DNA of 64,000 nucleotides. It comes from Candidatus Methylacidiphilum fumarolicum (GTDB lineage: Bacteria > Verrucomicrobiota > Verrucomicrobiia > Methylacidiphilales > Methylacidiphilaceae). The translations under genes and the position numbers were made by a program. This document shows, one piece after another, positions 1-64,000 of the stretch (the stretch's first letter is position 1; each line of letters begins with the position of its first letter). The stretch covers positions 1,302,001-1,366,000 of the forward strand of contig NZ_OX458932.1 of NCBI RefSeq assembly GCF_949774925.1. The letters run 5' to 3'. The notes beneath the pieces are model-generated. The model saw only the letters and a list, made by a program, of their open reading frames with translations, was not told the DNA's origin and did not search any database.

Positions 1-1060
1 CGTCGAGGCCTCAGCCTTTCCGGTTTCCTGGGAAAGGTAAGTGCCATTCTCCTGTGACTGCGCAGGGACTTACGAAAGCTCATCGGAAGGCTGCCAAGAA
101 ATGATCGAGCCGCTCGGCGAGTTTCAACACCTGCATGTACCGGACCTTCGAGGAGAAGGGAGAGTACAGTATATCTCCCTCATGGGTCTTGAGAGCGGCA
201 AGTCGGAGATTCGGGGCGACATCCGCCTCGTTCTGAACGAGAGGCGGGTGGAGATCCATTATTCAGCGGCAGTGAAGATTTCGAAGCGACGGGAAGGCGA
301 AGCCGGTCTCTCCAAAGTCTTCACCGACGATCATGGGAAGCGGTATGAGAAAGGCTGCGGTGAGCTGCTCGTCCGGTTGTCTTGCGTTCACTAGGAGAAG
401 GGAGAGAAGCGGGGCAGGCTTCAGGCGATCCGGGGAAATGCCAAGGGCTCGTTTAAGACCAGGTGGATCGGCAGAAACAACCTGAGCGGAGAAAAGCGCT
501 GAATGCGGCTGCGCAAGATGCAGTCGAAAATCGAGCGGCAAATAAATACAAGCCTAAGCCTTCCTCTTACATTACGAAGACCTTCAGTACTTGTTTCTGA
601 GGTCCTACATATAATATGGGAACGCTCAAAGTAAAAGCATTCCCGGTGCATCATCCAGATGCGGACCGAGGCGCTTCGGGAGCGAATCGAATTGCTGTTG
701 ACAGGGGGAGGTTCTCGACCAGAGAGAGGTCCATCCAGCCTATAGCTTTCTGGTTTTGTCCGCAATGTGGGTAGGTCAATCCGAAGAACAGCAGGGGGGA
801 TAAGTTTGTATGCCGGCATCGTTAGTTTATGAGCTGTGCGGATACGGTTGGCGCATACAACCTCAAGAAAAGGATCGGAGATCTGGAGATAGGTCTGTGG
901 ACGCCGAGGAACCGGCTGTATGCGATTCTTTTGGTGAGGTTTACCTATAATAGCGGACTACCGACGGATTGGGAAATCGATGAGAAGAACTGTTCCGGGG
1001 CGGACGACTCCAGCCAGAGCGGGAAGATATCCTCTTTGATTGTTAAGATGACACGTTAAT
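1..1060 (+). pseudogene. Decayed TnpB (IS605 OrfB-type) gene, copy A
   Basis: Three frames must be joined to follow a TnpB-like protein. Around 110-390 the reading resembles a TnpB core, with fragments such as ISLMGLESGK and VFTDDHGKRYEKG. A C4 zinc finger follows at about 758-820 (CPQCG, then a stop, then FVCRHR), and the tail GAYNLKKRIGD lies at about 845-885. The in-frame stop inside the finger and the His-Arg in place of the last Cys show decay. The same order of fragments recurs at 27.9-29.07 kb, where the finger is better preserved, so both are copies of one family. The 5' end is outside the window. The base composition is richer in GC than the flanking genes, which fits an insertion sequence. 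Confidence 0.75.
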
Positions 1061-1068
1061 TCTATCCC

Positions 1069-1187
1069 GCCCCCCGGAGAACGAAATAGGTTTGGCAGTC
1101 TTGAGACCTCTCGGTACAATACCAAGGCGAAAAGAACGAACTTGGGGTAGGTATAAGCAGGTCCCGAGTATGTTTTTAGGAACAGTG
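1069..1187 (+). ncRNA. Right end / omega-RNA-like repeat of decayed TnpB element, copy A
   Basis: This stretch directly follows the decayed tnpB and is repeated at 29104-29227 after the second decayed copy. The last 27 bases (1161-1187, beginning GTCCCGAGTATG) are identical in both, and similarity stops right after AACAGT. In TnpB elements the 3' end of tnpB plus the right end make the guide (omega/re) RNA, and the guide is the flank beyond the end. The identical end followed by unrelated flank fits that layout. That it is transcribed is inferred only. Confidence 0.5.
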
Positions 1188-1314
1188 ACTGAGTCTAAAA
1201 ACTCTGGACAAAAGCCAAAACTAAAAGAATTTTCAGATTATGAAAATTGCAAATGTTTTATGGAGGAGCAATCAGCTTGACAGCAATCAATTTCCGTATA
1301 AAACTCAGAATATC

Positions 1315-1413
1315 TTGTGGAGCCTTTTCCCAGATGATGTTAAGATAGTAATATCCTGAACTTAATGCCTAGATGGGATTTGCACGGCATTATTGAAGGA
1401 GGGAGCTCCACAA
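1315..1413 (+). ncRNA. Possible structured RNA upstream of tRNA-Val
   Basis: A perfect 9-bp outer stem joins TTGTGGAGC (1315-1323) to GCTCCACAA (1405-1413). Inside it, TTAA 1340-1343 can pair with 1362-1365, capped by GATA-GTAA-TATC (1344-1355). AATGCC (1364-1369) can pair with GGCATT (1386-1391). The last two helices share two bases, so they may be alternatives. I do not recognise the family; it does not match the conserved cores of SRP RNA, TPP or purine riboswitches. The plus strand is assumed because tRNA-Val follows 19 bases later. Confidence 0.35.
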
Positions 1414-1432
1414 CCTTGCACATAAGAAAATT

Positions 1433-1504
1433 GCGCGGTTAGCTCAGTGGCAGAGCATCACCTTGACACGGTGGGGGTCACAGGTTCAAGTCCTGTACCG
1501 CGCA
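1433..1504 (+). tRNA. tRNA-Val (anticodon GAC)
   Basis: The cloverleaf is complete: acceptor GCGCGGT pairs with ACCGCGC, D stem GCTC/GAGC, anticodon stem CACC/GGTG around the loop TTGACAC, and T arm ACAGG-TTCAAGT-CCTGT. The anticodon GAC reads valine codons GUC and GUU. The discriminator base is A1504, and CCA is not encoded. Confidence 0.95.
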
Positions 1505-1864
1505 AGAAAAGAAGGACCTATTACTTTATTACCGATTTCGCCTCTTAGGTTGGGCATTGAGCAGCCCTTTAGCCGTTTCGGTGAGTCCCTGTTTCTAACG
1601 ATCTTACTGCACTGCTTTCTTTATAGGCGAACTAGGCATATCCTGACCTTGGAAGAAATATGGCGCCAACACTATTGGCGTTTTTCTCAAAACTGCATGC
1701 CACGCACGCAGACAATTCTAATCTCATGGACTAATCTTTCTGATGAAAGAACCGTTATTCAGCGTTTGCAGAACGGTAGGAATGAAAAAAAATAGAATAG
1801 AAAGGAACTATTTTTCATCCCTTTTGTTTCTCCTTTTTAAAAAGGAGCTTAAAAGCCTCATCCT
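1505..1864. other. Gene-free spacer between tRNA-Val and tal
   Basis: About 360 bases. The reading frame that crosses it starts inside the tRNA and has no recognisable protein features. A purine-rich stretch, AAAAAGGAGC near 1840-1850, lies a little far from the tal start codon to be a standard ribosome-binding site. I see no clear terminator. Confidence 0.5.
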
Positions 1865-2950
1865 ATGAAACCAACTCAAAAACTTCACGATTTAAGACAA
1901 AGCCTGTGGCTAGACAATATTTCTAGAGAAATGCTAGATAAAGGAGTGTTAAAAAAATACATCGATGAATATTCTGTTACCGGGTTGACTTCCAATCCAA
2001 CGATCTTTGACCACGCTATTGCTAGATCTCATTTCTATGATCGCAGTATCCTTGAATATTCCCACAAAGGATTAGAAGGGGAAGAGTTGTTTTTCCAATT
2101 GGCAATAGAAGATCTAAGAAGAGCAGCCGACCTTTTTTCTCCAATCTATGAACGCACTTTTGGCAAAGATGGATGGGTTTCCTTAGAAGTTTCTCCTTTG
2201 TTGGCCTATGATGCTCAAAATACACTTTTAGAAGCACAAAGACTGCATCAGATGTTTCAAAGACCAAATCTTTTTATAAAAATTCCTGGTACAAAAGAAG
2301 GTTTGCCTGCAATTGAAAAGTCCATTTTCCAGGGTATTCCGATCAATGTGACTCTTCTTTTCACACCTCAACATTACTTAGAGGCTGCTGAGGCATACAT
2401 GAGAGGACTTGAAAGAAGAATAGCTGAAGGACTTCCATTAGAAAATGTTTTTTCTGTAGCCTCCCTGTTTGTAAGTAGATGGGATAAGGCGACTATGAAT
2501 AGGGTAGGGGATTCATTAAGAAATCAGTTGGGAATAGCCATTGCCAAAAAGACATATAAAGCTTATAGAGATGTTTTGGAATCGGAAAGGTGGAAGCAGC
2601 TTGCCCAGAAAAAAGCCAATGCTCAATTACTCTTATGGGCTAGCACAGGGACCAAAGATCCTCAAGCTTCAGATATTCTTTATGTTAAAAATCTGGTAGC
2701 CCCAGACACAATTAATACAATGCCAGAAGAAACCCTTTTGGCTTTTGCTGACCATGGGCAGATTGGAGAAGTTTTGCCTAGAGACGGCGGGAATGCTGAT
2801 GAAATTATCGCTCAGTATCATCAGCAAGGAATTAGCGTTGATGAGTTAGGCCAGCAGCTACAAAAAGAAGGGGCTGAATCATTTGTCAATTCATGGAATG
2901 ATCTTTTAAGTTCCCTAAAGAAAAAAGCTTCCTTGTTAAGAGCCTTTTAA
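1865..2950 (+). CDS. tal: Transaldolase
   Basis: Transaldolase moves a dihydroxyacetone unit from sedoheptulose-7-phosphate to glyceraldehyde-3-phosphate in the non-oxidative pentose phosphate pathway, in the cytoplasm. The 361-residue protein shows the family's early motif (SLWLDNISR, about 13-21), the GLTSNPTIF strand (40-48) and the Schiff-base lysine K139 in NLFIKIPGT. The length fits the longer bacterial Tal class (TAL-PGI-like N part) rather than the short FSA type. It starts at ATG 1865. The next gene begins about 75 bases downstream on the same strand, so cotranscription is possible. In one-carbon autotrophs this enzyme serves ribulose-bisphosphate regeneration, but that role is inferred from the guessed lineage. 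Confidence 0.93.
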   Translation: MKPTQKLHDLRQSLWLDNISREMLDKGVLKKYIDEYSVTGLTSNPTIFDHAIARSHFYDRSILEYSHKGLEGEELFFQLAIEDLRRAADLFSPIYERTFGKDGWVSLEVSPLLAYDAQNTLLEAQRLHQMFQRPNLFIKIPGTKEGLPAIEKSIFQGIPINVTLLFTPQHYLEAAEAYMRGLERRIAEGLPLENVFSVASLFVSRWDKATMNRVGDSLRNQLGIAIAKKTYKAYRDVLESERWKQLAQKKANAQLLLWASTGTKDPQASDILYVKNLVAPDTINTMPEETLLAFADHGQIGEVLPRDGGNADEIIAQYHQQGISVDELGQQLQKEGAESFVNSWNDLLSSLKKKASLLRAF

Positions 2951-3025
2951 TGAATATCCCTTCAATGAATTTTCCTTACATATTTGTTGGAACTACTTTA
3001 TCTCTGTTGCTATACTTTTATTCTT

Positions 3026-3730
3026 ATGCATCCATCTATCCCTTTTCTTTTAAAATTGCAAGAGATGGATAAAAAGATTATTGAAAGACGCAAATTGCTA
3101 TCCAAAATTCCAGTAGAAATCGAAAAAATCCAAAAGCAGTTTAAAATCGAAGAAGAGAAGGTTGCTCAAAATAAAAAGGAGCTTTTGCAGGTTGATTTAT
3201 CTATAAAAGAGATGGAAGCCGAGATCGCTGGATTGAAATCAAAAATTAACCAGTATAAAATCCAACAGCTTTCAACGCGAAAGAATGAAGAATATCAAGC
3301 ATTGTCTCATCAGATTGATCATGCCACCCAAAAAATTTCGGATTTAGAAGACAAAGTATTAGACTTGTTGGAGAAAAAGGAGAGGATCTCAAAAACGTAT
3401 AAGGAAGCAGACATACAATTTCATCATTTAGCTTTAGAAGTAAAAAAGAAAACTGAAGCTCTTTCTACACAAAAGGAAAATTTTGAAAAGAGTCTTAGTC
3501 AATTATTGGAAGAAAGAAAAGCTTATATAAACCATCTAGAGCCTCATACTTTACAAATCTACCAGAGAATTGCTGCTTCAAAGCCTGGGACTGCAATTAT
3601 GCCTGTCATTGATGAAACTTGTGGAGGCTGTCATATGCGAATGACAAAACAAGCCTATTTGAAAGTTAAGGCATCCGACGCACTTGTTTTCTGTGAATAT
3701 TGTGGTAGAATTTTATTCTTTTCGGAGTAA
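3026..3730 (+). CDS. Coiled-coil protein with C4 zinc ribbon (COG1579 type)
   Basis: The protein is almost wholly a long helical coiled coil (about residues 10-175), ending in a zinc ribbon with CGGCH near the end and CEYCG about 20 residues later. This is the layout of the COG1579/zf-RING_7 family (CdsZ/CT398-like in Chlamydia), which has been linked to secretion or nucleic-acid functions but has no settled role. I chose the ATG at 3026, giving MHPSIPFLLKLQEMDKK, because the upstream part of the frame is hydrophobic and unlike the family. It lies 3 bases before rpoZ, so the two are probably translated from one message. Confidence 0.8.
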   Translation: MHPSIPFLLKLQEMDKKIIERRKLLSKIPVEIEKIQKQFKIEEEKVAQNKKELLQVDLSIKEMEAEIAGLKSKINQYKIQQLSTRKNEEYQALSHQIDHATQKISDLEDKVLDLLEKKERISKTYKEADIQFHHLALEVKKKTEALSTQKENFEKSLSQLLEERKAYINHLEPHTLQIYQRIAASKPGTAIMPVIDETCGGCHMRMTKQAYLKVKASDALVFCEYCGRILFFSE

Positions 3731-3733
3731 CTT

Positions 3734-4027
3734 TTGAGAATTACGATGAACACATCTCCAGAAAATATCAATCAACTGTTATCTGCAGCTTTAGCAAAAG
3801 TAGAAATTCCTGAAGTTCTAGTCAACATGGTTTCAAGAAGAGTCAGATTGCTTGCAAAAGGAGCAAAGCCTCTCATTGAAACTTCGCCCCATTGGAACCT
3901 CATGCAAATTGCTCTAAAAGAAATTGCCGAAGGAAGGCTGAGTTGGACACCCATCGAAGAAGCAACAGAGGAGAAAGCTCCAGGAGAATATCCAAAAGAA
4001 GAAAGCACGCCAATTAGCTTATCATAA
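3734..4027 (+). CDS. rpoZ: RNA polymerase omega subunit
   Basis: Omega helps fold and assemble the beta' subunit of RNA polymerase. The diagnostic stretch is VNMVSRRVRLLAKGAKPLIE followed by IALKEIAEGRL, the usual conserved block of RpoZ. The C-terminal 25 residues are acidic and poorly conserved, as is normal. The start is uncertain: a TTG at 3734 has GGAG six bases upstream, inside the end of the preceding gene, while the first ATG is at 3746 with poor spacing. smpB follows after 11 bases, so these genes form one tight run. Confidence 0.85.
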   Translation: MRITMNTSPENINQLLSAALAKVEIPEVLVNMVSRRVRLLAKGAKPLIETSPHWNLMQIALKEIAEGRLSWTPIEEATEEKAPGEYPKEESTPISLS

Positions 4028-4038
4028 GCTTCCAGAAT

Positions 4039-4497
4039 ATGGACAGAGACCTTGTTATCAACCGGAAAGCAAGGCGAGATTATAACATCATAAAGACCTT
4101 GGAAGCAGGAATAGTTCTTTTAGGATCCGAAGTGAAATCATTAAAAGAGGGGAAAGGAAGCTTGGAGGGAGCTTTTGCTAGGATAGAAAACGGGGAAGCT
4201 TTTCTGTATCAGATGAATATTTCCCCATATGAAAAAGCCCCCACTTATGCGCTAAGAGATCCGAAAACACCCAGGAAATTACTGCTTCATAAAAAAGAAA
4301 TAGGAGAGCTTGCGGGTGCTATTTCTAGACAAGGCAGAACTATCGTGCCTTTAAAACTCTATTACCGTAGGGGCAAGATCAAGGTTCTTCTAGGGATCGC
4401 TTCGGGCAAAAGCCAAGTGGATAAAAGAGAGAAAATAAAAGAACAGGAATCTCAAAGAGAGATTAGCAGAATCCTAAAGAGAAGAAGAGAGGTGTAA
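4039..4497 (+). CDS. smpB: tmRNA-binding protein SmpB
   Basis: SmpB binds tmRNA and brings it to stalled ribosomes for trans-translation. The 152-residue protein has the full pattern: NRKARRDYNI at the start, GIVLLGSEVKSLKEGKGSLEGAFA, YEKAPTYALRDPKTPRKLLLHKKEI, and the basic tail GKSQVDKREKIKEQE that enters the ribosome. The length is normal. No tmRNA gene is visible in this window. Confidence 0.95.
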   Translation: MDRDLVINRKARRDYNIIKTLEAGIVLLGSEVKSLKEGKGSLEGAFARIENGEAFLYQMNISPYEKAPTYALRDPKTPRKLLLHKKEIGELAGAISRQGRTIVPLKLYYRRGKIKVLLGIASGKSQVDKREKIKEQESQREISRILKRRREV

Positions 4498-5032
4498 TTT
4501 TAATTATCTGCTTTTCTTGCATGGAGTTGTATTACTTCTATCCATTCTGAAGTTGTGGGAAGTATGGGTCCTATTTTTTGCATTTCTTATTTTAATGGAG
4601 CTGTACAGCAGCTTTAGATTCAGAAAATTCTATTTCTGATATCACGAACCAGATATTAGAAATTATTTTTTTAAGTTTGGTGTGTTATTTAAAATCCATG
4701 TATTTAACAATTAATGATATTCTTTTTAAAAATCTTTTTTTGTGTCTTCCTAATCTTTATCCAGCACGGAGTACATTCCTTTAGAAAAAGAAGCAATCCA
4801 AACATCTTAAATTATTTTATAAGATAGGCGACTATTAAAGAAAGCTATTCTATTTATCTTCTTACTCATTCTTCCTTTTTTCTATTTTATTCTAAAATTA
4901 ATGATATTTGACAAAATTAAAAATAGCTTTAAAGTATTTTTAAAATTCACACTCCTAGTTCTTCGTCATATTCATTTCTATTTCAATTCGAAATTGTTTG
5001 TTTTATTCGTGACTTAAAGTTGGAGGTATATT
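4498..5032. other. AT-rich intergenic region with a weak promoter candidate
   Basis: About 535 very AT-rich bases with no believable coding frame. A TTGACA at 4908-4913 is followed at 16 bases by TAAAGT (4930-4935), a 4-of-6 match to a -10 box. This could serve the secreted protein at 5033, about 95 bases further on. I see no strong hairpin plus T-run after smpB. Confidence 0.3.
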
Positions 5033-5563
5033 ATGATAAAATATTTACATCTATTTATATTTCTCTTATGGAGTTCATCTTATATAGCATATGGGACACC
5101 TTATTTTCTGAAAGATCTTGAAAAAATACTAACTATAAATAATTCTAAAAGCAACAATTGTTATGTTTTGCCTAATTGCAGTAATAATGAGGAGTATTTT
5201 CTATTATCAATCATTGATTCTAGGTATAATTCTTTTCTCAGTAATTTTGAAAGAAAATTTACTAGTAGATATAAATGTATACGACTCCCCAAAGAGGTTA
5301 TTTCTTTAAATACAAGATATTATTATTTAGTGGACGACGTTGGAAACTATTGGAAAGTATGCATCACTGCGTTTAGCAACCATACTACTAAAGTATCTGC
5401 TGAGCTTTTTCGAGATACTCCTACAATTCGAGGTAATGTTTTTGCTGCAAGGGATTTTTGCTTATCTTTGAATGATATGGAAAAAATAAAGTACAGAGAT
5501 ATCATAAGAAATTTCTTCAATTTATCTGAAAATCAAATTGCTAACGTTTATCGGGGAGTGTGA
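5033..5563 (+). CDS. Secreted protein of unknown function, 3' end cut by an insertion
   Basis: A good ribosome-binding site (TTGGAGG) sits just ahead of the ATG. Residues 1-21 form a signal peptide (KYLHLFIFLLWSSSYIAYG), so the product is exported. The mature part is polar, rich in Asn, Tyr and Phe, with four cysteines, and has no motif I recognise. The last codon and stop (GTG TGA) run into the right end of the decayed TnpB element, which begins at 5560. The original C-terminus has therefore probably been lost, and the visible stop is supplied by the element. Base and codon use are very AT-rich compared with smpB. Confidence 0.55.
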   Translation: MIKYLHLFIFLLWSSSYIAYGTPYFLKDLEKILTINNSKSNNCYVLPNCSNNEEYFLLSIIDSRYNSFLSNFERKFTSRYKCIRLPKEVISLNTRYYYLVDDVGNYWKVCITAFSNHTTKVSAELFRDTPTIRGNVFAARDFCLSLNDMEKIKYRDIIRNFFNLSENQIANVYRGV

Positions 5564-5760
5564 CACTCTCCATCTGCTAAAGCAGGCGAGCTTCTAGCTA
5601 GTAGGCACGACTTGTGGGCAGTCCTCGTTGGGAATCCACCGACGAACTGGTGGAGGTTGAAGCTATGCTTCAGCTAGACAACTTTGGCCCCTGTCCAGGC
5701 TACCACTGCCTCTCGACTGCCGATTGTTCATCCCAACAACCCTCCCTCGCAGAGGGCTGG
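5560..5760 (-). ncRNA. Right end / omega-RNA-like region of decayed TnpB element (copy 1)
   Basis: Read on the minus strand, this covers the last TnpB codons (fragments like SGSLDRGQSCLAEA) and then a conserved tail: ACTAGCTAGAAGCTC, a hairpin with CTTTAGC in its loop region, and GAGAGTGTCAC as the end. The same series occurs on the plus strand at 51240-51397. Similarity ends exactly after GTGTCAC in both, so the boundary here is base 5560. The flank beyond it (revcomp of 5540-5559) would be the guide in the TnpB model. Function is inferred from position; the sequence match between copies is seen directly. Confidence 0.5.
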
Positions 5761-7240
5761 ATCGCAGATACATGATATGCATTGGAAATGGCACCGCCAG
5801 ACCAAGGGCCAACGGGTGCAGGTTGACGCCTCCGACCACATCCCTGTGGTTCTGAAAGCCCCATTTCGGACCTCGCTCATTCCGTCCATTGGGCTTATTG
5901 ACGATGGTCATCTTCCGCGAAGGACGCGATGTGGGTTTGCTCCCTCTTCTGTATCAAATAGTCTACCTCCTTGCCATATTCCCACTGGCTGATCCGCTGG
6001 TCATGATCGCACCCGCAGGAGCCGCGACGAACGCTATCCGGATTGTCTGCAAATATGGACTGAATTCCATGATACAGGCAGAAGTCCACGACCTTACGGA
6101 TGCCTTGGATGGCGCAGGTCGAGATGCCTGCGTTTATAACGCAGTATGCACTTCGCTCTGGCTCGTCCGAGCTTGCGCAATCGCCGGCTGCCCTTCCTGC
6201 ATCGGGACCGCTTTTTCTGGATTTCGCAAAGTTGCTTGCTGTACAACCGCTTGATGGTGCGCTAGCCTTGCCCGGAAACGACCAGGCTACCCCCCCCCAT
6301 TGTTGGAGACTGCGGCAGTCTAGTGGATCCGACCAAGGTTCCCCAGCGCATGCCTTTCCGTGGTCCCTTGCGAGTCCGAAGCGAGTGCCGATTCAACCAG
6401 GGCTAGGTGCCATTCGTTGGACAGATCATTCCAGAGGATCAGGCAAGCGGATTTGCGCAAAAGCCAAGCGGGACGCGATAATATTAGAAACGACCCTCCT
6501 CGTCCCATAGAGAGAACGCTCCGCTTTTCCTCCATTCCCATTGCTTAGACCGGCTGCATCAGAGGGGAAATAGCGCTTGCCCTTATATGGATAGCGGATG
6601 GCTGCTGCAGCCTACGTGGTAGCTTTGTGGTATTCTCTATCTCCAGGTCATGGTGCATTCGTCTGGTAAGCCTCGAGATGCATGTCCTGGCAGACCATCC
6701 AGACCTTGGCCGCATCCATCTGGCCTTTTCGGATGATGGGAGCCTATCTTCTGGAGATACGCTTCAGGGATAGGAGGCGGATCCGTTCCATAGGTGTTAT
6801 CTTCGCGCTATGACTGATCCATTGCAAACCGGAAAAACGCAATGGCCGCACTATCAGCTCGCCTATCCCTTCGTATGGATACTAAAATACTAACGCAGAA
6901 TCCACTCAGGCGAGGTGGGGGTAGCCTGCAAGGCTCTTGATCGCTAAATGCTGGCGGCAGCACGGCTTTCGGCTGCCAGCATTGGAAAAGGACGTCGACC
7001 ATGGGCATCGCTTCGTATCGGCCTCGCCTCGTTGAGCGACTTCAGCGATCGTGGGACTCCTCAAGAGTTACACGTTCCGCGTGGCTCTCGAGAACGGTTC
7101 CCGAAGCTCAAAAACATTGGGTATCGCCGGGAACATCTAAGGACGCAAGCCTATTATGTGGGAACAGCTGGGACCGTATCAGGGAAGTTACCCGCCGATT
7201 CATTGCGGAACGTCAAGGCAAATAGCTCTAATTCTTGAGT
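5663..7240 (-). pseudogene. Decayed TnpB transposon nuclease gene (copy 1)
   Basis: On the minus strand several frames must be joined. The clearest piece reads IRKVVDFCLYHGIQSIFADN, then HDQRISQWEYGKEVDYLIQK (about 6090-5900), then GFQNHRDVVGGVNLHPLA and RGRVVGMNNRQSRGSGSLD (about 5860-5680). This is the C-terminal half of a TnpB, including the RuvC-III motif (NHRDVVGGVN). Frameshifts and stops break it throughout, and the N-terminal part (to about 7240) is hard to follow. The DNA is much richer in GC than its surroundings. The left end must lie between about 7200 and 7265, but I cannot place it to the base. Confidence 0.7.
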
Positions 7241-7265
7241 GCGGCGCTCTTATATAAAGACTTAC

Positions 7266-7299
7266 AGTGTATAATTTAATCTAGTGTATAATTTAATCT
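7266..7299. repeat. 17-bp tandem duplication
   Basis: The unit AGTGTATAATTTAATCT occurs twice without a gap (7266-7282, 7283-7299), seven bases beyond the purH stop and next to the probable left end of the TnpB element. It may be a slippage scar or trace of an insertion. Confidence 0.8.
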
Positions 7300-7305
7300 A
7301 AAAGA

Positions 7306-8838
7306 TTAGTGTAAGAAATGGCGGATATGGGTGAATAACATAGCCATATTATGATTATTAGCTGTGTCGATGACTTCTTTGTCTCTCACGCTTCCTCCTG
7401 GTTGAATCACTACAGATGCTCCTGCGGCTGCCGCAAGTTCCAATCCATCTGGAAAGGGGAAAAAGGCATCCGAAGCTATTGCGCTACCTTCCAAAGATAT
7501 GCCTTCGCGTCTGGCTTTTTCAATAGCTATTCTTACCGCATCGACTCTTGAAGCCTGGCCTGATCCTATTGCTAATGTTTTATCGGAATCTGAAAAAACA
7601 ACTGCGTTGGAGCGAGCATGTTTGACCACTTTAAGACCGAACATACACTTGTTGATTTCTTCTTGAGTTGGTTTCCTTAAACTAACAACTTCTATTTTAT
7701 CTTGATCTAGAAGGATGGTGTCGGGTTCCTGAAGAAGATAAGAATTGCCAAAAAGGGAACGGATGACAAAACGAGGGAAGGGTAATTTTTCTAAGCAAAC
7801 TTGAATTAGCCTCAAATTTTTTTTCTTTTGTAAAAGCTTCAATCCTTCGTCTTCGTATTCTGGAGCAATAACGACTTCAACAAAAATTTCTGAAAGGAGC
7901 CGTGCCAAAGAATAATCAAGTGGTTTGTTTATGGCAATCACTCCACCAAATGGTGATTCTCGGTCCGTTTCAAAGGCTTTAAGATAGGCATCTGTTACGG
8001 TATTTCCCATTCCCACCCCGCAGGGAGAAGTATGCTTAAAAATCGCAGCAACAGCTCTCTCCGCAGGAAATTCAAGTAAGGTTCTTACTGCTGCATCAAT
8101 ATCAAGAATATTGTTGTAAGAAAGATCTTTTCCTTGGAGTTGTTGAAAATAATTCCAAAAATCTCCATAAAGGGCAGCATGCTGATGAGGATTCTCTCCA
8201 TATCTTAACGGAGAATAATCGTAGAGAGGGATGCTTGACTCCGGTGGGAACTGGCGGATATGAAACTTTTCTTGAAAAAAACGAGCTATCTGGCTGTCAT
8301 AATAACTGGTTAAGTTAAAAGCCTTAAAAGCGAGTTTTTTGCGCAAGACTAACGAAGTCGAGCCCATAGTCTGCACTTGATGTATTACTTCAGAATAATC
8401 GGTGGGATCCACAACAACGGTAACATGCGGATAATTTTTTGCCGCACTTCTGGCCAGAGTACACCCTCCAATATCGATAAAATCCAATATTTCTTCCGTC
8501 GACAGCTCTTTTTTTATTGCGGTAGTAAAGGGATAAAAATTGACAATAACATATTGGATTTGAGGAATTCCTAGTTCAGCAACTTCCTTTAAATGTTGGG
8601 CTTCGTCTCTTTTGTAAAGAATGCCGGCATGAATTTTTGCATGTAACGTTTTGACCCTTCCCCCTAGAAGTTCAGGAAAGCCAGTGACATCCGATACTTC
8701 TTGAACAGGAATGTGAGCATTTTTTAAAAGTCGAGCTGTTCCACCTGTAGAAATAATGTCTATTCTAGCTTGGCTTAAAGCTCTAGCTAATTCGACGATT
8801 CCAGTTTTATCATACACTGAAATGAATGCAGTACTCAT
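7306..8838 (-). CDS. purH: Bifunctional AICAR transformylase / IMP cyclohydrolase
   Basis: PurH does the last two steps of purine synthesis, formylating AICAR and closing the ring to IMP. The N-terminal MGS-like cyclohydrolase domain spans about residues 1-140 (begins STAFISVYDKTGIVELAR, with STGGTARLL). The transformylase domain follows, with the catalytic KHTSPCGVG loop around residue 265 and the ending SDAFFPFPDGLELAAAAG. Length (510) is normal. It starts at ATG 8838. The next gene on this strand, the PHP protein, ends 41 bases upstream, so the two may be cotranscribed. Confidence 0.95.
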   Translation of the reverse strand: MSTAFISVYDKTGIVELARALSQARIDIISTGGTARLLKNAHIPVQEVSDVTGFPELLGGRVKTLHAKIHAGILYKRDEAQHLKEVAELGIPQIQYVIVNFYPFTTAIKKELSTEEILDFIDIGGCTLARSAAKNYPHVTVVVDPTDYSEVIHQVQTMGSTSLVLRKKLAFKAFNLTSYYDSQIARFFQEKFHIRQFPPESSIPLYDYSPLRYGENPHQHAALYGDFWNYFQQLQGKDLSYNNILDIDAAVRTLLEFPAERAVAAIFKHTSPCGVGMGNTVTDAYLKAFETDRESPFGGVIAINKPLDYSLARLLSEIFVEVVIAPEYEDEGLKLLQKKKNLRLIQVCLEKLPFPRFVIRSLFGNSYLLQEPDTILLDQDKIEVVSLRKPTQEEINKCMFGLKVVKHARSNAVVFSDSDKTLAIGSGQASRVDAVRIAIEKARREGISLEGSAIASDAFFPFPDGLELAAAAGASVVIQPGGSVRDKEVIDTANNHNMAMLFTHIRHFLH

Positions 8839-8879
8839 AAGGAGAAGAACTTTATAGAGTGAAAAATTATCTGTTCTTT

Positions 8880-9593
8880 TTACATTTCATTACCAATCGA
8901 TTTGGTTATGAGATGTCTACTTCTAAACCGAAAAACATTATTCCATGTTTTTTTTAAAGCTTCCTTCGTAGAAATATATCGTTTTTCTAAAAGGGTACCA
9001 TGCCGAATAGCCCGAAGAACGCCTTGGACAGAAAAATCGTCCGTTTCTACAATGGTTAATGCTGTGCCTATAACCTCCGCATCATGAGCGTCACTGGCAG
9101 AAATCATTGGAAGTCTTCTTTCTTTTGCATAAGCCATAGCTTTTTGATTGCATCTTTTAAAAGTGACAGCCGCATTAAAAACTTCTATCCCATCTAATGG
9201 AAGTTTGTCCAGAAATCGTTTACGGATTCCTGCACGAAAATAATCGAAAGGATGAGGAGCGACGGCAAGTCCTCCCATGGAATGAATAAGAGAGACGGCA
9301 TCGATTGCAGGAATTCCTTTTAAGTCTGGTAATTTTATCCCAAGGGCTAGAAGATGGCCTTCTTTGGTGGTAATTTCTTGTCCAGGAAGAATCAGAAAAT
9401 TATCAACAGGTAACCCGTCTTTTCTGATCAATCCGATTTGTTCCAAATAATCAATTCCGGCAGAAGTGTTATGATCGGTGAGAGCAAATCCGTTTAACCC
9501 CTTTTCTTTAGCAACGCGAACCAATGCTTCCGGTTCTGATACCCCATCTGCAGAAAATCTAGAGTGACAATGGAAATCAATTCGGTATTGCAT
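8880..9593 (-). CDS. PHP-domain phosphoesterase
   Basis: The PHP fold is a metal-dependent phosphoesterase. Here the metal ligands are visible: FHCHSRFSADG (about 7-17), LTDHN (38-42), the GQEIT glutamate (about 71), the HPFD histidine (about 114) and SDAHD near residue 167. At 237 residues it is a stand-alone PHP protein, like YciV/TrpH-type 5'-3' nucleases or histidinol-phosphatase relatives. I cannot decide the substrate. It is upstream of purH on the same strand and divergent from the methyltransferase at 9695. Confidence 0.8.
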   Translation of the reverse strand: MQYRIDFHCHSRFSADGVSEPEALVRVAKEKGLNGFALTDHNTSAGIDYLEQIGLIRKDGLPVDNFLILPGQEITTKEGHLLALGIKLPDLKGIPAIDAVSLIHSMGGLAVAPHPFDYFRAGIRKRFLDKLPLDGIEVFNAAVTFKRCNQKAMAYAKERRLPMISASDAHDAEVIGTALTIVETDDFSVQGVLRAIRHGTLLEKRYISTKEALKKTWNNVFRFRSRHLITKSIGNEM

Positions 9594-9694
9594 ATTTATA
9601 CTACCATAACATATTTATTTTGTTCTGTTTACTTTTTTCTACTTCACTCTATCATCTACCCTGTCTCTACTATTTTAAAAAAGCGGATAGACAA

Positions 9695-10405
9695 ATGACC
9701 CAACAAAACCCCGTGGGAAAACTGTTTGACAAAGTAGCCAGCAGATACGATTTTCTAAACCACTTTTTGAGTCTTGGGATCGATGTATTGTGGAGGAAAA
9801 GATTAGCCAAAAAAGTAGCTGATCTGAAACCTTCCTCATTACTGGATTTGGCAACAGGTAGCGGAGATCTTCTTTTGGCTATCCTAAAAAATTCTCCAAC
9901 TATCCTTCGATATTATGGGGTGGATATTTCTCAAGAAATGCTCGCTCTTGCTAAAGAGAAAGGACTTGACAATCTTCTGATAGCTGATGCCTCTAGTCTG
10001 CCTTTTGTCGAATCGAGTTTTGATGTTGTTACTATTGCCTTTGGCCTTAGAAACTTCCAAGATCGAATGCTTGCTTTGAGAGAAATTTTTAGAGTATTGC
10101 GACCTGGTGGTACCCTCTACGTGTTGGAGTTTTCTAAGCCTACAGCTATTCTGAGACCTTTCTATTTGTTTTATCTGCAGAAACTCATACCGCAGCTTGC
10201 CTCTTTTGTAGGGGCTCCAAAAGATGCTTACATTTATCTGGCACAATCGATTTTAGACTTTCCCCAACCCAAAGAGCTTGTAGGCATTTTTCAGAACGCT
10301 GGATTCGACTGCTGCGGCTTTGTACCAATGACTTTTGGAATTGTTACGATTCATTGGGGGAAAAAACCAGAGACTGTTCTTAATAAATCAGCTTTAAAAA
10401 CTTGA
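9695..10405 (+). CDS. ubiE: Demethylmenaquinone / demethoxy-ubiquinone C-methyltransferase
   Basis: UbiE/MenG methylates the ring of quinone precursors using S-adenosylmethionine. From the ATG at 9695 the protein starts MTQQNPVGKLFDKVASRYDFLNHFLSLGID, the standard family opening. It continues with the SAM site LLDLATGSGDLL (49-60) and the later motifs FGLRNF and LRPGGTLYVLEFS. An upstream start in the same frame would add 25 hydrophobic residues not seen in the family. It overlaps the convergent DUF721 gene by 26 bases. Whether the quinone is menaquinone or ubiquinone cannot be read here. Confidence 0.92.
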   Translation: MTQQNPVGKLFDKVASRYDFLNHFLSLGIDVLWRKRLAKKVADLKPSSLLDLATGSGDLLLAILKNSPTILRYYGVDISQEMLALAKEKGLDNLLIADASSLPFVESSFDVVTIAFGLRNFQDRMLALREIFRVLRPGGTLYVLEFSKPTAILRPFYLFYLQKLIPQLASFVGAPKDAYIYLAQSILDFPQPKELVGIFQNAGFDCCGFVPMTFGIVTIHWGKKPETVLNKSALKT

Positions 10406-10925
10406 TCGGCTTACCTGTAAGCAAAGCTATTTTTTCTATGATCTTTGGATTCTTGGTAATTTCATAAGATATCACACTAGAAACACAACGAAAAAAAGCG
10501 GTTTGTTTCTCTTCGTTAATTGATACAAGCTCGCTGTAGGTTGCCAGAGGAGTTCCAACGGCTTCTTTCCATATAGCTTGGAGGGCCGCTGGATGATGCA
10601 TCCTTTTTCTTTCTAGCCTTTTGAAAAGACTTTCAAAAAGACTTTCTCTATACCACTTTGCCCGCAATGAAGGATTGCTTGGAAGATCGAAAAATCGGTC
10701 ATCATTTCCATCTTTACCATATCTCTCAAGAAACCTGTCATACAGTAAAGTTGGAGCTTTTCTAGAAAAAAACGTTGTTAAGGTTTCTTTAGAAAAAGCA
10801 TTTGATTGCTGATGGGCTTTTAAAAATGAAGAAAGCGTATCAAACCAACAATCATTATAGTTCTTTTTATCGATCCGTAACACTGGAAATCCAGCTTCTA
10901 TACCAGAAAGGATCTTTTGCTTCAT
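10380..10925 (-). CDS. DUF721 (DciA-like) protein
   Basis: The C-terminal half (about residues 110-180) matches the DUF721 pattern: IWKEAVGTPLATYSELVSI, then an FRCVSSVISYEI segment and a closing LTGKPIKFLKL. DciA of this family loads the replicative helicase in many bacteria. The N-terminal 100 residues are basic and not recognised. The assignment is by pattern only, so it is moderate. The gene ends inside the 3' end of ubiE, convergently. Confidence 0.55.
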   Translation of the reverse strand: MKQKILSGIEAGFPVLRIDKKNYNDCWFDTLSSFLKAHQQSNAFSKETLTTFFSRKAPTLLYDRFLERYGKDGNDDRFFDLPSNPSLRAKWYRESLFESLFKRLERKRMHHPAALQAIWKEAVGTPLATYSELVSINEEKQTAFFRCVSSVISYEITKNPKIIEKIALLTGKPIKFLKLIY

Positions 10926-10981
10926 TTTGTGTATTTTTTGGAATGGCCTTTATATAGGCCTATGTAATCCATTGTTTTAGG

Positions 10982-11449
10982 TTAGTGTACTTGACCATTT
11001 TCAGTCGTTCTTTTACTTATTAATTGCTTACAAGCACTCTTCATTCTACCCAATACATAATAAACAGTTTGACTCCTTACCCTGAAGAGCTCTCCACCAA
11101 CAATTTTGCTTATAAAGGTACTTGGTATATTGACAATTTGCTGTGGCAAGGAACCACTTAAGCCCTGACAAAGAATGGAAGTCATGGCTTTTGTCAGAGT
11201 TTGGACATGAGGGCCTAAATGCATCCGAAAATAGACCTTACCTTCTTCATCGGAAATAAGATAGACACCCACCATATCGGTGCATTCTTCATCTTTTCGA
11301 ACATCAGTAAGAACATAGGATTCGTCTTCTTTTGGAGAAAATTGAGGAGCAGCTTCGCTATAAGCAATTAGCATTTCTCGTCTTTCTTCTTCTCCTAAAA
11401 CTTCGAAAGTAGAAATAATGTCTTTTAAAGCTTTTGGTAATTCTTCCAT
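10982..11449 (-). CDS. sufE: SufE-family sulfur acceptor
   Basis: SufE takes sulfur from a cysteine desulfurase as a persulfide and passes it to Fe-S assembly. The 155-residue protein has the acceptor cysteine (C56 in DEECTDMVGVYL) and the later GLSGSLPQQIVNIPSTF block typical of the family. It lies 26 bases downstream of the rhodanese gene on the same strand, with biotin synthase before that. All three concern sulfur, which supports the assignment and suggests one operon. Confidence 0.8.
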   Translation of the reverse strand: MEELPKALKDIISTFEVLGEEERREMLIAYSEAAPQFSPKEDESYVLTDVRKDEECTDMVGVYLISDEEGKVYFRMHLGPHVQTLTKAMTSILCQGLSGSLPQQIVNIPSTFISKIVGGELFRVRSQTVYYVLGRMKSACKQLISKRTTENGQVH

Positions 11450-11475
11450 TTTTAAGTTAATTTAATTATAAGGTC

Positions 11476-12330
11476 TTATCTTTCAATGGGAGCTCCTACA
11501 CGATTACCCCATTCTGTCCAGGAGCCATCGTAATTTTTTACATTTTTATGGCCCAGAAGATAGGTTAAAACAAACCATGTGTGGCTCGATCGCTCGCCTA
11601 TCCTACAATAGACAATTGTCTCCTTGTCATCTGAAATCCCACATTCTTGTTCGTAAATCTTCGAAAGCTCTTCTGCAGATTTGAAAGTACCGTCTTCGTT
11701 GACTGCGGTTTTCCATGGTACGTTTTTGGCCCCAGGGATATGCCCACCTCTTAATGCCCCTTCCTGTGGATATTCAGGCATATGGAGAAGCTCTCCAGTA
11801 TATTCGCCTGGAGAACGGACATCAATAAGTGGTCCTTTCTTTTCTTTGCAAAAGCGCAAGACTTCGTCATAAAAGGCCCTGATTTCCGAGTCATGTCGAG
11901 TCAATGGAACAGGATATTCTGTTTTAGGGAATGTCGGCTTTTCTTTTGTGAGTGGTCTTCCTTCTTTTATCCATTTGTCTCTCCCTCCGTTGAGAATCTT
12001 CACAGCGGTATGACCAAATAGTTGAAATACCCAAAGAGAGTAACACGCCCACCAATTGGACTTATCACCATAGAAAATACAGATTGTTTGGGGGCTTATC
12101 CCTTTGTCGCTGCAGAGTTTTGCAAATTTTTCAGGAGAGATATAATCTCTAATTAATGGATCGTTTAGATCCGCTCTCCAATCAATATTGACAGCGTTAG
12201 GGATGTGACCAGTATCGTAGAGAAGAGGATCTTCATTACTTTCAATTATTCTAATTGTCGGATCGTTAAGATGATCCTGTAGCCAGCTAGTTTCAACTAA
12301 AACTTCAGAATGAGCATAGGTTTTTTTCAT
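11476..12330 (-). CDS. sseA: Thiosulfate sulfurtransferase (two-domain rhodanese)
   Basis: This 284-residue protein has two rhodanese domains. The first (about 10-125) has lost its catalytic Cys (FYGDKSNWW at that place). The second carries C242 in CRIGERSS, a loop of thiosulfate type rather than the CGSGVTA form of mercaptopyruvate enzymes. It transfers sulfane sulfur to cyanide or to protein thiols. It sits between bioB (58 bases upstream) and sufE (26 bases downstream), so a role in feeding sulfur to Fe-S clusters is plausible but inferred. The symbol is that of the broad family. Confidence 0.88.
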
Positions 12331-12388
12331 AGGGTTTCTTTAAATACAGAATAAAATACAAAAAGAGAGGGAAAAAGAAAATAGAAAA

Positions 12389-13339
12389 TCAGGAGTATAG
12401 TCTTATGTAACCTTCTTTTTGTAAGTTCAGTCTTTTTAGCCAAGCCAGATCGGTTTCTAGTTGAACATTGTTTTGAGTAAGCAGTTTCTCTCCAATAAAA
12501 ATAGAGTTGACACCGGCTATATAACATAAAGTCTGTATGGACTCATCGAGCAATTTTCTACCGGCTGCCAGTCTAATCCGAGAGGTAGGGAAAAGAATCC
12601 TTGCCGTAGCAATTATTCTAACCAGATCGATATAGGAAAAATTGCTTTGAGCATATAGGGGTGTCCCTTTTATTGGCATATAGACATTGATAGGAACGCT
12701 TTCTGGAGGTTCTGGTAAGGTCTTCAGATAATAGAGCATCTCCAGTCGATCCTTTAAACTTTCTCCCATTCCTATGATCCCTCCAGAACAGAGTTTTAGC
12801 CCTACCTTTTGAACTATTTCTATAGTTTGGAGTCTTTCTTGAAAACTGTGTGTGGTAGCTATTTTAGGATAGTAATTAGGACCAGTATTCAAATTATGGT
12901 TATATACGGAGAGTCCTGATTCCTTCAGCATTAAAGCCGCTTTTTCTGTCAAAAATCCCAGGGAAAGGCATAATTCTAGGCCCAAAGAACTTATTTTAGA
13001 AATAATTTTGCAGATCTGCTTTGTTTTTAATTCTTCATGAGATAAGCCTTTCCAAGCTGCCCCCAGACAAAATCGAGTCGCTCCATTTTCCTTAGCTTTC
13101 TTTCCAGCTTCAAAAACTGCCTCTTCATCAAGCAAACTACTTTTCTCAATTGCGGTACGATAATGGGCACTCTGAGCACAATATTTGCAATCTTCACTGC
13201 AACCTCCACTCTTGATATTAAGAAGCTGGCAAAACTGCAGATCATTCTTCCCAAATGCTTTTTTGGCTTGCAATGCCTGCTGGATTAGATCCTCAAGAGG
13301 TTGTGAATATATTTGCTCGATCGTATGATAGTCGTTCAT
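12389..13339 (-). CDS. bioB: Biotin synthase
   Basis: BioB is a radical-SAM enzyme that inserts sulfur into dethiobiotin. The radical-SAM cysteines are C47, C51 and C54 in GGCSEDCKYCAQS. The family segments YNHNLNT, CSGGIIGMGES and LAAGRK follow in order. I used ATG 13339 (MNDYHTIEQIYS); a TTG four codons upstream is less likely. The length of 316 is normal. The [2Fe-2S] cluster it consumes needs constant sulfur, so the downstream rhodanese and sufE genes make sense. bioD is separate, at 23448. Confidence 0.95.
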   Translation of the reverse strand: MNDYHTIEQIYSQPLEDLIQQALQAKKAFGKNDLQFCQLLNIKSGGCSEDCKYCAQSAHYRTAIEKSSLLDEEAVFEAGKKAKENGATRFCLGAAWKGLSHEELKTKQICKIISKISSLGLELCLSLGFLTEKAALMLKESGLSVYNHNLNTGPNYYPKIATTHSFQERLQTIEIVQKVGLKLCSGGIIGMGESLKDRLEMLYYLKTLPEPPESVPINVYMPIKGTPLYAQSNFSYIDLVRIIATARILFPTSRIRLAAGRKLLDESIQTLCYIAGVNSIFIGEKLLTQNNVQLETDLAWLKRLNLQKEGYIRLYS

Positions 13340-13555
13340 GGATCTCAACAATAGTCGATCTTCTTTTTAACAACAATGTTTTCCATTGGGTTAGCAAAAA
13401 AGAAAAAAATATGAATCTAAACAAAAAAATAAATTTTTTTCTTCTTGTAGTGCCCTCATGCTTATGAAACCCATTTCAAAATTCATTGGATTATGAAGGG
13501 AGGGAGAACTTTATTTGCTCCTTTCTGAACCAATAGTTATATTGATTTTTCCTGT

Positions 13556-15010
13556 ATGCTAATATTCCGCCGTTATCCTCTTTGGATAGGCCTTCTCCTC
13601 CTCTGGATTCTTTTAATCCTTCTAGGTATTACCTTTGGCATTTGTGGTCTTATTGCTTTGTTTTGGGGAGTTTCAGCCAGAATATCGATGGGCAAAAACA
13701 TGGTTCGTAACGGAGCGATAAAAATAGAAGAAAATGTTAAGTCTCTTTCTGACTTGAAAGATTGGACAGAAGGAAATTCCTTTAATCTCGTTATTGCCAA
13801 CTCTCTTTCGGCATTTAATGGTGTGGAAGGTGGATTATGGGATGGAGAAAAGGGTTTTATTGCCTATAGCTATCCAACGTATGAAGGTTCCTTAAAGCTC
13901 GATGTTCCTGCGGCAGAAAAGAATCGAATCGTAACTTTGGCATTGGAATCACTAAAAAAAAAGGAATCTCTATTTAAACGGTTCGACGGCACAAGAGAAA
14001 CTATGCTCCTTTATGTTACACCTTTAGAATCAAAGAAGGGAAAAACCGTTGTATGGACAATGACTCGAGTGCCAATCCGTCTGGTATCAGACTACGAAAA
14101 ATTAGCCGTTTTTTTATCTTCCTTATTAATTTTTTCTCTTTTACTTGGCATATTTGGTTTGCGGATTCTCCATGCCTGGTCAAGAGAAATTGCACGAATC
14201 GAACAAATCATTGCTTCCACTCCTCCTGACCAAATCCCTTCTTTGGTTGCTACTGGATTTGATGAACTGGACAAACTTGTAGCTACCTTAATCAATGCGA
14301 AGAAAAACCTCATTGATGAAAAAAATAGAAAAGAAGAATTAATGCATAAGCTGTTAAAAAATGAGCGAATAGTCGCTTTGGGAAGAATGGCAGCCATGTT
14401 GGCTCATGAACTTCGCAACCCTCTAGCTACCATTCAGCTTGAAGCTGAAAACGCTTTAGAAACAGATGGCACGATGAACAAAGAAGGCATATATCGCATA
14501 TTGGATCAAGTGGCTCGCATGGGCAAGCTGCTCGAAAGCATTGTCCTGTTGTCTCATGCTGGTGAAATTATGCCACAGCTAATCGATCTATCCGTTTGGA
14601 TTCAATCTCAGATCCAAAAATATGGGCTCCTTGCAAACAAATGCGAAGTAGAGTTGAGAGTTGTTCCTTGTGAAGGAAATTGGGTTTTTGATCCCAACAG
14701 TATGGCAAGAGCCTTTGAAAATCTTCTCCAAAATAGCCTAGAGCATACTCCAAAAGGAGGATGGATTGAAGTTGCTCTAGAAAGAAAAGACAATTCACTC
14801 TGTCTGTCTGTTGAAGATTCAGGAAAGGGTATTGAGGAAGACCTTCTGGAGTCGATTTTCGAGCCCTTTTTTACGAAGAAAAGCAGTGGTTTTGGCCTTG
14901 GACTTTCGATTGTAAAAGAGATTGTCGAAGCTCATAATGGACGGATAGAATATAAAAAGGGAAGGGAAGGGGGAGCTCGTTTCGAAATTTATTTACCAAG
15001 TAGTACTTAG
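13556..15010 (+). CDS. Membrane sensor histidine kinase
   Basis: The kinase has a transmembrane helix at about 8-38, an extracytoplasmic sensor region, a second helix at about 183-205 and a cytoplasmic HisKA/HATPase core. The phosphorylated His is H284 in MLAHELRNPLATI. The ATP-binding part shows the N-box NLLQNSLEHTP, DSGKGI, FEPFFTKK and GFGLGLSIVKEIVEAH. Upstream of the H-box there is a HAMP-like stretch (about 205-260). It is followed after four bases by an NtrC-type regulator, so the two form a sigma-54-linked two-component system. The signal is unknown. Confidence 0.9.
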   Translation: MLIFRRYPLWIGLLLLWILLILLGITFGICGLIALFWGVSARISMGKNMVRNGAIKIEENVKSLSDLKDWTEGNSFNLVIANSLSAFNGVEGGLWDGEKGFIAYSYPTYEGSLKLDVPAAEKNRIVTLALESLKKKESLFKRFDGTRETMLLYVTPLESKKGKTVVWTMTRVPIRLVSDYEKLAVFLSSLLIFSLLLGIFGLRILHAWSREIARIEQIIASTPPDQIPSLVATGFDELDKLVATLINAKKNLIDEKNRKEELMHKLLKNERIVALGRMAAMLAHELRNPLATIQLEAENALETDGTMNKEGIYRILDQVARMGKLLESIVLLSHAGEIMPQLIDLSVWIQSQIQKYGLLANKCEVELRVVPCEGNWVFDPNSMARAFENLLQNSLEHTPKGGWIEVALERKDNSLCLSVEDSGKGIEEDLLESIFEPFFTKKSSGFGLGLSIVKEIVEAHNGRIEYKKGREGGARFEIYLPSST

Positions 15011-15014
15011 GCTT

Positions 15015-16349
15015 ATGGCTGATATTCTAATTGTAGACGACGACAACGCCTTTCGGTACGTTTTTTCCAAAACTATCCACTCTTTAGGATATTCCGCATT
15101 AGAAACAGCGGACCCCAATGAAGTCATGGAATTGGCTAAAGATGTTGATCTTATTTTTCTGGATTTAAAATTAAAAGAGCATGATGGTCTCCTCCTGCTT
15201 GAAAAGCTATGTAGTTCTTGTCAACATCCCCCAGTTGTTATATTGACAGCTTTTTCAAGCAGTTTCAATACGATTGAAGCGATGAAAAGAGGGGCTTTTG
15301 ACCATTTAAGTAAACCGATTAAAAGACAAGAGATTAAAGAAGTCATTGAAAGAGCCTTGAAAAGATCTTCCTTTTCCTCTTTTTCAATAAAACAGTTTGA
15401 TGAGCCTGAAGAGCTTATAGGGGAGAGTCGGCCGATGCGACGCGTTCAAAAAACCATTGGTTTTGCTGCTGCTTCCGATTGTCCTGTCCTAATAGTTGGA
15501 GAGACAGGTACAGGAAAAGAATTAGTTGCAAAAGCCATTCATCGGCACAGTTCGAGGGGAATGGGACCATTTATAGCCGTCAATTGTGCTGCAATTCCAG
15601 AAATGCTTTTTGAAAGCGAATTTTTTGGTCATCTCAAAGGCTCCTTCACGGGTGCACTACGAGATCGTAAAGGAAAATTTTTAGAAGCCTCTGGTGGTAC
15701 CCTTTTCTTAGATGAGATTGCAGAAATGCCCCTAGCTATGCAAGCAAAGCTACTGAGAGTCTTGTCAGAAAAAACCATAACTCCAATCGGTTCTGAAACG
15801 ACCTATTCTGTTGATGTCCGCATCGTGGCTGCCACAAACAAAAATTTGTTGGATCTTGTCTCTAAAGGAAAATTTCGAGAGGATTTGCTGTATCGTATTC
15901 AGGTTTTACAGATTGAACTTCCGGCTCTTCGAGAAAGAGGATCGGATGTTCTTTTGCTTGCTAATCATTTTCTTAAAAAACACGTTCCTGGTTCCTTTAA
16001 AAAATTAAGTGCAGCTGCAGAAAAAGTCGTTCTCGAATATTCCTGGCCAGGAAATGTTCGTCAGCTTGAAAATGTGATTCGCCGGGCAGGAATTATTGCA
16101 AGAGGACAGTCTATAGAGATAGAGGATCTTGGCATTCCTATTGAAAAAGAGACATTCGATGTGAAAGAGAAAGAAGATTTTTTACAGTTGGATTTCTTTT
16201 CTGCCATTGCAAAGCTTGAAAAGCTTCTTATAGAAAAAGCTCTTGAGGAAAGTCGGGGCAATCGTACCGAGGCAGCACGTCGGTTAAAAATTCATCGTAG
16301 TTTGCTCTATCTTAAGATGAAAGAACATAAGATAGAAACATTGGAATAA
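15015..16349 (+). CDS. NtrC-family sigma-54 response regulator
   Basis: Three domains are seen: a receiver with the phosphorylated D50 (LIFLDLKL) and K at KPIKR, a sigma-54 AAA+ domain with Walker A GETGTGKE (about 162-169), and a Fis-type helix-turn-helix at the end (GNRTEAARRLKIHRSLLYLKMK). The GAFTGA loop that touches sigma-54 is GSFTGA here, a change seen in some active members. Phosphorylation by the adjacent kinase should allow promoter opening by the sigma-54 polymerase. The promoter at 16476-16491 is the obvious nearby target. Confidence 0.93.
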   Translation: MADILIVDDDNAFRYVFSKTIHSLGYSALETADPNEVMELAKDVDLIFLDLKLKEHDGLLLLEKLCSSCQHPPVVILTAFSSSFNTIEAMKRGAFDHLSKPIKRQEIKEVIERALKRSSFSSFSIKQFDEPEELIGESRPMRRVQKTIGFAAASDCPVLIVGETGTGKELVAKAIHRHSSRGMGPFIAVNCAAIPEMLFESEFFGHLKGSFTGALRDRKGKFLEASGGTLFLDEIAEMPLAMQAKLLRVLSEKTITPIGSETTYSVDVRIVAATNKNLLDLVSKGKFREDLLYRIQVLQIELPALRERGSDVLLLANHFLKKHVPGSFKKLSAAAEKVVLEYSWPGNVRQLENVIRRAGIIARGQSIEIEDLGIPIEKETFDVKEKEDFLQLDFFSAIAKLEKLLIEKALEESRGNRTEAARRLKIHRSLLYLKMKEHKIETLE

Positions 16350-16475
16350 TCGACTGATTTTTGGTCATTGATTCAATCGACCGACTTCTTTCCGTACAAC
16401 GGACATTCTTTTCTAGCGAATTAGTTATTTAGAAGAAGGGCTTGTTTTCTCTAAAAACACCAAAAGGTCAAAAAT

Positions 16476-16491
16476 TGGTATACAACTTGCT
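16476..16491 (+). promoter_or_regulatory. Sigma-54 (-24/-12) promoter candidate
   Basis: TGGTATACAACTTGCT has GG and GC with the exact 10-base spacing of sigma-54 promoters (consensus TGGCAC-N5-TTGCT) and a perfect TTGCT. It stands 127 bases after an NtrC-type activator gene and just ahead of the barrel gene. The start site would be near 16502. Confidence 0.65.
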
Positions 16492-16505
16492 AAATCCTAA
16501 AGCCC

Positions 16506-17321
16506 ATGAAAAACATCCTCGATTTACCTCTTGGATTTTCTCTTTTCCAATTTTTTATAAAATGGTGCTCCAACGGATTATCTAACTGCTACTCCATTCT
16601 TGTGAGAATCAAGAAAAAAGAAACTTTTATTTGTATTTTATTTTTTCTTGCTTCCTTATTTTCATTGACGCCATTTCTTCGGTGCATTGGGCTAACTATT
16701 GGTGAAGATGAGGGAGTATTATTAAAAGAAAATCCTAATAAAAAAGACAACGAAAAGAAATTAAGCGGATTTTTTGTTGCAGGTTTTGTTGGGCCACAAT
16801 GGATCCGATCCTCAGGAGGACATATGGAAGGAGGAAATTCCAAAGTTTTTTTGAATAATGATTTTAGTACCATACTTTCTCCTACTTTTGGATATTATTG
16901 GTACAATCCTAAAAAACTTGGTCATTTTAGTTTTACCCTTGAATTGACATCTGCTTACAATAGTTCATTAATTTCTGTTCATTCTGGACTCCATTCTTTT
17001 ACTGTTTCAACAAACACAGGTCTTGTCTTCCTTTTTGGAACTGTTGGTTATCGGCTTCGGCAATGGGAACCTATTATTGGATTAGGGAGTGGAATTGGTA
17101 TCTTGGCTCCACAGGGTTCAGGGATCCAAGTTGTACCGACCGCACTTATGGATGTGGGGATGCGTTATCATTGGACTGATAAATGGTCACTGCGGATTGA
17201 ATCTTTTTTTGGATGGCTCGGATCGTCTAAAGACTATGTTGGGAATAGGGAAATTAGTTCCATTCAATATTTTTCAAACAATATTGTTGTGGGAATAGGT
17301 TATGCTTTAGGTAATTTCTGA
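16506..17321 (+). CDS. Outer-membrane beta-barrel protein
   Basis: The mature part alternates polar and aromatic strands with glycine turns (FFVAGFVGPQWI, FGYYWYNPKK, FSFTLELTSAYN) and ends in VVGIGYALGNF. The terminal Phe is the outer-membrane assembly signal. A signal-like stretch (KKKETFICILFFLASLFSL) begins only around residue 36. This suggests the true start may be GTG 16602 rather than ATG 16506, which would also leave room for a leader after the sigma-54 promoter. No enzyme or transport family is recognised. Confidence 0.7.
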   Translation: MKNILDLPLGFSLFQFFIKWCSNGLSNCYSILVRIKKKETFICILFFLASLFSLTPFLRCIGLTIGEDEGVLLKENPNKKDNEKKLSGFFVAGFVGPQWIRSSGGHMEGGNSKVFLNNDFSTILSPTFGYYWYNPKKLGHFSFTLELTSAYNSSLISVHSGLHSFTVSTNTGLVFLFGTVGYRLRQWEPIIGLGSGIGILAPQGSGIQVVPTALMDVGMRYHWTDKWSLRIESFFGWLGSSKDYVGNREISSIQYFSNNIVVGIGYALGNF

Positions 17322-17569
17322 GAAATTGCTCTTAGCCTCTTTGTTTTTTATCGGCTTAGACTATTAGCGGCGCTTCAACGAGAGCAATGAAGAATCCAAT
17401 GTTTTGGAAATGGGTCAAATAACAATAGTTACAGGTAAATTGTAAAAAAAAGATGGAAAATCGTAACAGAGAGAAAAAAAACCTTAGAAATAATACAAAA
17501 GGAAGATCCAAAATAACAAGGCCCAAAGAAAAAGAGAGTTGAGTTGGAGAGCAATAATTAGAAAAAAAA
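17322..17569. other. Intergenic spacer with nothing recognised
   Basis: AT-rich spacer between the barrel gene and tRNA-Met. No coding frame, hairpin plus T-run or promoter stands out. Confidence 0.4.
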
Positions 17570-17643
<74 letters not shown>

Positions 17644-17706
17644 ATTTCAAATATAATTGAAAAAAGTTTATCACAAAAATCAAGAGGAAATTTTTTCTAT
17701 AAATCC

Positions 17707-18042
17707 TCAAGACATTTCGGCATCCTTTATTTTATTAAGGATCTGGTTTTTCGAAGTAACCCCAATTTGTTTCCCTTTGATCTGACCTCCTTTAAAGATT
17801 AGAAGGGTTGGTATGGATTGAATTGAATATTGATAAGCTAAATTAGGTTCTTGATCCACATTTACTTTGACGAATTTAGTTTTACCATCAAGCTCTTTAG
17901 CTAACTCATCTAAGACAGGACTTAGCATATGACAAGGACCGCACCATTCAGCCCAAAAATCAACAACGACAACTTGGGGAGACTTTATAACTTCATTTTC
18001 AAATTCTTTTGAGGTTATACTTTTTATTAATTGTGAGGCCAT
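17707..18042 (-). CDS. trxA: Thioredoxin
   Basis: A small disulfide reductase of 111 residues with the active site WCGPC (C34, C37) preceded by VVDFWAE. The cis-proline segment SIQSIPTLLIFKGG and the VNVDQEPNLA block are also present. It is cytoplasmic, with no signal peptide. It starts at ATG 18042, after a good GGAGTAA ribosome site. It lies 15 bases after the Pro/Ser-rich protein on the same strand. Confidence 0.95.
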   Translation of the reverse strand: MASQLIKSITSKEFENEVIKSPQVVVVDFWAEWCGPCHMLSPVLDELAKELDGKTKFVKVNVDQEPNLAYQYSIQSIPTLLIFKGGQIKGKQIGVTSKNQILNKIKDAEMS

Positions 18043-18056
18043 TGTGTTTACTCCTT

Positions 18057-18914
18057 TTAAAATATATCATAATATGCTAATACAAAAAAGGTGGCTGTCA
18101 AAAGACTCACAAGAGCAGATAATCCTAAAACAACCCTATTTGGCATTCCTATATTGGCGCTTTTTTTCTCCTTTTCTTCTTTTTGAGATTCTTTTCTTCT
18201 CTCCCCCTCTGGCTTTTGTGGTAAAGTCTGTTGTTCCTTCTTTTTATCCTGTTTTAATTGATTGTCCCCATTACCAGTAGATTGCATTTCATGAGGCTTA
18301 ATAGATTCAGTAGTAAAAGAAACAAATGAGGATGGTTTTTCCGGCGTCGTAGAAAATTCTCTTTTTCCAAGTTGAGAAGTTTCTATAGGAGACAAATGTC
18401 TAGACTTCAATGAAGAAGGGATACCAACATTAACATCTTGTTTCAAAGAAAAGGAAAAAGGTTCTTCTTTTTTTTTCTCTTTTTCCTCGGGTTTGTGAAA
18501 AGAAAAAGGGGCATTGGGTTTTTGAAAAGGCTGTTGAGAAAGGGGATTGAGAGGAAAATTTCCTACTTTGAAGGAAGGCTTACCAAGCTCTGGATTTTTG
18601 TTCAACTCGCTTAGCTCGCCAGAAACCCCTTGGAAAGGACTGGATGGTTGTGCCATTTGTTGAGAAAAGAAATAACCTGGAGGAAAGGGTAAAGGACTAT
18701 GTAAAGAAGACTTTGGGATAAAAGGAACATGAAAATGGATGAAAGAACTTGTGCCAACGGATTCTGAATGAGGAGCATGAGGACTTTTTATAGGAAAAGA
18801 GGTGGAAGAGTGAGGAATCGAACTAGGAGAATGCGGAATGGGTTGATTCTCTTTGGTCTCTATTGGATCGTTTGAGCTTGGCTTGCGGAAAGGAAAGTTC
18901 AAGGCCATAGGCAT
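18057..18914 (-). CDS. Pro/Ser-rich protein with C-terminal membrane anchor
   Basis: Most of the 285 residues are low-complexity Pro, Ser, Phe, His and Lys, expected to be disordered. A single hydrophobic helix lies at about 258-280 (RVVLGLSALVSLLTATFFVLAYY), so it is tail-anchored. No family is recognised. It sits between ftsH and trxA on one strand, 69 bases after ftsH, and may share their transcript. The frame is kept open over 850 bases next to real genes, which supports it being expressed. Confidence 0.5.
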   Translation of the reverse strand: MPMALNFPFRKPSSNDPIETKENQPIPHSPSSIPHSSTSFPIKSPHAPHSESVGTSSFIHFHVPFIPKSSLHSPLPFPPGYFFSQQMAQPSSPFQGVSGELSELNKNPELGKPSFKVGNFPLNPLSQQPFQKPNAPFSFHKPEEKEKKKEEPFSFSLKQDVNVGIPSSLKSRHLSPIETSQLGKREFSTTPEKPSSFVSFTTESIKPHEMQSTGNGDNQLKQDKKKEQQTLPQKPEGERRKESQKEEKEKKSANIGMPNRVVLGLSALVSLLTATFFVLAYYDIF

Positions 18915-18983
18915 AGAGTGACATTTCTCCTCAAATTGGTCAAATGAAAAAAATGAGTCAAGTACTATAGAATTTATTAGTAA

Positions 18984-20897
18984 CTAAGAGCTGCTTACAG
19001 AGGAAGAGTAGGAGACTCCTTCTTGATTTTTCACTTTATCTAAAATACTTTTAAACTCTTCACCACTGAGAGTCTCTTTTGCCAACAGGATCGTTGTGAC
19101 TTCTTGTAATTCTTTAAGGTGCTGCTGTAAAATAGACTTCGCCTTTTCATAATTTTCTTCAAGAATCTTTTCTATTTCTAATTCGATAATGCGAGCTGTT
19201 TCGTTACTACATTCCTTCAGATAGGAACTATCAAGTCCTCCAAAAAGTGGTTGTGGGGGCACATAATGAGAAAGCCCTGATTTTTCTCCCATTCCATATA
19301 AACACACCATTTGTCGAGCAATCGTTGTTGCTACTTCTAGATCATTTTCAGCTCCAGTTGTAACGTCCTTATATATCAATTCTTCAGCGGCTCTCCCGCC
19401 CATGGCCACGCAAATCCGATCAAGCAGTTCAGATTTACTCAACAGATATTGCTGAGAGGCAGGAAGTTGTAAGGTATAACCAAGAGCAGCTCTGCCTCTA
19501 GGGACAATGCTAATCTTTCTTACTGGTTCAGCGTGTTCTAAATAAAAGGCAACAAGAGCATGACCCACTTCATGATAAGCAACTCTTTCCCTTTCTTTTT
19601 CAGAAAGTACGCGACTTTTTCTTTCCGGACCAGCAATTACTTTCTCCATCGCTTCAAAAAGGTCCTTTTGTTCTATACAGGTGGATTTTCTTCTTGCCGC
19701 TAGAAGGGCTGCCTCGTTAAGGAGATTGGCTAGATCAGCTCCTGAAAAACCCATGGTAGCCTGAGCGATTTCTTTGAAATTGATATCTGAGGATAAAGGT
19801 TTTCCTTTGGCATGAACTTTTAGGATTGCTTCTCTCCCATTGGCATCTGGCAGATCAACGACAACCTGTCTATCAAAACGACCTGGACGCAAAAGAGCGC
19901 GATCAAGAATTTCTGGCCTGTTTGTTGCAGCAAGAACGATTATTCCCTCGTTTGGATCGAAACCATCCATTTCAACAAGGAGTTGATTTAAAGTCTGTTC
20001 ATGTTCATCCGATCCAACTTGAATTCTTATGCCTCTTTGTCTCCCAATGGCATCCAACTCGTCAATAAAAATTATACAAGGGGCTTTGGCTTTGGCTTGC
20101 CCAAAAAGATCTCGAACACGCGCCGCACCAACACCCACAAACATTTCTACAAATTCACTACCACTAATAGAAAAAAAAGGCACTTTAGCCTCTCCAGCAA
20201 CCGCTTTAGCTAACAATGTTTTACCCGTTCCAGGCGGACCTACAAGCAACACTCCCTTGGGAATTTTTGCTCCAAGGGCCTTATATCGGGAGGGGTTTTT
20301 TAAAAAATCTACAACTTCTTGCAGCTCATACTTCGCTTCATCACATCCAGCGACATCAGCAAATGTTACCCCTGTGCTTTCATCTACTAAGAGCCTCGCT
20401 CGGCTTTTTCCTATATTCAGCAGGGAATAACCGGCTCCGCCTCCTCCAACAAACCTGGCAAGAGCAAACCAGACCAGAAAAAAAATAAGGATAGGTACGA
20501 CCCATGAAAAAAGAATTTGTGATAGTAAACTAGGTTTGACGCTCCCATAGACAACTCCTGCAGCCTGCAATCGTTTTACTAAATCAGGATCATCAACTCT
20601 TACCGTTGAAAAAAGCCCAATTCTTGGTGGTTTCCCTTTTTCTTCTGGTTTTACAATCAGCATTTTTCCATAGATTTCATCTGGAGTAATTTTACATTCG
20701 ACTATTTCTTTTTGATTTAGTTTATTGAGAAATTCGCTGTAAGGAATGGTCGAAACTGTTGCCTTATGAAGGCTCTCTTGCCATAACCACACGAGAAAAA
20801 GAGCAATTCCAATCTGCACAAGAAACCTTAGGTAAGGAAAGGGGGGTTCAGGCTCTTTTTTTGTGGGAAAGTTTTTTTTGGGAGGTGAAAGTTTCAT
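18984..20897 (-). CDS. ftsH: ATP-dependent zinc metalloprotease FtsH
   Basis: FtsH extracts and degrades membrane and short-lived proteins at the inner membrane. Two transmembrane helices lie at about 25-41 and 126-148. The AAA+ domain has Walker A GPPGTGKT (220-227), Walker [10 protein letters not shown], and the SRH near 327-343 ([21 protein letters not shown] spans it). The zinc site HEVGH is at 442-446. The length (637) is typical. It starts at ATG 20897. Confidence 0.97.
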
Positions 20898-20986
20898 TGC
20901 TTGAGTTGATTTAACTGAGCTACATGAAGCATTTTGGAAAATATAAAATCTAAAAAGAAACTTATAAAGAAGTAATTCAAAAGGTT

Positions 20987-21811
20987 TTAAGAAAGAAAAT
21001 AATTCTTTTGTTTTTCAGAAATAGGCATCTGGAGTTTACTCATTACTGCCAGCATATCTTCCCAAACTTTTCTTTTATTTGCAAGAGAAGGGTTGTGAAG
21101 CAAATAGGAGGGATGATACGTAGCTATTAAGAAAGCTCCATTAAAATCAATAAATTTACCTCTAACTTCGCTAATTTTTATCCCTATTTTTCCAGTCAAT
21201 CCTTCATAAGCTGTAGCCCCAAGAGCAACAATGACCTTCGGATTAATTAATCGTATTTGAGATAACAAATAGGGTAGGCAGGTGGCCATTTCTTCAGGAG
21301 TTGGTTTTCGATTTCCTTTTTGGCCTTTAGGAATGTCAGGTCGACATTTTAAGACATTCGCTATGTAGACTTGGTCGCGACTTAATCCCATAGCTTTGAT
21401 CATCTTTGTCAAAAGCTGACCCGCTGGACCAACAAAGGGTTCTCCCTGTTGGTCTTCTTCTGCTCCAGGGGCCTCACCAACAAACATCAATTTACTCAAA
21501 GGATTTCCTGTGCCAAAAACAGTCTGAGTACGGAATGCCACAAGATGCTGGCAATATTGACAATTTTCCACCTTGTTTTTTAAAAGATTGAGCTCTTGAT
21601 CCACTTTTTCCTTTGGTATTATTTTCTGATAGTTGGTATTGAGAGAGGAAGAAAAATCTGATAGCATATTTGTCTTCGACGCCTCTATGGATTGTACGGT
21701 CTCTTTTTTTAGAGTCCTTGAGAAAGAGAGATGGGTATAACCAAGGCTTTGAAGGATTTCAAGATACTTGTAGATCAACGCCTTGATCTTTCCATGGTTG
21801 ATTTTTTCCAT
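20987..21811 (-). CDS. Uracil-DNA glycosylase, family 4 (Fe-S)
   Basis: Family 4 UDG cuts uracil out of DNA and is common in thermophiles. The [4Fe-4S] cysteines are C84, C87, C156 and C178 ([24 protein letters not shown]). The catalytic motifs are GEAPGAEED (about 112-120) and the later ATYHPSYLL. The extra N-terminal 75 residues are not part of the core family. The start overlaps the end of the pseudouridine synthase gene by 53 bases. This is unusual, so a start nearer the core (for example M50) is possible. Confidence 0.9.
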
Positions 21812-22732
21812 AAAAGAATTCTAATGCCTCTTTAAAATCTTGAGGAAGAGGAGCAAAAATTTCGACAATTTTTTCCTTTTTCGGATGCAAAAACTTTAAT
21901 CCATAGGAATGAAGTAACATTGGGAATGCATATTTTCTAACGCCTTTCCCATACAATGGATCACCGATAATAGGATACCCAAGATGGGCGAGGTGAACCC
22001 TGATCTGATGGGTTCTTCCAGAAATAGGCCGACACTTCAGCATAGAAGCTTCTGAAGAAGCATAAAGAAGAGAAAATTGAGTTTCTGATTCCTTTCCTTT
22101 TGTCAAATGAACGGACATTTTTTTTCTATTTGTAGAATGCCTTTGTATATTCGATTTATAGATAAAGGATTGATAAGGAAATCTATTTTTGCATAAGCAG
22201 ATATATGTTTTTGTTATCCTTCGAGTAGAAAACTGCCAAAGAAGTGCTTTTAGAGCTTCTTCTGTTTTTGCAATAACCATTGCTCCTGAGGTATCTTTGT
22301 CTAATCTATGGACAATTCCAGGGCGATGAAGAGCAACGCTAGGTAAAGAATGACCATAGTGGAAAAGCAAACCGTTAACTATAGTCCCTGACCAGTGACC
22401 ACATCCAGGATGAACGACTATACCTCTTTGTTTATTAATAACTATAACTTCTTCATCCTCAAAAAGGATGTCTAAAGGGATATTCTCTGGGAGAGGAGGA
22501 AATGCATTATCGTCCTCTTCCGCATCAAGAATTTCAATTTCTTCTCCGCCTCGAATCAAATAAGAAGGTTCAATGGGGATATCATTTTTAAAACGAAGTG
22601 TCCCATTTAATATTTTTTTTTAATCTTGTTTCTTGATAATTTTAAAATCGAAGCTAAAAAAGTGTCAATTCTTTGCCCCACTCCTTTTTCCATCTCCACT
22701 TTTGAAACAGACTGTTGTCGAATTTCCCCCAT
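21759..22732 (-). CDS. rluD: RluD-type pseudouridine synthase, frame broken at an A9 run
   Basis: Pseudouridine synthase of the RluA/RluD family, modifying 23S rRNA. The catalytic Asp lies in HRPGIVHRLDKDTSG, and RTHQIRVHLAHLGYPIIGD follows near the end. The full protein would start at ATG 22732 after GAAGG, with an S4 RNA-binding domain (VGQRIDTFLASILKLSRNK). At nine A's (plus-strand T 22613-22621) this frame runs into a stop (KKKY). The downstream frame is open and continues the S4 domain (LNGTLRFKNDIPIEPSYL). One extra A would make it whole. The part after the shift alone could start at TTG 22559. Confidence 0.8.
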
Positions 22733-22767
22733 AAAACCTTCAGAAGAGAAATTTAAATGGATTATTT

Positions 22768-23043
22768 TTAAGATTCAGTCGATCTTCCTACTTCTACCTC
22801 CATGACATCGAGATCTCCGTCATCTCCAATGGCTTCCACTGGGCAGCCTTCTTTAGCTTCCCTGCATTGTTCTTCTTCTTCCGGTGTCTGAGGCTGCTTG
22901 TAAACATAGGAATGGCCACCATCATCGTTTCTTTTGAAATTTGCAGGGGCCGTCTCCCTACATAAATCGCAATCTATACATTGCGTATCGACGTAATATT
23001 TTCCAAAAACGTTTCCTGGATATTTATTATTTCTATCAGCCAT
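22768..23043 (-). CDS. [4Fe-4S] ferredoxin
   Basis: A 91-residue acidic electron carrier. The cluster ligands are C22, C25 and C28 (CIDCDLC) with the distal C67 in GCPVEAIG. C60 is an extra cysteine that may form a disulfide or aid the cluster. Only one full cluster motif is present, and no neighbour points to a partner. It starts at ATG 23043 after AGAGG. Confidence 0.9.
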   Translation of the reverse strand: MADRNNKYPGNVFGKYYVDTQCIDCDLCRETAPANFKRNDDGGHSYVYKQPQTPEEEEQCREAKEGCPVEAIGDDGDLDVMEVEVGRSTES

Positions 23044-23447
23044 TTTAACCTCTATTATTCTCTACTTTCTATTTATACTTAATGTACTATTCCCGTCAAG
23101 CCCCAATAACGGTGACGAGATTTTTACGCTCTCACCTTTTCGAGAACTCCATCTCTTCATTCCCTGGATAGTCTTCGCTCTAATCCGTTTCCACAGACGT
23201 CAATATTTTTAAAACAATTTTGCATTATGTCAAAGAGATATTGAGAAACAGTATATTGTAAAAGAACCATTTTACGTCCTTTGAAAAATAGTTCCTATTT
23301 TTAGAAAACGGTATGTATAGATCAAAAAGAGGGGATAAGAAAAGGATGAAAAAAAAGAAAAAGAAGAGATTTTTTATTTCATTTTTATTAGACAAATCTT
23401 TAGGCAGTTCTTAAACATGAATTAAAAAGAAAACCCATTTTTTAACT
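23044..23447. other. Intergenic region, divergent ferredoxin and bioD
   Basis: About 400 bases that must hold the promoters of two divergent genes. I see no repeat, riboswitch or terminator that I would defend. A purine-rich run (GGGGATAAGAAAAGGATG) occurs near 23333-23350 but leads only to a 16-codon frame. Confidence 0.4.
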
Positions 23448-24092
23448 ATGACTGTTTTTATAACAGGAACAGATACTGGGGTAGGGAAAACAGCCTTTAG
23501 CTATGAGCTTGTGAAATATTGGAGAACAAAAGGATACGATGCCATTGGCTTAAAACCTATTTCTACTGGTGGAAGAGAGGATGCTATAAAACTTTGGGAA
23601 GCATCCGACAGAAGAACCAGTTTAGACAACCTAAATCCATTTTATTTTCCTGAGCCTATGGCGCCTGCAATTGCTGCAGAACTAGAAGGAAAATTCATCC
23701 ATCTTATGGACGTGCAAAAAGCAATTGTTCACATGGTGGGGAGCTTTAGTCATGTTGCTATTGAAGGGATAGGAGGATGGTTGACCCCACTTTCACGAAA
23801 ATGGCTTTTAAGAGACCTCGTTCAAATTCTCCACTGTCCTGTTGTTATTGTTGCACATACCCGACTTGGATATCTTAACCATACATTTCTTACAATCGAA
23901 AACATCCTAGCCGCAGATATTTCTATCAAGGGCCTTATATTGAACCAATATGCTTCTTTGGGCGTTGTTCCAATGGCGATAGAACTTATTGAAACAAGAT
24001 ATAATATCCCAATAGCCCTAATAGATGATTTTGGAAAAAGTCCCTTTCGTTGCCCTCAATGGTTAGAAGATGCTGCTTCTAATTCTTTGTAA
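23448..24092 (+). CDS. bioD: Dethiobiotin synthetase
   Basis: BioD makes dethiobiotin from 7,8-diaminopelargonic acid, CO2 and ATP, one step before BioB. The P-loop GTDTGVGKT is at 7-15, followed by GLKPISTGGREDA (substrate-binding Lys) and the EGIGGWLTPLS stretch. The length of 214 residues is normal. The gene stands alone, far from bioB, and its last 37 bases overlap the convergent gene at 24056. Biotin genes are therefore scattered here. Confidence 0.92.
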   Translation: MTVFITGTDTGVGKTAFSYELVKYWRTKGYDAIGLKPISTGGREDAIKLWEASDRRTSLDNLNPFYFPEPMAPAIAAELEGKFIHLMDVQKAIVHMVGSFSHVAIEGIGGWLTPLSRKWLLRDLVQILHCPVVIVAHTRLGYLNHTFLTIENILAADISIKGLILNQYASLGVVPMAIELIETRYNIPIALIDDFGKSPFRCPQWLEDAASNSL

Positions 24093-25483
24093 CCGAAATA
24101 CTTTTTTTCACGGATAATTTCCACTGCTCTTATTGGTACCAATTCTTTCCATCGGGGATCTCCTGACTTGATATATTCTGTAACTTCCTTTGGAGAAAAA
24201 GATTTAAGGGGTGGATTAATGGGATGCAAAGGGACCAAATGACTCGATTCCAGAAGATAATTGTAGATATGTTTGATTGAACCTTTTATCTCCAGATTTT
24301 CGGCAGTTATAAGTTTGGAGGTTTGAGGATCAAAAGTAGGATAGACATAAAGTTTGATTTTCTTTTTAAAAAGTCTGCCCATGGCTTCCAGAATACCTCC
24401 TTCGACATAGGAATAATATTTTTCGTTAAAAAGTTCTTGAAGAAGGGGAATTCCCAGAACCAGACCAATGAGATTTTTGGTAAAACGATTCAAATAGGTC
24501 GAAATTTCATAAAATTCAGCGTAATTTGAAATTAGAACATGTTGTTTTAATGCACAGAGGAGTTCAATTCTTTGGATAAAATTGTCTTTATCGATCGTGC
24601 CCATTTCGGTTAAAAGATTTCGTGTAGTAATCTCCATTATTTCCAGTTTTGGGACATTGGAAATTTCTGGTTCCTGTAGAAATTTGGCTCTGGCCACTTC
24701 CATCATTTCCATATTGAGATTCGTCACAGGTTCAAACCTTCCTCTTTCAATCAAAATAGCTTTTTTGTAGAGAAGATCCGAAGGCTGAACAGCTTTGCCA
24801 TTGGGTGTAAACAGAATCACTGGAGTGAGCCCAGAAATTAGGAGCTGTAAGTTCAACAATCTTAAGTCAATTTTTTCGAATAAATGCCCAGAAGTATCGA
24901 TTAAATCGACTTCAATTTTCCCTGGAGCAATATTGTCCATCAAAGATTCTATGAAAAGCACTAGATCTTGATTGTAATAAAAGGCTCCATAGATCAAATT
25001 GACTCCTAAAATCCCGAGTGTTTCTTGCTGTTGTAACCGTTCCTGCTCAAGGAATCGAACATGGATGATAACATCATTCCATTTTCCCATTGGATCGTCT
25101 TGAAATCTAATTCCCATCCAACCATGGCAATCCATTCGCTGTTGATATCCCTGAATGGTAACGGTATCTGCAAAGACAAAAAATTGTGTGCTTTTTCCTC
25201 GCTTAACCTCCAGTCTGTCGATTAAAAGGTCATATTCATGGTCTAGCATTCTTGAGAGCCTTTCTTGACAGACGTATCTTTCGGTAGGCCCATATATGGC
25301 GTCACTGACTGTCATGTCGTATGCAGAAATGCTTTTAGCAACCGTTCCAGCAGCTCCTCCAACTTTGAAAAACCAGCGGACAACTTCTTGTCCTCCACCA
25401 ATTTCAGCAAACGTTCCATATCTTTGGGAATCAAGATTGATTTGTAGTGCTTTTTGATGAGTGGTTAAGGTTGATTTGTCCAT
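24056..25483 (-). CDS. Large conserved protein of unknown function
   Basis: 475 residues, cytoplasmic, with no signal peptide or membrane segment. Sections such as FAEIGGGQEVVRWFFKVGGAAGTVAKSIS (about 21-49) and KYYSYVEGGILEAMGRLFKKK are the sort conserved across a whole family. From memory, relatives in Verrucomicrobia carry doubtful database names, such as TonB-dependent receptor. Nothing in this sequence supports a receptor: there is no barrel, plug or export signal. The gene is convergent with bioD and divergent from pdxH. I do not assign a function. Confidence 0.6.
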   Translation of the reverse strand: MDKSTLTTHQKALQINLDSQRYGTFAEIGGGQEVVRWFFKVGGAAGTVAKSISAYDMTVSDAIYGPTERYVCQERLSRMLDHEYDLLIDRLEVKRGKSTQFFVFADTVTIQGYQQRMDCHGWMGIRFQDDPMGKWNDVIIHVRFLEQERLQQQETLGILGVNLIYGAFYYNQDLVLFIESLMDNIAPGKIEVDLIDTSGHLFEKIDLRLLNLQLLISGLTPVILFTPNGKAVQPSDLLYKKAILIERGRFEPVTNLNMEMMEVARAKFLQEPEISNVPKLEIMEITTRNLLTEMGTIDKDNFIQRIELLCALKQHVLISNYAEFYEISTYLNRFTKNLIGLVLGIPLLQELFNEKYYSYVEGGILEAMGRLFKKKIKLYVYPTFDPQTSKLITAENLEIKGSIKHIYNYLLESSHLVPLHPINPPLKSFSPKEVTEYIKSGDPRWKELVPIRAVEIIREKKYFGYKELEAASSNH

Positions 25484-25586
25484 GAGATAAAATAATTTAC
25501 TCGCTCATAGGGAAATTCAAAAACCATTGCGAGTATTGTCTTCTTGTATTTCTGCTACTTGTCATATTCAAGAAAAAATCGTAGAT

Positions 25587-26237
25587 ATGAGAATCATGTA
25601 CCTTAAAGAAAAACAAAGAGACTATTTTGGAACGGCTCTCTCTATGGAAGAATTAGATCCAAATCCCTTGCGACAGTTCATCAAATGGTACGAAGTTGCC
25701 CTAGAAACCGAACCCCTTGAACCAAATGCGGTAGCGTTAGCTACTTCAAACAATCAAGGGGAAATGAAAGTTCGCTTCGTTTTAATCAAAGCAATTGATG
25801 ACAAAGGCTTTCTTTTTTTTACAAATTACTTAAGCATCAAGGGCAAACATCTTGAAGAAAATCCAAAAGCCTCTTTTGCTTGTTATTGGCCAACCCTTTA
25901 TAGACAAATTTGCGTCAGTGGGATCTGTGAAAAAACCAGCTATGAATTGTCCCTTCGTTATTTCCGAACGCGTCCTTTCTTAAGTCAAATTGCTGCATAT
26001 ACTTCTCCACAAAGTCAACCCATTCCAACGGATAGAACTTATATGGAAACTCTTTTCGATCAAAATAGAACCAAATACGCCTCCCTAACCGTTCCTATGC
26101 CTGATAATTGGGGAGGATACCGACTGATTCCTGAAAAAATAGAATTTTGGCAAGGCAGAGAAAATCGTTTCCATGACCGTTTTCTTTATTCCAAAGAAGC
26201 TTCGGGCCAATGGAAAATTGAACGACTGGCTCCTTAG
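25587..26237 (+). CDS. pdxH: Pyridoxamine 5'-phosphate oxidase
   Basis: PdxH is an FMN enzyme that oxidises pyridoxine or pyridoxamine phosphate to pyridoxal phosphate. Seen here are EPNAVALATSN, VRFVLIKAIDDKGFLFFTNY (FMN site), KASFACYWPTLYRQICVSG and the C-terminal EFWQGRENRFHDR motif. I chose ATG 25587; the upstream TTG frame adds 20 residues not like the family. It is monocistronic, as far as I see, and is followed by a cytochrome gene. Confidence 0.93.
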   Translation: MRIMYLKEKQRDYFGTALSMEELDPNPLRQFIKWYEVALETEPLEPNAVALATSNNQGEMKVRFVLIKAIDDKGFLFFTNYLSIKGKHLEENPKASFACYWPTLYRQICVSGICEKTSYELSLRYFRTRPFLSQIAAYTSPQSQPIPTDRTYMETLFDQNRTKYASLTVPMPDNWGGYRLIPEKIEFWQGRENRFHDRFLYSKEASGQWKIERLAP

Positions 26238-26375
26238 CTGTTAATAAGAAAAAGAAATTTTATTTTATGATTGACAAAAATTTTTATCTTAAGTTCTTCT
26301 ATGAGAAAGAACTTTAACAATAAATCCATATGGATAAATAAAATAAGTAACTAACTTAAAAGGGCATTACTCTAT

Positions 26376-26849
26376 ATGAAAAGAAAATTTTACAAAGCAC
26401 TTGTTCTAGGAATTTCCTCTCTTTTTTTCTCAACTTCTCTTTTTGCTCAAGACATAATGAAAGATGGAAAGAAGTTTTATGAAATGAATTGTGCGGCTTG
26501 CCATCAACCAACGGGTACTGGTGTACCTGGGGTTTATCCACCTTTATCCGGAACAAAAATCGTTAATGGTGGCTCAAAAAGAGTTGTTGCTATTATTTTA
26601 AATGGCTTGCAAGGGCCCTTTAAGGTCGATGGTACGCAATACAACGGAGTGATGCAACCCTGGAAAGCCATATTATCTGACGATCGGATTGCTGCGGTGG
26701 CTACCTACATTAGACAATCATGGGGTAACAAAGGAACTCCTGTAACGGTCGAACAGGTCAAAGCTGCTAGAGAAGAATATAAAGGTCGAACAGCTCCTTT
26801 GAGTGAAGCAGATGTTAATGCTATTCCTGATGAGGATATAAAGCCTTAA
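26376..26849 (+). CDS. Exported monohaem cytochrome c
   Basis: A signal peptide (residues 1-24, ending SLFAQ) and one haem site, C39-x2-C42-H43 (CAACHQ), mark a periplasmic class I cytochrome c of 157 residues. A likely axial Met is in YNGVMQPWKAILSDDRI. It has the shape of a small electron shuttle between dehydrogenases and terminal oxidases, but no neighbour names its partner. A TTGACA at 26271 upstream lacks a convincing -10 box. Confidence 0.85.
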   Translation: MKRKFYKALVLGISSLFFSTSLFAQDIMKDGKKFYEMNCAACHQPTGTGVPGVYPPLSGTKIVNGGSKRVVAIILNGLQGPFKVDGTQYNGVMQPWKAILSDDRIAAVATYIRQSWGNKGTPVTVEQVKAAREEYKGRTAPLSEADVNAIPDEDIKP

Positions 26850-26893
26850 AAACAATTGTGTCCAGAAGAGCAAAGAATCGTTATTGATCTTGT

Positions 26894-26921
26894 CATGCCA
26901 ATCTAGTTATAAATCGGCATG
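26894..26921. other. Stem-loop after the cytochrome gene
   Basis: CATGCC (26894-26899) pairs with GGCATG (26916-26921), with extra AT pairs inside. There is no T-run, so it is a weak terminator candidate. It also stands at the start of the decayed insertion-sequence zone and could be part of an element end. Confidence 0.3.
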
Positions 26922-26939
26922 GCGAAGATAAATTCGCCG

Positions 26940-27927
26940 TAGAAGTTTGGCGCACTGATCGGTCAGAGCGTCAACAGGCAGTAGCGAAAGGAGTCGGGAA
27001 GAAGAGGTGCCCGCCAAACGGACTCAGCCAATCCGACGCTACTATCCCCATGAGGACTATCTGCGGATGATCGGGCAAAAGGCGACGAGAGTGCTGCACA
27101 AGCGCGTATACAAGAGTCTGCCAGCGCCGGGCAAAAGAGGGATCTCAAGGAATCAGCGGGAAGCCATTGACAAGGTTTAGACTAGTTCAAGACAAAACGG
27201 TGGCCGAACGGCTGAAGGAGGTGGGCAGGGGACTCAACACCAAGAGAAAGAATTTCCTTACATCTGATGGAGAGGGTGGAACGGGCCGATGTCTCCGATG
27301 GTCATGGTGGCCCACAAGGACCGGATGGTCCGGTTTGGTTTCGAATGGCCCCTAGAAGTTTTGCTCGTCTCATGGAATCAAAATCCTCGTCATGAATGGG
27401 CAAGTCCCTCTCTTCCGCAGGAAAAGATGTTCAAGGATCTATTCTTGATCCTTCGCTGCTTTCCTAAGCCCTCTTTACGGCTTGGACCAATACAAAAGAA
27501 AAGACCAGAGGGCAATAGGAAAAGGCGATAAGGCTGGAAAAGCCGACGTGGCGAACAATCCAGGAAAGGGAGCTTGGAGCTGAATAAGAAAAAGCGCCAC
27601 ATGCTCGCGAACCTTTTCCTTCGCTACGCCGCTTAAGAAGGAGTAGTTTCTTGTCTATCATTCCGAACTAAACCGTTTCGCACAAAGTCTTGGGCAAACG
27701 TAAAGAGCAGATCTACTGGTAAAAGCACAATAGAAAAGCCCAAAGGGCTTACAGGCAAGGATGTGGAAGGCAAGCCCTTAAGGAGGCCTATTGAGGCCAT
27801 TGGAAAATGGCTCCTGTCTGTAGCCGTAGAGATGAAGCCAAGAACTATAAGAGGATAAAATGGAGGGAAGAAGAAACGCCTTTTGTTTATTGGCTAGTCA
27901 GTTCAACCGCAACGGATCGACTCGGTA
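26940..27927. other. Decayed insertion-sequence zone with no intact gene
   Basis: GC-richer than its neighbours and full of short open frames that do not join into a known protein. One plus-strand stretch (about 27030-27170) reads RYYPHEDYLRMIGQKATRVLHKRVYKSL and ends soon after, with no family I recognise. It probably holds older insertion debris, perhaps including the 5' part of the tnpB copy that follows. Confidence 0.45.
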
Positions 27928-29070
27928 TTGCGGAAAAGAGAGCTTCCCACCTCTCAATTTTCCATTGCAAAAGAAAGACAAAAACCATTCTTTTTAAGCT
28001 TACGCAAGGACTTGCAGAAGGTAGTGGGACAGCCGCCCAGAGTGAAGAAAGCTAGAGCTATTCTGTATGATGAAGCAATGTATCGGACCTTCGAAGAGAA
28101 GGGGCGAGGAGTATATCGCCCTTATGGGACTGGAGCGTGGGAAAAGGATGGTCCTTCCCCTAGCAGGGAAGCTGAAGATTCAAGGAACAATTTGGCTGGT
28201 GTTAGAGGGAAAGAAGGTGGACATTCACTGTGCAGCGCCACTAAAAGTTCCGAAGCAGGTAGAGAGGGAAGTAGCCAGGGATAGATGCGGGACTTTTAGA
28301 AGTGTTCACCGATGACCGAGGAAAGAAGTATGGGAAAGGGTTTGGTAAGTTATTAGCTAAGTTATCTAAGCAGCATACAGAGAAGGGAAGAAACAAAACA
28401 AACTCCAGGCAATTGGCAAGAACACAAAAGATAGCGAAAAAGCCAGAGACATCCGTAAGCATCACTCAGGGAAGAAAAAGCAATGGAGACGGTTATATAA
28501 GACGCAAGCAGAAATAGAAAGATGGTTAACCACAAGCTTGCGCAAGATTCTTAAGCTACAAAGCCCTTGGGTCATTGTGCCTTAAGGATCTACATATATA
28601 TGGGAAAGCGCCAAGCAAAGAACTGTCTAGGCGCATGATTCAAATCCGCATCTGCACACTATAAGAGCGAGTTGAATTTCTGGCGCCTGGGGGAAGTTCT
28701 TCCCCCCCCGAGAGAAGCTCAACCCAGCCTATAGCACTCTGGCTTTGTCCGAAGTGTGGTTATGTCCATCCGAAGAACCGCAAGGGGGACAGGTTTGTTT
28801 GCCGACATTGTGGGCATATAAGTGATACGGACAAGGTAGGCGCATACAACCTTAAGAAAAGGATCGGAGATCCGGAAATAGGCCTGTGGATGCCGCGGGA
28901 ACGGCTGCATGCGATCCTTGTGGAGAGGTTATCCCGCAGAAGCGGGAAACCGTCCAATTGGAATCCTGAGGAGGGGAACAGGCCTGGGGCGGATAACTCC
29001 AGGCAATGGCGGACCGCAGCAGATGGACTCGAAGCGGGAGCAATAGCTATAGTGACTTGTAGGAGAGCCA
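27928..29070 (+). pseudogene. Decayed TnpB (IS605 OrfB-type) gene, copy B
   Basis: Joining frames gives a TnpB-like series: LRKDLQKVVGQPPRVKKA, the core EYIALMGLERGK, IRLVLEG-like and VFTDDRGKKYGKGFGKLLAK (about 28100-28370), then the zinc finger CPKCGYVHPKN / FVCRHCGH (28747-28815) and the tail VGAYNLKKRIGDPEIG. Stops and shifts occur throughout, so it is not functional. The same blocks in the same order lie at 1-1060. This copy keeps all four finger cysteines. Confidence 0.75.
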
Positions 29071-29103
29071 GTGAGTCGTCCACTGCTGGCTCATTAACAC
29101 CAC

Positions 29104-29227
29104 GCCGCTTCCCCCGGAGAACGAAACGGTCTTGGCAATACCGAGGGGACTCGGGGCAAAACCAAGGCGAAAAGAACGAACTTAGGTCCGGCCTAAGCAG
29201 GTCCCGAGTATGTTTTTAGGAACAGTA
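29104..29227 (+). ncRNA. Right end / omega-RNA-like repeat, copy B
   Basis: Matches 1069-1187 at the end of the other decayed copy. The two share CCCCCGGAGAACGAAA, the block ACCAAGGCGAAAAGAACGAA, and 27 identical bases at 29201-29227. Flanks after that point are unrelated (here AATGCTTCG), as expected for an element end followed by guide. Confidence 0.5.
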
Positions 29228-29279
29228 ATGCTTCGTTGGAAGCAAGCATAAGGAGTGGGGCAGTGCGGGTCGAATCTTT

Positions 29280-29304
29280 AAGCCCTAGTTAAAAACTAGG
29301 GCTT
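29280..29304. terminator. 11-bp hairpin at the tnpB-side element end
   Basis: AAGCCCTAGTT (29280-29290) pairs perfectly with AACTAGGGCTT (29294-29304) around AAA; on the plus strand it runs into TTTT. It may be a terminator or the subterminal right-end hairpin of the IS200/IS605 element, whose tnpB ends 44 bases away. Confidence 0.55.
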
Positions 29305-29347
29305 TTGTATTGTGAAAAATAGAAATGATGAACTACTCCATCCAAGC

Positions 29348-30802
29348 CTAACGGCTCTGTGATGGAGTTTCGCGCTTCCCTGCGGTCAGTTTCACCGGAG
29401 TATGCATCGCCCCGGACTTCCAGCCCGCAGCGAGGTTCCATCCGGCCAGAGCTTCCCGCTCCACGCATGGATCGGTTCCCGTCCATTCCTTTCCGTTTCC
29501 ATCTACCTTCGGCCCCGGAAAGGCGAAGCCGTGGTCCTTCTCCCACTTCGCCAAGCCCCAGTCGAGAAGCCCGAGCGCCGAGTTCTCGTCCCGATGGCAG
29601 GACGCTCCGCATGCGCACTCATGCCACCGGTCGCCGAGGGTCTTTTCCACGACGCCGCCGCATCGGTGGCATCTCTGGCTTGGCTTCAACGTCCTCGCCT
29701 GTGCTTCCAGGTATCCGATACCAGCCTCTTCCGCTTTGTATCCGACCATCGCCCCGAAAGCTCCGAACGATGCGTCCAACATCTCTCGATTCAGCCCGGC
29801 TTTTTGCCGCACACGTTTCCCGGGCTTTTTCTGGCTGCCTCGGGCCGAAGCCGTCATCCTTTTCGGCTCCAGCTCCTCCGTGATCAACAGTCCGCTGCGT
29901 CTCACCATGGCGGCGCTCTGCTTGTGCAGGAAATCCTTCCTGACGTTCGCCACCTTGGCGTGCATCCGGGCGAGCAGCTCGTACTGCTTGCGCAACCTCT
30001 TGGAAATGCGAAATCCCTTCCGTTTCCCGTGCTTGCGGATCGCCGCCTCCATCTTGCGGGAGATCGTTCTCCCGAGCTTCCTGAGCTTCTTAAGCGCCTT
30101 GCGCAGATGGCGCGGATTGGCGACCTCAAAAACGACCGGCTCGCTCTTTCCCGGCTCCAACCTGGCGCTGGTCAGGAACCGCTCCGTGCCCAGGTCGAAA
30201 GCCTCGGCTCCACAGCCATGCTCCCGCGCCGGTCGGCAGCGCATCGTGACCGACGCATGCCATCGGCCGCCGGAAAGAAAGATCTCGCATGTCCTGGGTT
30301 CTCCGGGAGTACGGGCCTTGCCCCGGATCGGGATCTCCCCAATGCCGGAGAGACGAAGCTTCAGGTGAGCGCTTCGCTCTCTGGCGATCAGCCGCCAGTC
30401 ACCTTCGTGCTGCTTGAAGCCGAAACCGCTGAATCGCCCTGGATGCTTGAAACGCGGGAATCCCGGCTTTTCGCCTTGCCGGATGCGGCGGAAGAACGCC
30501 TGAAAGGCGAGATCCAACCTCTTGAGCGTTACCTGGGCGGATTGAGCATTGATCGAGGAGAGAAGCGCGCTGCAGGAACGGAGCTCGGTTAGCCATCGGC
30601 ACTGCTCGGCGAAACCGATGCTTCGCTTTTCCTCCTTCCACGCCCGCCTGCGCTCCTCGAGCGCCAGGTTCCAGAGGAAGCAATGGACCCAGCGAGTCCG
30701 GAAAAGCTCCTCCCGGACGGTCTTGGATGGATAGAGCCGGTAGGTGACCTTGCGCTCGACCGGGCCCAGAACGGGAAGACCAGCGGGTGATGCGTTCATC
30801 AT
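29348..30802 (-). CDS. tnpB: TnpB RNA-guided nuclease of IS200/IS605 element
   Basis: TnpB is an RNA-guided DNA nuclease, the ancestor of Cas12, that cuts sites recognised through the omega RNA from the element's end. The RuvC residues are visible when counted from the upstream TTG 30829: D212 (FDLGTERFL), E318 (LLITEELEP) and D414 (CHRDENSA). The zinc site is C387, C390, C405 and C407. I chose ATG 30802 because the decayed copy has its ATG at the same place. Length about 484 is long for TnpB. The protein is basic, and the gene is far richer in GC than the neighbours. Confidence 0.88.
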   Translation of the reverse strand: MMNASPAGLPVLGPVERKVTYRLYPSKTVREELFRTRWVHCFLWNLALEERRRAWKEEKRSIGFAEQCRWLTELRSCSALLSSINAQSAQVTLKRLDLAFQAFFRRIRQGEKPGFPRFKHPGRFSGFGFKQHEGDWRLIARERSAHLKLRLSGIGEIPIRGKARTPGEPRTCEIFLSGGRWHASVTMRCRPAREHGCGAEAFDLGTERFLTSARLEPGKSEPVVFEVANPRHLRKALKKLRKLGRTISRKMEAAIRKHGKRKGFRISKRLRKQYELLARMHAKVANVRKDFLHKQSAAMVRRSGLLITEELEPKRMTASARGSQKKPGKRVRQKAGLNREMLDASFGAFGAMVGYKAEEAGIGYLEAQARTLKPSQRCHRCGGVVEKTLGDRWHECACGASCHRDENSALGLLDWGLAKWEKDHGFAFPGPKVDGNGKEWTGTDPCVEREALAGWNLAAGWKSGAMHTPVKLTAGKRETPSQSR

Positions 30803-30850
30803 GAGGCGACGCTGGACAGTGGCCAGCAATATGGTCTATCATTTAGTGCA

Positions 30851-31267
30851 ATGATAGGTCAAGTGCGTTTGCACGTTCTGCATCACTGCGTTTACGCGCT
30901 GCACTACCATTTCGTTCTTGTCACAAAATACCGCCGCAAGGCGCTCACCCGCCCCATGCTTGACCGGTTGCGTGCTATTGCGGAAATGCGCTGGGAGGGA
31001 TGGGGCGGACAGCTGCTTGAGTGCAACGGAGAATCTGACCACGTTCACTTGCTGGTTGCGTTGCCACCAAATCTTGGACTCAGCCGCTTCGTGAACAATC
31101 TCAAGACAACTTCTTCCAGGCTTCTCCGCAGAGAGTTTGCCACAACGGTCGCCCGTTTCTATCGTAAGGCAGTTCTTTGGAGCCGTTCCTATTGCGTTAT
31201 CACGTGCGGGGGCGCCCCATTAACCGTCCTCAAACAGTACATCGAACGGCAAGAAACGCCGGAATAG
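30851..31267 (+). CDS. tnpA: TnpA Y1 HUH transposase
   Basis: This single-strand transposase cuts and joins at the element's hairpin ends. Its 138 residues are the usual size. The HUH motif is H64-V65-H66 in ESDHVHLLVALPP, and the catalytic Tyr is probably Y130 in LTVLKQYIERQ. It begins 48 bases from the tnpB start, in the opposite direction. All key residues are kept and the frame is whole, so the element may still be active. Confidence 0.9.
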   Translation: MIGQVRLHVLHHCVYALHYHFVLVTKYRRKALTRPMLDRLRAIAEMRWEGWGGQLLECNGESDHVHLLVALPPNLGLSRFVNNLKTTSSRLLRREFATTVARFYRKAVLWSRSYCVITCGGAPLTVLKQYIERQETPE

Positions 31268-31297
31268 GGCGGCCTTCACCACCAGCCAAGCCCAAGG

Positions 31298-31324
31298 CTC
31301 TGGCTGGAGCACTGGCCGCCAGAG
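31298..31324 (+). repeat. Left-end hairpin of the IS200/IS605 element
   Basis: CTCTGGC (31298-31304) pairs with GCCAGAG (31318-31324). The decayed copy at 44.9 kb keeps the fold with changed bases (CTCTGGCT with AGCCGGAG, one G-T pair). This is the kind of structure TnpA recognises. Confidence 0.65.
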
Positions 31325-31469
31325 AGGGTAGAATGAGCTGAAGTCTCTGAATTCTGAAGGATATAAAGAACGTTTGCTTTCGTAGGCTTCGAGTTTTAAA
31401 AAACTCAGATCTGTATGACAGCTAAAAGTCAGAGTACCAGTTTTTCTTTTCTTACCCAATCTATTTTAT

Positions 31470-32213
31470 CTATCTGTACCACGCATACCATTCTACTTTA
31501 AATTTCTCGTCGATTTTCCAAACATTTTCAAATTGCCATCGTACTTTTCCTTTTTCTAACCGATACCCTTTTGGATAAATAGAGAAAAAGCCCCCATAGA
31601 TCCATTGCATATAGAAAGAAGAGTTTGTTTTACCAATTGCTGGTATTGATCGAGCAATCCCTGAAAGATCAAAAGTAAATGAAATTTCATCGAATGGTGG
31701 GGAGCCACTACCAGTAACTCCAACATTGTTTATGTACTCGAAAGAATCTTTTGTAGCAGCGGTAGGCAATACAAGAAATTCAGCCTGCAAAATGGTTTTC
31801 GCTGTTTTGTTTTTAGGCCAATAGATATCCGCTGCCCAAAAATATTGACAGTTGTGTTTTGTTTTTACATAGAACCAATTCCACTGGCTGATCTGTTTTC
31901 GAATGATAGGAATAGCGATTCCATCAACCCAATATTTCATCCATAAAGCTGGAAATCTTGGGTCCTCTTCGAATATTGGAACATTTTTTTCCCAATGCTC
32001 GTAATCATGGGTATGCACCTCATATTGTTGAGTAAAAATCACATGAGCTTGTAAAGTCCCAGGTTGGTTTGGATTAGGTAAAAGAATAAGTTGAGCGTAA
32101 CTGTCCAATCGACTCTTATGAAAAGATCTTTCTAAGGTCTGCTCAAAGGCTTTGCAACAAAAACATAAAAAAAATAAAGAAATTAAAGATAGAGTCTCTT
32201 TTTGAACAATCAT
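31470..32213 (-). CDS. Exported protein of unknown function
   Basis: A hydrophobic N-terminus (residues 4-22, LSLISLFFLCFCCKAF) acts as a signal peptide. The 247-residue protein is rich in Trp, Tyr and Phe, with segments such as WNWFYVKTKHNCQYFWAADIYW, suggesting a beta-rich envelope protein. It has no family I recognise. It lies 22 bases after the gene at 32236 on the same strand and is the last of the pilus-like series, so a part in that machine is likely but not shown. Confidence 0.55.
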   Translation of the reverse strand: MIVQKETLSLISLFFLCFCCKAFEQTLERSFHKSRLDSYAQLILLPNPNQPGTLQAHVIFTQQYEVHTHDYEHWEKNVPIFEEDPRFPALWMKYWVDGIAIPIIRKQISQWNWFYVKTKHNCQYFWAADIYWPKNKTAKTILQAEFLVLPTAATKDSFEYINNVGVTGSGSPPFDEISFTFDLSGIARSIPAIGKTNSSFYMQWIYGGFFSIYPKGYRLEKGKVRWQFENVWKIDEKFKVEWYAWYR

Positions 32214-32235
32214 TAAAAAGAATATTTTCCATATT

Positions 32236-32892
32236 TTACGATTTTCTTCTCTGCTCTTTTGAATTCATTTTGATTTTAAGAACTTTAAGCTTTTTATGTA
32301 CTTGCTTTGATGTCGCTGCTACCAAAGGTCCTTTTGGTCTGTTTGATTTAATGCCGTGTGAAAGACCATGAGCAGTAGCATGCAATTTAGCTTTAAAGAC
32401 ACCATTGTTTTCAACTGATTTAAGGTCATTCACTCTTCGATTCTTTTTCTGAGTATCCTGAGTATAAAGAGAAGGCAAAGAATTTTTCATTCCACTCTCT
32501 TTTCTTTTAACTTCAAATATCTTTTCTTTTGTCAACAGCTTGTACCCATTAGCCTGTGAGGCTGTTTTAGCCATTAAAATAGGATCGGTAGCATAAAAAA
32601 CTGCACTCACTCTGCCTTCTACTGATTTCTTGGGGATGTAATTGCATTTTGCCCGTTGAGCCATAGCCACAAGAAAATCGTTTAGAGACATGTCAAAAAT
32701 CACGTATGGTTTATCATCATCCAGAGAATTATTTTGCAGCATTTCCTCTCCAGGGGTTAAATCCCTTTTTTTAAATCCTATATCGATATCCAAAGCGTTG
32801 GAAGAAAATGATGATTCTGGTGGCTCTTGAGCAAGGCAAAGAGAGAGATAAAAACAGGAAATCACAAAAAAACTAAGACTAGCTCTTTTCAT
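32236..32892 (-). CDS. Exported protein with secretin N-domain-like segment
   Basis: The signal peptide ends near residue 21 (SLCLAQ). Residues about 62-120 read VIFDMSLNDFLVAMAQRAKCNY then KSVEGRVSAVF and the ILMAKTASQANGYKL stretch, the pattern of the STN/N0 domain of secretins and TonB receptors. The rest is basic and low in complexity; the secretin barrel is missing. It could be a PilQ-like partner that has lost its pore, or an adaptor. It follows the PilP-like gene by 37 bases. Confidence 0.5.
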   Translation of the reverse strand: MKRASLSFFVISCFYLSLCLAQEPPESSFSSNALDIDIGFKKRDLTPGEEMLQNNSLDDDKPYVIFDMSLNDFLVAMAQRAKCNYIPKKSVEGRVSAVFYATDPILMAKTASQANGYKLLTKEKIFEVKRKESGMKNSLPSLYTQDTQKKNRRVNDLKSVENNGVFKAKLHATAHGLSHGIKSNRPKGPLVAATSKQVHKKLKVLKIKMNSKEQRRKS

Positions 32893-32929
32893 GATGTTGA
32901 AAAATATTAAAAAAAATGTGTAGTAAGGG

Positions 32930-33589
32930 TTATCTCTTTAAAGAATTATAAATCTGGATCTCCCCATAAACACCATTTTCGTCCATTACTACCCTTGGCC
33001 AAGGAATTCTTACTTCAACTCCTGCTTGATCTTGCAGAATAAGAGCATTGCTTTCGATAGAAAGAACTTTAATTTTTTGCAATTGATTTAAAGTTCTTAA
33101 TAAAAACACATCCCCAGGATGAAATACTCGGTTTCCAATGATAACTTCCTTGCCTTCTTGAAATCCTCGAATTGGTATACTTGAAGCAAGATCAGCAAGG
33201 GAATCTTTTGGATTATCCGTTGATGATCCAGTTAAAAATGTTCCTTGAACAGGGAGACCAAAAGCGTCAACGCCATTCGCAGGGAGAGGAACAGGCTTTT
33301 TGGAAGTCAAAGGAGAAATATTTGAATGGGAAATTTCATTATAGAATTGATCGTATTGCGAGTCATATGCCTCGATGGGATCAGTTTTTCTTATTAGTAT
33401 TTTTCCTTCATCTAGTGTCTTTGCTAATAAGAGGATAAAAGCTCCTAAAGGTATTAAAAATATTAAGGGATGAGCTGACAAAAAACTCCAAATGGGTAGG
33501 GGAAATTTAGGAATCCAGGATTGAGTGCCAATAGGCTCATGATTATTTTTTAAGAGAAGGAAAAGGCGAAAGAAACTGAATTTTCTCAT
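32930..33589 (-). CDS. PilP-like inner-membrane protein (tentative)
   Basis: One transmembrane helix at about 38-58 (HPLIFLIPLGAFILLLAKTL), a Pro/Ser linker, then a small C-terminal domain (about 150-215) with PGDVFLLRTLNQLQKIKVLSIESNALILQDQAGVEVRIPW. That last part resembles the beta-domain of PilP/GspC-type proteins, but it is a pattern guess. The start overlaps the preceding PilO-like gene by 47 bases. A later start would fall inside the membrane helix. Confidence 0.45.
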   Translation of the reverse strand: MRKFSFFRLFLLLKNNHEPIGTQSWIPKFPLPIWSFLSAHPLIFLIPLGAFILLLAKTLDEGKILIRKTDPIEAYDSQYDQFYNEISHSNISPLTSKKPVPLPANGVDAFGLPVQGTFLTGSSTDNPKDSLADLASSIPIRGFQEGKEVIIGNRVFHPGDVFLLRTLNQLQKIKVLSIESNALILQDQAGVEVRIPWPRVVMDENGVYGEIQIYNSLKR

Positions 33590-34118
33590 TGGTTTTCTCC
33601 ATGGGTTTTAATGGAATCATTTTTGATTGGGATTGTTCAAAGCTATTGCGTTTGTAAATGAATTCACAGTTTAGAGCTCCAGCATTCAGATTAATAGAAG
33701 GAGGAGTCAGAACAATCGATACTGGAGTAAAATCGGGGAGTTCATCGGAGCAAAATTCTAAAAACTGAACTATTGCTCCAGATCTCGCTTCGGCTCTTAT
33801 GCCAATCCCCATTGGGTCATGAAAAATGCTTAATAGTCTAAAATCGTTTCTTTGCCTTTGAAATCGAGACAGGACATCAATCAATATGGTTTCTGTGTTT
33901 TGCTTTACCCTTGATTCATACCATATTTTTGAATCTCTAGCTTTTTTTTCTTGTTTAACAACCCTCTGAATATAATTTTGTGCTTGTTCATATTCCTTTT
34001 CCATATTCAGCTTTTTGCTTGTTTCCTGTTGAACATAACTAATGAGTAACTCTGAAAAAAACCAGGCCAGAGCCAATAGACAAATAAAAAAAGAAACTCT
34101 CAGAATGAAATTTTTCAT
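33543..34118 (-). CDS. PilO-like bitopic protein (tentative)
   Basis: N-terminal membrane helix at about 7-28, a coiled coil (30-75) and a small alpha/beta periplasmic domain (about 78-155), which is the PilO/GspM layout at 191 residues. Sequence motifs for PilO are weak, so the call rests on shape and on its place between PilN-like and PilP-like genes. The start overlaps the end of the upstream gene by 4 bases (ATGA), showing coupled translation. Confidence 0.5.
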   Translation of the reverse strand: MKNFILRVSFFICLLALAWFFSELLISYVQQETSKKLNMEKEYEQAQNYIQRVVKQEKKARDSKIWYESRVKQNTETILIDVLSRFQRQRNDFRLLSIFHDPMGIGIRAEARSGAIVQFLEFCSDELPDFTPVSIVLTPPSINLNAGALNCEFIYKRNSFEQSQSKMIPLKPMEKTNEKIQFLSPFPSLKK

Positions 34119-34744
34119 CGCAACTCTTCTTTAGAAAGAAAGCAAGTCAACGTCGCTCTTATTTGCTCCTTTTTTTCTTTGGGCAGTTGAATATTGGAAA
34201 ATTCGAATTTTATTTTTTTCCCCACACTCTTTTCAAACGCCAGAGAAACAAGAGCACAGTAAAAACCCAAAGCTTCCATGCTATTTGGTTCTTCAGAATG
34301 AACCTTCACGGTGCACCTAATCCTATGAGAAGTATTAAGCAATTCCATATGGAATTGCTCAATCTGTAGTCCAGGAACTGCTGAAAAACAGACAGCAGCA
34401 ACAAGATTGGCTGGATAGATTTCGTTAATAATCTCTTTGTGAAATCGATCATTCCACAAAAGCAGCTTTTCAATGTTTTCTTTTTCACGTAGAATTTTTT
34501 CTTCTTCTTTGAAATTGGCCTTCCAAGGATAATTTTTTAAAATCGTAAAGATTTGAATAATCCGATACAAAAAGATCGTTGACAAAATGATTACAAATAA
34601 GTAGCCGACAATATTTTCGATTCCTTTCCGTCTATTATTTTTAGTTCCGATCGAAGTGGTTTTGTTCTGTTCTTTTCTTATGGAAAGCAAAATATTATTT
34701 TCTTTAGTTTTATTCTCTCTCTCTATTGGTTTCATTTGATTCAT
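34115..34744 (-). CDS. PilN-like bitopic protein (tentative)
   Basis: A cytoplasmic tail of about 45 polar residues, one membrane helix at about 46-68 (NIVGYLFVIILSTIFLYRI), a coiled coil with a LLWNDR segment, and a periplasmic ferredoxin-like domain. This is the usual PilN layout, though the tail is short and lacks a clear PilM-binding motif. No pilM is seen. It is followed by the PilO-like gene with a 4-base overlap. In pili PilN, PilO and PilP form the inner-membrane ring. Confidence 0.5.
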   Translation of the reverse strand: MNQMKPIERENKTKENNILLSIRKEQNKTTSIGTKNNRRKGIENIVGYLFVIILSTIFLYRIIQIFTILKNYPWKANFKEEEKILREKENIEKLLLWNDRFHKEIINEIYPANLVAAVCFSAVPGLQIEQFHMELLNTSHRIRCTVKVHSEEPNSMEALGFYCALVSLAFEKSVGKKIKFEFSNIQLPKEKKEQIRATLTCFLSKEELR

Positions 34745-34774
34745 CTTTATTGTAAGGCGATTTGTTTTTACTCT

Positions 34775-35173
34775 TCAATTTTTGGGTAAATAGAGATTGC
34801 TTAAGGTAAGCCAATATTTTCCTTCTGAATAAAAAACGACACCGGTTGCTGGAACAAAAGAAGATTTGGAATTTAATCGGATGGCCTCCACAATATATCT
34901 AGGAGGCAATGTTTGGGGAAAAACTCTTTTGGCTCGAAATTCGGTTCCTATCGGTAAAAGAATTCTCTTCGCATAGATGAGCGGACTGGAAAGCATAAAA
35001 CCTTCTTTCGATGGAACAACTCTTAATTGGGAAGCAGAAAGCAAATAATCGATCTTTTGGCATTCTATGTTTTGAGGAAAACTCGACAAATAAGAAGACT
35101 GAATAGAGCATCCAGTATAAAAGAGATTAAAGAAAAAAAATAAACTCAATCGATTGATAATTATTTTTCCCAT
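34775..35173 (-). CDS. Small lipoprotein
   Basis: 132 residues with a hydrophobic start and a lipobox-like FYTGC, so C22 is likely lipid-modified. The mature part resembles a beta-rich domain (LPIGTEFRAKRVFPQTLPPRYIVEAIRLN). The function is not known; the place at the head of the pilus-like series suggests a pilotin or outer-membrane partner. Divergent from the RDD gene at 35241. Confidence 0.5.
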   Translation of the reverse strand: MGKIIINRLSLFFFFNLFYTGCSIQSSYLSSFPQNIECQKIDYLLSASQLRVVPSKEGFMLSSPLIYAKRILLPIGTEFRAKRVFPQTLPPRYIVEAIRLNSKSSFVPATGVVFYSEGKYWLTLSNLYLPKN

Positions 35174-35240
35174 CTCTTTTTTATTAGGTCAGTTCAAATT
35201 GAAAAATGGCCGACCTATTTAATAAAAAGAAAATTTTGTA

Positions 35241-35798
35241 ATGGGGAAAAAAAACATTCTTTCTAATAAATCAGATAAATGCTCCCTTTTTCAAAGATGG
35301 CTTATTAGTGGTTTTGAATTAGCTTTGCTTTTTTCTCTTTGTGCCAAGATTTTCAATAGACTAACATTACTTTTTGTTTTTCCTTTCTTTTACTTCTGTT
35401 GGTGTGTTTTCTGGGAATGGAAAATTCAAAGTCGACCTTTCCATTGGATCATGGGACAAAAGATTATAGCAGAAAATAAAATGGATTTGAAACGTGCTGT
35501 TTATAGAGGTGTATTGCGATTATTTTTTCCTTTTATTTTTTTAGGATTTTCAAAAGTAAGCTTACTGGATCTATTAAGTCGATGTCGATGGAGCAAATCC
35601 AGGTTAATTTTGAAAACTGACAACTGTTTAAAATCTGGCTCGAAAATGATTCATGCTTTTCTACTTTGCTCTAAACTATTCTGTAGTTTATGGGAAAAAT
35701 GTCTTATGACATTTCTATTGGCTATTTCCTGCTTCACTTACCGACGCCGCCCCTGCAAACTGCAAGACTCGCAACCTCCAAGTTCACAGAATCGCTGA
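35241..35798 (+). CDS. RDD-like membrane protein
   Basis: 185 residues with two or three membrane helices. RWLISGFELALLF, PFHWIMGQKII and RAVYRGVLRLFF follow the pattern of RDD domains (Arg, Asp, Asp family), but the usual Asp after the first Arg is Glu here. The last 30 residues are Cys- and Arg-rich and unlike the family, so the C-terminus may be altered. Function of RDD proteins is often unknown; some move ions. Confidence 0.45.
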   Translation: MGKKNILSNKSDKCSLFQRWLISGFELALLFSLCAKIFNRLTLLFVFPFFYFCWCVFWEWKIQSRPFHWIMGQKIIAENKMDLKRAVYRGVLRLFFPFIFLGFSKVSLLDLLSRCRWSKSRLILKTDNCLKSGSKMIHAFLLCSKLFCSLWEKCLMTFLLAISCFTYRRRPCKLQDSQPPSSQNR

Positions 35799-35838
35799 TC
35801 TCTTATCAGAAGTAGCGAACTACAATAAAATAACTCAT

Positions 35839-36741
35839 CTACTCATTTTGTTCATCGCTTGGTGAGTAAGTACCAATCCTTACTGAAAGAATTTGATCGA
35901 TAATTTTTATTTCTCGAATCCGATTTTCTTTTGTTTTTGCTAATTCTTCATTGGAGAGTCTATATAAATCCGAAACCTGGTTTAAACGGCTCTCCGAACG
36001 CATCTTATGAATATCTTTAAGTAGCTGATCCCGACTTTTTTCCATTTCAAAACAGAGATTTTGTAATTCTTCAATTTTTTTTACAGCTTTATCTTTGCTC
36101 ACGGAATACTCTAAAAGAGAGCTTTTAAGATTTTGTATTTCTTGTTGCTGTGCTAAAATAAAATTTTCAATGATTTTTAATTCCTCATGCCATGGACACC
36201 ATATTTCCAAACTATCCCGGGAGAAGAACTGTAATGCTTCTTTAGGAATAATATAAATGTTTCTTGCAATAGATCTTATGGATCTGTGTGAGACTCCAGG
36301 AATTACTAAAAAGCCAGGATCATTTTTTAAGATGATTAATAGTTCAAAATAAGAAGGCATATTTTCTTTCTTTTCTTCCTTTACTGCTTCCGTTTTTTCT
36401 AACGACGGTCTTTGTGCCCATGCAAGACCGATATAAATGATATAAAAAAAGAGGGAGGCGTTTGATAAAATATATCCAAAGGTTTCTAAAGAATAGGAGA
36501 AGGAGTAATAAGGAAAAAGAAAACTAGATTTATCAAGACTTGTAAAAAGGGTTATCCAAAGGAAAGCAAGAAGTTTTTTATTTTTAAAATTGTGTTTAAG
36601 AATGCTATGAAGCCATATAGGCAAAAAAATAAATGTACAAGAAAAATTCCATGGAAAATACAATGTAGAGGGATTTAACGGAGGAGTTCTAAAAAAATAA
36701 AGGAGCAATCCATAAATAAATAAAGGATAAATCGAATCCAT
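35839..36741 (-). CDS. Membrane protein with cytoplasmic coiled coil
   Basis: About four membrane helices fill residues 5-110. Then comes a cytoplasmic part with a helical coiled coil at about 190-265 (LEIWCPWHEELKIIENF, then LQNLCFEMEKSRDQLLKDI). No family is recognised. It is monocistronic in this view, and lies convergent with the RDD gene 40 bases away. It may be an anchor for a complex of the mobile region; that is a guess. Confidence 0.5.
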   Translation of the reverse strand: MDSIYPLFIYGLLLYFFRTPPLNPSTLYFPWNFSCTFIFLPIWLHSILKHNFKNKKLLAFLWITLFTSLDKSSFLFPYYSFSYSLETFGYILSNASLFFYIIYIGLAWAQRPSLEKTEAVKEEKKENMPSYFELLIILKNDPGFLVIPGVSHRSIRSIARNIYIIPKEALQFFSRDSLEIWCPWHEELKIIENFILAQQQEIQNLKSSLLEYSVSKDKAVKKIEELQNLCFEMEKSRDQLLKDIHKMRSESRLNQVSDLYRLSNEELAKTKENRIREIKIIDQILSVRIGTYSPSDEQNE

Positions 36742-36852
36742 CTTGAATTTCTTTATTGAAGTTTTTTTAAAAAAAATCTTTTATATCCTCTTTCCAAATT
36801 TAAAAAGCAACCTGTAACGATGGAAAATAGTCTAATCAGCAATTAAAAAACC

Positions 36853-37026
36853 ATGAGAGGAAAAATCGGACAATTTCTCTTTGATGCAATGATGACACTT
36901 CTCATTGCTATAGCCATAGATCGATTCTGCCCAGAACCATTGCGAGGTTGGTGCAGAAACGGATGGCAGATTATAGGAAACGCTATGGAAGAAGTCGTAC
37001 ATTGGATTGGAAGGCTATTTCATTGA
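36853..37026 (+). CDS. Small hydrophobic protein (57 residues)
   Basis: The frame runs from ATG 36853 to TGA 37024-37026, product MRGKIGQFLFDAMMTLLI... with a membrane-like segment at residues 7-22 and a Trp-rich amphipathic tail. There is no clear ribosome-binding site. The last 7 bases overlap the convergent sigma-factor gene. The composition is that of a real small membrane protein, but conservation is unknown. Confidence 0.35.
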   Translation: MRGKIGQFLFDAMMTLLIAIAIDRFCPEPLRGWCRNGWQIIGNAMEEVVHWIGRLFH

Positions 37027-38003
37027 TTTTTTAAACTTTCTCTCCCCCTCCCTTTTTCTATTCCCACTAATAATCTTTTTAGAGAAAGTTTTTGACGGCA
37101 ATTAAATGCTTCTATTCCTAAAAAATACCTATCGTTTTGTATTTCCCATACTGGATAAAAATATTTTAAAACTAAAACAGATTTAATATCACTGGGCGCA
37201 TTTTCAATGATTTGAATCCACTCTTTTTTTAGTTCTTCATTATCTGAAGGCTGCTGGATACAGTTCGGTCCAGCAATAATCGTATGCAATTGATCACCCT
37301 CGTTATTGATTGGAGCATCCAAACTAACCATTACCGGATTATTGATATTGTTTTCTGTATCTTCTAAATTGAGATTATTTTGAAAAGAATTTTTCTTTTT
37401 TTGATAAGAACTAATCTGAACTGTTTTAGATTTTAATGCTTCAGAGGCAATTTCATTTTTGATCCAGTATAAAGCATAGTTTGGAAATGGATTTTGTGAA
37501 GAAGGATTGTATCTTTCTAAGGCTCTGTAAAAGCCGATAATTCCATCACTAAAGACCGCCTCTTTAATATTTAGGTTGTTCGTTTTGACAACCCTGTGGA
37601 TCAACTCAATACCGTTTACAATCAATGGTTCTGTTGCTTCAGCTAATTTTAGTCTTTTTCTTTTCCATATTGTAGCTTCCTTCCCATTGTCTTTTTCAGC
37701 TTCTTCTCTGAGGTTGTTCCACCATATGATGTTCAAGCGTAATTTATCAAGCACTGCTACTACTTTTTCATCCATGTGGTTTTTTTTGGATCGAATTAAA
37801 GAAATTAAAAAAACAACTTCTTTGGCATTTATTCTCTTTTGTCTAGAAGGTTCATGAAGATGAATAATCTTATCAATAAGAATTTTCTTTATAGATGGAA
37901 TCTGCAGTAAAGATAGTTTTTCTTCATGCAATGCCATTTGGAATTTTTTAATCGATTCCTTCCAATCTATTTCCTTTTTGACCCATTGTGCTTTATTTTT
38001 CAT
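37020..38003 (-). CDS. Sigma-70-type RNA polymerase sigma factor (region 2 clear)
   Basis: Residues about 125-200 fit sigma region 2: EPLIVNGIELIHRVV, then EAVFSDGIIGFYRALERYNP and FPNYALYWIKNEIASEALKSK. The last part stands for the -10 recognition helix. Region 4 is weak: only some helix pattern near 270-320. The N-terminal 120 residues are not part of the usual factor. It may be an alternative sigma factor for the element's own promoters. It overlaps the upstream gene at 37993 by 11 bases. Confidence 0.65.
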   Translation of the reverse strand: MKNKAQWVKKEIDWKESIKKFQMALHEEKLSLLQIPSIKKILIDKIIHLHEPSRQKRINAKEVVFLISLIRSKKNHMDEKVVAVLDKLRLNIIWWNNLREEAEKDNGKEATIWKRKRLKLAEATEPLIVNGIELIHRVVKTNNLNIKEAVFSDGIIGFYRALERYNPSSQNPFPNYALYWIKNEIASEALKSKTVQISSYQKKKNSFQNNLNLEDTENNINNPVMVSLDAPINNEGDQLHTIIAGPNCIQQPSDNEELKKEWIQIIENAPSDIKSVLVLKYFYPVWEIQNDRYFLGIEAFNCRQKLSLKRLLVGIEKGRGRESLKNQ

Positions 38004-39150
38004 AAGATTTTTCTTTTTTTATAACTTCATTATTCTTCGCTAAATCAAAAAGCAGCTTTGAAGGGATGATTTTTAATCGATTAAGGTTCTGAGATATTAT
38101 TTCTAAGTGTTTGCTTTCTTTGCTTTCGATCTCTTCTATTTCTTTCTTAAAAAAAGAATTTTTTTCTTTCAAGAATAGCTCATATAAAATTTTTTTTATT
38201 TTATAATTAAATATCAACTTCTCTTTGATTGAAGAATAATTGCCAGTTCTTGATTCTAAAAAATCTTTTAATGTCCAATAAAGAATGGCAAAGGCTTTTG
38301 CGTAAGGATCTTTAATTTCTTTATTTGAAACGGCTGCTAAATAATTATCAAAAAAGTTATTTAATCCTCCAACAACCTCTCCACAAAACAGATCGAACGA
38401 ATGTAAAAAACGGACAGTATTTTGAGCAGATCGAGCTTTTTCTGGTTTTGTGCCAAAAAATTTAAGAATGTATTGGCTTACAGGAATTGGAGCAATTGGT
38501 TGAATATATTCAAGAAGAATTTCACCTTTTCCATTGGCAATGATTCTTCCTCTTGAATCTGTTTTTGCTTTATAATAGCCTTTAGAGGCAAAAGGGGAAG
38601 TATCTTTATCATTGCCTTCTTTTATAGAAGAAAAGAAAGAGAGCTGCTGTAATATTTTTTCATATTTTTCAGCATATATGTTAGAAAGCCCTTGAAAAAG
38701 ATTTCCAAGCTCTTTTCGTTCTTGATTAGATAAAGAATTATGCACTTTTTGGGAGAAGTTTTTTATCCATTTTAACATTTCTTTATCCAAATAGAGTGCT
38801 TCACCCGAAGAGGCTGTAACTGATCGCGTTTTTTTCTGGATATTCTCTTTTGCTGAATCATTTATAAAACGAAGATTTTCTTCCCATCGTTCGTCTGTAC
38901 AAATATCAAACAGCATCGAACAAAGAAGAGCCTTTTCTTTGGTATCAAAAGCAGCATTTTTTTGTTTTCTTAAAACCTGTTCTGGCTTGTTTCTAAGATA
39001 TTTATTTTTCCGGACTAAATTTTGTATTTTTAAAATTTCTTCATAATTGAGAGAATGAAGCGGGAGCCAGAAAAACCTGTCTTTATCCTTGCCAGTAATT
39101 AATTCAATCTCTTTTTTATCTAAAAGAGCAAATCCGTTAAGTTCTATCAT
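37993..39150 (-). CDS. Unknown helical protein
   Basis: 385 residues, cytoplasmic, Lys/Glu-rich and predicted mostly helical, with no motif that I recognise. It is the upstream partner of the sigma-factor gene and overlaps it by 11 bases, so the two are coupled. It might be a partner or regulator of that factor. No membrane segment or signal is seen. Confidence 0.55.
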   Translation of the reverse strand: MIELNGFALLDKKEIELITGKDKDRFFWLPLHSLNYEEILKIQNLVRKNKYLRNKPEQVLRKQKNAAFDTKEKALLCSMLFDICTDERWEENLRFINDSAKENIQKKTRSVTASSGEALYLDKEMLKWIKNFSQKVHNSLSNQERKELGNLFQGLSNIYAEKYEKILQQLSFFSSIKEGNDKDTSPFASKGYYKAKTDSRGRIIANGKGEILLEYIQPIAPIPVSQYILKFFGTKPEKARSAQNTVRFLHSFDLFCGEVVGGLNNFFDNYLAAVSNKEIKDPYAKAFAILYWTLKDFLESRTGNYSSIKEKLIFNYKIKKILYELFLKEKNSFFKKEIEEIESKESKHLEIISQNLNRLKIIPSKLLFDLAKNNEVIKKEKSYEK

Positions 39151-39178
39151 AAAATCTGAAACGTGCGTTTAATCGATT

Positions 39179-39397
39179 TTATCTTTCAATGGATCTTTTA
39201 TTTTTTACTGGAAGAGAAACGGACTTTTGAAAAGATTTACTACTGTCTTTTTGTTCCCTTGGTATGTTTTGATCTTTTGTTAATGATAGTGTTTTAAGGT
39301 TTTTTAGATGATCTAAAATATGTAAACTTGGTTGATATAGCGGAAGGCTTTCTTGAATATTCTTAAAAGAAACATATTCAAAGCTGAATGGCTTCAT
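39179..39397 (-). CDS. Small basic protein of unknown function
   Basis: About 72 residues from ATG 39397 (MKPFSFEYVSFKNIQ), Lys/Ser-rich at the C-terminus and probably disordered there. The longer start at 39424 would overlap the divergent AAA+ gene. It precedes the 385-residue gene by 28 bases on the same strand. No family is recognised. Confidence 0.4.
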   Translation of the reverse strand: MKPFSFEYVSFKNIQESLPLYQPSLHILDHLKNLKTLSLTKDQNIPREQKDSSKSFQKSVSLPVKNKRSIER

Positions 39398-39416
39398 ACC
39401 TATATTATAGGTTGCA

Positions 39417-40334
39417 ATGAACAAAAGTGTTGATCCTTTTTATTCCTTCTCTAAAGAAGACCACGTTTCAAGTTTGATACTTCCAGATGACTATATTATT
39501 ACGGATATTGCTGCTATAAGAGTGGTAGAATGTGCAGTCCATGCCATGGGGGAGGGGAGTGCTCTTTCTGCGGTGTTGTTGGATGGTCCTCCTGGTATTG
39601 GGAAAACGTTCTTGGGTAAGGCAGTTGCTAAAGCCATTGGGGCAAGACATATGTTGTTTCAATTTTTTCCTGGATGTGGAAAAGAAGAGCTGCTGCGAGA
39701 TAAATCCATCGATGGAACACTGGTTCCTGGTATCATTCCTCTGTCTATAACTTCTTCTATAGAAAACAAAACGGTACTCATTCTGAACGAACTAGATAAA
39801 GCCGATGTTTCCGTTGACAGTTTTTTACTCGATTTTATTAACGAATCTCAACTATTTGTCCCTCAGTTGGGAGGCGAATTGAAGGCTAACAATTCTAACC
39901 TTTTAATTGTAATCACAAAAAATGATCTACGAGATGCTACGGAAGCTTTGTTAAGAAGATGTCGGGTTATCTACATGAACTGGCCCTCTGTGGAAATGGA
40001 AACAAAACTCATCAAAATGTACAATCCATGGGCTACAGAAAAATTTTGTGAAATCTTTATAAATGCCGCCAATCAACTGAGAAGGCATCCTGGTGTAAAG
40101 AAAAAACCTTCCCCGCCAGAGCTTGTTCGATTGATAAGCGACTGTTGGCGCATTCGCCATCAACAGATGACTCTTTTAGAATGGAGTCAATTTTTGCTAA
40201 CCGGACTGCTTCCTTTACCTCAAGATAGAAAGTATCTAGATCAAAACCCCATGGCTTTAGCCTCCGAAGTAAGAAATCTCCTTTCAGAAATTAATGATCT
40301 TTGCAGAATCCGCTTTAATGGAATACCTGAATAA
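39417..40334 (+). CDS. MoxR-type AAA+ ATPase
   Basis: Walker A GPPGIGKT (57-64), Walker B VLILNELDKAD (120-130), sensor-like VITKND and the arginine RRCRV follow the MoxR/AAA_5 order. MoxR proteins act as chaperones or switches for partner proteins with VWA domains, but no VWA protein is next to it. It is divergent from the small gene at 39397 and stands within the element's control block. Confidence 0.8.
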   Translation: MNKSVDPFYSFSKEDHVSSLILPDDYIITDIAAIRVVECAVHAMGEGSALSAVLLDGPPGIGKTFLGKAVAKAIGARHMLFQFFPGCGKEELLRDKSIDGTLVPGIIPLSITSSIENKTVLILNELDKADVSVDSFLLDFINESQLFVPQLGGELKANNSNLLIVITKNDLRDATEALLRRCRVIYMNWPSVEMETKLIKMYNPWATEKFCEIFINAANQLRRHPGVKKKPSPPELVRLISDCWRIRHQQMTLLEWSQFLLTGLLPLPQDRKYLDQNPMALASEVRNLLSEINDLCRIRFNGIPE

Positions 40335-40396
40335 AAAATCTTTTTTTCTTCTGTAAAAAGCGTTCGATGGCGCATAAAGAATCTTTGAAGATTCCT

Positions 40397-41744
40397 TTAT
40401 CTTTCCCTACCTCTCTTTTCCATCGATTTTCCTATAAAGTTTGGATTATAGAAGTAAAAAGGGGAGGGGTGGGCTGTTTTTTCTATCTCTTCAATGATTT
40501 TTTCTGGGTCTTTCTGCTCTACTTTTCTATTATCCCTACGGATTCTTAGCTCTTCATAGATTTTGGCAACCGTTTCTTCTACGCTGAGGGCTCTTTTTGA
40601 CTGAGAAGCTTGCTGTTCTTCTTCTTTTCTTTCTTTATCTGGCTCAGCTCTTTGCTCTGATACTTTTTCGATACCCACTCCTTGTACTGGCGGCATTGCT
40701 TTTTCTTCGGTCCTTTCCCTTTGTTTTTCCTTCTGCAGTTGTTCCTCTTCTACTGCTGCTTTTGCGGCTCTTAGGTATTCATGCTTGTAAAGAGGAGCAG
40801 GTTGAGACACTCTATCGATCAACTCTTGAGCCCTGTCCGAAGCTATTCCTCCAAAAAACCCACCCATACCCATTCCTAGCAAGCCTCCCGCTATTGTCCC
40901 TGGTCCAGGAAAGATCATCGAGCCTAGGGTTGCCCCTGCTGCCCCTCCAACACTACTTCCAATCAGTGGTAGCCCTATCCTTGCCACCGCCTTGCCTATA
41001 GCCTCTCCCCACCGGCCTGTTTCCTTCCCTTCAGTTACGGCAGCTTTTGCTTCTTCACCCACGCCTAAAACTGTTGCAAGCGGACCTAGCCAGCCTAAAA
41101 CCTTTGGAATTTTTCTTCGGGGCTTAATTTTTTGGGGATCATAATTCTTTTTTGCATATATATCCTCTTTAGCATGAAAAAGGCGAATCATGGCCTTTGT
41201 AACATCATTTATATTAAATACCATTCTTGTAGCCCTCGCCGTTGGTTGTGAAGGATCCCCAATGACTATGTGGGGATGAAGAAACTGAAGCCAAGGATAC
41301 TCAAAGGTTCTCCCCACTCCAAAGCGAGGATAGCCTTCATACCTTTCTCCTAATTTCCTCAGTTTTTCCTCAATTTTATTGTCAACATACTTGGTTTTTA
41401 TTTCATGAACTGCCTTGGGCATAAGCATAATATTTTCTCTGCCATTGAGGTTTTCTAGCAATCCTGAAAGAAACAAGGGGATGATATGATCCAATTCCCA
41501 GCCTTTGGGAGGATGATAAGTTATCTTCCCAGATGGGGTTTTCTCTACCATTTTGTCTATAGCCCTCTGGGGGATGCCTAACTTCCTTAAGTCTTCTTGA
41601 TGATAGGTATGTAGCTCTCTGAGAAGGCTTGGGCTTCAGGTTATTTTCAAAGTCCTCCCGCAGTTCTCTTGTTCTTTCTGGGCTTACTCTTTGGACCTTG
41701 CCGAGCCAAACCGCTTCCTCCCATGAAAGTTTCTTTTCACTCAT
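40397..41744 (-). pseudogene. HNH-like nuclease with glycine-rich membrane segment, split by a frameshift
   Basis: The first part (ATG 41744, MSEKKLSWEEAVWLGKVQRVS...) runs in one frame. A second frame is open from about 41625 and reads LRELHTYHQEDLRKLGIP, AIDKMVEKTPSGK, then HPPKGWELDHIIPLFLSG, NLNGRENIMLMPKAVHEIKTK. DHI plus the N and H that follow form an HNH pattern. A shift near 41620-41640 would join the parts. Alone, the second part starts at ATG 41551 with the HNH core intact. Residues about 190-245 (from 41551) are Gly-rich and membrane-like (VGGAAGATLGSMIFPGPG). The C-terminus is charged. It is 58 bases after a double SUKH gene. Confidence 0.6.
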
Positions 41745-41802
41745 TGGTCATGTCCTTTTTCTTTTCAATAGGCCATGACCTATGGGGCGGTGGCACGAAG
41801 GA

Positions 41803-42846
41803 TCACTTATTCATATAAAAAATCTCTTTTAAGAAGGAACAAAGATCAGGATATTCCTCTTTAAGATCATGAAAATAGTGATGAAGGGTAAAGAAGCAGT
41901 GGGTACTCATATCATAGGCGCACGTAATTTCTAGAAAATTCCTATGCTGTCCAAAGATGAAATAATTAGGATTAAAGAACATTTCTTTTGCTTCCTCATC
42001 GTCCCATTTTAACACCCTGTAGTAGCGATTATGAGGAATAAGAAAATCCTCATTAATAAAATAGAGCTCCTCATCATGTTCTTCGCTCTTTAGCCATTCC
42101 ACAGGAGAGTCTTCGTCAGGGATATGAAAAAAAGTGTATAAATCACTCCTGAACCCATTGCTGAAAGCCAAAAATTTCTTATAAAACTCTGGAATGGGCA
42201 CTCCAAATTCCTCGCGGAACTGTCGGTCTGCTTTTTCAATGGCTTTGAAAGAGGCCGGCGGAAGAAAGGAGGTTTCGTAGGTGTACTCAAAAGTACTCCT
42301 TATTTTTTGAATCAGCTCAATCTCCCTGGGCTCCAAAAGCCTTGGCGCCGTATAAAGATGACGGAAAAAATACTCTACTTCCTCTTTGAGTAGCGAATAG
42401 AGATCCTCATAAAACACTTTGATCCCTTCCGGGGGGATCTTTTTTATCCCCTTGGGATAAATTACCCCCAAATAACTAGGTCCCAAGTAGTATATATAAT
42501 AACGCTGGGATACCCCATCGTAGTTATATTTCCGGTCCTCACTCCTGCCTAATCGTAGGTGATACGGAGGAAGTAAGTCTGGAAAACGAGCTTTCAGCTC
42601 TGAGTTTGTGTCAAGAAGGATATCCGCACTATAAAGCCAACCATAGCCAAAACTAATGAACTTGGCATAAGCCAGAAAGTCTTTATAGTCCTGAGGTAGG
42701 GCTACCCCAAATGTCTCTTGGCAGGCTTTGTCTAACTGTTCAATAGCCTCAGGAGAGGCCGGAGGACCTAATTCGATATAAGGATGCTCTTTTTGACAGG
42801 ACTTAAGCTTTTCCAGTAAAGCTTGGAACTCTGGAGTAATTGGCAT
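41803..42846 (-). CDS. Double SMI1/KNR4 (SUKH) domain protein, probable immunity protein
   Basis: 347 residues from ATG 42846, with an AAAGGGAAATCT site ahead. Two SUKH-like domains are seen: the first with SPEAIEQLDKACQETFGVALPQDYKDFL (about 30-60), the second with SFKAIEKADRQFREEFGVPIPEFYKKFL (about 205-235). SUKH proteins are the usual immunity partners of nuclease toxins in polymorphic toxin systems. The next gene on the strand is an HNH-like nuclease, which supports this. A start further up at 42903 is possible but has a basic, odd N-terminus. Confidence 0.72.
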   Translation of the reverse strand: MPITPEFQALLEKLKSCQKEHPYIELGPPASPEAIEQLDKACQETFGVALPQDYKDFLAYAKFISFGYGWLYSADILLDTNSELKARFPDLLPPYHLRLGRSEDRKYNYDGVSQRYYIYYLGPSYLGVIYPKGIKKIPPEGIKVFYEDLYSLLKEEVEYFFRHLYTAPRLLEPREIELIQKIRSTFEYTYETSFLPPASFKAIEKADRQFREEFGVPIPEFYKKFLAFSNGFRSDLYTFFHIPDEDSPVEWLKSEEHDEELYFINEDFLIPHNRYYRVLKWDDEEAKEMFFNPNYFIFGQHRNFLEITCAYDMSTHCFFTLHHYFHDLKEEYPDLCSFLKEIFYMNK

Positions 42847-42903
42847 AGATTTCCCTTTCTTTTTTCTGTTTTTTTTATGCGCAGCACAATAAACTACCAT
42901 CAC

Positions 42904-43639
42904 TAATGACTCTTCCCTGCAATGATAACTAAAGGTGTTTTTTTTTTTTAAGCTTTGTAAGTTGTCGACGTTTTAATAGTTCCATTCTTTGGAGACTCCA
43001 CACATCAACACATTATCCTGAGTTTTTTCTCATTCCTTGCTAGGCTTTCTTTTTATAATAGGACATGTCCCATAGTTTAGTAGCAGATGCGGACGACATA
43101 GTGCTAGTACTTGCGGTTCATCTTGTGAAGAGTATATAGTAATACGATAAGTAGGGGAACAATCGAACGAAAGGAGGGCCGGGATCCACGCGCGGATATC
43201 GTTACCTTCACCAGCTAGCCCATGTTTGATGAAATTTATGTAACTTGTTGATTATCATAAGATATTTTTTCAACGTGTCACCCTGTTGGGTTTTTAGAGG
43301 CTATTTTTTTGGGTTTCCAAGGCTCTAAGAAGTTGATTCTCAGGGCAAAAAGAACTTACAAATCTCCGCTGATTCCTCTTTCCAGTTCCTCATCATCTTC
43401 CGAGGCTCTTCCTTTCAATGAAAGCTCCATAAGCCTGTCCAAGTGGGGACCTAAGAGCTCCTGTTTACTAGAAGACTTGTGATCGTCCGGTGCTTAATCT
43501 TCTCTCTATCGGAGTGACTCTCTTTCAGTCGAACCTACTGCTCTACTTTCCCACTCGGATACCGAATCGGAACAATACACACAAAACCTAAAGAGGCATA
43601 ATTCACGAAATTTATCAAATACAAGAATAATTTAGAGAT
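42904..43639. other. Gene-free region before the decayed IS copy
   Basis: About 735 bases with no coding frame. It is patchy in composition, with a GC-rich piece near 43170-43210, which suggests insertion debris. GGACATGTCC (43061-43070) is a lone 10-bp palindrome. I find nothing else that I can support. Confidence 0.4.
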
Positions 43640-44941
43640 TATCGCCCCAAAAGCTCCGAAGAGTACGTCCAACCTCTCCCAATTCCACCAGGCTTTTTGC
43701 CGAACCAGTTTCTCCGGCTTTTTCAGATTGCCTCAGGCCAAAGCCGTCATCCTTTTCGGCGCTTAGCTCTTTCCTGATCAATCGCCGCCTCCATCTTGCA
43801 GAAGATCGTTCTCCCAAGCTTCTTTAAGCTTCTTGAACGCCTTATGCGAATGCCGAGGATTGGCGCCCTCGGAAACAACCGGCTCGCTTTTTCCCCGGCT
43901 CTAACTTGGCGCTGGTAAGGAACCACTCCGTACCCAGCTCGAAAGCCTTGGCGCAAGCCCCATACTTTTGGCACTAGCTAGCAGCACATCGTTTCAGGCG
44001 CATGCTATTTGCCGCCTGAAAAAAAGATACCATCTCTCCTGAGTCCTCCGGGAGCAGGGGTCTTGTTCCTGATCGGGCTCTGCCCGCTACCAGAGGGACG
44101 AAGCTTACGGTGAGCGCTTTGGTGTCTAGCGAGAAGCCGCCAGTCGCCTTCGTGTTTTTGGAAGCCAAAGCCGCTAAATTGCCCTGTATGCTGGAAGTGG
44201 GGAAAACCGGGCTGTTTGCCTTGCCACACGCGGCGTAAGTACGCCTGGAAGGCAAGATCCACCCTCTTGAGCATTACCTGAGCAGATTCAGAATTGATCA
44301 AGGTGAGAATCCCCAGCGAGTCTGAGAATAGCTCCTCCCGAATGACCTTCAAAGGATAGAGCCGATAGGTATCCTTGCGCTCAACGGGGCCAAGTACAAG
44401 AAGACCAGCGGGTGAGGGAATCCTCATGAGGCAACGCTGGACAGTGGTCTTTTAGTGCAATGACAGGTCAAGTGCATTGACACTTTCTGCCGCACTGCGT
44501 TGACGCACTGTCCACCCATTAAGTGCTTGTAACAAAATACCGCCGAAAGGCGCTCACCAGCCCAATGCTTGCCCTTGTACGTACTATTGCGAAAATGCGC
44601 TAGGAGGAATGGGGTAGGCAGTTATTTGAATTAAGCGGAGAATCGGACCTCTTCATTTGCTGCTTGCTTTGCCACCAAATCTTGAACACAATCGCTTCGT
44701 GAAGGGTCTTAAGACGACTTTTTCCCTTCTTCTCCGCAGGATAGTATGCCATAACGGTCCCTTGTTCCTATTGTAAGCCAGTTTTTTGGAGCCGTTACTA
44801 CCGCGGTATCAGCTGATGGAAAGACTAATTAACCGTTCTCAAACAGGATATCGAACGGCAAGCGACAGTGGAATAGAACGGCTTTCCCAACTAGTCAAGC
44901 CAATGGCTCTGGCTGGAACATTGACAGCCGGAGAGGGTAGA
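43640..44941. mobile_element. Decayed IS200/IS605 copy (tnpB and tnpA remnants)
   Basis: A diverged copy of the element at 29.3-31.3 kb. The minus strand holds tnpB pieces (43640-44427) with frameshifts, a deletion of about 40 residues near the N-terminus (HCFLWNLALEERR in the intact copy is missing), and no C-terminal zinc finger or right end. The plus strand holds tnpA from about 44461 with a stop at codon 7 (GTG CAT TGA). The tnpA-side end with its hairpin is kept (to GAGAGGGTAGA 44931-44941). Confidence 0.8.
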
Positions 44942-44964
44942 TAAAGAGGCTCGTCTAAAACTAG

Positions 44965-46833
44965 TTACATATTTGTTTGAATTTGTCCGGTTGAAGGAAT
45001 CTGACCTTGAATTTCATTCAAATAATGCGAGGCGGCTTGTCCAGCTTCAAGAGCGGCTTTTTCTTTCATCATGTCAATGATATGCAACCGATCTTGAAGC
45101 AACTGATACCGAGTTTGTCTATAATTTTCTATATTGTTTTTCAGTTTTTCCAAAAACTGCTGTTGGTTATTGATTTGATTGGTTACTATAACCTCTAGCT
45201 GAGAAATTTGTGGAATGGCTAAAATATAATTTTGTTGGCATTGCTCTCTCAAAGATTTAATATCAGCTTGTAGTTGGGTTAATTTTTGTATAATATTCAC
45301 TGTATCTTTATAGAGTTGAACATCTAATCTTTCTATTGCAATATTTTGCTGTAGGCGAGCGGTATTTGCATGTATTAAAATCATATAAGACTGATAAGAT
45401 TGTGGACTTATTCCTGTAACTAAAGTACCTGATCCCCAACTGGGATTAATAAACTGAACTGGAAGGATTTGTATATTTTCCAGATTATTCTCTTTTCTAT
45501 ATGAGATCTCAATTGATCCTTCGCTATCAGTTCGCTGTGCACTTCTTATCGACTGTAAAGAAGCATAAGGGAAAACGGTTTTATCCAATCTATTAGATGC
45601 AAAAAATATGACAGGTTCACCTGGTGTTGTTGATAGAGTAAATTGTATTATTTGCTTTTCATACTTTTTGGAAAATTGATACAAAAAATTTGGCTGTTTC
45701 CTTAAATTGGATCGAATTAAATAATCTTCAACAGCTCCGAAAGCACCTGCAGAATATATTTCCGAGAGATTTGGACTCAGGCCGTAGATATTCGACTGAT
45801 TGATTCCGTTGACAGGACTATAAAGTCCATTGAGTGAACTGCTATTCATCCAGAAAAGAAGCTGTTGTAAGGCATTTCCTCCCCACATTACACTTTGATA
45901 TATAGGATCATTTGAGGATGATGATCGAATCAAGACGTTAGATCCCAATACCATGGCGTTGCCTAAAATGCTAGGCAAAACAGATCCCAAATTTATTTGA
46001 CCATTAAGCCCATTACTTGATGAAATCTGATTGCCAAGTATTCCCCAGCTTAGTGGACCTGATAAACTCATCAATCCACCAATATTGCTAAATAGAGGAT
46101 TGGAACCCAAGTACATTGGGAAGAAATTCATCGCCATATATCCTAACCCTCCTACCATTGGTCCTAAGTTACTTCCTCCCATAAATTGCTGAGCAAGAGA
46201 ACTGCCTACCGCAAATTGTTGAGGGGAAAGAGAAGTCAACATAAAAGGTGGGAAAGCATCCAAACCAATGGGAAGACCTGACAATCCCATTATATTCCCT
46301 ACATATCCCAAACCCATGCCATTAAAATTATTACCGTCAAATATGAGGCCGTAAGGCAGTTGAGTGAGCATTCCGTTCAAAGATTGAGATGGAGTAAAGG
46401 ATGTGTTTAAAAAGTTTGAGCTAGAATTTGGATCATTGTATGGATTTTGAGGAACATGGACCTGAGAGACGGCATTCTCATAATTTTCAATTGACGCAAG
46501 AGAAGCTAGTTGTTGACTTAATTGTTTTGTTCCAGAGATCATTTGATCAATATGTTGAACATGTTCGTCATTATCTCGGAGGATGTTTTGAATGTCTTGA
46601 AGCCTATTTACGATATAGTTCATCGCATCGGCTGCACTCCCAGAAAATCCTGTCACATCTACTGGATATCCCCCTCCAGAAGTTACAGGAGGAGCTGAAG
46701 GAGCCTGTGGAAAATTTTGAATGGGTGGAATGATAGAGGAGGAGTTGTCGCCAATAGAGAAAAGCGGAAATTGCATGAATAATATGAGAAACAACTGTAT
46801 AATAATTCTTTTTTTTAGAGATTTTTTTTTCAT
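44965..46833 (-). CDS. Large exported Gly/Asn/Ser-rich protein
   Basis: Signal peptide at residues 1-28 (IIIQLFLILFMQFPLFSIG). The middle (about 140-360) is rich in Gly, Asn, Ser, Leu and Met with PMVGGLGYMAMNFFPMYLGSN-type repeats, and the last 130 residues form a coiled coil (NTARLQQNIAIERLDV..., LREQCQQNYILA). No family is recognised; a VirB5-like or surface-structure role is possible because it ends the coupling-protein operon. It overlaps the upstream gene by 4 bases. Confidence 0.6.
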   Translation of the reverse strand: MKKKSLKKRIIIQLFLILFMQFPLFSIGDNSSSIIPPIQNFPQAPSAPPVTSGGGYPVDVTGFSGSAADAMNYIVNRLQDIQNILRDNDEHVQHIDQMISGTKQLSQQLASLASIENYENAVSQVHVPQNPYNDPNSSSNFLNTSFTPSQSLNGMLTQLPYGLIFDGNNFNGMGLGYVGNIMGLSGLPIGLDAFPPFMLTSLSPQQFAVGSSLAQQFMGGSNLGPMVGGLGYMAMNFFPMYLGSNPLFSNIGGLMSLSGPLSWGILGNQISSSNGLNGQINLGSVLPSILGNAMVLGSNVLIRSSSSNDPIYQSVMWGGNALQQLLFWMNSSSLNGLYSPVNGINQSNIYGLSPNLSEIYSAGAFGAVEDYLIRSNLRKQPNFLYQFSKKYEKQIIQFTLSTTPGEPVIFFASNRLDKTVFPYASLQSIRSAQRTDSEGSIEISYRKENNLENIQILPVQFINPSWGSGTLVTGISPQSYQSYMILIHANTARLQQNIAIERLDVQLYKDTVNIIQKLTQLQADIKSLREQCQQNYILAIPQISQLEVIVTNQINNQQQFLEKLKNNIENYRQTRYQLLQDRLHIIDMMKEKAALEAGQAASHYLNEIQGQIPSTGQIQTNM

Positions 46834-47462
46834 TTTTTCATCTCAATTGAAATTTTCTTTTGTTTGTCAATTTGCTCTAACCTAAACTTCTTGTTGACAA
46901 AATCTTTTGGTAACTTGTCGAAGACGACAAAACGAAAATTTCTTTTTTCCCAGATAGAATAAAGAAGTTGGCAACTGGTACTCAATTTTTTACAACACTC
47001 CAACAGCTCATTTTTCAATGGATGCAACGAACTTTTAATAAATTCAATGGAATGGTTGCCAATTTCCTTTTTTTCTATAGGCATCGATAAAATGACAGTG
47101 CCAGGTTTTTTGGGGTTATCGATGATAAACCATTCTTCCCATGCTTCAGGAGCTTCGTCATACATCTGAGACCATAAAGGATATTCTCCATCTAAAAGAC
47201 TAAGAAAAAAATTCCGATCTATGACAATGGCAGGGAAAGAAGGTTCATTATTTGAATTTCTTGGAATTTCTTTGCCTAATCTTTGATAAAAATAGGCTTC
47301 AAAAAGAATAGCTCTTAATGACAGAGGAGAGGATTCTAACTCTTCATTAAAATGAATTCCTAAATCCTCTGGAAAAACAATTTTAGAAAGCTCCTTCTCT
47401 TCCTTTTCTTCTGTACATAAATTCTCTTTCTCTTTCCAATTACCAACAATTTTTTTGTTCAT
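46830..47462 (-). CDS. Unknown soluble protein of the secretion operon
   Basis: 210 residues, no signal or membrane segment. The N-terminus is Glu/Lys-rich; the rest has a mixed alpha/beta pattern (FVVFDKLPKDFV, SMPIEKKEIGNHSIEFI). I see no known motif. Four-base overlaps with both neighbours (47459-47462 and 46830-46833) show that it is translated together with them. A cytoplasmic role in the secretion apparatus is inferred from this place only. Confidence 0.55.
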   Translation of the reverse strand: MNKKIVGNWKEKENLCTEEKEEKELSKIVFPEDLGIHFNEELESSPLSLRAILFEAYFYQRLGKEIPRNSNNEPSFPAIVIDRNFFLSLLDGEYPLWSQMYDEAPEAWEEWFIIDNPKKPGTVILSMPIEKKEIGNHSIEFIKSSLHPLKNELLECCKKLSTSCQLLYSIWEKRNFRFVVFDKLPKDFVNKKFRLEQIDKQKKISIEMKK

Positions 47463-47707
47463 TTTCTATGCCCTCCAATTTCTTTAAGTCCATTTTCAAT
47501 CATCGTAGAGAAGTCATTTAAGACTACATCTAAAAAGCTTCCCATCTGATTTAATGACTTATTGCTTAGAGAAAAAAGGCCGCGTACCAAAAAATGAAGG
47601 ACATCCGATGTTGTCTTGTTCTTAAAATAGAATAAAGAGAGAAAAAGAGGAAAAGAAAGAAAGCCAAAGAGAAAAGGTGAAGCATTTTTCCATTGTTTCA
47701 TGTTCAT
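47459..47707 (-). CDS. Small membrane protein of the secretion operon
   Basis: 82 residues with one membrane helix at about 8-27 (ASPFLFGFLSFPLFLSLFYF) and a soluble tail. No motif is recognised. It starts 37 bases after the gene at 47745 and overlaps the following gene by 4 bases. Confidence 0.5.
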   Translation of the reverse strand: MNMKQWKNASPFLFGFLSFPLFLSLFYFKNKTTSDVLHFLVRGLFSLSNKSLNQMGSFLDVVLNDFSTMIENGLKEIGGHRK

Positions 47708-47744
47708 AGTAGAAAAGTAAATCGATAGAGAGAAAAATAGATCT

Positions 47745-48137
47745 TCACATTCCTTTTTTTGCTCTAATTATGTCTGTGAATTTTTGTTTTAATTCAGCCT
47801 GAAACTCTCCTTCTTTAACCATCTGCCATATCCTTTTCGGTGTGCCTATAAAACGTGAATAAAAATTAGATAATCCCAAAAAAAGAAAGGATAGAAGGGC
47901 AACTTCGAAAAGAAAAACAACTAGATCGGCCTCTCGTCGAGAGTGTAGAAGAATATAGAGAAGAGCTATTGGAAAAGCTTCAAGAAGTTCCCAAAAATTA
48001 AGCTTATCGGTTGAAAATAATAGATGATCCCCTGTAACGGTCATAACACCACAGATCAAACAAAGCATTAGTAATCCGATGATATGCAAATTATTATTGT
48101 TTACAGGAGGCTGTGGATTAGTCACATGATCAAGCAT
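47745..48137 (-). CDS. Polytopic membrane protein of the secretion operon
   Basis: 130 residues with about three membrane helices (18-38, 50-62, 70-90) and a basic C-terminal tail. No family is recognised. It is 11 bases after the VirD4-like gene. The ATPase itself lacks an N-terminal membrane anchor, so this could be its membrane partner; that is a guess. Confidence 0.55.
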   Translation of the reverse strand: MLDHVTNPQPPVNNNNLHIIGLLMLCLICGVMTVTGDHLLFSTDKLNFWELLEAFPIALLYILLHSRREADLVVFLFEVALLSFLFLGLSNFYSRFIGTPKRIWQMVKEGEFQAELKQKFTDIIRAKKGM

Positions 48138-48148
48138 AACGTTCCTTT

Positions 48149-50278
48149 CTATCTAGGGATAAGGTGAAGCAGAAATTGAACCCTTTTTATACTTTTTTTC
48201 CCAAACCGAGGATGAAGTTTCACAATCGCTTCTCCATCTTTAAGTCTAGAAAAGATATACGGAGGATAAATTGGCTCTTTGCGGAATTGGATTTGAAAAT
48301 CTTGATGGGCGATGGGTTTTGATAAATCAAAAAGAATTTCTTGTGTTCCTCTATACAGATAACCGTCACTTCTTTCAATTTCACCAAAAAGCCTAGAGGC
48401 ATAATCATTGGTTTCCATATGAGGGTTTCTTAGAAAAATGATCGTTGCTGTATTTGTTAGAATAGCTTCAATTTCAGATTTAATCATTCGGGATTCCAAA
48501 ACAGCTAAAGACTGAAAAGAAATAATACAACCACATTTATATTCTCTTGCCTTATCAAAAAAACCTCTTTCTCCAGTCCAATCTCCCGTGGTTGCCACTG
48601 TAGCAAATTCATCGCAGAGATAAATTACAGGTCTTTGTTGGTTAATTGGTCTGCCATCAATTTTTAGTTGCTTTCTTGAAAGGACTGACCGAAAGAAATC
48701 GAGTTTTAATAGTATGCTTGCGACCTTTGCTGCATTTCTCCATCTAGAAAAATTCATATCCAATACAAGGATCTTTCCCTGATCAATGATATCTGCAAAA
48801 TTGAGGGTTCCTTTGGGACTTACCATTCGATCAAAAGGCGGCTGAGTCATCAGTGATGTGAGAACCGAAACTGTCATACCAATGGAACCTGAGGTTCTTT
48901 CATTGGCAATGTTTAGATATTCACCTTTGAAATAAAGGTACACTTCATCTGAATAGGGATCCTTTCCATAATGATGGAGGATTTTTTCGTAGGAACTTAA
49001 CCACTTCTGCAAAGGACCATATTCTGGAGCAGGGATTTCAATATTGTTTATCAAATTAGATAAGGCCAACAATTGATCTATCTCATCAATAAGACTTAGG
49101 GAGCTTTCCCAAAGTTCAAGGTTGGGAAGAACTCCAAATTTAAAAGATTTTAAAAGTTTTTTTAGTCGATCTGTTAGTTCCGAGCACACTAAAAGAAGAT
49201 TGTTGTGAAATTCATCATTTTGAGAATAAGAAAAAAAAGCAGCACGGAAAGAACGCAAACCGTTGAATAAAGATAAAATGCTAGAAGAACCAAAATGCGC
49301 TTTCGAAGCTTGCTCACCATTTATATATTTTAAAATTTTTTCTGCTTCAATTTTTTTTAATAGTCTCTTTTCCCTCTCTACTTCATTTTCATTTTCCGGC
49401 GCATTTTTATTCGCAACATATATGTCTTTAATTTTCTTTTTCCATTCTTGGATCAGATTTTCGATCCTATTGATAAGTCGGTTGATTTTTTCCAATCCCT
49501 GAAAAACTTTCTCTTTATTCTCTCTTAAAACACTTTCTGCTGAAGATATTTGGCTTTGGTTGGCAGGCTGTCCTCGGTCCATGACAAGAAGATTAAGAAG
49601 AGGAAAAGACATTGGAGGAGGACATTCTTCAATAATCCCGTTTCGAGCAGCCATAACAAGTTCTCGATGAAGTTGAAAAATGGAGTTAAACAGTTTCCTT
49701 CCGGCAGCATCCCAGAAGGGATCTTGGCTTGTCTTCCCATCATCAACTGCTTGTTTTAAAGTAATCATTAAATCAGCAAGCTCTGATGGAAGGGAATCAG
49801 GATTATTAAATGGATCTAGAGCAAGATCATGATCAGGTCCAAAAAGCAAAACATCTTTTTCTCTATCATATTTCTTGGCAAGCCATAATAACATTTCAGT
49901 CAGTTCACATTTTCCATCCATAATAAATCCCGAAAATTTTAATTCTGCTTTTTCTTTAGAATCTCTAAGGTCAGTTGCTCTAAAAAGGCTTTCTAAAACT
50001 TGAGTCAGAACAAATCGAGTTTTCCCAGCACCAGATCCACCCAGAATGCTCATGTGTGAAAATAAGTCTTTGATTGTTAGGGGATTACCAGATTCATCGG
50101 TTAGCTCCTGTGGTTCTGTTTCAACTCGAAAATACAATTTTCCAAAATCCGAAGAACTTATTGGATGCCGTGGCCAATAATTTTCTTTGACTTTAGCAGA
50201 AAGAGATTCTCTTGGTTTTACATATTGTGGGCCTATCGATCCTACTAAACTCTCTCTGATTTTTTGGAATAGTTTCAT
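48149..50278 (-). CDS. VirD4/TraG-type coupling ATPase
   Basis: Coupling proteins bring DNA or protein cargo to a type IV secretion channel. This 709-residue ATPase has Walker A GGSGAGKT (80-87) and Walker B VIYLCDEF (about 549-556), then the FFDKAREYKCGCIISFQSL segment typical of TraD/VirD4 helicase-like domains. The usual two N-terminal membrane helices are absent. A long insert (about 200-430) with helical character is present. It begins a five-gene minus-strand operon. Confidence 0.8.
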   Translation of the reverse strand: MKLFQKIRESLVGSIGPQYVKPRESLSAKVKENYWPRHPISSSDFGKLYFRVETEPQELTDESGNPLTIKDLFSHMSILGGSGAGKTRFVLTQVLESLFRATDLRDSKEKAELKFSGFIMDGKCELTEMLLWLAKKYDREKDVLLFGPDHDLALDPFNNPDSLPSELADLMITLKQAVDDGKTSQDPFWDAAGRKLFNSIFQLHRELVMAARNGIIEECPPPMSFPLLNLLVMDRGQPANQSQISSAESVLRENKEKVFQGLEKINRLINRIENLIQEWKKKIKDIYVANKNAPENENEVEREKRLLKKIEAEKILKYINGEQASKAHFGSSSILSLFNGLRSFRAAFFSYSQNDEFHNNLLLVCSELTDRLKKLLKSFKFGVLPNLELWESSLSLIDEIDQLLALSNLINNIEIPAPEYGPLQKWLSSYEKILHHYGKDPYSDEVYLYFKGEYLNIANERTSGSIGMTVSVLTSLMTQPPFDRMVSPKGTLNFADIIDQGKILVLDMNFSRWRNAAKVASILLKLDFFRSVLSRKQLKIDGRPINQQRPVIYLCDEFATVATTGDWTGERGFFDKAREYKCGCIISFQSLAVLESRMIKSEIEAILTNTATIIFLRNPHMETNDYASRLFGEIERSDGYLYRGTQEILFDLSKPIAHQDFQIQFRKEPIYPPYIFSRLKDGEAIVKLHPRFGKKSIKRVQFLLHLIPR

Positions 50279-50329
50279 TCTTATACATTAAATAGGTCAA
50301 CCTTGCTGATAACGATCTATTGTTAGAAT

Positions 50330-50989
50330 ATGAACTTTATTATCGAATGGCCTGATCCCTGGAAAAAATGGGCAGATGCGATTAGTGATAATCTAATTGA
50401 TGGATTCTGGATAGAAAGTTATGAAGAATTTTGGCCCAAAATCTGGCCAGATGGTTCACTTGTTTATGCTCAAAAAACTAATGACAATCAATGGCTTCTC
50501 TTAAGAGAAAATGCTTGGATCGATTATGGATTTGAAAATTTCGATGAATTTGTAGAAGCCTTATTGTCGAAAAGAATTGAAGCTGACAGACCTTCTAAAA
50601 TAATTATGCTAGGGAATTACAGGAAATTGCCAAGAATAAATTATTTAGGATCAATTCGTGGTTCTATTCTGATTAATGGGCAAAAAGCAATGCATTTTCT
50701 CATGATTAATGAGAATGAATTTCATAATGTGCGTTTGTTGGCGCATAAAATTGATCAAGATTGTATTGTTCAAAGAGAAATCTTTTTTCAAGAGTTTGTC
50801 GATAAGCTAAAAAGTATTTTTTTGAACAATGAAGACAATAGGATAAAACTTATTCGGATAGGTATTTTTTTAGGGTTTTTTACCGCTATTTTTTCTCTCA
50901 TAGCTTTTTTTTGGAAAAAAGGAATCTTTTTAGCCATCCTTTCCCAAATTGCTTGTCTTTGGATCTTTTGGAGAATAGGAAAAGAATAA
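50330..50989 (+). CDS. Unknown protein with C-terminal membrane helices
   Basis: 219 residues: a soluble, Trp-rich N-terminal part (MNFIIEWPDPWKKWADAISDN) and two hydrophobic helices at about 180-215 (IGIFLGFFTAIFSLIAFFW, ILSQIACLWIFW). It lies 52 bases from, and divergent to, the coupling ATPase gene, so they may share a control region. No motif names its role. Confidence 0.5.
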   Translation: MNFIIEWPDPWKKWADAISDNLIDGFWIESYEEFWPKIWPDGSLVYAQKTNDNQWLLLRENAWIDYGFENFDEFVEALLSKRIEADRPSKIIMLGNYRKLPRINYLGSIRGSILINGQKAMHFLMINENEFHNVRLLAHKIDQDCIVQREIFFQEFVDKLKSIFLNNEDNRIKLIRIGIFLGFFTAIFSLIAFFWKKGIFLAILSQIACLWIFWRIGKE

Positions 50990-50994
50990 ATTAT

Positions 50995-51397
50995 AAACGG
51001 CGCGGGAATACCCATCTCCTTTAGGGGATTGGGATGAGAGAGCTAAACTAGATATTGACTGAATACAACAAAAAGTTAATCTAATATTAAGTCCGCATCG
51101 TGTGCTTCATCATAAGATCTGATGTCCTGATGCAGCCATCACTAATTAGTAATGCCCTGAAATATGGGGTTTTAAATATTAAACGTATCTACAACCCAGT
51201 CTTTGAAAAGAGACAGACCACCGGAATGAATAGCTGGTGGTAGGGAAGTAGTAGTAGCCTGGACACGGGCTAACGTTGTCTAGCTGAAGCACGGCCTCAA
51301 GCGCCGCCAGTTCGCCGGCGGGTTCCGCACGGAAACTGCCCACAAGCCGTGCGTACTAGCTAGAAGCTCCCCAGCTTTAGCGGGTTGAGAGTGTCAC
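50995..51397 (+). mobile_element. Short TnpB-element remnant with orphan right end
   Basis: Between two genes lies a remnant of the same family as the element at 5560-7240. The left side has a hairpin, CCCATCTCC (51011-51019) with GGGGATTGGG (51024-51033), like a subterminal palindrome. The right side (51240-51397) matches the reverse complement of 5560-5760, including the last TnpB codons (CTTAGGAAG-like debris, then LAEA), and stops at GTGTCAC 51391-51397. No transposase frame is left between them. Confidence 0.6.
51240..51397 (+). ncRNA. Orphan omega-RNA-like sequence (copy 2)
   Basis: This is the right-end series (ACTAGCTAGAAGCTC, hairpin CCCC-AGCTTTAG-CGGG, GAGAGTGTCAC) without a tnpB gene. 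The flank after it (TTTTTAGATGTTATTG) would be the guide, and it differs from the flank of copy 1. Expression is unknown, so it may be only debris. It ends 11 bases from the stop of the minus-strand gene at 51408. Confidence 0.45.
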
Positions 51398-51407
51398 TTT
51401 TTAGATG

Positions 51408-52121
51408 TTATTGATCAGCAGAAACGCTCTTGTTTCTCAAGTCTAAAGGGATTAAAGCATTGCTTTTTTCCTTATTCTTATATAGAGATTCAATAAAATT
51501 TAAAGTAGTAACATTATCAGTTATAAAATAATAGGGATTTTCTTCTTCCGAAAATAAGGCGTTGTAAGGCAAAAAAAACTCCTGAATTTTTTTTACATGC
51601 TGATTGAAAGCTGCTGGATCATCAACAAAGGCATTTCTTTTCCCGACTATTGGAGCATAATCTTCAAACCAAAATTGAGTGGATTCATAATAACACCAAC
51701 CCAAAAGGGGAGAAAATGGATGAACCATTGATGATTCATTTGACTGGTTATTTTTAAAATAAAAATAATTTTGTAAAAAGTGTGAGCATGATTCGATAAC
51801 TGCCAAGTTGATTATAGTACAAGCAATAAAGGAATAATGCCAAGATGAACTAAGATTTTCAAAAAAAGAGAGATTTTTCTCACTAAGTCGATCGACTGTT
51901 GGATGAACGCCAAAAAAGCAGGGTAAAGAAGGGTAGATAGAGGTAAACTGACAAAATGGCTGAATCATATCCTCTGAAATGATAAGAAGGTCTGCTTTAG
52001 CTAGGCGTGGATGACCAGAAAAAAAATGGAGAAATTTTCCTGGATCAAAATACGCAGGGAATATTGTTTTAAATCTAAAATTATCCAAATAGTCAGTTGG
52101 GTTAATTGGTTGAGGTTCCAT
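51408..52121 (-). CDS. Unknown cytoplasmic protein of the mobile region
   Basis: 237 residues, rich in aromatic amino acids (Phe, Tyr, Trp), without a signal peptide, membrane helix or motif that I recognise. It is divergent from the gene at 52164 with 42 bases between, so both share a promoter region. The TnpB remnant stands 11 bases beyond its stop codon and has not cut the gene. Confidence 0.5.
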   Translation of the reverse strand: MEPQPINPTDYLDNFRFKTIFPAYFDPGKFLHFFSGHPRLAKADLLIISEDMIQPFCQFTSIYPSLPCFFGVHPTVDRLSEKNLSFFENLSSSWHYSFIACTIINLAVIESCSHFLQNYFYFKNNQSNESSMVHPFSPLLGWCYYESTQFWFEDYAPIVGKRNAFVDDPAAFNQHVKKIQEFFLPYNALFSEEENPYYFITDNVTTLNFIESLYKNKEKSNALIPLDLRNKSVSADQ

Positions 52122-52163
52122 GCTATTATATATAGAAAATCAAAAGAATTTTGATAAAGACTC

Positions 52164-52760
52164 ATGAATGTTTTTGCTTCATTTTCATCCTCAAATCGTT
52201 TTTTTTACAACAGCGAAAAAGTCATTCAAGAAATACTCTGGGAAAACACCATCGACACATTGCCACGATTACTGCCTCCTATCCCTGCTAATCTTTTAAC
52301 TTTTGACCAATTCCCAAACAACAAAGCCATTGAATCAATTCCCGTAGAAGGAGGTTGGTTAAGCTTGTTGGTTCATCCCACTCAATGGCCAAAAGATCTT
52401 TTGCAAGTGTACTATGAGGATTTAGTTATTTTATTTTCTTGTGTAAAGTCAAAAGAAGTTCAGCAAAACAATTTACAACCTATCGCTCTCTGTCAGTATG
52501 TACAAACTTGTAAAAAAAAGAAAATGGTTCTTGAAAACAAAAATTGTCCATTTAATAGCATGGGAATTTGTGCTATTGGAACATTCCAAAATCAATCTCT
52601 TTCAGTAGAATCACTAAACCATAATTCCATAGGCTACTACTTAGGACTTACCAAGCAACAGGTTCAGTCCAAATTAAAAATTGCAACAGAATATCTAAAA
52701 AACGCTCTCAAACAAAAGAAAGCATTTTGTGAACTGCTTTCCAATCTTTCCAATAGTTGA
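52164..52760 (+). CDS. Small protein with Cys cluster and HTH-like end
   Basis: 198 residues. A cysteine group (CQYVQTC..., NKNCPFNSMGIC, about 115-140) suggests a metal site. The last 40 residues, SIGYYLGLTKQQVQSKLKIATEYLKNAL, look like a sigma region-4 or LuxR-type helix-turn-helix. If so it is a DNA-binding regulator with a metal switch, but it may be neither. It starts 42 bases from a divergent gene. Confidence 0.5.
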   Translation: MNVFASFSSSNRFFYNSEKVIQEILWENTIDTLPRLLPPIPANLLTFDQFPNNKAIESIPVEGGWLSLLVHPTQWPKDLLQVYYEDLVILFSCVKSKEVQQNNLQPIALCQYVQTCKKKKMVLENKNCPFNSMGICAIGTFQNQSLSVESLNHNSIGYYLGLTKQQVQSKLKIATEYLKNALKQKKAFCELLSNLSNS

Positions 52761-52784
52761 AATAAATTAAATTACAATTTTTGT

Positions 52785-53486
52785 TTATCGAATCTTTTCC
52801 TGTATTTTCTTTTGTTCCAGTTGAGGATCTGAGTGGTAAATTCCTTGGATTGGCGAAGGATTTAAGCCTTCAGGATTAAAAATTGGTGCCTCTTCCTTTT
52901 CTTTTTCTAGAGACTTCTGAGTTTGTTTCCCATCAAATGCCTTCTGCCAGAATTCTTGTTGTAGAAAAGGCCCTTTTCCTATTCCAGGAATATTCCAATA
53001 GGAAGGTACGGAATGGGTTTCCGTTGTTTTTTGATAAACCGTATTATTAGCTTTTTCACCAATTCTTTTCCAATCCAAAGTGCTTAACCTTTGGTCATTT
53101 CTTTCTAGACACCTACAGGTACACATTCCATCCCATTTTTGAGGGTTTGAAGCTGAATCTATTCCTTGGTTTAGCTGTTCTTTAGCAGAAGCTCTAGTCA
53201 GACCTATCATATTGAGTGTCTGAGTATTGGATAAGGTTCCAATAGAATTCTTTGAGGTAGAGTGTTGCTGGACAGGATGTGATCTATGATCGCTTTCTTG
53301 GTTTCTGTTTGTTGTTTTGTTTGTTCTACCATCCATACTATCCGTAGGAGATAGGTTCATTGGAATATGATCAAATGATTGAACATGCGCCGAAGGCTTT
53401 TCTTCTCCCCCCTGATGTGCGGTTAATTCTACTCGTTTGTTTTGTTCGTTCATGGTATATCCTCCTTCTAAATCTTTATCGCGCAA
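52785..53486 (-). CDS. Disordered Gln/Asn-rich protein of the secretion region
   Basis: 233 residues, mostly Gln, Asn, Ser, Thr and Glu, expected to be disordered. It has a Cys pair region (MCTCRCLE, about 118-125). No family is recognised. Its start overlaps the end of the glycine-rich gene at 53476 by 11 bases, so the two are translated together. Confidence 0.45.
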   Translation of the reverse strand: MRDKDLEGGYTMNEQNKRVELTAHQGGEEKPSAHVQSFDHIPMNLSPTDSMDGRTNKTTNRNQESDHRSHPVQQHSTSKNSIGTLSNTQTLNMIGLTRASAKEQLNQGIDSASNPQKWDGMCTCRCLERNDQRLSTLDWKRIGEKANNTVYQKTTETHSVPSYWNIPGIGKGPFLQQEFWQKAFDGKQTQKSLEKEKEEAPIFNPEGLNPSPIQGIYHSDPQLEQKKIQEKIR

Positions 53487-54402
53487 TTTCTTCTTTTTTA
53501 TTTACATAGGAAAGCAGGGATCGTGTTTGAAAATTCGAATTAGGAACTGAGGAAAAGTATTCAGGTAAATAAAAATCCCTATTGATTGGATGTTGATAAT
53601 TTTGAAGCTTCGTATAAAACCTTTCAGAATTGCTTATATTTTCTATTTTCTCAGTAGGTGCTTTTAAATTTTCTACTATTTTTTCAACCTTTTCCCCAAT
53701 TCTTTCGCCCATTGAAGAGCCAACAACCCATCCGAGCCATCCACCCATGGGTTTTCCAATCAAAGGAATTCCACCAAGGACATTTTCTCCCAACTTTTCG
53801 CCTATTTTCCCAATTCCCACAGCTGACGCTCCTTTTATAGCTGCCTCACTCATATTAAACATAGCCTCATCAATTTTCCCATGCGCCAACGATTGCATGG
53901 ATCTGTAGACTCCCGGACCTGCAATTTCGGCCCCTAAAAGTGCTGCATACTTTGGACCTCCTAATCGAGTAATCGTTTTTACAACTCTTAAGAAAAAAGA
54001 ATCCGGCTTATTCATTCTTTCTTTATTTTGCAGCTGCTCCATTGCTTTTAATTGCTGTGTTTTTCCTTCATTTCCGGTAGCTATAATGGATCCTGAATTT
54101 TTAACATTTTCTTTTTCAAGAGGGACAAAAGAAAATGGTTCTTTTTTGATCTCTTCTACAATTTTATCAGGATAATTTGTTTGATTCTTTGAAAACTGGG
54201 CATAGGCTCCATATCCAGCCCCTAGTCCTAATACATTAGGTAAAACAGCAGGCATCTCTTTGAAAGTGTTTTCATCAACATTGGGAGAGGACTGATCAAG
54301 GATACTTATTTCACGAAAACTTGGACTAAGAAAGCGACCATAGAGAAGAGAAGACAATGGCATGCCTTTAGTCGCAGAAAGATGAATTTGAGGATTATTC
54401 AT
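53476..54402 (-). CDS. Protein with glycine-zipper membrane segment
   Basis: 308 residues without a signal peptide. The middle (about 160-235) is Gly/Ala-rich with GLGGPKYAALLGAEIAGPG-like and GGWLGWVVGSSMGERIGEKVEK pieces, a glycine-zipper pattern. Similar segments occur in the HNH-like protein at 40397 (VGGAAGATLGSMIFPGPG, then GMGMGGFFGG). It lies 45 bases after the PilB-type ATPase gene. It may be a secreted or membrane-inserting part of the machine; no family is named. Confidence 0.5.
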   Translation of the reverse strand: MNNPQIHLSATKGMPLSSLLYGRFLSPSFREISILDQSSPNVDENTFKEMPAVLPNVLGLGAGYGAYAQFSKNQTNYPDKIVEEIKKEPFSFVPLEKENVKNSGSIIATGNEGKTQQLKAMEQLQNKERMNKPDSFFLRVVKTITRLGGPKYAALLGAEIAGPGVYRSMQSLAHGKIDEAMFNMSEAAIKGASAVGIGKIGEKLGENVLGGIPLIGKPMGGWLGWVVGSSMGERIGEKVEKIVENLKAPTEKIENISNSERFYTKLQNYQHPINRDFYLPEYFSSVPNSNFQTRSLLSYVNKKEEIAR

Positions 54403-54447
54403 ACTTATATTGTTAGGCGATAACCCGGAAAAAATTTAGATAAAAGA

Positions 54448-56505
54448 TCAACTGAATACGCTAGAATATGAGCGAGAAGAAAGTAGGAGCAAAGCTTCCT
54501 CTTTGGATATCACTCCTGTAAAAAAGAGCTCTGTAGCTTGAATAGCTAATGGCTTAAATCCTCTACTTTCATTATGAGCTCGTATTCGGTTAGGGCTCGC
54601 ACCATTTTCAATTAAAGAAATAATTTCACTATCGAATGGAAGAAGTTCAAGAATCGGCATCCTTCCAGCCGTCCCTGTTCCTCTACATGCTTGACAACCA
54701 CTGGCTTCTGCAACCACAGGCTCTGCAACCTGACAATTGGGAAAATATTTTAAATCATCTTTCGTGGCTTTTCTTATTTTTTTGCAATAAGGGCATAATT
54801 TTGAAACGAGCCTTTGGGAAATAACCAATTTCATAGCATAAGATACAGCAAGCCTATCAATACCAAAGCTCTGAACCATTCTTTCTATTACTCCCACTGG
54901 ATCAGTTGCATGAATAGAGGAAAATACAAGATGGCCAGTTAATGCTGAATCAATAGCAATCCGAGCACTTTCCATATCACGTATTTCCCCAATCATAATA
55001 ATATCTGGATCTTGTCGAACTATTCCTCTCAGAGCAGTGGCAAATGTAATTCCTGCTTTTTCTCTAACTTCGATTTGCATGGCATCAGGAAAATGTTTTT
55101 CAACAGGATTCTCAACGGTAATTATTTTTTTTCTAGGGGAACTAATATGCTGTAGCATAGCATAAAGAGTAGTTGTTTTTCCACTTCCTGTTGGTCCTGT
55201 GGAGACAAACATCCCCTGTCCATTCGCTAAAAACCACAAAAGAAAAGAATGCTCCATTGGCGGCAAATTCAAATCATCAAGGGTTGGAATTCTAGAAGAA
55301 AAAATACGAATGGCGGTATGCTCTTCCATCCCTTGGCCAATTACAATACTATACCTTTGGTCATAACGAATCCCTTTGTATTGATAACTGCTACTTCCAT
55401 CTTGAAATATCCCTTTTTGATCAGCAGCCATATTTCCAAAAAGCTTAATTCGGTCCAATAGAATCTGATATTGAAGTCTGCTTAAGGGAGCTTGTTCATA
55501 ATAATCCCCGTCTATTCGGAAACGCACTCGTACATTGTGTTCTTTAGGTTCTAGGGAAATATCGCTGGCTCCCATATCAATGGCACTGCTCATGATAGCA
55601 TGATAAAGAGTGATTCCTGTTTCGTTAAAATGACCTAAATCTACTTGGGGCCATTCCCTTACATGAAGAGGATCTCCTGGTAAAATTCCTTTAATTTTGT
55701 TTTCTTTTTCAACCCGAAGAAATAGTTTTTGGAAATAACCAGGAGAACAAATCACAAGCTGGATTTTTGTTTTTAGAGCTTCGATCAATTGATCTTCTAG
55801 TTTAGAATTAAAGGCTTCTGGTGTAATAACCCAAGAGCAGGTAGGTGACTTCCTCCATAAAAGAGCGTTATCAAATCCTTTTATTGCTGCACAAGCTTGC
55901 ACAGCTCCTTCTGGAATAACAATTTTTGGGTCGGAACCAAAAAGAATTTGTTCAAGAATATCAGCTACTCTTGGATACAATGAGGATTCTAACCTTAATA
56001 GTTTTAACCAACTTTCCTTATCTTCTTGCTCCCAATCAGGAAACCCTTCTACCCCTCTTTCTCTTTTTAGAAAAAGATTGGCCAAATCGCTAGGATGTAA
56101 GAGATAAAAAATTCTTGCTTTATCTTGGAAATTAATTGCGGCAAAAATTTCAACCTCATGTAAGCGAAAAGGATTGAGAATACCGATGACATAAAAAGGA
56201 CTGTCCCATAAAATTATCGCATTAAAATCTTTTTCTAACTTTTTGCCTGCAGAATAGAAAGCCGAAGGGGGCAAGGGATGATCTCTATCAGCAGGATATA
56301 GGGGTGGCCATCCATTACGATTGGTGAATGATTCTGACCACCTTTCCCATGAAAAAAGGGTAGAAAATCGTAAGATCGCTTTTTCTAGATCAAAGAATGG
56401 GTCGGATTTTCTCCATTCTTTAAGATTTTCTGCAACTATCAGCCGTTCCTTGAGAAGAAAGTTTTCAAAATCGTTTTGAATAGGAAGACAATGTTTCATT
56501 TGCAT
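54448..56505 (-). CDS. PilB/GspE-type secretion ATPase
   Basis: Assembly ATPase of the type II/IV pilus class. Walker A GPTGSGKTT is near 436-444, followed by the Asp and His boxes (ENPVEKHFPDAMQIEV, IRDMESARIA, LTGHLVFSSIHATDP). The zinc site is C571, C574, C604 and C607 (CPYC, CQAC), as in PilB and GspE rather than PilT or VirB11. The N-terminal 290 residues replace the usual MshEN domains and are not recognised. It lies divergent to the VirB-like operon, 60 bases away, and is the only assembly ATPase seen here. Confidence 0.9.
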   Translation of the reverse strand: MQMKHCLPIQNDFENFLLKERLIVAENLKEWRKSDPFFDLEKAILRFSTLFSWERWSESFTNRNGWPPLYPADRDHPLPPSAFYSAGKKLEKDFNAIILWDSPFYVIGILNPFRLHEVEIFAAINFQDKARIFYLLHPSDLANLFLKRERGVEGFPDWEQEDKESWLKLLRLESSLYPRVADILEQILFGSDPKIVIPEGAVQACAAIKGFDNALLWRKSPTCSWVITPEAFNSKLEDQLIEALKTKIQLVICSPGYFQKLFLRVEKENKIKGILPGDPLHVREWPQVDLGHFNETGITLYHAIMSSAIDMGASDISLEPKEHNVRVRFRIDGDYYEQAPLSRLQYQILLDRIKLFGNMAADQKGIFQDGSSSYQYKGIRYDQRYSIVIGQGMEEHTAIRIFSSRIPTLDDLNLPPMEHSFLLWFLANGQGMFVSTGPTGSGKTTTLYAMLQHISSPRKKIITVENPVEKHFPDAMQIEVREKAGITFATALRGIVRQDPDIIMIGEIRDMESARIAIDSALTGHLVFSSIHATDPVGVIERMVQSFGIDRLAVSYAMKLVISQRLVSKLCPYCKKIRKATKDDLKYFPNCQVAEPVVAEASGCQACRGTGTAGRMPILELLPFDSEIISLIENGASPNRIRAHNESRGFKPLAIQATELFFTGVISKEEALLLLSSRSYSSVFS

Positions 56506-56565
56506 AATTTGTGCGTTTGTTGGCGCAAAATTTTTCTACAACTGCCTATTTATACTTTGATTATT

Positions 56566-57354
56566 ATGAGTTTTGTTTTTCGAAACCCTCATGAGGTCAA
56601 TCCTCCTGAAAGAGAAAGGGATGGATTATACGGTGTTCAAAGAATAAGGCTGCCCGCTTTTTTAAGAACCATATGGGAATGGAGGGAAGATCTAGCTGTT
56701 GTAAATAGTTGGCTTCTGCTTTTCTGCTTATTACAAGCTATAGCAATCATATTTCTTGGCATTGCACTTTATCTGAAGATTCATGAGCCAACTCGAATGA
56801 TTGTCGATCTGCCAGGATATGTTATTTGGCCAAAAACTGAAATATTTAAATTAAATGAGAACATGATTTTTTCTTTCATTCATGAAGTGGGAAAAGCTCT
56901 TTATGAAGTAAGCCCTGGATCTTATTCCCTTTCAACCGTTGCCGATCGTGTTTCTCCCAAAGTCGCTGCCGCATTTAAAGAAGTCTATGTTCCACTGGCG
57001 ATGAACGGCGGAAATGGAGAAAGAATTGTATGGAATTTGAGAGAAGTGCGTAAATACAACTCTCCAAAGTTGCCCAGCTATTTAATAGTTGCCGGAAAAT
57101 GTGATCGAGCTCGTTACAAAATTCAAAATGGTATGCCAGATGTCACCAGTGAATCAGTTGTTATTCTCTTTTATATCAGTGAAGGCCCCAACACACCGAT
57201 GAATCCTTTAGGATTAAGACTCGAAGGAGTAGAAGAGTTTCAGGGAGCAGAAGCAGAAAAAATCTGGTCTTATACAGTACCAATAGTGAGTTCGCCTGAA
57301 ATATTGAAAAAAGAACCTATTTTACCTTCAAAGACAAGAGGTCCTAAAAAATGA
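56566..57354 (+). CDS. VirB8-like inner-membrane protein (tentative)
   Basis: One membrane helix at about 40-60 (VVNSWLLLFCLLQAIAIIFLGIALYL) after a basic cytoplasmic tail, then a periplasmic domain of 190 residues. That is the VirB8/IcmL layout, and the place in front of VirB9-like and VirB10-like genes fits. Direct motif evidence is weak. I chose ATG 56566; a longer start at 56476 would overlap the divergent ATPase gene. The stop overlaps the next start by 4 bases (ATGA). Confidence 0.55.
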   Translation: MSFVFRNPHEVNPPERERDGLYGVQRIRLPAFLRTIWEWREDLAVVNSWLLLFCLLQAIAIIFLGIALYLKIHEPTRMIVDLPGYVIWPKTEIFKLNENMIFSFIHEVGKALYEVSPGSYSLSTVADRVSPKVAAAFKEVYVPLAMNGGNGERIVWNLREVRKYNSPKLPSYLIVAGKCDRARYKIQNGMPDVTSESVVILFYISEGPNTPMNPLGLRLEGVEEFQGAEAEKIWSYTVPIVSSPEILKKEPILPSKTRGPKK

Positions 57355-58322
57355 AAAGAAAACTGTTTGTCTTTTTGATGCTACTGTTTGTCTCCATTGC
57401 TAGAGGGCAACAAATCGATCCGCTTGACTCTAGGAATGCTCTCAATACATCGTTTCAGAACGGAAACATAAATTCAAATTCTTCACCTCAAATTGCAGAA
57501 GAAGATGCCCCACCTGTTATTATCAATGGTAAAAAGGCAGAAGAATTATCAGAAGATGAACTGCTTCAGTTTCTTCAACAAAAAGTTAGAATGATTCATC
57601 AGGAAGACGGTCAGGTAGAAATTCTTCGAATTTCTCCAGGATATCCACTAGCCATAGAATTTTCAGAGCCAATAGTTGGATGGGAGATTGGAGATGGTAA
57701 ATTGATTCATATAAGCAAACAGGGTGCAAAACTAATACTAAGATCTCTCGATACTACGGGTGATACATCTCTTTTAGTTTTTTTCCAAGGAAACAGAACG
57801 AGAATTTATCATATTTTTGTAGAATCAGATTTTCAAAAGGCATTGAGCCTTATTCGAGTTAGCCCCTTTAGTAAAAACAGTTCTTTAATGCCCACACAGC
57901 TTGTTGCTTATTCCATAGGAACAGATGAAGATATCTCTTCAGTCAAAAGTGTGGCTCAAATTATCGCTAACTATGATCTTTTGGTTAGAGAAGGTTCTTT
58001 AAAGCCGATGGATGTGAGCAGAATAGCAATATTTAAACGCTCAAAACTTACTGGTTTTGATTATTATTATCTTTACAGATTTTCTTCTGGTCTATTAGCG
58101 ATTTCGTTCGCATGGAAAAATCTTTATCCATATCGTGTAAGGCTAGATGAGTCGACTTTAAGGGTCGCAATTGGGCAAAGTCGCTTTATACCCGATTACG
58201 TATCGTTAAATAAGTTAATAGTACCTCCTGGAGGCATGACCAGCGGCTTTTTGATTATCTCTAATCCTCCGTATTCTCCAGATCAACCTTTTTCTTTAAT
58301 CTGGAAAGAAAGTAAAAAATGA
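57351..58322 (+). CDS. VirB9/TraK-like exported protein
   Basis: Signal peptide at 1-19 (RKLFVFLMLLFVSIARG). The N-terminal domain (about 90-165) reads EILRISPGYPLAIEFSEPIVGWEIGD and later LDTTGDTSLLVFFQGNRTRIYHIFV, the pattern of VirB9/TraK-type proteins, where a predicted beta-domain is followed by a C-terminal one. VirB9 forms the outer-membrane core with VirB7 and VirB10. It is coupled by 4-base overlaps to the genes on both sides, ATGA at 57351 and 58319. Confidence 0.6.
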   Translation: MKRKLFVFLMLLFVSIARGQQIDPLDSRNALNTSFQNGNINSNSSPQIAEEDAPPVIINGKKAEELSEDELLQFLQQKVRMIHQEDGQVEILRISPGYPLAIEFSEPIVGWEIGDGKLIHISKQGAKLILRSLDTTGDTSLLVFFQGNRTRIYHIFVESDFQKALSLIRVSPFSKNSSLMPTQLVAYSIGTDEDISSVKSVAQIIANYDLLVREGSLKPMDVSRIAIFKRSKLTGFDYYYLYRFSSGLLAISFAWKNLYPYRVRLDESTLRVAIGQSRFIPDYVSLNKLIVPPGGMTSGFLIISNPPYSPDQPFSLIWKESKK

Positions 58323-59521
58323 AAAAGTTTCTTAAAAATAAATTTTTTCTAACCATTATAGGCATTTTATCTGTGGCCACTTTCTATTATATCAACCCCA
58401 TTCATCTTGCCTCAGAGTTGATGTATGGGATTATTGAGTCTGCTAGGTATACCTATTTTAGAGGACAAGCTCTACCTTTAGGTTCAGAAAAAAAGATAAA
58501 GAGTGAGGCTCAAGAACAAAGGAAGAACATCATTGTTCAAAAAGGGGAGAAATCCAAGCTAAAGGCGGTTATTCCCGAAGAAATTGTACAGGCTAAAGAA
58601 AATATTCCAGAACCAACCCTTCCTCCTACCCAAGTTAAAGCCCCTCCAACTTCTAAAGACAAAAGTTCCCTTGGAGTTTTAGAACAACAACCTCCTAACA
58701 GACTTGCTCCTGTTCCTCGCGGTATAGTCGATCAGAAAGCCTTAGCTAGGGATTCTCAAGCTTCAGATCAACCAGTGATCATAAAATGGGCTAGAAAAAG
58801 ATATCTTTTCCGAAATCTTTCTCTTTCAGCCCTTGAAACTAATGGAACTGAGGATAAAGGAGGCTCCGAAGGACCATTTGCAAATATTGATATTAATTCG
58901 TTCTCACCACAAGGCGAGATGATAGAAGCAGCCTTGGTAAATTCTGCATTTAGTTCTAACACAGATGTCGATGTTGTTGGGGCAGTTTGGCTTCCCTTTT
59001 ACTTTCAAGGGAATCTTCTTCTTGAGCCTGGTGATCGATTGATCGGCACTTCAGCCGGAGGTACAGCGTTAAGAGATAGAATGATGGTCCATATTGACAA
59101 AATTATCTTTAAAGACGGTAGATCATTACCAATTCAAGGAGTCGCTCTCCATACTGATGGAACAGAAGGAATCAAAGGATACAGAGTTAGTGAATATGGC
59201 AAACAACTTTTAGGACCAATTTTAGCAGCCATGGGACAAGCTTTTCTCTACGCCATGGAATATCAATCCTTTAACTATTATATGTCTCCATATGGACTCA
59301 CTCCTTGGGGTCTTTATGGGCAGCCAGCTTACAATGGGGCAAAACAGGCAATGATGTTGGGTGGAATGTATGCAGGAACTAACGCGATGCAACAGATTAT
59401 GAACATTCTTGCTCAAGATATTGAGCAATATAAGCCTTATGTTTTTGTGCCAGCAGGAACTAGATTTAGGGTTTTTTTGAAGAGTTACATGGATATTTCA
59501 AAAGCTGATTATGGAAGATGA
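58319..59521 (+). CDS. VirB10/TrbI-like channel protein
   Basis: VirB10 spans both membranes of the type IV channel. The protein has an N-terminal helix (about 8-26), a proline-rich linker (about 90-125), and the C-terminal VirB10 domain: LLLEPGDRLIGTSAGG, RMMVHIDKIIFKDGRSLPI then QGVALHTDGTEGIKGY, ending in YKPYVFVPAGTRFRVFL. The GTS and RSLPIQGV stretches are typical of the family. It follows the VirB9-like gene by a 4-base overlap. Confidence 0.8.
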   Translation: MKKFLKNKFFLTIIGILSVATFYYINPIHLASELMYGIIESARYTYFRGQALPLGSEKKIKSEAQEQRKNIIVQKGEKSKLKAVIPEEIVQAKENIPEPTLPPTQVKAPPTSKDKSSLGVLEQQPPNRLAPVPRGIVDQKALARDSQASDQPVIIKWARKRYLFRNLSLSALETNGTEDKGGSEGPFANIDINSFSPQGEMIEAALVNSAFSSNTDVDVVGAVWLPFYFQGNLLLEPGDRLIGTSAGGTALRDRMMVHIDKIIFKDGRSLPIQGVALHTDGTEGIKGYRVSEYGKQLLGPILAAMGQAFLYAMEYQSFNYYMSPYGLTPWGLYGQPAYNGAKQAMMLGGMYAGTNAMQQIMNILAQDIEQYKPYVFVPAGTRFRVFLKSYMDISKADYGR

Positions 59522-59537
59522 ATCTATTCAAAACAGT

Positions 59538-60413
59538 ATGAATATAAAATTACATACACTTTGTGCTCTTGCTGTTTGTTTTGTTTTAGGTTGTGTTTCA
59601 CAGAAAAAAACAGCGATGCCAATTGATCCAGCGTTAATACAAAACAGTTACGACTATACTAAACCATATGATGTTTATGACAGAAGCAAACCTGCATATG
59701 TTCTTCCGGTTATAAATACTGGATGGGCAAAAGCGAAAGTAGATCCTAAAACAGGACAATGGATTGGTGGACATTATGTAGGCACCGTTATTGATCCTGG
59801 GCACTGGGCTACTCTTGAAGAGGCTGAGCTCTCTGGAAAACCTTACATCAGAGCGGATAATGGACAAATGATTGTTCCTAATCCCAACGAAGACAATCCT
59901 CCAAGCAAAGATAAAGGAGTAGAAATAGATCTTGTTAGTATGAAAAATAGGTTAGAAAAAATGGAATCTACCTTGGCAGAATCCATTCCTCCCTCTGAGT
60001 ATAAAGAGGCCGCATTAATGAATGCGTTAGAAAAAAAATCACAAAGCAAAAAATACAGTCCAACCAATTTTCCTTCCATTGTAGTAGGAGATCCAGATAT
60101 GGAAACCATCGCTCAACCTTCAACCTTTAACGTAACTAAGACATCATCCTTTATTACTGTTGGGGAAGAAGAACCCGCCATTAATAAAAATATGAAAAAT
60201 CAAGATTTAAAAAAACATAATTCCCCATTAACTACGATAGAAGTTCCTCTTGGAAAACCAGGACAGAACTTTGTCGTTAAAACTCCAAATGGTGGATTTG
60301 TGGTGATCGAATTTTTACCTAATCGAAAAGTTAAAGTCTTATACAATGGTCATACAGTAGAAAAGATTGCTCCGCCAGATCAAGATGTTGTAGTGATTTC
60401 TGTGCCACAATAA
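59538..60413 (+). CDS. Secretion-region lipoprotein
   Basis: From ATG 59538 the signal peptide ends in a lipobox, FVLGC, with C19 lipidated. The mature part has YDYTKPYDVYDRSKPAYVLPV and WIGGHYVGTVIDPGHWATL repeats. A C-terminal part holds VVIEFLPNRKVKVLYNGH. It is the fourth gene of the VirB-like series. It may stand for a VirB7-like or other outer-membrane lipoprotein, though it is large at 291 residues. The last 34 bases overlap the convergent parB gene. An ATG at 59511-59518 inside the VirB10 gene is less likely. Confidence 0.6.
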   Translation: MNIKLHTLCALAVCFVLGCVSQKKTAMPIDPALIQNSYDYTKPYDVYDRSKPAYVLPVINTGWAKAKVDPKTGQWIGGHYVGTVIDPGHWATLEEAELSGKPYIRADNGQMIVPNPNEDNPPSKDKGVEIDLVSMKNRLEKMESTLAESIPPSEYKEAALMNALEKKSQSKKYSPTNFPSIVVGDPDMETIAQPSTFNVTKTSSFITVGEEEPAINKNMKNQDLKKHNSPLTTIEVPLGKPGQNFVVKTPNGGFVVIEFLPNRKVKVLYNGHTVEKIAPPDQDVVVISVPQ

Positions 60414-61975
60414 CTTAAAAGCTTTTTTTTCTTGATTAGAAATGAATTTGACTGATTGACAGATTGTATTTCCTCAACAACCTTAGAAACATCGATGGAT
60501 AAAATATTACAAATGCTGGTAAGATGAGGAGGAAGATCGTTATAACTATTTAAAAAAAGATCCGTGGAAAGGAATAAATCTAATAGAATTGCCTTTGACT
60601 CCAATTCATCGATATCCTCTAGCAATTTTAAAGATTCTTCCATTGTGCCAAGCTTATAATTGTGTCTTTGGAATACAAAAGTAGAAACCTCTCTTGGTAG
60701 AACACGTAGAGCCAGAGATAAAAAGATATTGTAGGATCGATCAATCTTCTCTGTTTTTATCTTATCACACACTTTTGATATAAGAGAAGAACAGCTCAAA
60801 TTTAAAAATTCTTCTTTCTTTTTTCTCTCTCTTTTGGCCTCTTCCTTTTCTTTCAATTCTTTGATTGCTTTAGCTGCAAAGGTAATCCCTTTTCTTTGTA
60901 AAATAAAAAGCGCATCTTCCTTCTTAACAAGCTTATGGATGGTTCCAATGGGGCTCCGTGCCAAGTACTGATGCAAATGTGGCTTACTATCCTTTATAGT
61001 TAATTCTTCAGCTAATAAAGATGCCCATTTTCTTTCTTTTTTATCCCAATCACATGTAGAATCAACATCTATAAAAGGAGAATCAGTTTTAAGTCTAGAT
61101 GTTCCTGGAACAAAATGTTTTGTCGATTCTTCATCAAAAAGTATTTCTCTGTTTTCACTTTGAGCTTTATAGCATTGAAAATGCCAATCAGCTTCTCTCT
61201 TTTTTGCAAAACATTCAGGATCTGTACAAATCATTTCATCTGTTACATCCTCGAATAGATCTTTTGAATTGCCTGTTCGCTTAGAGCAATCAAGACAGCT
61301 TGGAACACCAGGGATTAAATCGGGTTTTGTAATGGAGAAGTTTGCTTTTCTTAAATCAAGAAGAAAATTTTCTAACACCATCTTGGCTACCTGAGCAACG
61401 GTTAAAGATTTTGCGATCGCTTCAGAAGCAACGACAGCCCGTAGTTGAGGCACTGGTATTCTAGCTATATACCATCCTGCGCGTTTGGCCAATTTACCAG
61501 ATATTATCGCCTCTTTTGCCGCTTCAGGTAGAGACAATAGGGTAACCATTCGACTGATATAATCTCTACCCTTACCTATGACTGAGGCCAATTCTACAAT
61601 AGTCATCCCTCCTTGCAAAAGATTTTTGTACCCTTCAGCCTCTTCTATAGGATTAAGATTTTGTCTTTGAATGTTCTCAATTATCCGTATTTGAAGAGCC
61701 ATTTTTTCATCCATCGGATGAATAAAACACTCAATAAACTCTTTGTTCAGTTTTTTACAGGCCCTCCATCTTCTTTCTCCTGAAACTATTTCATAATAGC
61801 CATCTTCTATGGGTCTGACTAGAATAGGATGAATGAGTCCGATTTTTTCTATACTTACTGCAAGCTCTTCAATTTTATCTTCTTGAAATTGTTTTCTTGG
61901 ATTCTGTTTAGATAACTTAATTTTTTCAATTGGAATTAATGAGATAGAAGGAGACTTTTGTGTTTTCGTTTTCAT
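60380..61975 (-). CDS. Large ParB-like partition protein
   Basis: ParB proteins clamp DNA near their binding site using CTP and help segregate replicons. The N-terminal fold is complete: GERRWRA (66-72), ENIQRQNLNPIEEA (100-113) and a helix-turn-helix near 122-147 (MTIVELASVIGKGRDYISRM). A zinc-like cysteine group follows at about 220-260 (CLDCSK, CTDPECF), then 270 residues of unknown fold. This is long for ParB. It is translated with the upstream sigma gene (TAATG). No parA is visible. Confidence 0.8.
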   Translation of the reverse strand: MKTKTQKSPSISLIPIEKIKLSKQNPRKQFQEDKIEELAVSIEKIGLIHPILVRPIEDGYYEIVSGERRWRACKKLNKEFIECFIHPMDEKMALQIRIIENIQRQNLNPIEEAEGYKNLLQGGMTIVELASVIGKGRDYISRMVTLLSLPEAAKEAIISGKLAKRAGWYIARIPVPQLRAVVASEAIAKSLTVAQVAKMVLENFLLDLRKANFSITKPDLIPGVPSCLDCSKRTGNSKDLFEDVTDEMICTDPECFAKKREADWHFQCYKAQSENREILFDEESTKHFVPGTSRLKTDSPFIDVDSTCDWDKKERKWASLLAEELTIKDSKPHLHQYLARSPIGTIHKLVKKEDALFILQRKGITFAAKAIKELKEKEEAKRERKKKEEFLNLSCSSLISKVCDKIKTEKIDRSYNIFLSLALRVLPREVSTFVFQRHNYKLGTMEESLKLLEDIDELESKAILLDLFLSTDLFLNSYNDLPPHLTSICNILSIDVSKVVEEIQSVNQSNSFLIKKKKLLSYCGTEITTTS

Positions 61976-62871
61976 TATTCGTAATCTAATGAAGAATCGT
62001 TATAGAAATTGACGTTTATCATTGTAGAGGGTATCCCAGTAGGCAGGGGATGTCGGATGTTTAAAGTCTCAAAAAGGAAAAAATCTCTTTTAAGTTGATT
62101 TAGAGATTTCTCTAAAAGTTGTAGAACCTTCTTTCTAGAAAGTCTTAGTTTTTGAGCAATCCAGGTGGTAGGTCTTTTTTTAGCCCCTTCTCCTTCAATG
62201 CCAAAAAAGTATAATACTATTTTTCTAGAAATATCATCAAGATGAGATAACGCAATATAAAGCTTCTGCAGCTTTTCTTCTTTTTCTTCCTCTTCTGCTG
62301 TATTGTCAGGATAAACCAAAAGGTCCATGAGAGATGTTTCAGAGTCATCTAAAGCAGAAAAATGAAGGCTTAAATCTCCAGAATATACATGGAGTATTTT
62401 TTCCATGTCATGGAGAGAACATCCATACAATTCAGTGATCTCTTCAACGGTCAGTCCTTGTTCTAAAAATCTCTCTATTTTTCTATAAGATCTGTACATC
62501 GATGCTGGTCTTCGAACAGTAGCTCTACAAGCATTGGCATAATTTCTAACTCTATTTCTCACATGATGAATGGCATAATCTAAAAATCGGATGTTAAAAT
62601 TCTCATTCCATTTTTCAAGGGCATCAAGTATTCCAATCCATCCAACGTTTTCAGCATCAGGCCATTGATCAGCTAAATTTGGTAAATAAAAACGAGCTAC
62701 TTGCTGTCTTATAGGTAAAGAAATTTTAGCAAGCCAATCCAAGGCTTCCGCATCTGCAGCTTTTGCTTTAAGAATAAGTGGGAGTTCTTCCTTGAATTTC
62801 TCTTCATAGTGAGTAGAATTATGTTGTTGATTACTAACAGGATCCAAAGTTTTAGTTAGTTTGGCTCTCAT
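61975..62871 (-). CDS. Sigma-70-family sigma factor (FliA/SigF-like layout)
   Basis: From ATG 62871 the 298-residue protein shows region 2 (about 45-120, with DAENVGWIGILDALEKWN and YAIHHVRNRVRNYANACRATVR), region 3 (about 130-165), and region 4 (about 205-262) with helix-turn-helix TWIAQKLRLSRKKVLQLLEK. The stop TAA overlaps the parB ATG by one base. A longer start at 62952 would run into the repeats at 62933-62965, so it is not favoured. It may drive element promoters. Confidence 0.75.
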   Translation of the reverse strand: MRAKLTKTLDPVSNQQHNSTHYEEKFKEELPLILKAKAADAEALDWLAKISLPIRQQVARFYLPNLADQWPDAENVGWIGILDALEKWNENFNIRFLDYAIHHVRNRVRNYANACRATVRRPASMYRSYRKIERFLEQGLTVEEITELYGCSLHDMEKILHVYSGDLSLHFSALDDSETSLMDLLVYPDNTAEEEEKEEKLQKLYIALSHLDDISRKIVLYFFGIEGEGAKKRPTTWIAQKLRLSRKKVLQLLEKSLNQLKRDFFLFETLNIRHPLPTGIPSTMINVNFYNDSSLDYE

Positions 62872-62932
62872 GATAGTAGTTGGGTATAACCATTGTAAAT
62901 TAGCATAGATTCTCGGCAAGAATAAAATATAA

Positions 62933-62965
62933 TTGTAACAATATTGTAACATTTCTGTAACATTT
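62933..62965. promoter_or_regulatory. Three 11-bp direct repeats, operator candidate
   Basis: TTGTAACA occurs at 62933 and 62944 and CTGTAACA at 62955, each step exactly 11 bases, one turn of the helix. The sites lie between the divergent sigma-parB operon and the gene at 63111, and 62 bases ahead of the sigma start. They fit a binding site for ParB or another regulator. Confidence 0.6.
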
Positions 62966-63110
62966 GGTTATTTTTCATCTTATTTTTTAAATATTAAATT
63001 TGATTTTTATTCTTCCTTAATTCTTTATGGCCTTGCTTTAGGCTTATTTTCAGTCATCTAAAGCTTTCAAAAAATATTTTTTCTGTACTCGATCGAATCA
63101 CCCATTACTT

Positions 63111-64000
63111 ATGAAAGTAATTCGATCCTTTTTTTTCTTTTTCGTTTTTTTTCCTTTATTTTTTCTTCCATCGATTAGAGCGGAAAATGTTGAGGTTTAT
63201 TCCCGAACATATTCCTATGACCTCGCTCTAAAGTTAAACCAACAAGAAAGTGAATTTTTTTCTTTTTTTTACACTCAGGCCACCGCTTTTTTTTATAAGG
63301 CTTTCCCTTTTTTGATCGGATTTCTTTTAGCTGCTGGAGGACTCAGAATATTTAGAAAAAAAAGAATTTGTTTTTTAGCAGCTGATTATCTTCTTTGCGT
63401 CCTCATTGTAATAACTGTTTTTTCTGGAATTCCGAAAATAGTTTTTGATCCAATGGAAGGAATTATCCCACAGGGCCTTGTTAACTATATCGGCCAGCTC
63501 AATATAGAAGGAATAAAAATTGAGGGGAAGAATCCTAGAGAATGGTGGGATAACTGGTTGACTAATTCTAAAAGCTCTCTTGGATCGAAATTTTCATTAG
63601 AATATAGTGTAGAAAAGAGCCAAAGGATTTGGAAATACTTCCCACATCGATATGAGGAATTGGAAGCCAAAACAAAAGAAACCATTCAGAAATTTCTTCC
63701 TTATGACTATCCATCAGAAAAAATAAAAAAATTACTTCTCTTTTTGCTCATTGCTACAGGTAAAGGATTTTTTCACTCTGTTCTTTTCTTTTCCTATATC
63801 TTTTCACAGCTTTCTCTCTTTTTCTACCTTTTAATCCCCATTGTACTCAATTTTATCGAAGAATGTCTTATGCTTTTTTCTCTTTTCCTCTGTTTGTGTT
63901 TTGGATTAACATTGCCACTTAAGCCACATATACAGTTGATGGGACAATCCTACCGATTTTTCCTTTTATCTTTCCTTCCTAATTTCCTTTGGATCATCCT
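63111..64000 (+). CDS. Polytopic membrane protein, partial (VirB6/TrbL-like?)
   Basis: The frame starts at ATG 63111 and is open to the window edge (296 codons). A signal-like N-terminus (MKVIRSFFFFFVFFPLFFL) ends near SIRAE. At least four more membrane helices are seen (FPFLIGFLLAAGG, ADYLLCVLIVITVFSG, LLLFLLIATGKGFFHS, LSLFFYLLIPIVLNF). The topology recalls VirB6/TrbL-type channel proteins, which would be the missing inner-membrane member, but I see no motif. The C-terminus lies outside the window. Confidence 0.5.
   Translation, partial: MKVIRSFFFFFVFFPLFFLPSIRAENVEVYSRTYSYDLALKLNQQESEFFSFFYTQATAFFYKAFPFLIGFLLAAGGLRIFRKKRICFLAADYLLCVLIVITVFSGIPKIVFDPMEGIIPQGLVNYIGQLNIEGIKIEGKNPREWWDNWLTNSKSSLGSKFSLEYSVEKSQRIWKYFPHRYEELEAKTKETIQKFLPYDYPSEKIKKLLLFLLIATGKGFFHSVLFFSYIFSQLSLFFYLLIPIVLNFIEECLMLFSLFLCLCFGLTLPLKPHIQLMGQSYRFFLLSFLPNFLWII

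Follow-up and report, generated by a model that had tools for sequence, protein, structure and literature searches.

Which machine is encoded where genes of a type IV secretion system (T4SS) stand beside genes that resemble those of type IV pili (T4P) and type II secretion systems (T2SS)? The question is raised by a stretch of 64,000 nucleotides (the window) from Candidatus Methylacidiphilum fumarolicum. A preliminary description of its positions 31470-60413 reported VirB8-, VirB9-, VirB10- and VirD4-like genes next to a PilB/GspE-type ATPase and a PilN/O/P-like set with a secretin N-domain. It proposed a mixed apparatus, in which neither VirB4 nor VirB11 had been seen.

A conserved chromosomal cluster

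The locus is a cluster of about 42 kb (31470 to ~73120) that extends past the right edge of the window, see Table 1. Its order and chromosomal site are constant across the Methylacidiphilum genomes compared. The same order, proposed earlier as something to look for in relatives, was indeed found, as these genomes have the same 35-gene arrangement and orthologous clusters in the sister genus largely keep it. The same housekeeping genes flank the cluster in the Methylacidiphilum species compared, i.e., its site does not vary among them. As order and site are kept in this way, the cluster is not a recent mobile element, and the fixed site specifically disfavours a recent integrative and conjugative element (ICE). 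A 13-mer comparison of the two cluster borders revealed no flanking direct repeat beyond one 14-base match. The relaxase family PF03432 has no match genome-wide, and the cluster proteins scanned, for which other relaxase families were covered as well, include neither a relaxase nor an integrase. Genome-wide statements here and below rest on family-profile searches and on sequence stretches.

Orthologues of the secreted protein at the left end are found in the same place in genomes G003 and G004 and are relocated in G007 and G008. The MoxR/AAA_5-type ATPase is conserved family-wide, and in G020 it lies near the gene of a GspE/PilB-type ATPase.

Table 1. Genes of the cluster, in window coordinates (the window ends at 64000; TM, transmembrane segment; AF2, AlphaFold2).
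Position	Strand	Product	Evidence or remark
31470..32213	-	Predicted secreted protein, 247 aa, left cluster end	No Pfam match
32236..32892	-	Secretin-N-domain-like, without secretin domain	Last of PilN-O-P-like run; no Pfam match
32930..33589	-	PilP/GspC-like inner-membrane protein, one TM and small beta-barrel	AF2 barrel 137-203
33543..34118	-	PilO/GspM-like: TM, coiled coil, alpha-beta-beta-alpha-beta-beta domain	AF2 pLDDT 79.8
34115..34744	-	PilN-like, one TM and predicted alpha/beta domain	Position, one TM
34775..35173	-	Small lipoprotein-like protein, head of PilN/O/P-like run	Orthologues in G002-G004, G006-G008
39417..40334	+	MoxR/AAA_5-type ATPase	Pfam AAA_5 1e-11
40397..41551	-	HNH-motif, glycine-zipper toxin candidate	Compared with intact 446-aa paralogue, same genome
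41803..42903	-	Double SUKH immunity protein	Pfam SMI1_KNR4 5e-8, two stretches
44965..46833	-	Secreted 622-aa protein, possibly VirB5-like	No library match
47745..48137	-	130-aa protein, three TMs	Adjoins VirD4, conserved together
48149..50278	-	VirD4-like coupling ATPase	Pfam T4SS-DNA_transf 1e-10, TraG-D_C 5e-9
52785..53486	-	Protein with C-terminal module common to G003 toxin candidates	
53476..54402	-	Glycine-zipper protein, 308 aa	Conserved
54448..56505	-	GspE/PilB-type ATPase in VirB11's place	Pfam T2SSE 3e-84
56476..57354	+	VirB8-like	Position and single TM; no family match
57351..58322	+	VirB9-like	Weak hhalign match (E 1e-4, probability 55%) to proteins at the VirB9 position in other T4SS loci
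58319..59521	+	VirB10-like, TrbI domain	Pfam TrbI 4e-19; hhalign 99%
59511..60413	+	Lipoprotein downstream of VirB10	Conserved with VirB8-10; lipobox in several orthologues
60380..61975	-	ParB-like regulator or partition protein	Pfam ParB_N 3e-26
61975..62952	-	Sigma-factor-like protein	Pfam Sigma70_r4 2e-5
63111..64478	+	VirB6-like membrane protein	Crosses right edge
64502-65266		Secretin-N-like protein	Beyond right edge
65344-66138		Protein without assigned identity	Beyond right edge
66233-66577, 66595-67071		VirB2-like, two homologous copies	Beyond right edge
67068-67475		VirB3-like	Beyond right edge
67517-70180		VirB4	Beyond right edge; TraC-F 1e-38, VirB4_CagE 7e-29, P-loop_TraG 3e-23
70177-72654		Protein without assigned identity	Beyond right edge
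72614-73120		Lipoprotein	Beyond right edge

The VirB and VirD4 genes

The VirB10- and VirD4-like genes reported earlier were recovered with clear domain matches. The apparent lack of VirB4 was an edge effect, as its gene lies 3.5 kb beyond the window. The suspicion that parts might lie there was correct: the end of VirB6, two VirB2-like genes, a VirB3-like gene and VirB4 all follow to the right, and this excludes a VirB4-less machine driven by a PilB motor alone. A whole-genome search with the profile PF03135 gave no match, because this model spans the N-terminal domain only and misses the diverged VirB4.

The assignments of VirB8, VirB9, VirB5 and VirB3 are weak or positional. For VirB8 and VirB9 no family-library match was obtained; the identity of VirB8 rests on the VirB8-VirB9-VirB10 order and that of VirB9 on the order together with a weak profile match. 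The start codon of the VirB8-like gene is uncertain, with orthologues starting about 30 residues further in. The VirB2-like proteins match TrbC at E 1e-4 and 22.9 bits, below the curated cut-off of 27.9, and no VirB1 was identified. The secreted 622-aa protein is possibly VirB5-like; its homologue in G014 is in the same operon as a VirB6-like gene and a GspE-type ATPase. The small three-TM protein is a possible membrane partner of VirD4, which has no TM of its own.

A GspE/PilB-type ATPase as the probable substitute for VirB11

Against the NCBIfam models the cluster ATPase scores 312 bits for GspE, compared with 69 bits for DotB and 43 bits for VirB11, and it contains the CxxC..CxxC zinc site, in agreement with its earlier reading as a PilB/GspE-type ATPase with a C4 site. 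It is the sole T2SSE-family ATPase of the genome, so the reported lack of a canonical VirB11 holds genome-wide. In the tree it falls into a clade with support 100/100, apart from canonical PilB, and elsewhere in the order members of this clade are found beside VirB6/VirB5-like or other genes of this system.

The PilC/GspF platform (PF00482) is absent in genomes G000-G008, with control genomes positive, and so is the secretin (PF00263); the PilO HMM has no match genome-wide. Given these absences and the single T2SSE ATPase, the ATPase and the PilN/O/P-like genes are not strays of an ordinary pilus or T2SS, and a PilB belonging to a separate pilus is ruled out. The case that would have spoken against the preliminary description, a complete VirB set including VirB11 next to the PilB of an unrelated pilus, was not encountered: canonical VirB11 is absent, and the searches for PilC/GspF, secretin and PilO gave no sign of a separate pilus. 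GspE matches on plasmids of Nitratiruptor, Aliiroseovarius and Legionella belong to ordinary T2SS/MSHA loci and offer no precedent for use in a T4SS. Our search of the T4SS literature, incomplete in coverage, found no description of a GspE-type motor in a T4SS.

A PilN/O/P-like block on the minus strand

Although its sequences have diverged strongly, the block at 32236-35173 has kept its place in the cluster in two genera. Profile searches of the PDB with alignments of the PilO-, PilP-, VirB8-, VirB9- and HNH-like proteins gave chance-level matches only, and PF04350 fails to detect the PilO-like protein. In a structure search, however, the top rows for its AF2 model are PilO, EpsM, PulM and XcpY at Z 8-9 (PilO 2rjz Z 9.2, EpsM Z 8.5, PilO 5uvr Z 8.4). 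The model combines a TM, a coiled coil and a circularly permuted ferredoxin-like domain, the features of PilO/GspM, and this fold is therefore predicted for the protein. The PilP-like protein matches the HR domains of GspC, GspB, PulC and PilP only moderately, less strongly than in the PilO case. Its model has a pLDDT of 58.7 overall and ~80 in the barrel, and the best rows are GspC 3oss (Z 6.0), GspB (Z 5.7), PulC (Z 5.2) and PilP 2ivw (Z 4.6).

Two further members are read as PilN-like from topology and as secretin-N-like from sequence. The latter has orthologues in G002-G004, G006-G008 and G005; in G005 it is the only gene of the block seen. Partial regions read from other families of this order showed no homologue of the block together with VirB genes. 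The structural check proposed earlier bore out the likeness to PilO/GspM and gave at best Z 5-6 for the PilP-like protein.

Candidate toxins and immunity proteins in the cluster

A toxin/immunity cassette at 40397-42903, which the preliminary description did not include, is the best clue to the function of the cluster. Its toxin candidate is probably broken here and appears frame-shifted, with the N-terminal part in another frame. Toxin candidates with an HNH motif and a glycine zipper occur both within the cluster and elsewhere, accompanied by SUKH immunity genes and by orphan tips. Two species carry HNH/SUKH cassettes with orphan HNH tips inside the cluster, at differing positions. The layout is that of polymorphic toxins, with an immunity gene adjoining the toxin candidate and cassettes of orphan tips. 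Four members of the toxin family share a DH, an N and an H without variation, read by motif as a putative HNH metal site; Pfam HNH_3 matches at E 0.1 only.

In G003 a C-terminal module is restricted to the toxin candidates and one conserved cluster protein, while the toxin C-termini of G000 and G004 bear only a vague likeness to it. The zipper similarity between the toxins and the 308-aa cluster protein (E 3e-4, probability 41%) is weak and of low complexity and was set aside. G001 and G002 have the T4SS and no member of this HNH toxin family; thus, if toxin delivery is the general function, other substrates are required.

Comparison with known systems

With class A VirB/VirD4 systems the cluster has in common VirB4, VirB6, VirD4 and lipoproteins, as well as putative VirB2 and VirB3 and a B8-B9-B10 order in which B8 and B9 are likewise putative. 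It differs from them in the GspE/PilB-type ATPase for canonical VirB11, in the additional PilN/O/P-like block and in VirB8 and VirB9 proteins too diverged for family models. The bacteria-killing X-T4SS of Xanthomonadales has the full set of twelve class A subunits, VirB11 among them, and its effectors carry the XVIPCD (PMC6536674). Common to both are a chromosomal location without mobility genes seen, effectors (here candidates) encoded both inside the locus and away from it, immunity genes to match, and a C-terminal module shared by some of the effectors. However, canonical VirB11 is missing here and VirB1 was not identified, so the twelve-subunit set is incomplete. The VirB7 of the X-T4SS has an N0 domain; its counterparts here might be the secretin-N-like proteins, known by sequence likeness.

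Type IVa pili and T2SS share with the cluster the ATPase family with its C4 zinc site, the PilO/GspM fold (here predicted), possibly the PilP/GspC-type barrel, and the gene order N-O-P-secretin N-domain, but no PilC/GspF, secretin or PilM was seen here. In the Dot/Icm system DotB is a PilT-like ATPase, whereas the cluster ATPase scores far higher for GspE than for DotB; nor was a DotF/PilO pairing or a Dot/Icm set found. This class B system does provide, with DotF, a precedent for a GspC/PilP-like subunit (PMC8486379). SUKH polymorphic toxin systems (PMC3482391) have in common with the cassettes a nuclease-type toxin candidate, SUKH immunity and tandem pairs of orphan toxin tip and immunity gene. 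In contrast to them, the toxin domain here is N-terminal, the presumed delivery part is C-terminal and there is a link to a T4SS.

Which explanation fits best

That the cluster moves DNA, as the conjugation apparatus of a plasmid or ICE that integrated long ago, is unlikely, although VirD4, ParB-like and sigma-like genes lie within it. A potential integrative plasmid has been noted in M. infernorum V4 at Minf_1153-1199 (PMC2474590), by gene number ~1.07-1.11 Mb of 2,287,145 bp, while the G003 cluster spans ~1.083-1.127 Mb, an overlap estimated from gene number. Against conjugation stand the same flanking housekeeping genes in all Methylacidiphilum species compared, the genome-wide absence of PF03432, cluster proteins free of relaxase and integrase in the scan, and the lone 14-base match at the borders. 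We consider it quite improbable that an ordinary T4SS merely neighbours T4P/T2SS remnants (PilB, PilN/O/P, secretin N-domain) with another task. In its favour, the PilN/O/P-like run is on its own transcript, separated from the VirB operons by at least 9-10 kb, and the partial regions read from other families did not contain it. However, the block is retained in two genera, the ATPase tracks the VirB genes in other families apart from PilN/O/P, and no pilin platform or secretin is left to serve.

A machine for DNA uptake, comparable to the type IV system ComB of Helicobacter and giving competence to a lineage that has no type IV pilus, would fit a conserved chromosomal cluster in a genome without T4P motor platform and secretin. 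A ComB-like system needs no VirD4 coupling protein, and the conserved VirD4 would be superfluous here; the toxin/immunity genes in turn suggest export, making uptake very unlikely.

Gene order supports the assignment of the ATPase, the PilN/O/P-like genes and the VirB/VirD4 genes to one conserved cluster. The mixed apparatus proposed earlier survives in this form, with its PilB-type ATPase and with VirB4 added. We regard the chances as about even that the cluster encodes a variant chromosomal T4SS in which a GspE-type motor replaces VirB11 and PilN/O/P-like accessories are added, and which delivers antibacterial toxins. The fuller proposal of a natural hybrid of T4SS and T4P/T2SS, working as one toxin-delivering machine in a cell with no other pilus or T2SS, is tentative and falls short of an even chance.

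We suggest that such a machine would be inherited vertically on the chromosome in Methylacidiphilaceae. Channel and pilus would be built of the VirB2/B3/B4/B6/B8/B9/B10/D4 counterparts, with a hexameric GspE/PilB-type ATPase substituting for VirB11. The bitopic PilN/O/P-like proteins could form an additional ring or collar in the inner membrane, bracing the ATPase or the channel, without PilC or secretin. The cargo would most likely be protein, i.e., nuclease toxins of the HNH type bearing a signal at the C-terminus, which VirD4 would select for injection into rival bacteria while SUKH proteins shield the producer cell. That the parts form one physical machine, that the ring has this role, that the candidates are active toxins, that their C-terminal module serves as a signal and that they are delivered are inferences.

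The cluster bears on the kinship of T4SS with the T4P/T2SS superfamily and on the interchangeability of their parts. In this cell the only GspE/PilB motor and the only protein of PilO type go with a VirB4/VirB10 machine, which makes these questions testable by simple gene removals. If delivery is confirmed, these acid-loving, methane-eating verrucomicrobial bacteria would have an antibacterial T4SS outside Proteobacteria, and would bring contact killing, so far unexplored in such a setting, to an extreme acidophile.

A conserved gene cluster at a fixed site

The window spans bases 1302001-1366000 of a single-contig genome of 2,476,671 bases. In total, 35 genes were traced from 31470 to 73120 in window coordinates, using several genomes of Methylacidiphilum, of sister genera and of the order. 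The preliminary description had suggested looking for the same gene order in related genomes, and this order is shared across Methylacidiphilum and largely in the sister genus. Order and orientation are kept in three other Methylacidiphilum genomes (G002-G004) wherever the stretch is fully covered and in a fourth, G001, up to its contig end, while the sister genus (G006-G008) shows small rearrangements. In Methylacidiphilum the neighbours are also constant, with cytochrome c and a pdxH-like gene to the left and lpd-glnB-glnA to the right.

Outside the family, counterparts of VirB8-9-10, of VirB2/3/4 and of the ATPase occur in a few further families of this order, scattered over several places. 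Among 289 sampled genomes of the phylum, only this family gave matches to the VirB9 profile. Elsewhere in the order (L024-L033), genomes contain several more TrbI-type T4SS loci of the layout VirB9-VirB10-lipoprotein, with as many as five in G020; these are separate from the present system.

A potential integrative plasmid region has been reported in M. infernorum V4 (PMC2474590). Judged by gene number, its location roughly coincides with that of the G003 cluster, and the region has therefore probably been noticed as an element before. The constancy of the site speaks against a plasmid of recent origin. In the literature searched there is no mention of a T4SS or of the GspE/PilNOP combination.

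Coordinates of features in and around the cluster (L-numbers are DNA stretches from this and the compared genomes)
Sequence	Positions	Feature	Remark
window	29348-31267	IS200/IS605-type transposase (TnpA-like and TnpB-like)	left cluster edge
window	37020-38003	sigma-factor-like protein	conserved cluster part
window	40397-42903	HNH-motif protein with glycine-zipper region, then double-SUKH protein	
window	40397-41744	HNH-tip copy	two overlapping frames
window	43632-44427	TnpB-like fragments	within cluster
window	52785-53486	T4SS-cluster protein	conserved
window	60380-61975	ParB-like protein	conserved cluster part
window	61975-62952	sigma-factor-like protein	conserved cluster part
L135	1480-1879	HNH-tip copy of the same genome	two overlapping frames
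L138	1501-1914	degenerate glycine-zipper remnant with stops	just left of window
L147 (also L159)	1252-3182	second HNH-like protein (416 aa) adjoining SUKH protein, beside proA	G000:C1 about 1022-1026 kb
G002, L040-L042 joined, reversed	10435-16631	two large genes, 1052 and 1013 aa	left cluster edge

The two sigma-factor-like proteins and the ParB-like protein may be dedicated regulators. The two large genes inserted in G002 resemble a type III restriction-modification pair.

Components of the proposed secretion apparatus

All genes named in the preliminary description are present. VirB10 (TrbI), VirD4 and the GspE/PilB-type ATPase are backed by family models, while the VirB8 and VirB9 calls rest on gene order beside VirB10, with a weak profile match of VirB9 to the gene in that position of other T4SS loci. 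To the right, mostly past the window edge, the cluster continues with a VirB6-like membrane protein, two VirB2-like proteins and one VirB3-like, then VirB4, a conserved protein of 825 aa and a lipoprotein. VirB4 (887 aa) is clearly assigned and lies right of the window, thus its reported absence was an edge effect. A PF03135 search of the genome gave no match because this model covers an N-terminal domain only.

The ATPase has the C4 zinc motif, scores 312 bits with GspE vs 43 bits with VirB11, and is the sole T2SSE-family protein in this and the other Methylacidiphilum genomes (G000-G004). Profile searches of the genomes found neither PilC/GspF nor a secretin in the whole family, so that the ATPase has no ordinary pilus or T2SS to power, which speaks against its belonging to an unrelated pilus locus. 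In an unrooted tree, the ATPases linked to T4SSs in four families cluster together with full support and stand apart from the order's pilus-type PilB. The zinc motif is missing from the G020 and G024 members, and in G014 the gene comes after VirB6-like and VirB5-like genes. The data support a role of the ATPase in the T4SS at the position otherwise taken by VirB11.

The PilN/O/P-like run is retained in both genera despite strong divergence. The predicted PilO-like structure has a transmembrane helix, a coiled coil and an alpha-beta-beta-alpha-beta-beta domain; its best PDB matches are PilO, EpsM, XcpY and PulM (Z 8-9), in support of the proposed resemblance. In the PilP-like protein, a disordered linker stands between a transmembrane segment and a small barrel; GspC, GspB and PulC head its structural matches at a modest Z of 5-6, and Foldseek alone gave nothing convincing. 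DotF of Dot/Icm is a precedent for a GspC/PilP-like subunit in a T4SS (PMC8486379). The PilN-like protein was judged from one transmembrane helix and by eye. As a set of genes that may work as one machine, the mixed T4SS/pilus apparatus first proposed is supported by gene content, conservation and one predicted fold, once VirB4 is added.

Candidate toxins and function

In the HNH toxin candidate of the window the N-terminal part lies in a different frame, and an intact 446-aa paralogue is found at 818 kb of the same genome. Both HNH-tip copies in the table are split in the same way, for which shared decay and a programmed frameshift are possible causes; the L132 paralogue is open. In G003 a 599-aa version, accompanied by three SUKH genes and two orphan tips of 165 aa, occupies another position in the cluster, and a further set lies far from it. 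Over their final ~145 residues, the G003 toxins match the conserved T4SS-cluster protein (52785-53486 in the window), and a search of the whole G003 genome with this C-terminal module found only 3 matches, the toxins and the cluster protein. The L138 remnant occupies the site of an intact toxin locus in G004 (same neighbour gene in L128). The 416-aa HNH-like protein and its SUKH neighbour, for which the sister genus has a counterpart, are possibly another effector/immunity pair.

Bacteria-killing T4SSs combine in-locus and dispersed effectors, a common C-terminal module and immunity partners (PMC6536674), and the candidates here show the same layout. They are also accompanied by SUKH genes, arrays of which are typical immunity loci (PMC3482391). 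Since G001 and G002 carry the T4SS and lack this toxin family, and secretion is something we infer, delivery is put forward with caution. Because of the matching layout and the SUKH arrays, we favour that the cluster would serve protein delivery to competitors.

Follow-up and report, generated by a model that had tools for sequence, protein, structure and literature searches.

A review of bacteria-killing type IV secretion systems (T4SSs) treats the Xanthomonadales along with other proteobacteria; searched by term, its text returned no mention of the Verrucomicrobia (PMC6536674). According to parts of the same review, the effector and immunity proteins of the Xanthomonadales (X-Tfe/X-Tfi) combine a variable N-terminus with a constant C-terminal signal, the immunity gene usually lies upstream of the effector gene, some pairs sit in the T4SS locus and others are dispersed, and broken copies occur (PMC6536674). 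A second point of comparison is provided by the polymorphic toxin systems, for which excerpts of the source describe HNH nucleases (Tox-HNH) that adjoin SUKH immunity proteins (Imm-SUKH), standalone toxin-immunity cassettes and proteins with tandem SUKH domains (PMC3482391).

The DNA analyzed here (the window) is a stretch of 64,000 nucleotides from Candidatus Methylacidiphilum fumarolicum (NZ_OX458932.1, positions 1,302,001 to 1,366,000), the genome of which (G000) is one contig of 2,476,671 bases. Judged from the sequence, the window probably contains one member of a family of effector/immunity pairs, the effectors of which would be antibacterial DNases serving the resident chromosomal T4SS; the toxin gene of this copy is broken. 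The pairs of the Methylacidiphilaceae follow the X-Tfe/X-Tfi plan of a variable N-terminus and a constant C-terminus, with an upstream immunity gene, pairs both inside the T4SS locus and dispersed, and broken copies. They differ from X-Tfe/X-Tfi in belonging to another phylum, in C-termini that vary between genera, in SUKH immunity, in tandem displaced modules, and in toxins without an XVIPCD (no Pfam match at E 1 for the window protein or at 0.1 for its relatives). Further, the genes profiled (VirD4-, VirB4-, VirB10- and ATPase-type) do not mark the T4SS as an X-T4SS, a type with all 12 class A subunits encoded on the chromosome and a VirB7 that has an N0 domain. The best reading of this comparison is that the pairs would work like the Xanthomonadales effector/immunity system without being members of that family. 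Like the polymorphic toxins, they place an HNH nuclease beside SUKH and include standalone cassettes, but the classical layout, with a C-terminal toxin domain and an N-terminal delivery part, is not the one found here: the toxin domain is N-terminal, the SUKH gene lies upstream, and the cassettes precede the full-length gene.

The pair in the window is genuine, with an intact double-SUKH gene followed 58 nt downstream by an HNH gene. Its features are:

41803..42846 (-): double-SUKH (SMI1/KNR4) gene, intact, 347 aa from the ATG at 42846; putative immunity protein
41403..41744 (-): 5' piece of the toxin gene, which begins at the true start MSEKKLSW..., stays in frame for about 40 codons and then leaves it
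41630..41634 (-): frameshift site, one extra C relative to the intact copy at 818 kb
40397..41551 (-): remainder of the toxin gene, 384 aa, with HNH core, glycine-zipper middle and charged C-terminus
41390..41491 (-): HNH core, DHIIPL...N...H..KTK
40850..40963 (-): glycine-zipper-like segment (384-aa ORF, residues 197-234), with a Pfam score well under the cut-off
40400..40636 (-): charged C-terminal part of the toxin, the proposed address
40356..40375 (+): 20-bp sequence 3' of the toxin stop

The double-SUKH frame is open from a GTG at 42903, upstream of the ATG. The first-pass annotation had described two SUKH regions in this protein, and the profile search agrees: residues 209-315 match PF09346 (34.4 bits, cut-off 25.4, E 3.9e-8), which places the protein in the SMI1_KNR4/SUKH superfamily, and for the first domain the sole profile support is a set of SUKH_5/SUKH_6 matches below cut-off at residues 40-84. 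The same annotation had overlooked a frameshift in the toxin gene. Near 41631 the window reads AAGCCCAAG where the intact paralogue reads AAGCCAAG, and the extra C splits the HNH gene into ORFs at 41403-41744, which matches residues 1-43 of the intact paralogue, and at 40397-41551, the frame of which is open from 41635. The HNH-like core and the glycine-rich stretch do lie in the latter ORF, but the gene does not start at 41551; the reported spacing of 58 bases holds to the true start at 41744, while the distance to 41551 is 251. A truncated third copy in the genome carries the same extra base, which argues against a sequencing error. The SUKH gene of the window, being intact, may still guard against the toxin.

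The 20-bp sequence also occurs 3' of the 818-kb copy (L004:8422) and of an array in G010 (L046:5905; 2 mismatches), and G010 and G011 carry it as well at the T4SS site that has no toxin (L071:17098; L074:5225). It was initially read as the end of a mobile element, a reading that was dropped as the sequence has two copies in the genome and occurs in toxin-free sites as well; a hairpin test of the region was weak (z -1.8). ORFs of the window at 29348-31267 and 43632-44427 are presumably IS605-type TnpB and TnpA genes and, beside the pair, TnpB fragments.

The toxins are presumed to be DNA-cutting nucleases on the basis of their N-terminal domain. All 10 sequences of an alignment that spans two genera keep the H-N-H triad (H86, N104 and H113), so that the loss of these residues, which the first-pass annotation had named as grounds for doubt, was looked for and not found there; ten columns of that alignment are invariant in all, including P89 and G94 alongside the triad. 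Outside the ten-sequence alignment, a short orphan module in G010 (L046:8791-9348) has R in place of the second H (H113). The N-terminal domains of the two genera are homologous over 103 columns (hhalign 95%, E 3.8e-8). The profile search that had been suggested for both proteins matched the SUKH protein but no Pfam or NCBIfam HNH model to the window protein, nor to the intact paralogue; HNH_2 matches below cut-off were obtained for a G006 member (8.7e-4) and a G005 member (0.045). Sequence searches against solved structures gave no usable match, and single-sequence AlphaFold2 models had very low confidence for both the HNH region (mean pLDDT 41) and the SUKH protein alone (pLDDT 39), values too low to bear on the beta-beta-alpha-metal fold of HNH nucleases or on binding. 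Matches of the toxin in PHROGs were confined to the glycine-rich middle and were attributed to its composition. A scan of viral contigs returned nine ordinary phage HNH proteins with the DHIIPLF..N..H..KT frame, and thus with the same core as the toxins; these phage endonucleases differ in having cysteine pairs, which the toxins do not, in a length of about 100-120 aa, and in having no SUKH neighbor in the nine loci scanned. A homing-nuclease reading was set aside because the SUKH partner is constant.

The pairs are a small, fast-evolving family. Relatives of the HNH protein occur in 6 of 13 genomes of the Methylacidiphilaceae, across all three genera, and all 4 genomes with a match in a sample of 387 from the phylum belong to this family, with no relatives outside it in that sample. 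Neither the toxin nor the SUKH protein had a match among 72,556 plasmid records, and a scan of genome contigs confirmed 0 of 64 candidate stretches, a scan from which records near the source genome may be left out. The 17 HNH copies are distributed over G000 (3), G010 (2), G009 (5), G005 (3), G006 (3) and G012 (1). A SUKH gene, intact or as a remnant, lies directly upstream in 15 of the 17, the exceptions being the truncated third copy of G000 and a degenerate fragment in G012; homologues of the two genes together elsewhere, on the lack of which the first-pass pairing could have foundered, therefore exist as both paralogous and orthologous pairs with the order kept. In the source genome, the second copy (818461-820952) has 95% DNA identity to that of the window and encodes an intact toxin of 446 aa that starts MSEKKLSW, and the third adjoins it. 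Intact full-length toxins are found in G000 (818 kb), G010, G009 and G005; two G006 toxins change frame downstream of the HNH domain.

SUKH genes also occur without such a toxin, in G010 (L047), as single-domain genes in G012 (L067, L068) and as broken stretches in G000 (L051). The G010 orphan is a double-SUKH gene of 400 aa (L047:6172-7374, (-)) beside a long membrane protein gene, and it also adjoins a homologue of the T4SS-locus gene at 31470-32213 of the window. To the left of the window, a remnant of the toxin middle region with stops (G000:C1:1300516-1300932; L050 6559-6790) occupies the position of the intact G010 array, between the xerC region and a transaldolase-like gene. Three pairs of the second genus show a likeness between the two partners, in that the toxin begins with ~48 residues similar to the N-terminus of the SUKH protein encoded beside it (37-41%, E 5e-5 to 1e-6; L061:6048 versus 7215, L063:6213 versus 7377 and L066:1700 versus 2864, all (-)). 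This likeness looks like duplicated 5' ends and possibly marks a site of module exchange.

Within genomes, the variable part of the toxin is the HNH part. Identity between copies in G000 is 71.7% in the HNH part versus 97.9% in the middle and tail, and the corresponding values are 80.6 versus 94.8% for two long G009 toxins and 80.0 versus 96.1% for two G005 toxins. Directly after the HNH core, G000 has a block of 25 codons with 21% identity. The dN/dS in G000 is 1.35 for the HNH part versus 0.14 for the rest (Fisher on N:S, p 3.7e-5); the contrast is weaker in G009 (0.56 versus 0.24, p 0.009), and G005 has no N:S contrast between the two parts (p 0.77). The first half of the SUKH protein is likewise less similar than the second in G000 (92.6 versus 99.5% identity), a contrast that is absent in G009 and G005. 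This faster divergence of the N-terminal domain, together with the conserved pairing, supports, on comparative grounds, the toxin-immunity function that the first-pass annotation had proposed. The HNH domain is N-terminal in all full-length members. HNH alleles vary on a constant tail, but no domain other than HNH was found on that tail, where a classical polymorphic toxin would exchange toxin domains of different folds on its delivery part; from one genus to the other, the C-terminal parts are unrelated.

Displaced modules accompany the full-length genes. In transcription order, an array in G009 reads SUKH, short HNH, SUKH, short HNH, SUKH, full-length toxin, and short HNH modules also lie upstream of the full gene in a second G009 locus, in G010 and at the 818-kb locus of G000. 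Orphan modules of CDI and Rhs systems have a comparable layout, in which displaced fragments of the toxin, each accompanied by its immunity gene, stand in tandem next to one full-length toxin gene. The arrays described here mirror it, with the modules upstream and the constant part at the C-terminus.

The pair of the window lies in a T4SS locus, the VirB4 gene of which is just outside the window. The components referred to here are:

48149..50278 (-): VirD4/TraD-type coupling ATPase (PF02534, 1.2e-10)
52785..53453 (-): T4SS-locus protein B, the last ~145 residues of which recur in the G009 full-length toxins
53476..54402 (-): T4SS-locus protein A, glycine-rich
54448..56505 (-): T2SSE/VirB11-type ATPase (PF00437, 2.6e-84)
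58319..59521 (+): VirB10/TrbI-type T4SS protein (PF03743, 4.3e-19)

VirB4 is present in 12 of 13 Methylacidiphilaceae genomes, among them the six that have the toxins, and the locus is collinear in G008, G010, G011 and the compared part of G009. The label 'element-borne', given to the pair in the first-pass annotation, is not supported, given this collinearity in four other genomes of the genus over the stretches compared. Between the MoxR-like gene and the 622-aa gene there is no pair in G008, G010 and G011, where the T4SS is intact. No relaxase of PF03432 or PF08751 was detected in five genomes of the genus, and PF07514 gave matches below cut-off only; a relaxase of the families searched (PF03432, PF08751) and a patchy T4SS, as expected for an integrative conjugative element, are thus both missing. 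The T4SS is present in G008 and G011 without the toxin family, and it must therefore have another role or other effectors. The locus also contains two sigma-factor-like genes and a ParB-like gene, as we take the ORFs at 37020-38003, 60380-61975 and 61975-62952 (-) to be. They are kept across the genus and are odd partners for a protein-delivering T4SS.

Paired homologues in other secretion regions had been suggested as worth searching for. Three of the 11 pair loci lie inside the T4SS locus, at three different positions:

Pair 1: the window, 40.4-42.8 kb
Pair 2: G009, between the homologue of 52164-52760 and protein B
Pair 3: G005 contig 191, beside VirD4

The binomial chance of 3 in 11 is about 0.001-0.002, with the loci treated as independent and a target of 45-60 kb assumed. 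Five of the remaining eight are clearly elsewhere on one-contig chromosomes, and the three G006 loci are outside the T4SS stretch compared. A second link is the tail of the G009 full-length toxins, which matches protein B over ~145 residues (hhalign 100%, E 7e-53) and, inside that locus, at 94.7% DNA identity over 431 bp; the protein B tail is also found on toxins at L049, outside the T4SS region. The array at L048:5883-13014 (-) in G009 stands between protein B and its usual downstream neighbor, with the B tail duplicated at both ends, as would be left by a single-crossover integration through that tail. No similarity to protein B was detected for the window-type tail, and neither genus has C-terminal parts related to those of the other; the tails therefore do not demonstrate a secretion signal in common. 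A comparison of the toxin middle with the glycine-rich protein A gave no clear sign either way of a relation, and a C-terminal arginine is not discriminating as a signal (10 of the 52 listed ORFs of the window end in R). Delivery by the secretion system, raised as one option in the first-pass annotation, gains support from the three placements and from the T4SS-locus tail on the toxins of one congener. The reading preferred here is that the resident T4SS would deliver the toxins; element maintenance is not supported.

The alternative with most in its favor accepts a real HNH toxin and SUKH immunity but assigns release to another export route or to lysis, the T4SS locus being merely tolerant of insertions. 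Most of the loci are not placed in the T4SS locus, the window-type toxins have no tail in common with T4SS proteins, and excerpts of the source on polymorphic toxins describe T2SS, T5SS and T7SS export of HNH toxins that have SUKH immunity (PMC3482391). We nevertheless regard this explanation as unlikely, though worth serious attention: three separate placements of pairs fall in one ~45-kb locus of a ~2.4-Mb genome, the protein B tail is fused to toxins even at L049, and the toxins have their constant part at the C-terminus, where T4SS substrates require it, unlike the N-terminal delivery parts of polymorphic toxins. A role in defense, with the HNH nuclease attacking phage or other incoming DNA and SUKH restraining it, would be compatible with an HNH core that resembles phage and restriction-type HNH proteins and with products in which, by reading, no N-terminal export signal is visible. 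The glycine-zipper middle and the variability of the HNH part within a genome fit a secreted toxin better, and the tandem short modules and the fusion with a T4SS-locus tail also speak against defense, which is very unlikely.

That the pair helps to keep a mobile element in its host, a second option of the first-pass annotation, is slightly less probable again. The region does encode a T4SS with VirD4, VirB10 and VirB4, and ORFs that we assume to be transposon-like lie beside the pair. Addiction was rejected because the T4SS is conserved, being collinear and core in the genus and chromosomal, because relaxases of PF03432 and PF08751 are missing, and because the pair is absent from plasmids; three congeners also have the toxin-free site with an intact T4SS, and 8 of the 11 pair loci are not placed in the T4SS locus. 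Lowest in probability, and hardly to be expected, is a decaying relic without present function, a broken toxin left beside an intact SUKH gene. The look of decay is there in the frameshifted window copy, in the truncation of the third copy, in the remnants at G000:1300516 and in the G006 toxins that change frame, but full-length toxins are intact in G000 (818 kb), G010, G009 and G005, dN/dS exceeds 1 in G000 in the HNH part only with the rest constrained at 0.14, and the intact SUKH of the window may retain a protective role.

Delivery of DNase effectors by the T4SS, with SUKH proteins blocking them, is proposed because the anatomy of the pairs matches that of the Xanthomonadales T4SS effectors. 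The toxin would consist of three parts: a variable N-terminal HNH nuclease, a glycine zipper in the middle, and a charged, nearly constant C-terminal end by which it would be directed to the VirD4-type ATPase. In the producer and in sibling cells, the double-SUKH protein encoded just upstream would bind and block the HNH domain. On contact, the T4SS would transfer the toxin into a neighboring cell, where the nuclease would cut the DNA unless a matching SUKH protein were present. The sequences themselves show the order of the genes, the conserved HNH residues, variable N-termini on constant C-termini within genomes, the placements in the T4SS locus and the T4SS-locus tail fused to the toxins of one congener; that the toxins act as nucleases, are bound by SUKH, are secreted and are aimed at bacteria, and what the zipper does, we infer. 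A bolder version of this proposal, which we put forward tentatively and hold to be possible rather than probable, is a polymorphic toxin system built back to front: a variable nuclease at the N-terminus, a constant T4SS address at the C-terminus, an upstream immunity gene and displaced modules upstream of the expressed gene would together serve a core, apparently non-conjugative, bacteria-killing T4SS in the Verrucomicrobiota, and one congener would have acquired the address through recombination in the 3' end of the gene, with a T4SS-locus protein as the donor.

A literature search returned no report of such a system in the Methylacidiphilaceae, and two papers on Methylacidiphilum genomes, searched by term, mention neither secretion nor toxin (PMC6688271, PMC4210602). 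If the proposed delivery is true, T4SS-mediated killing would be extended to another phylum and the shuffling of modules would be shown at the other end of a toxin. Natural pairs of paralogues would then be at hand for mapping the specificity between toxin and immunity protein, and the otherwise unexplained core T4SS of these thermoacidophilic methanotrophs would have a role.
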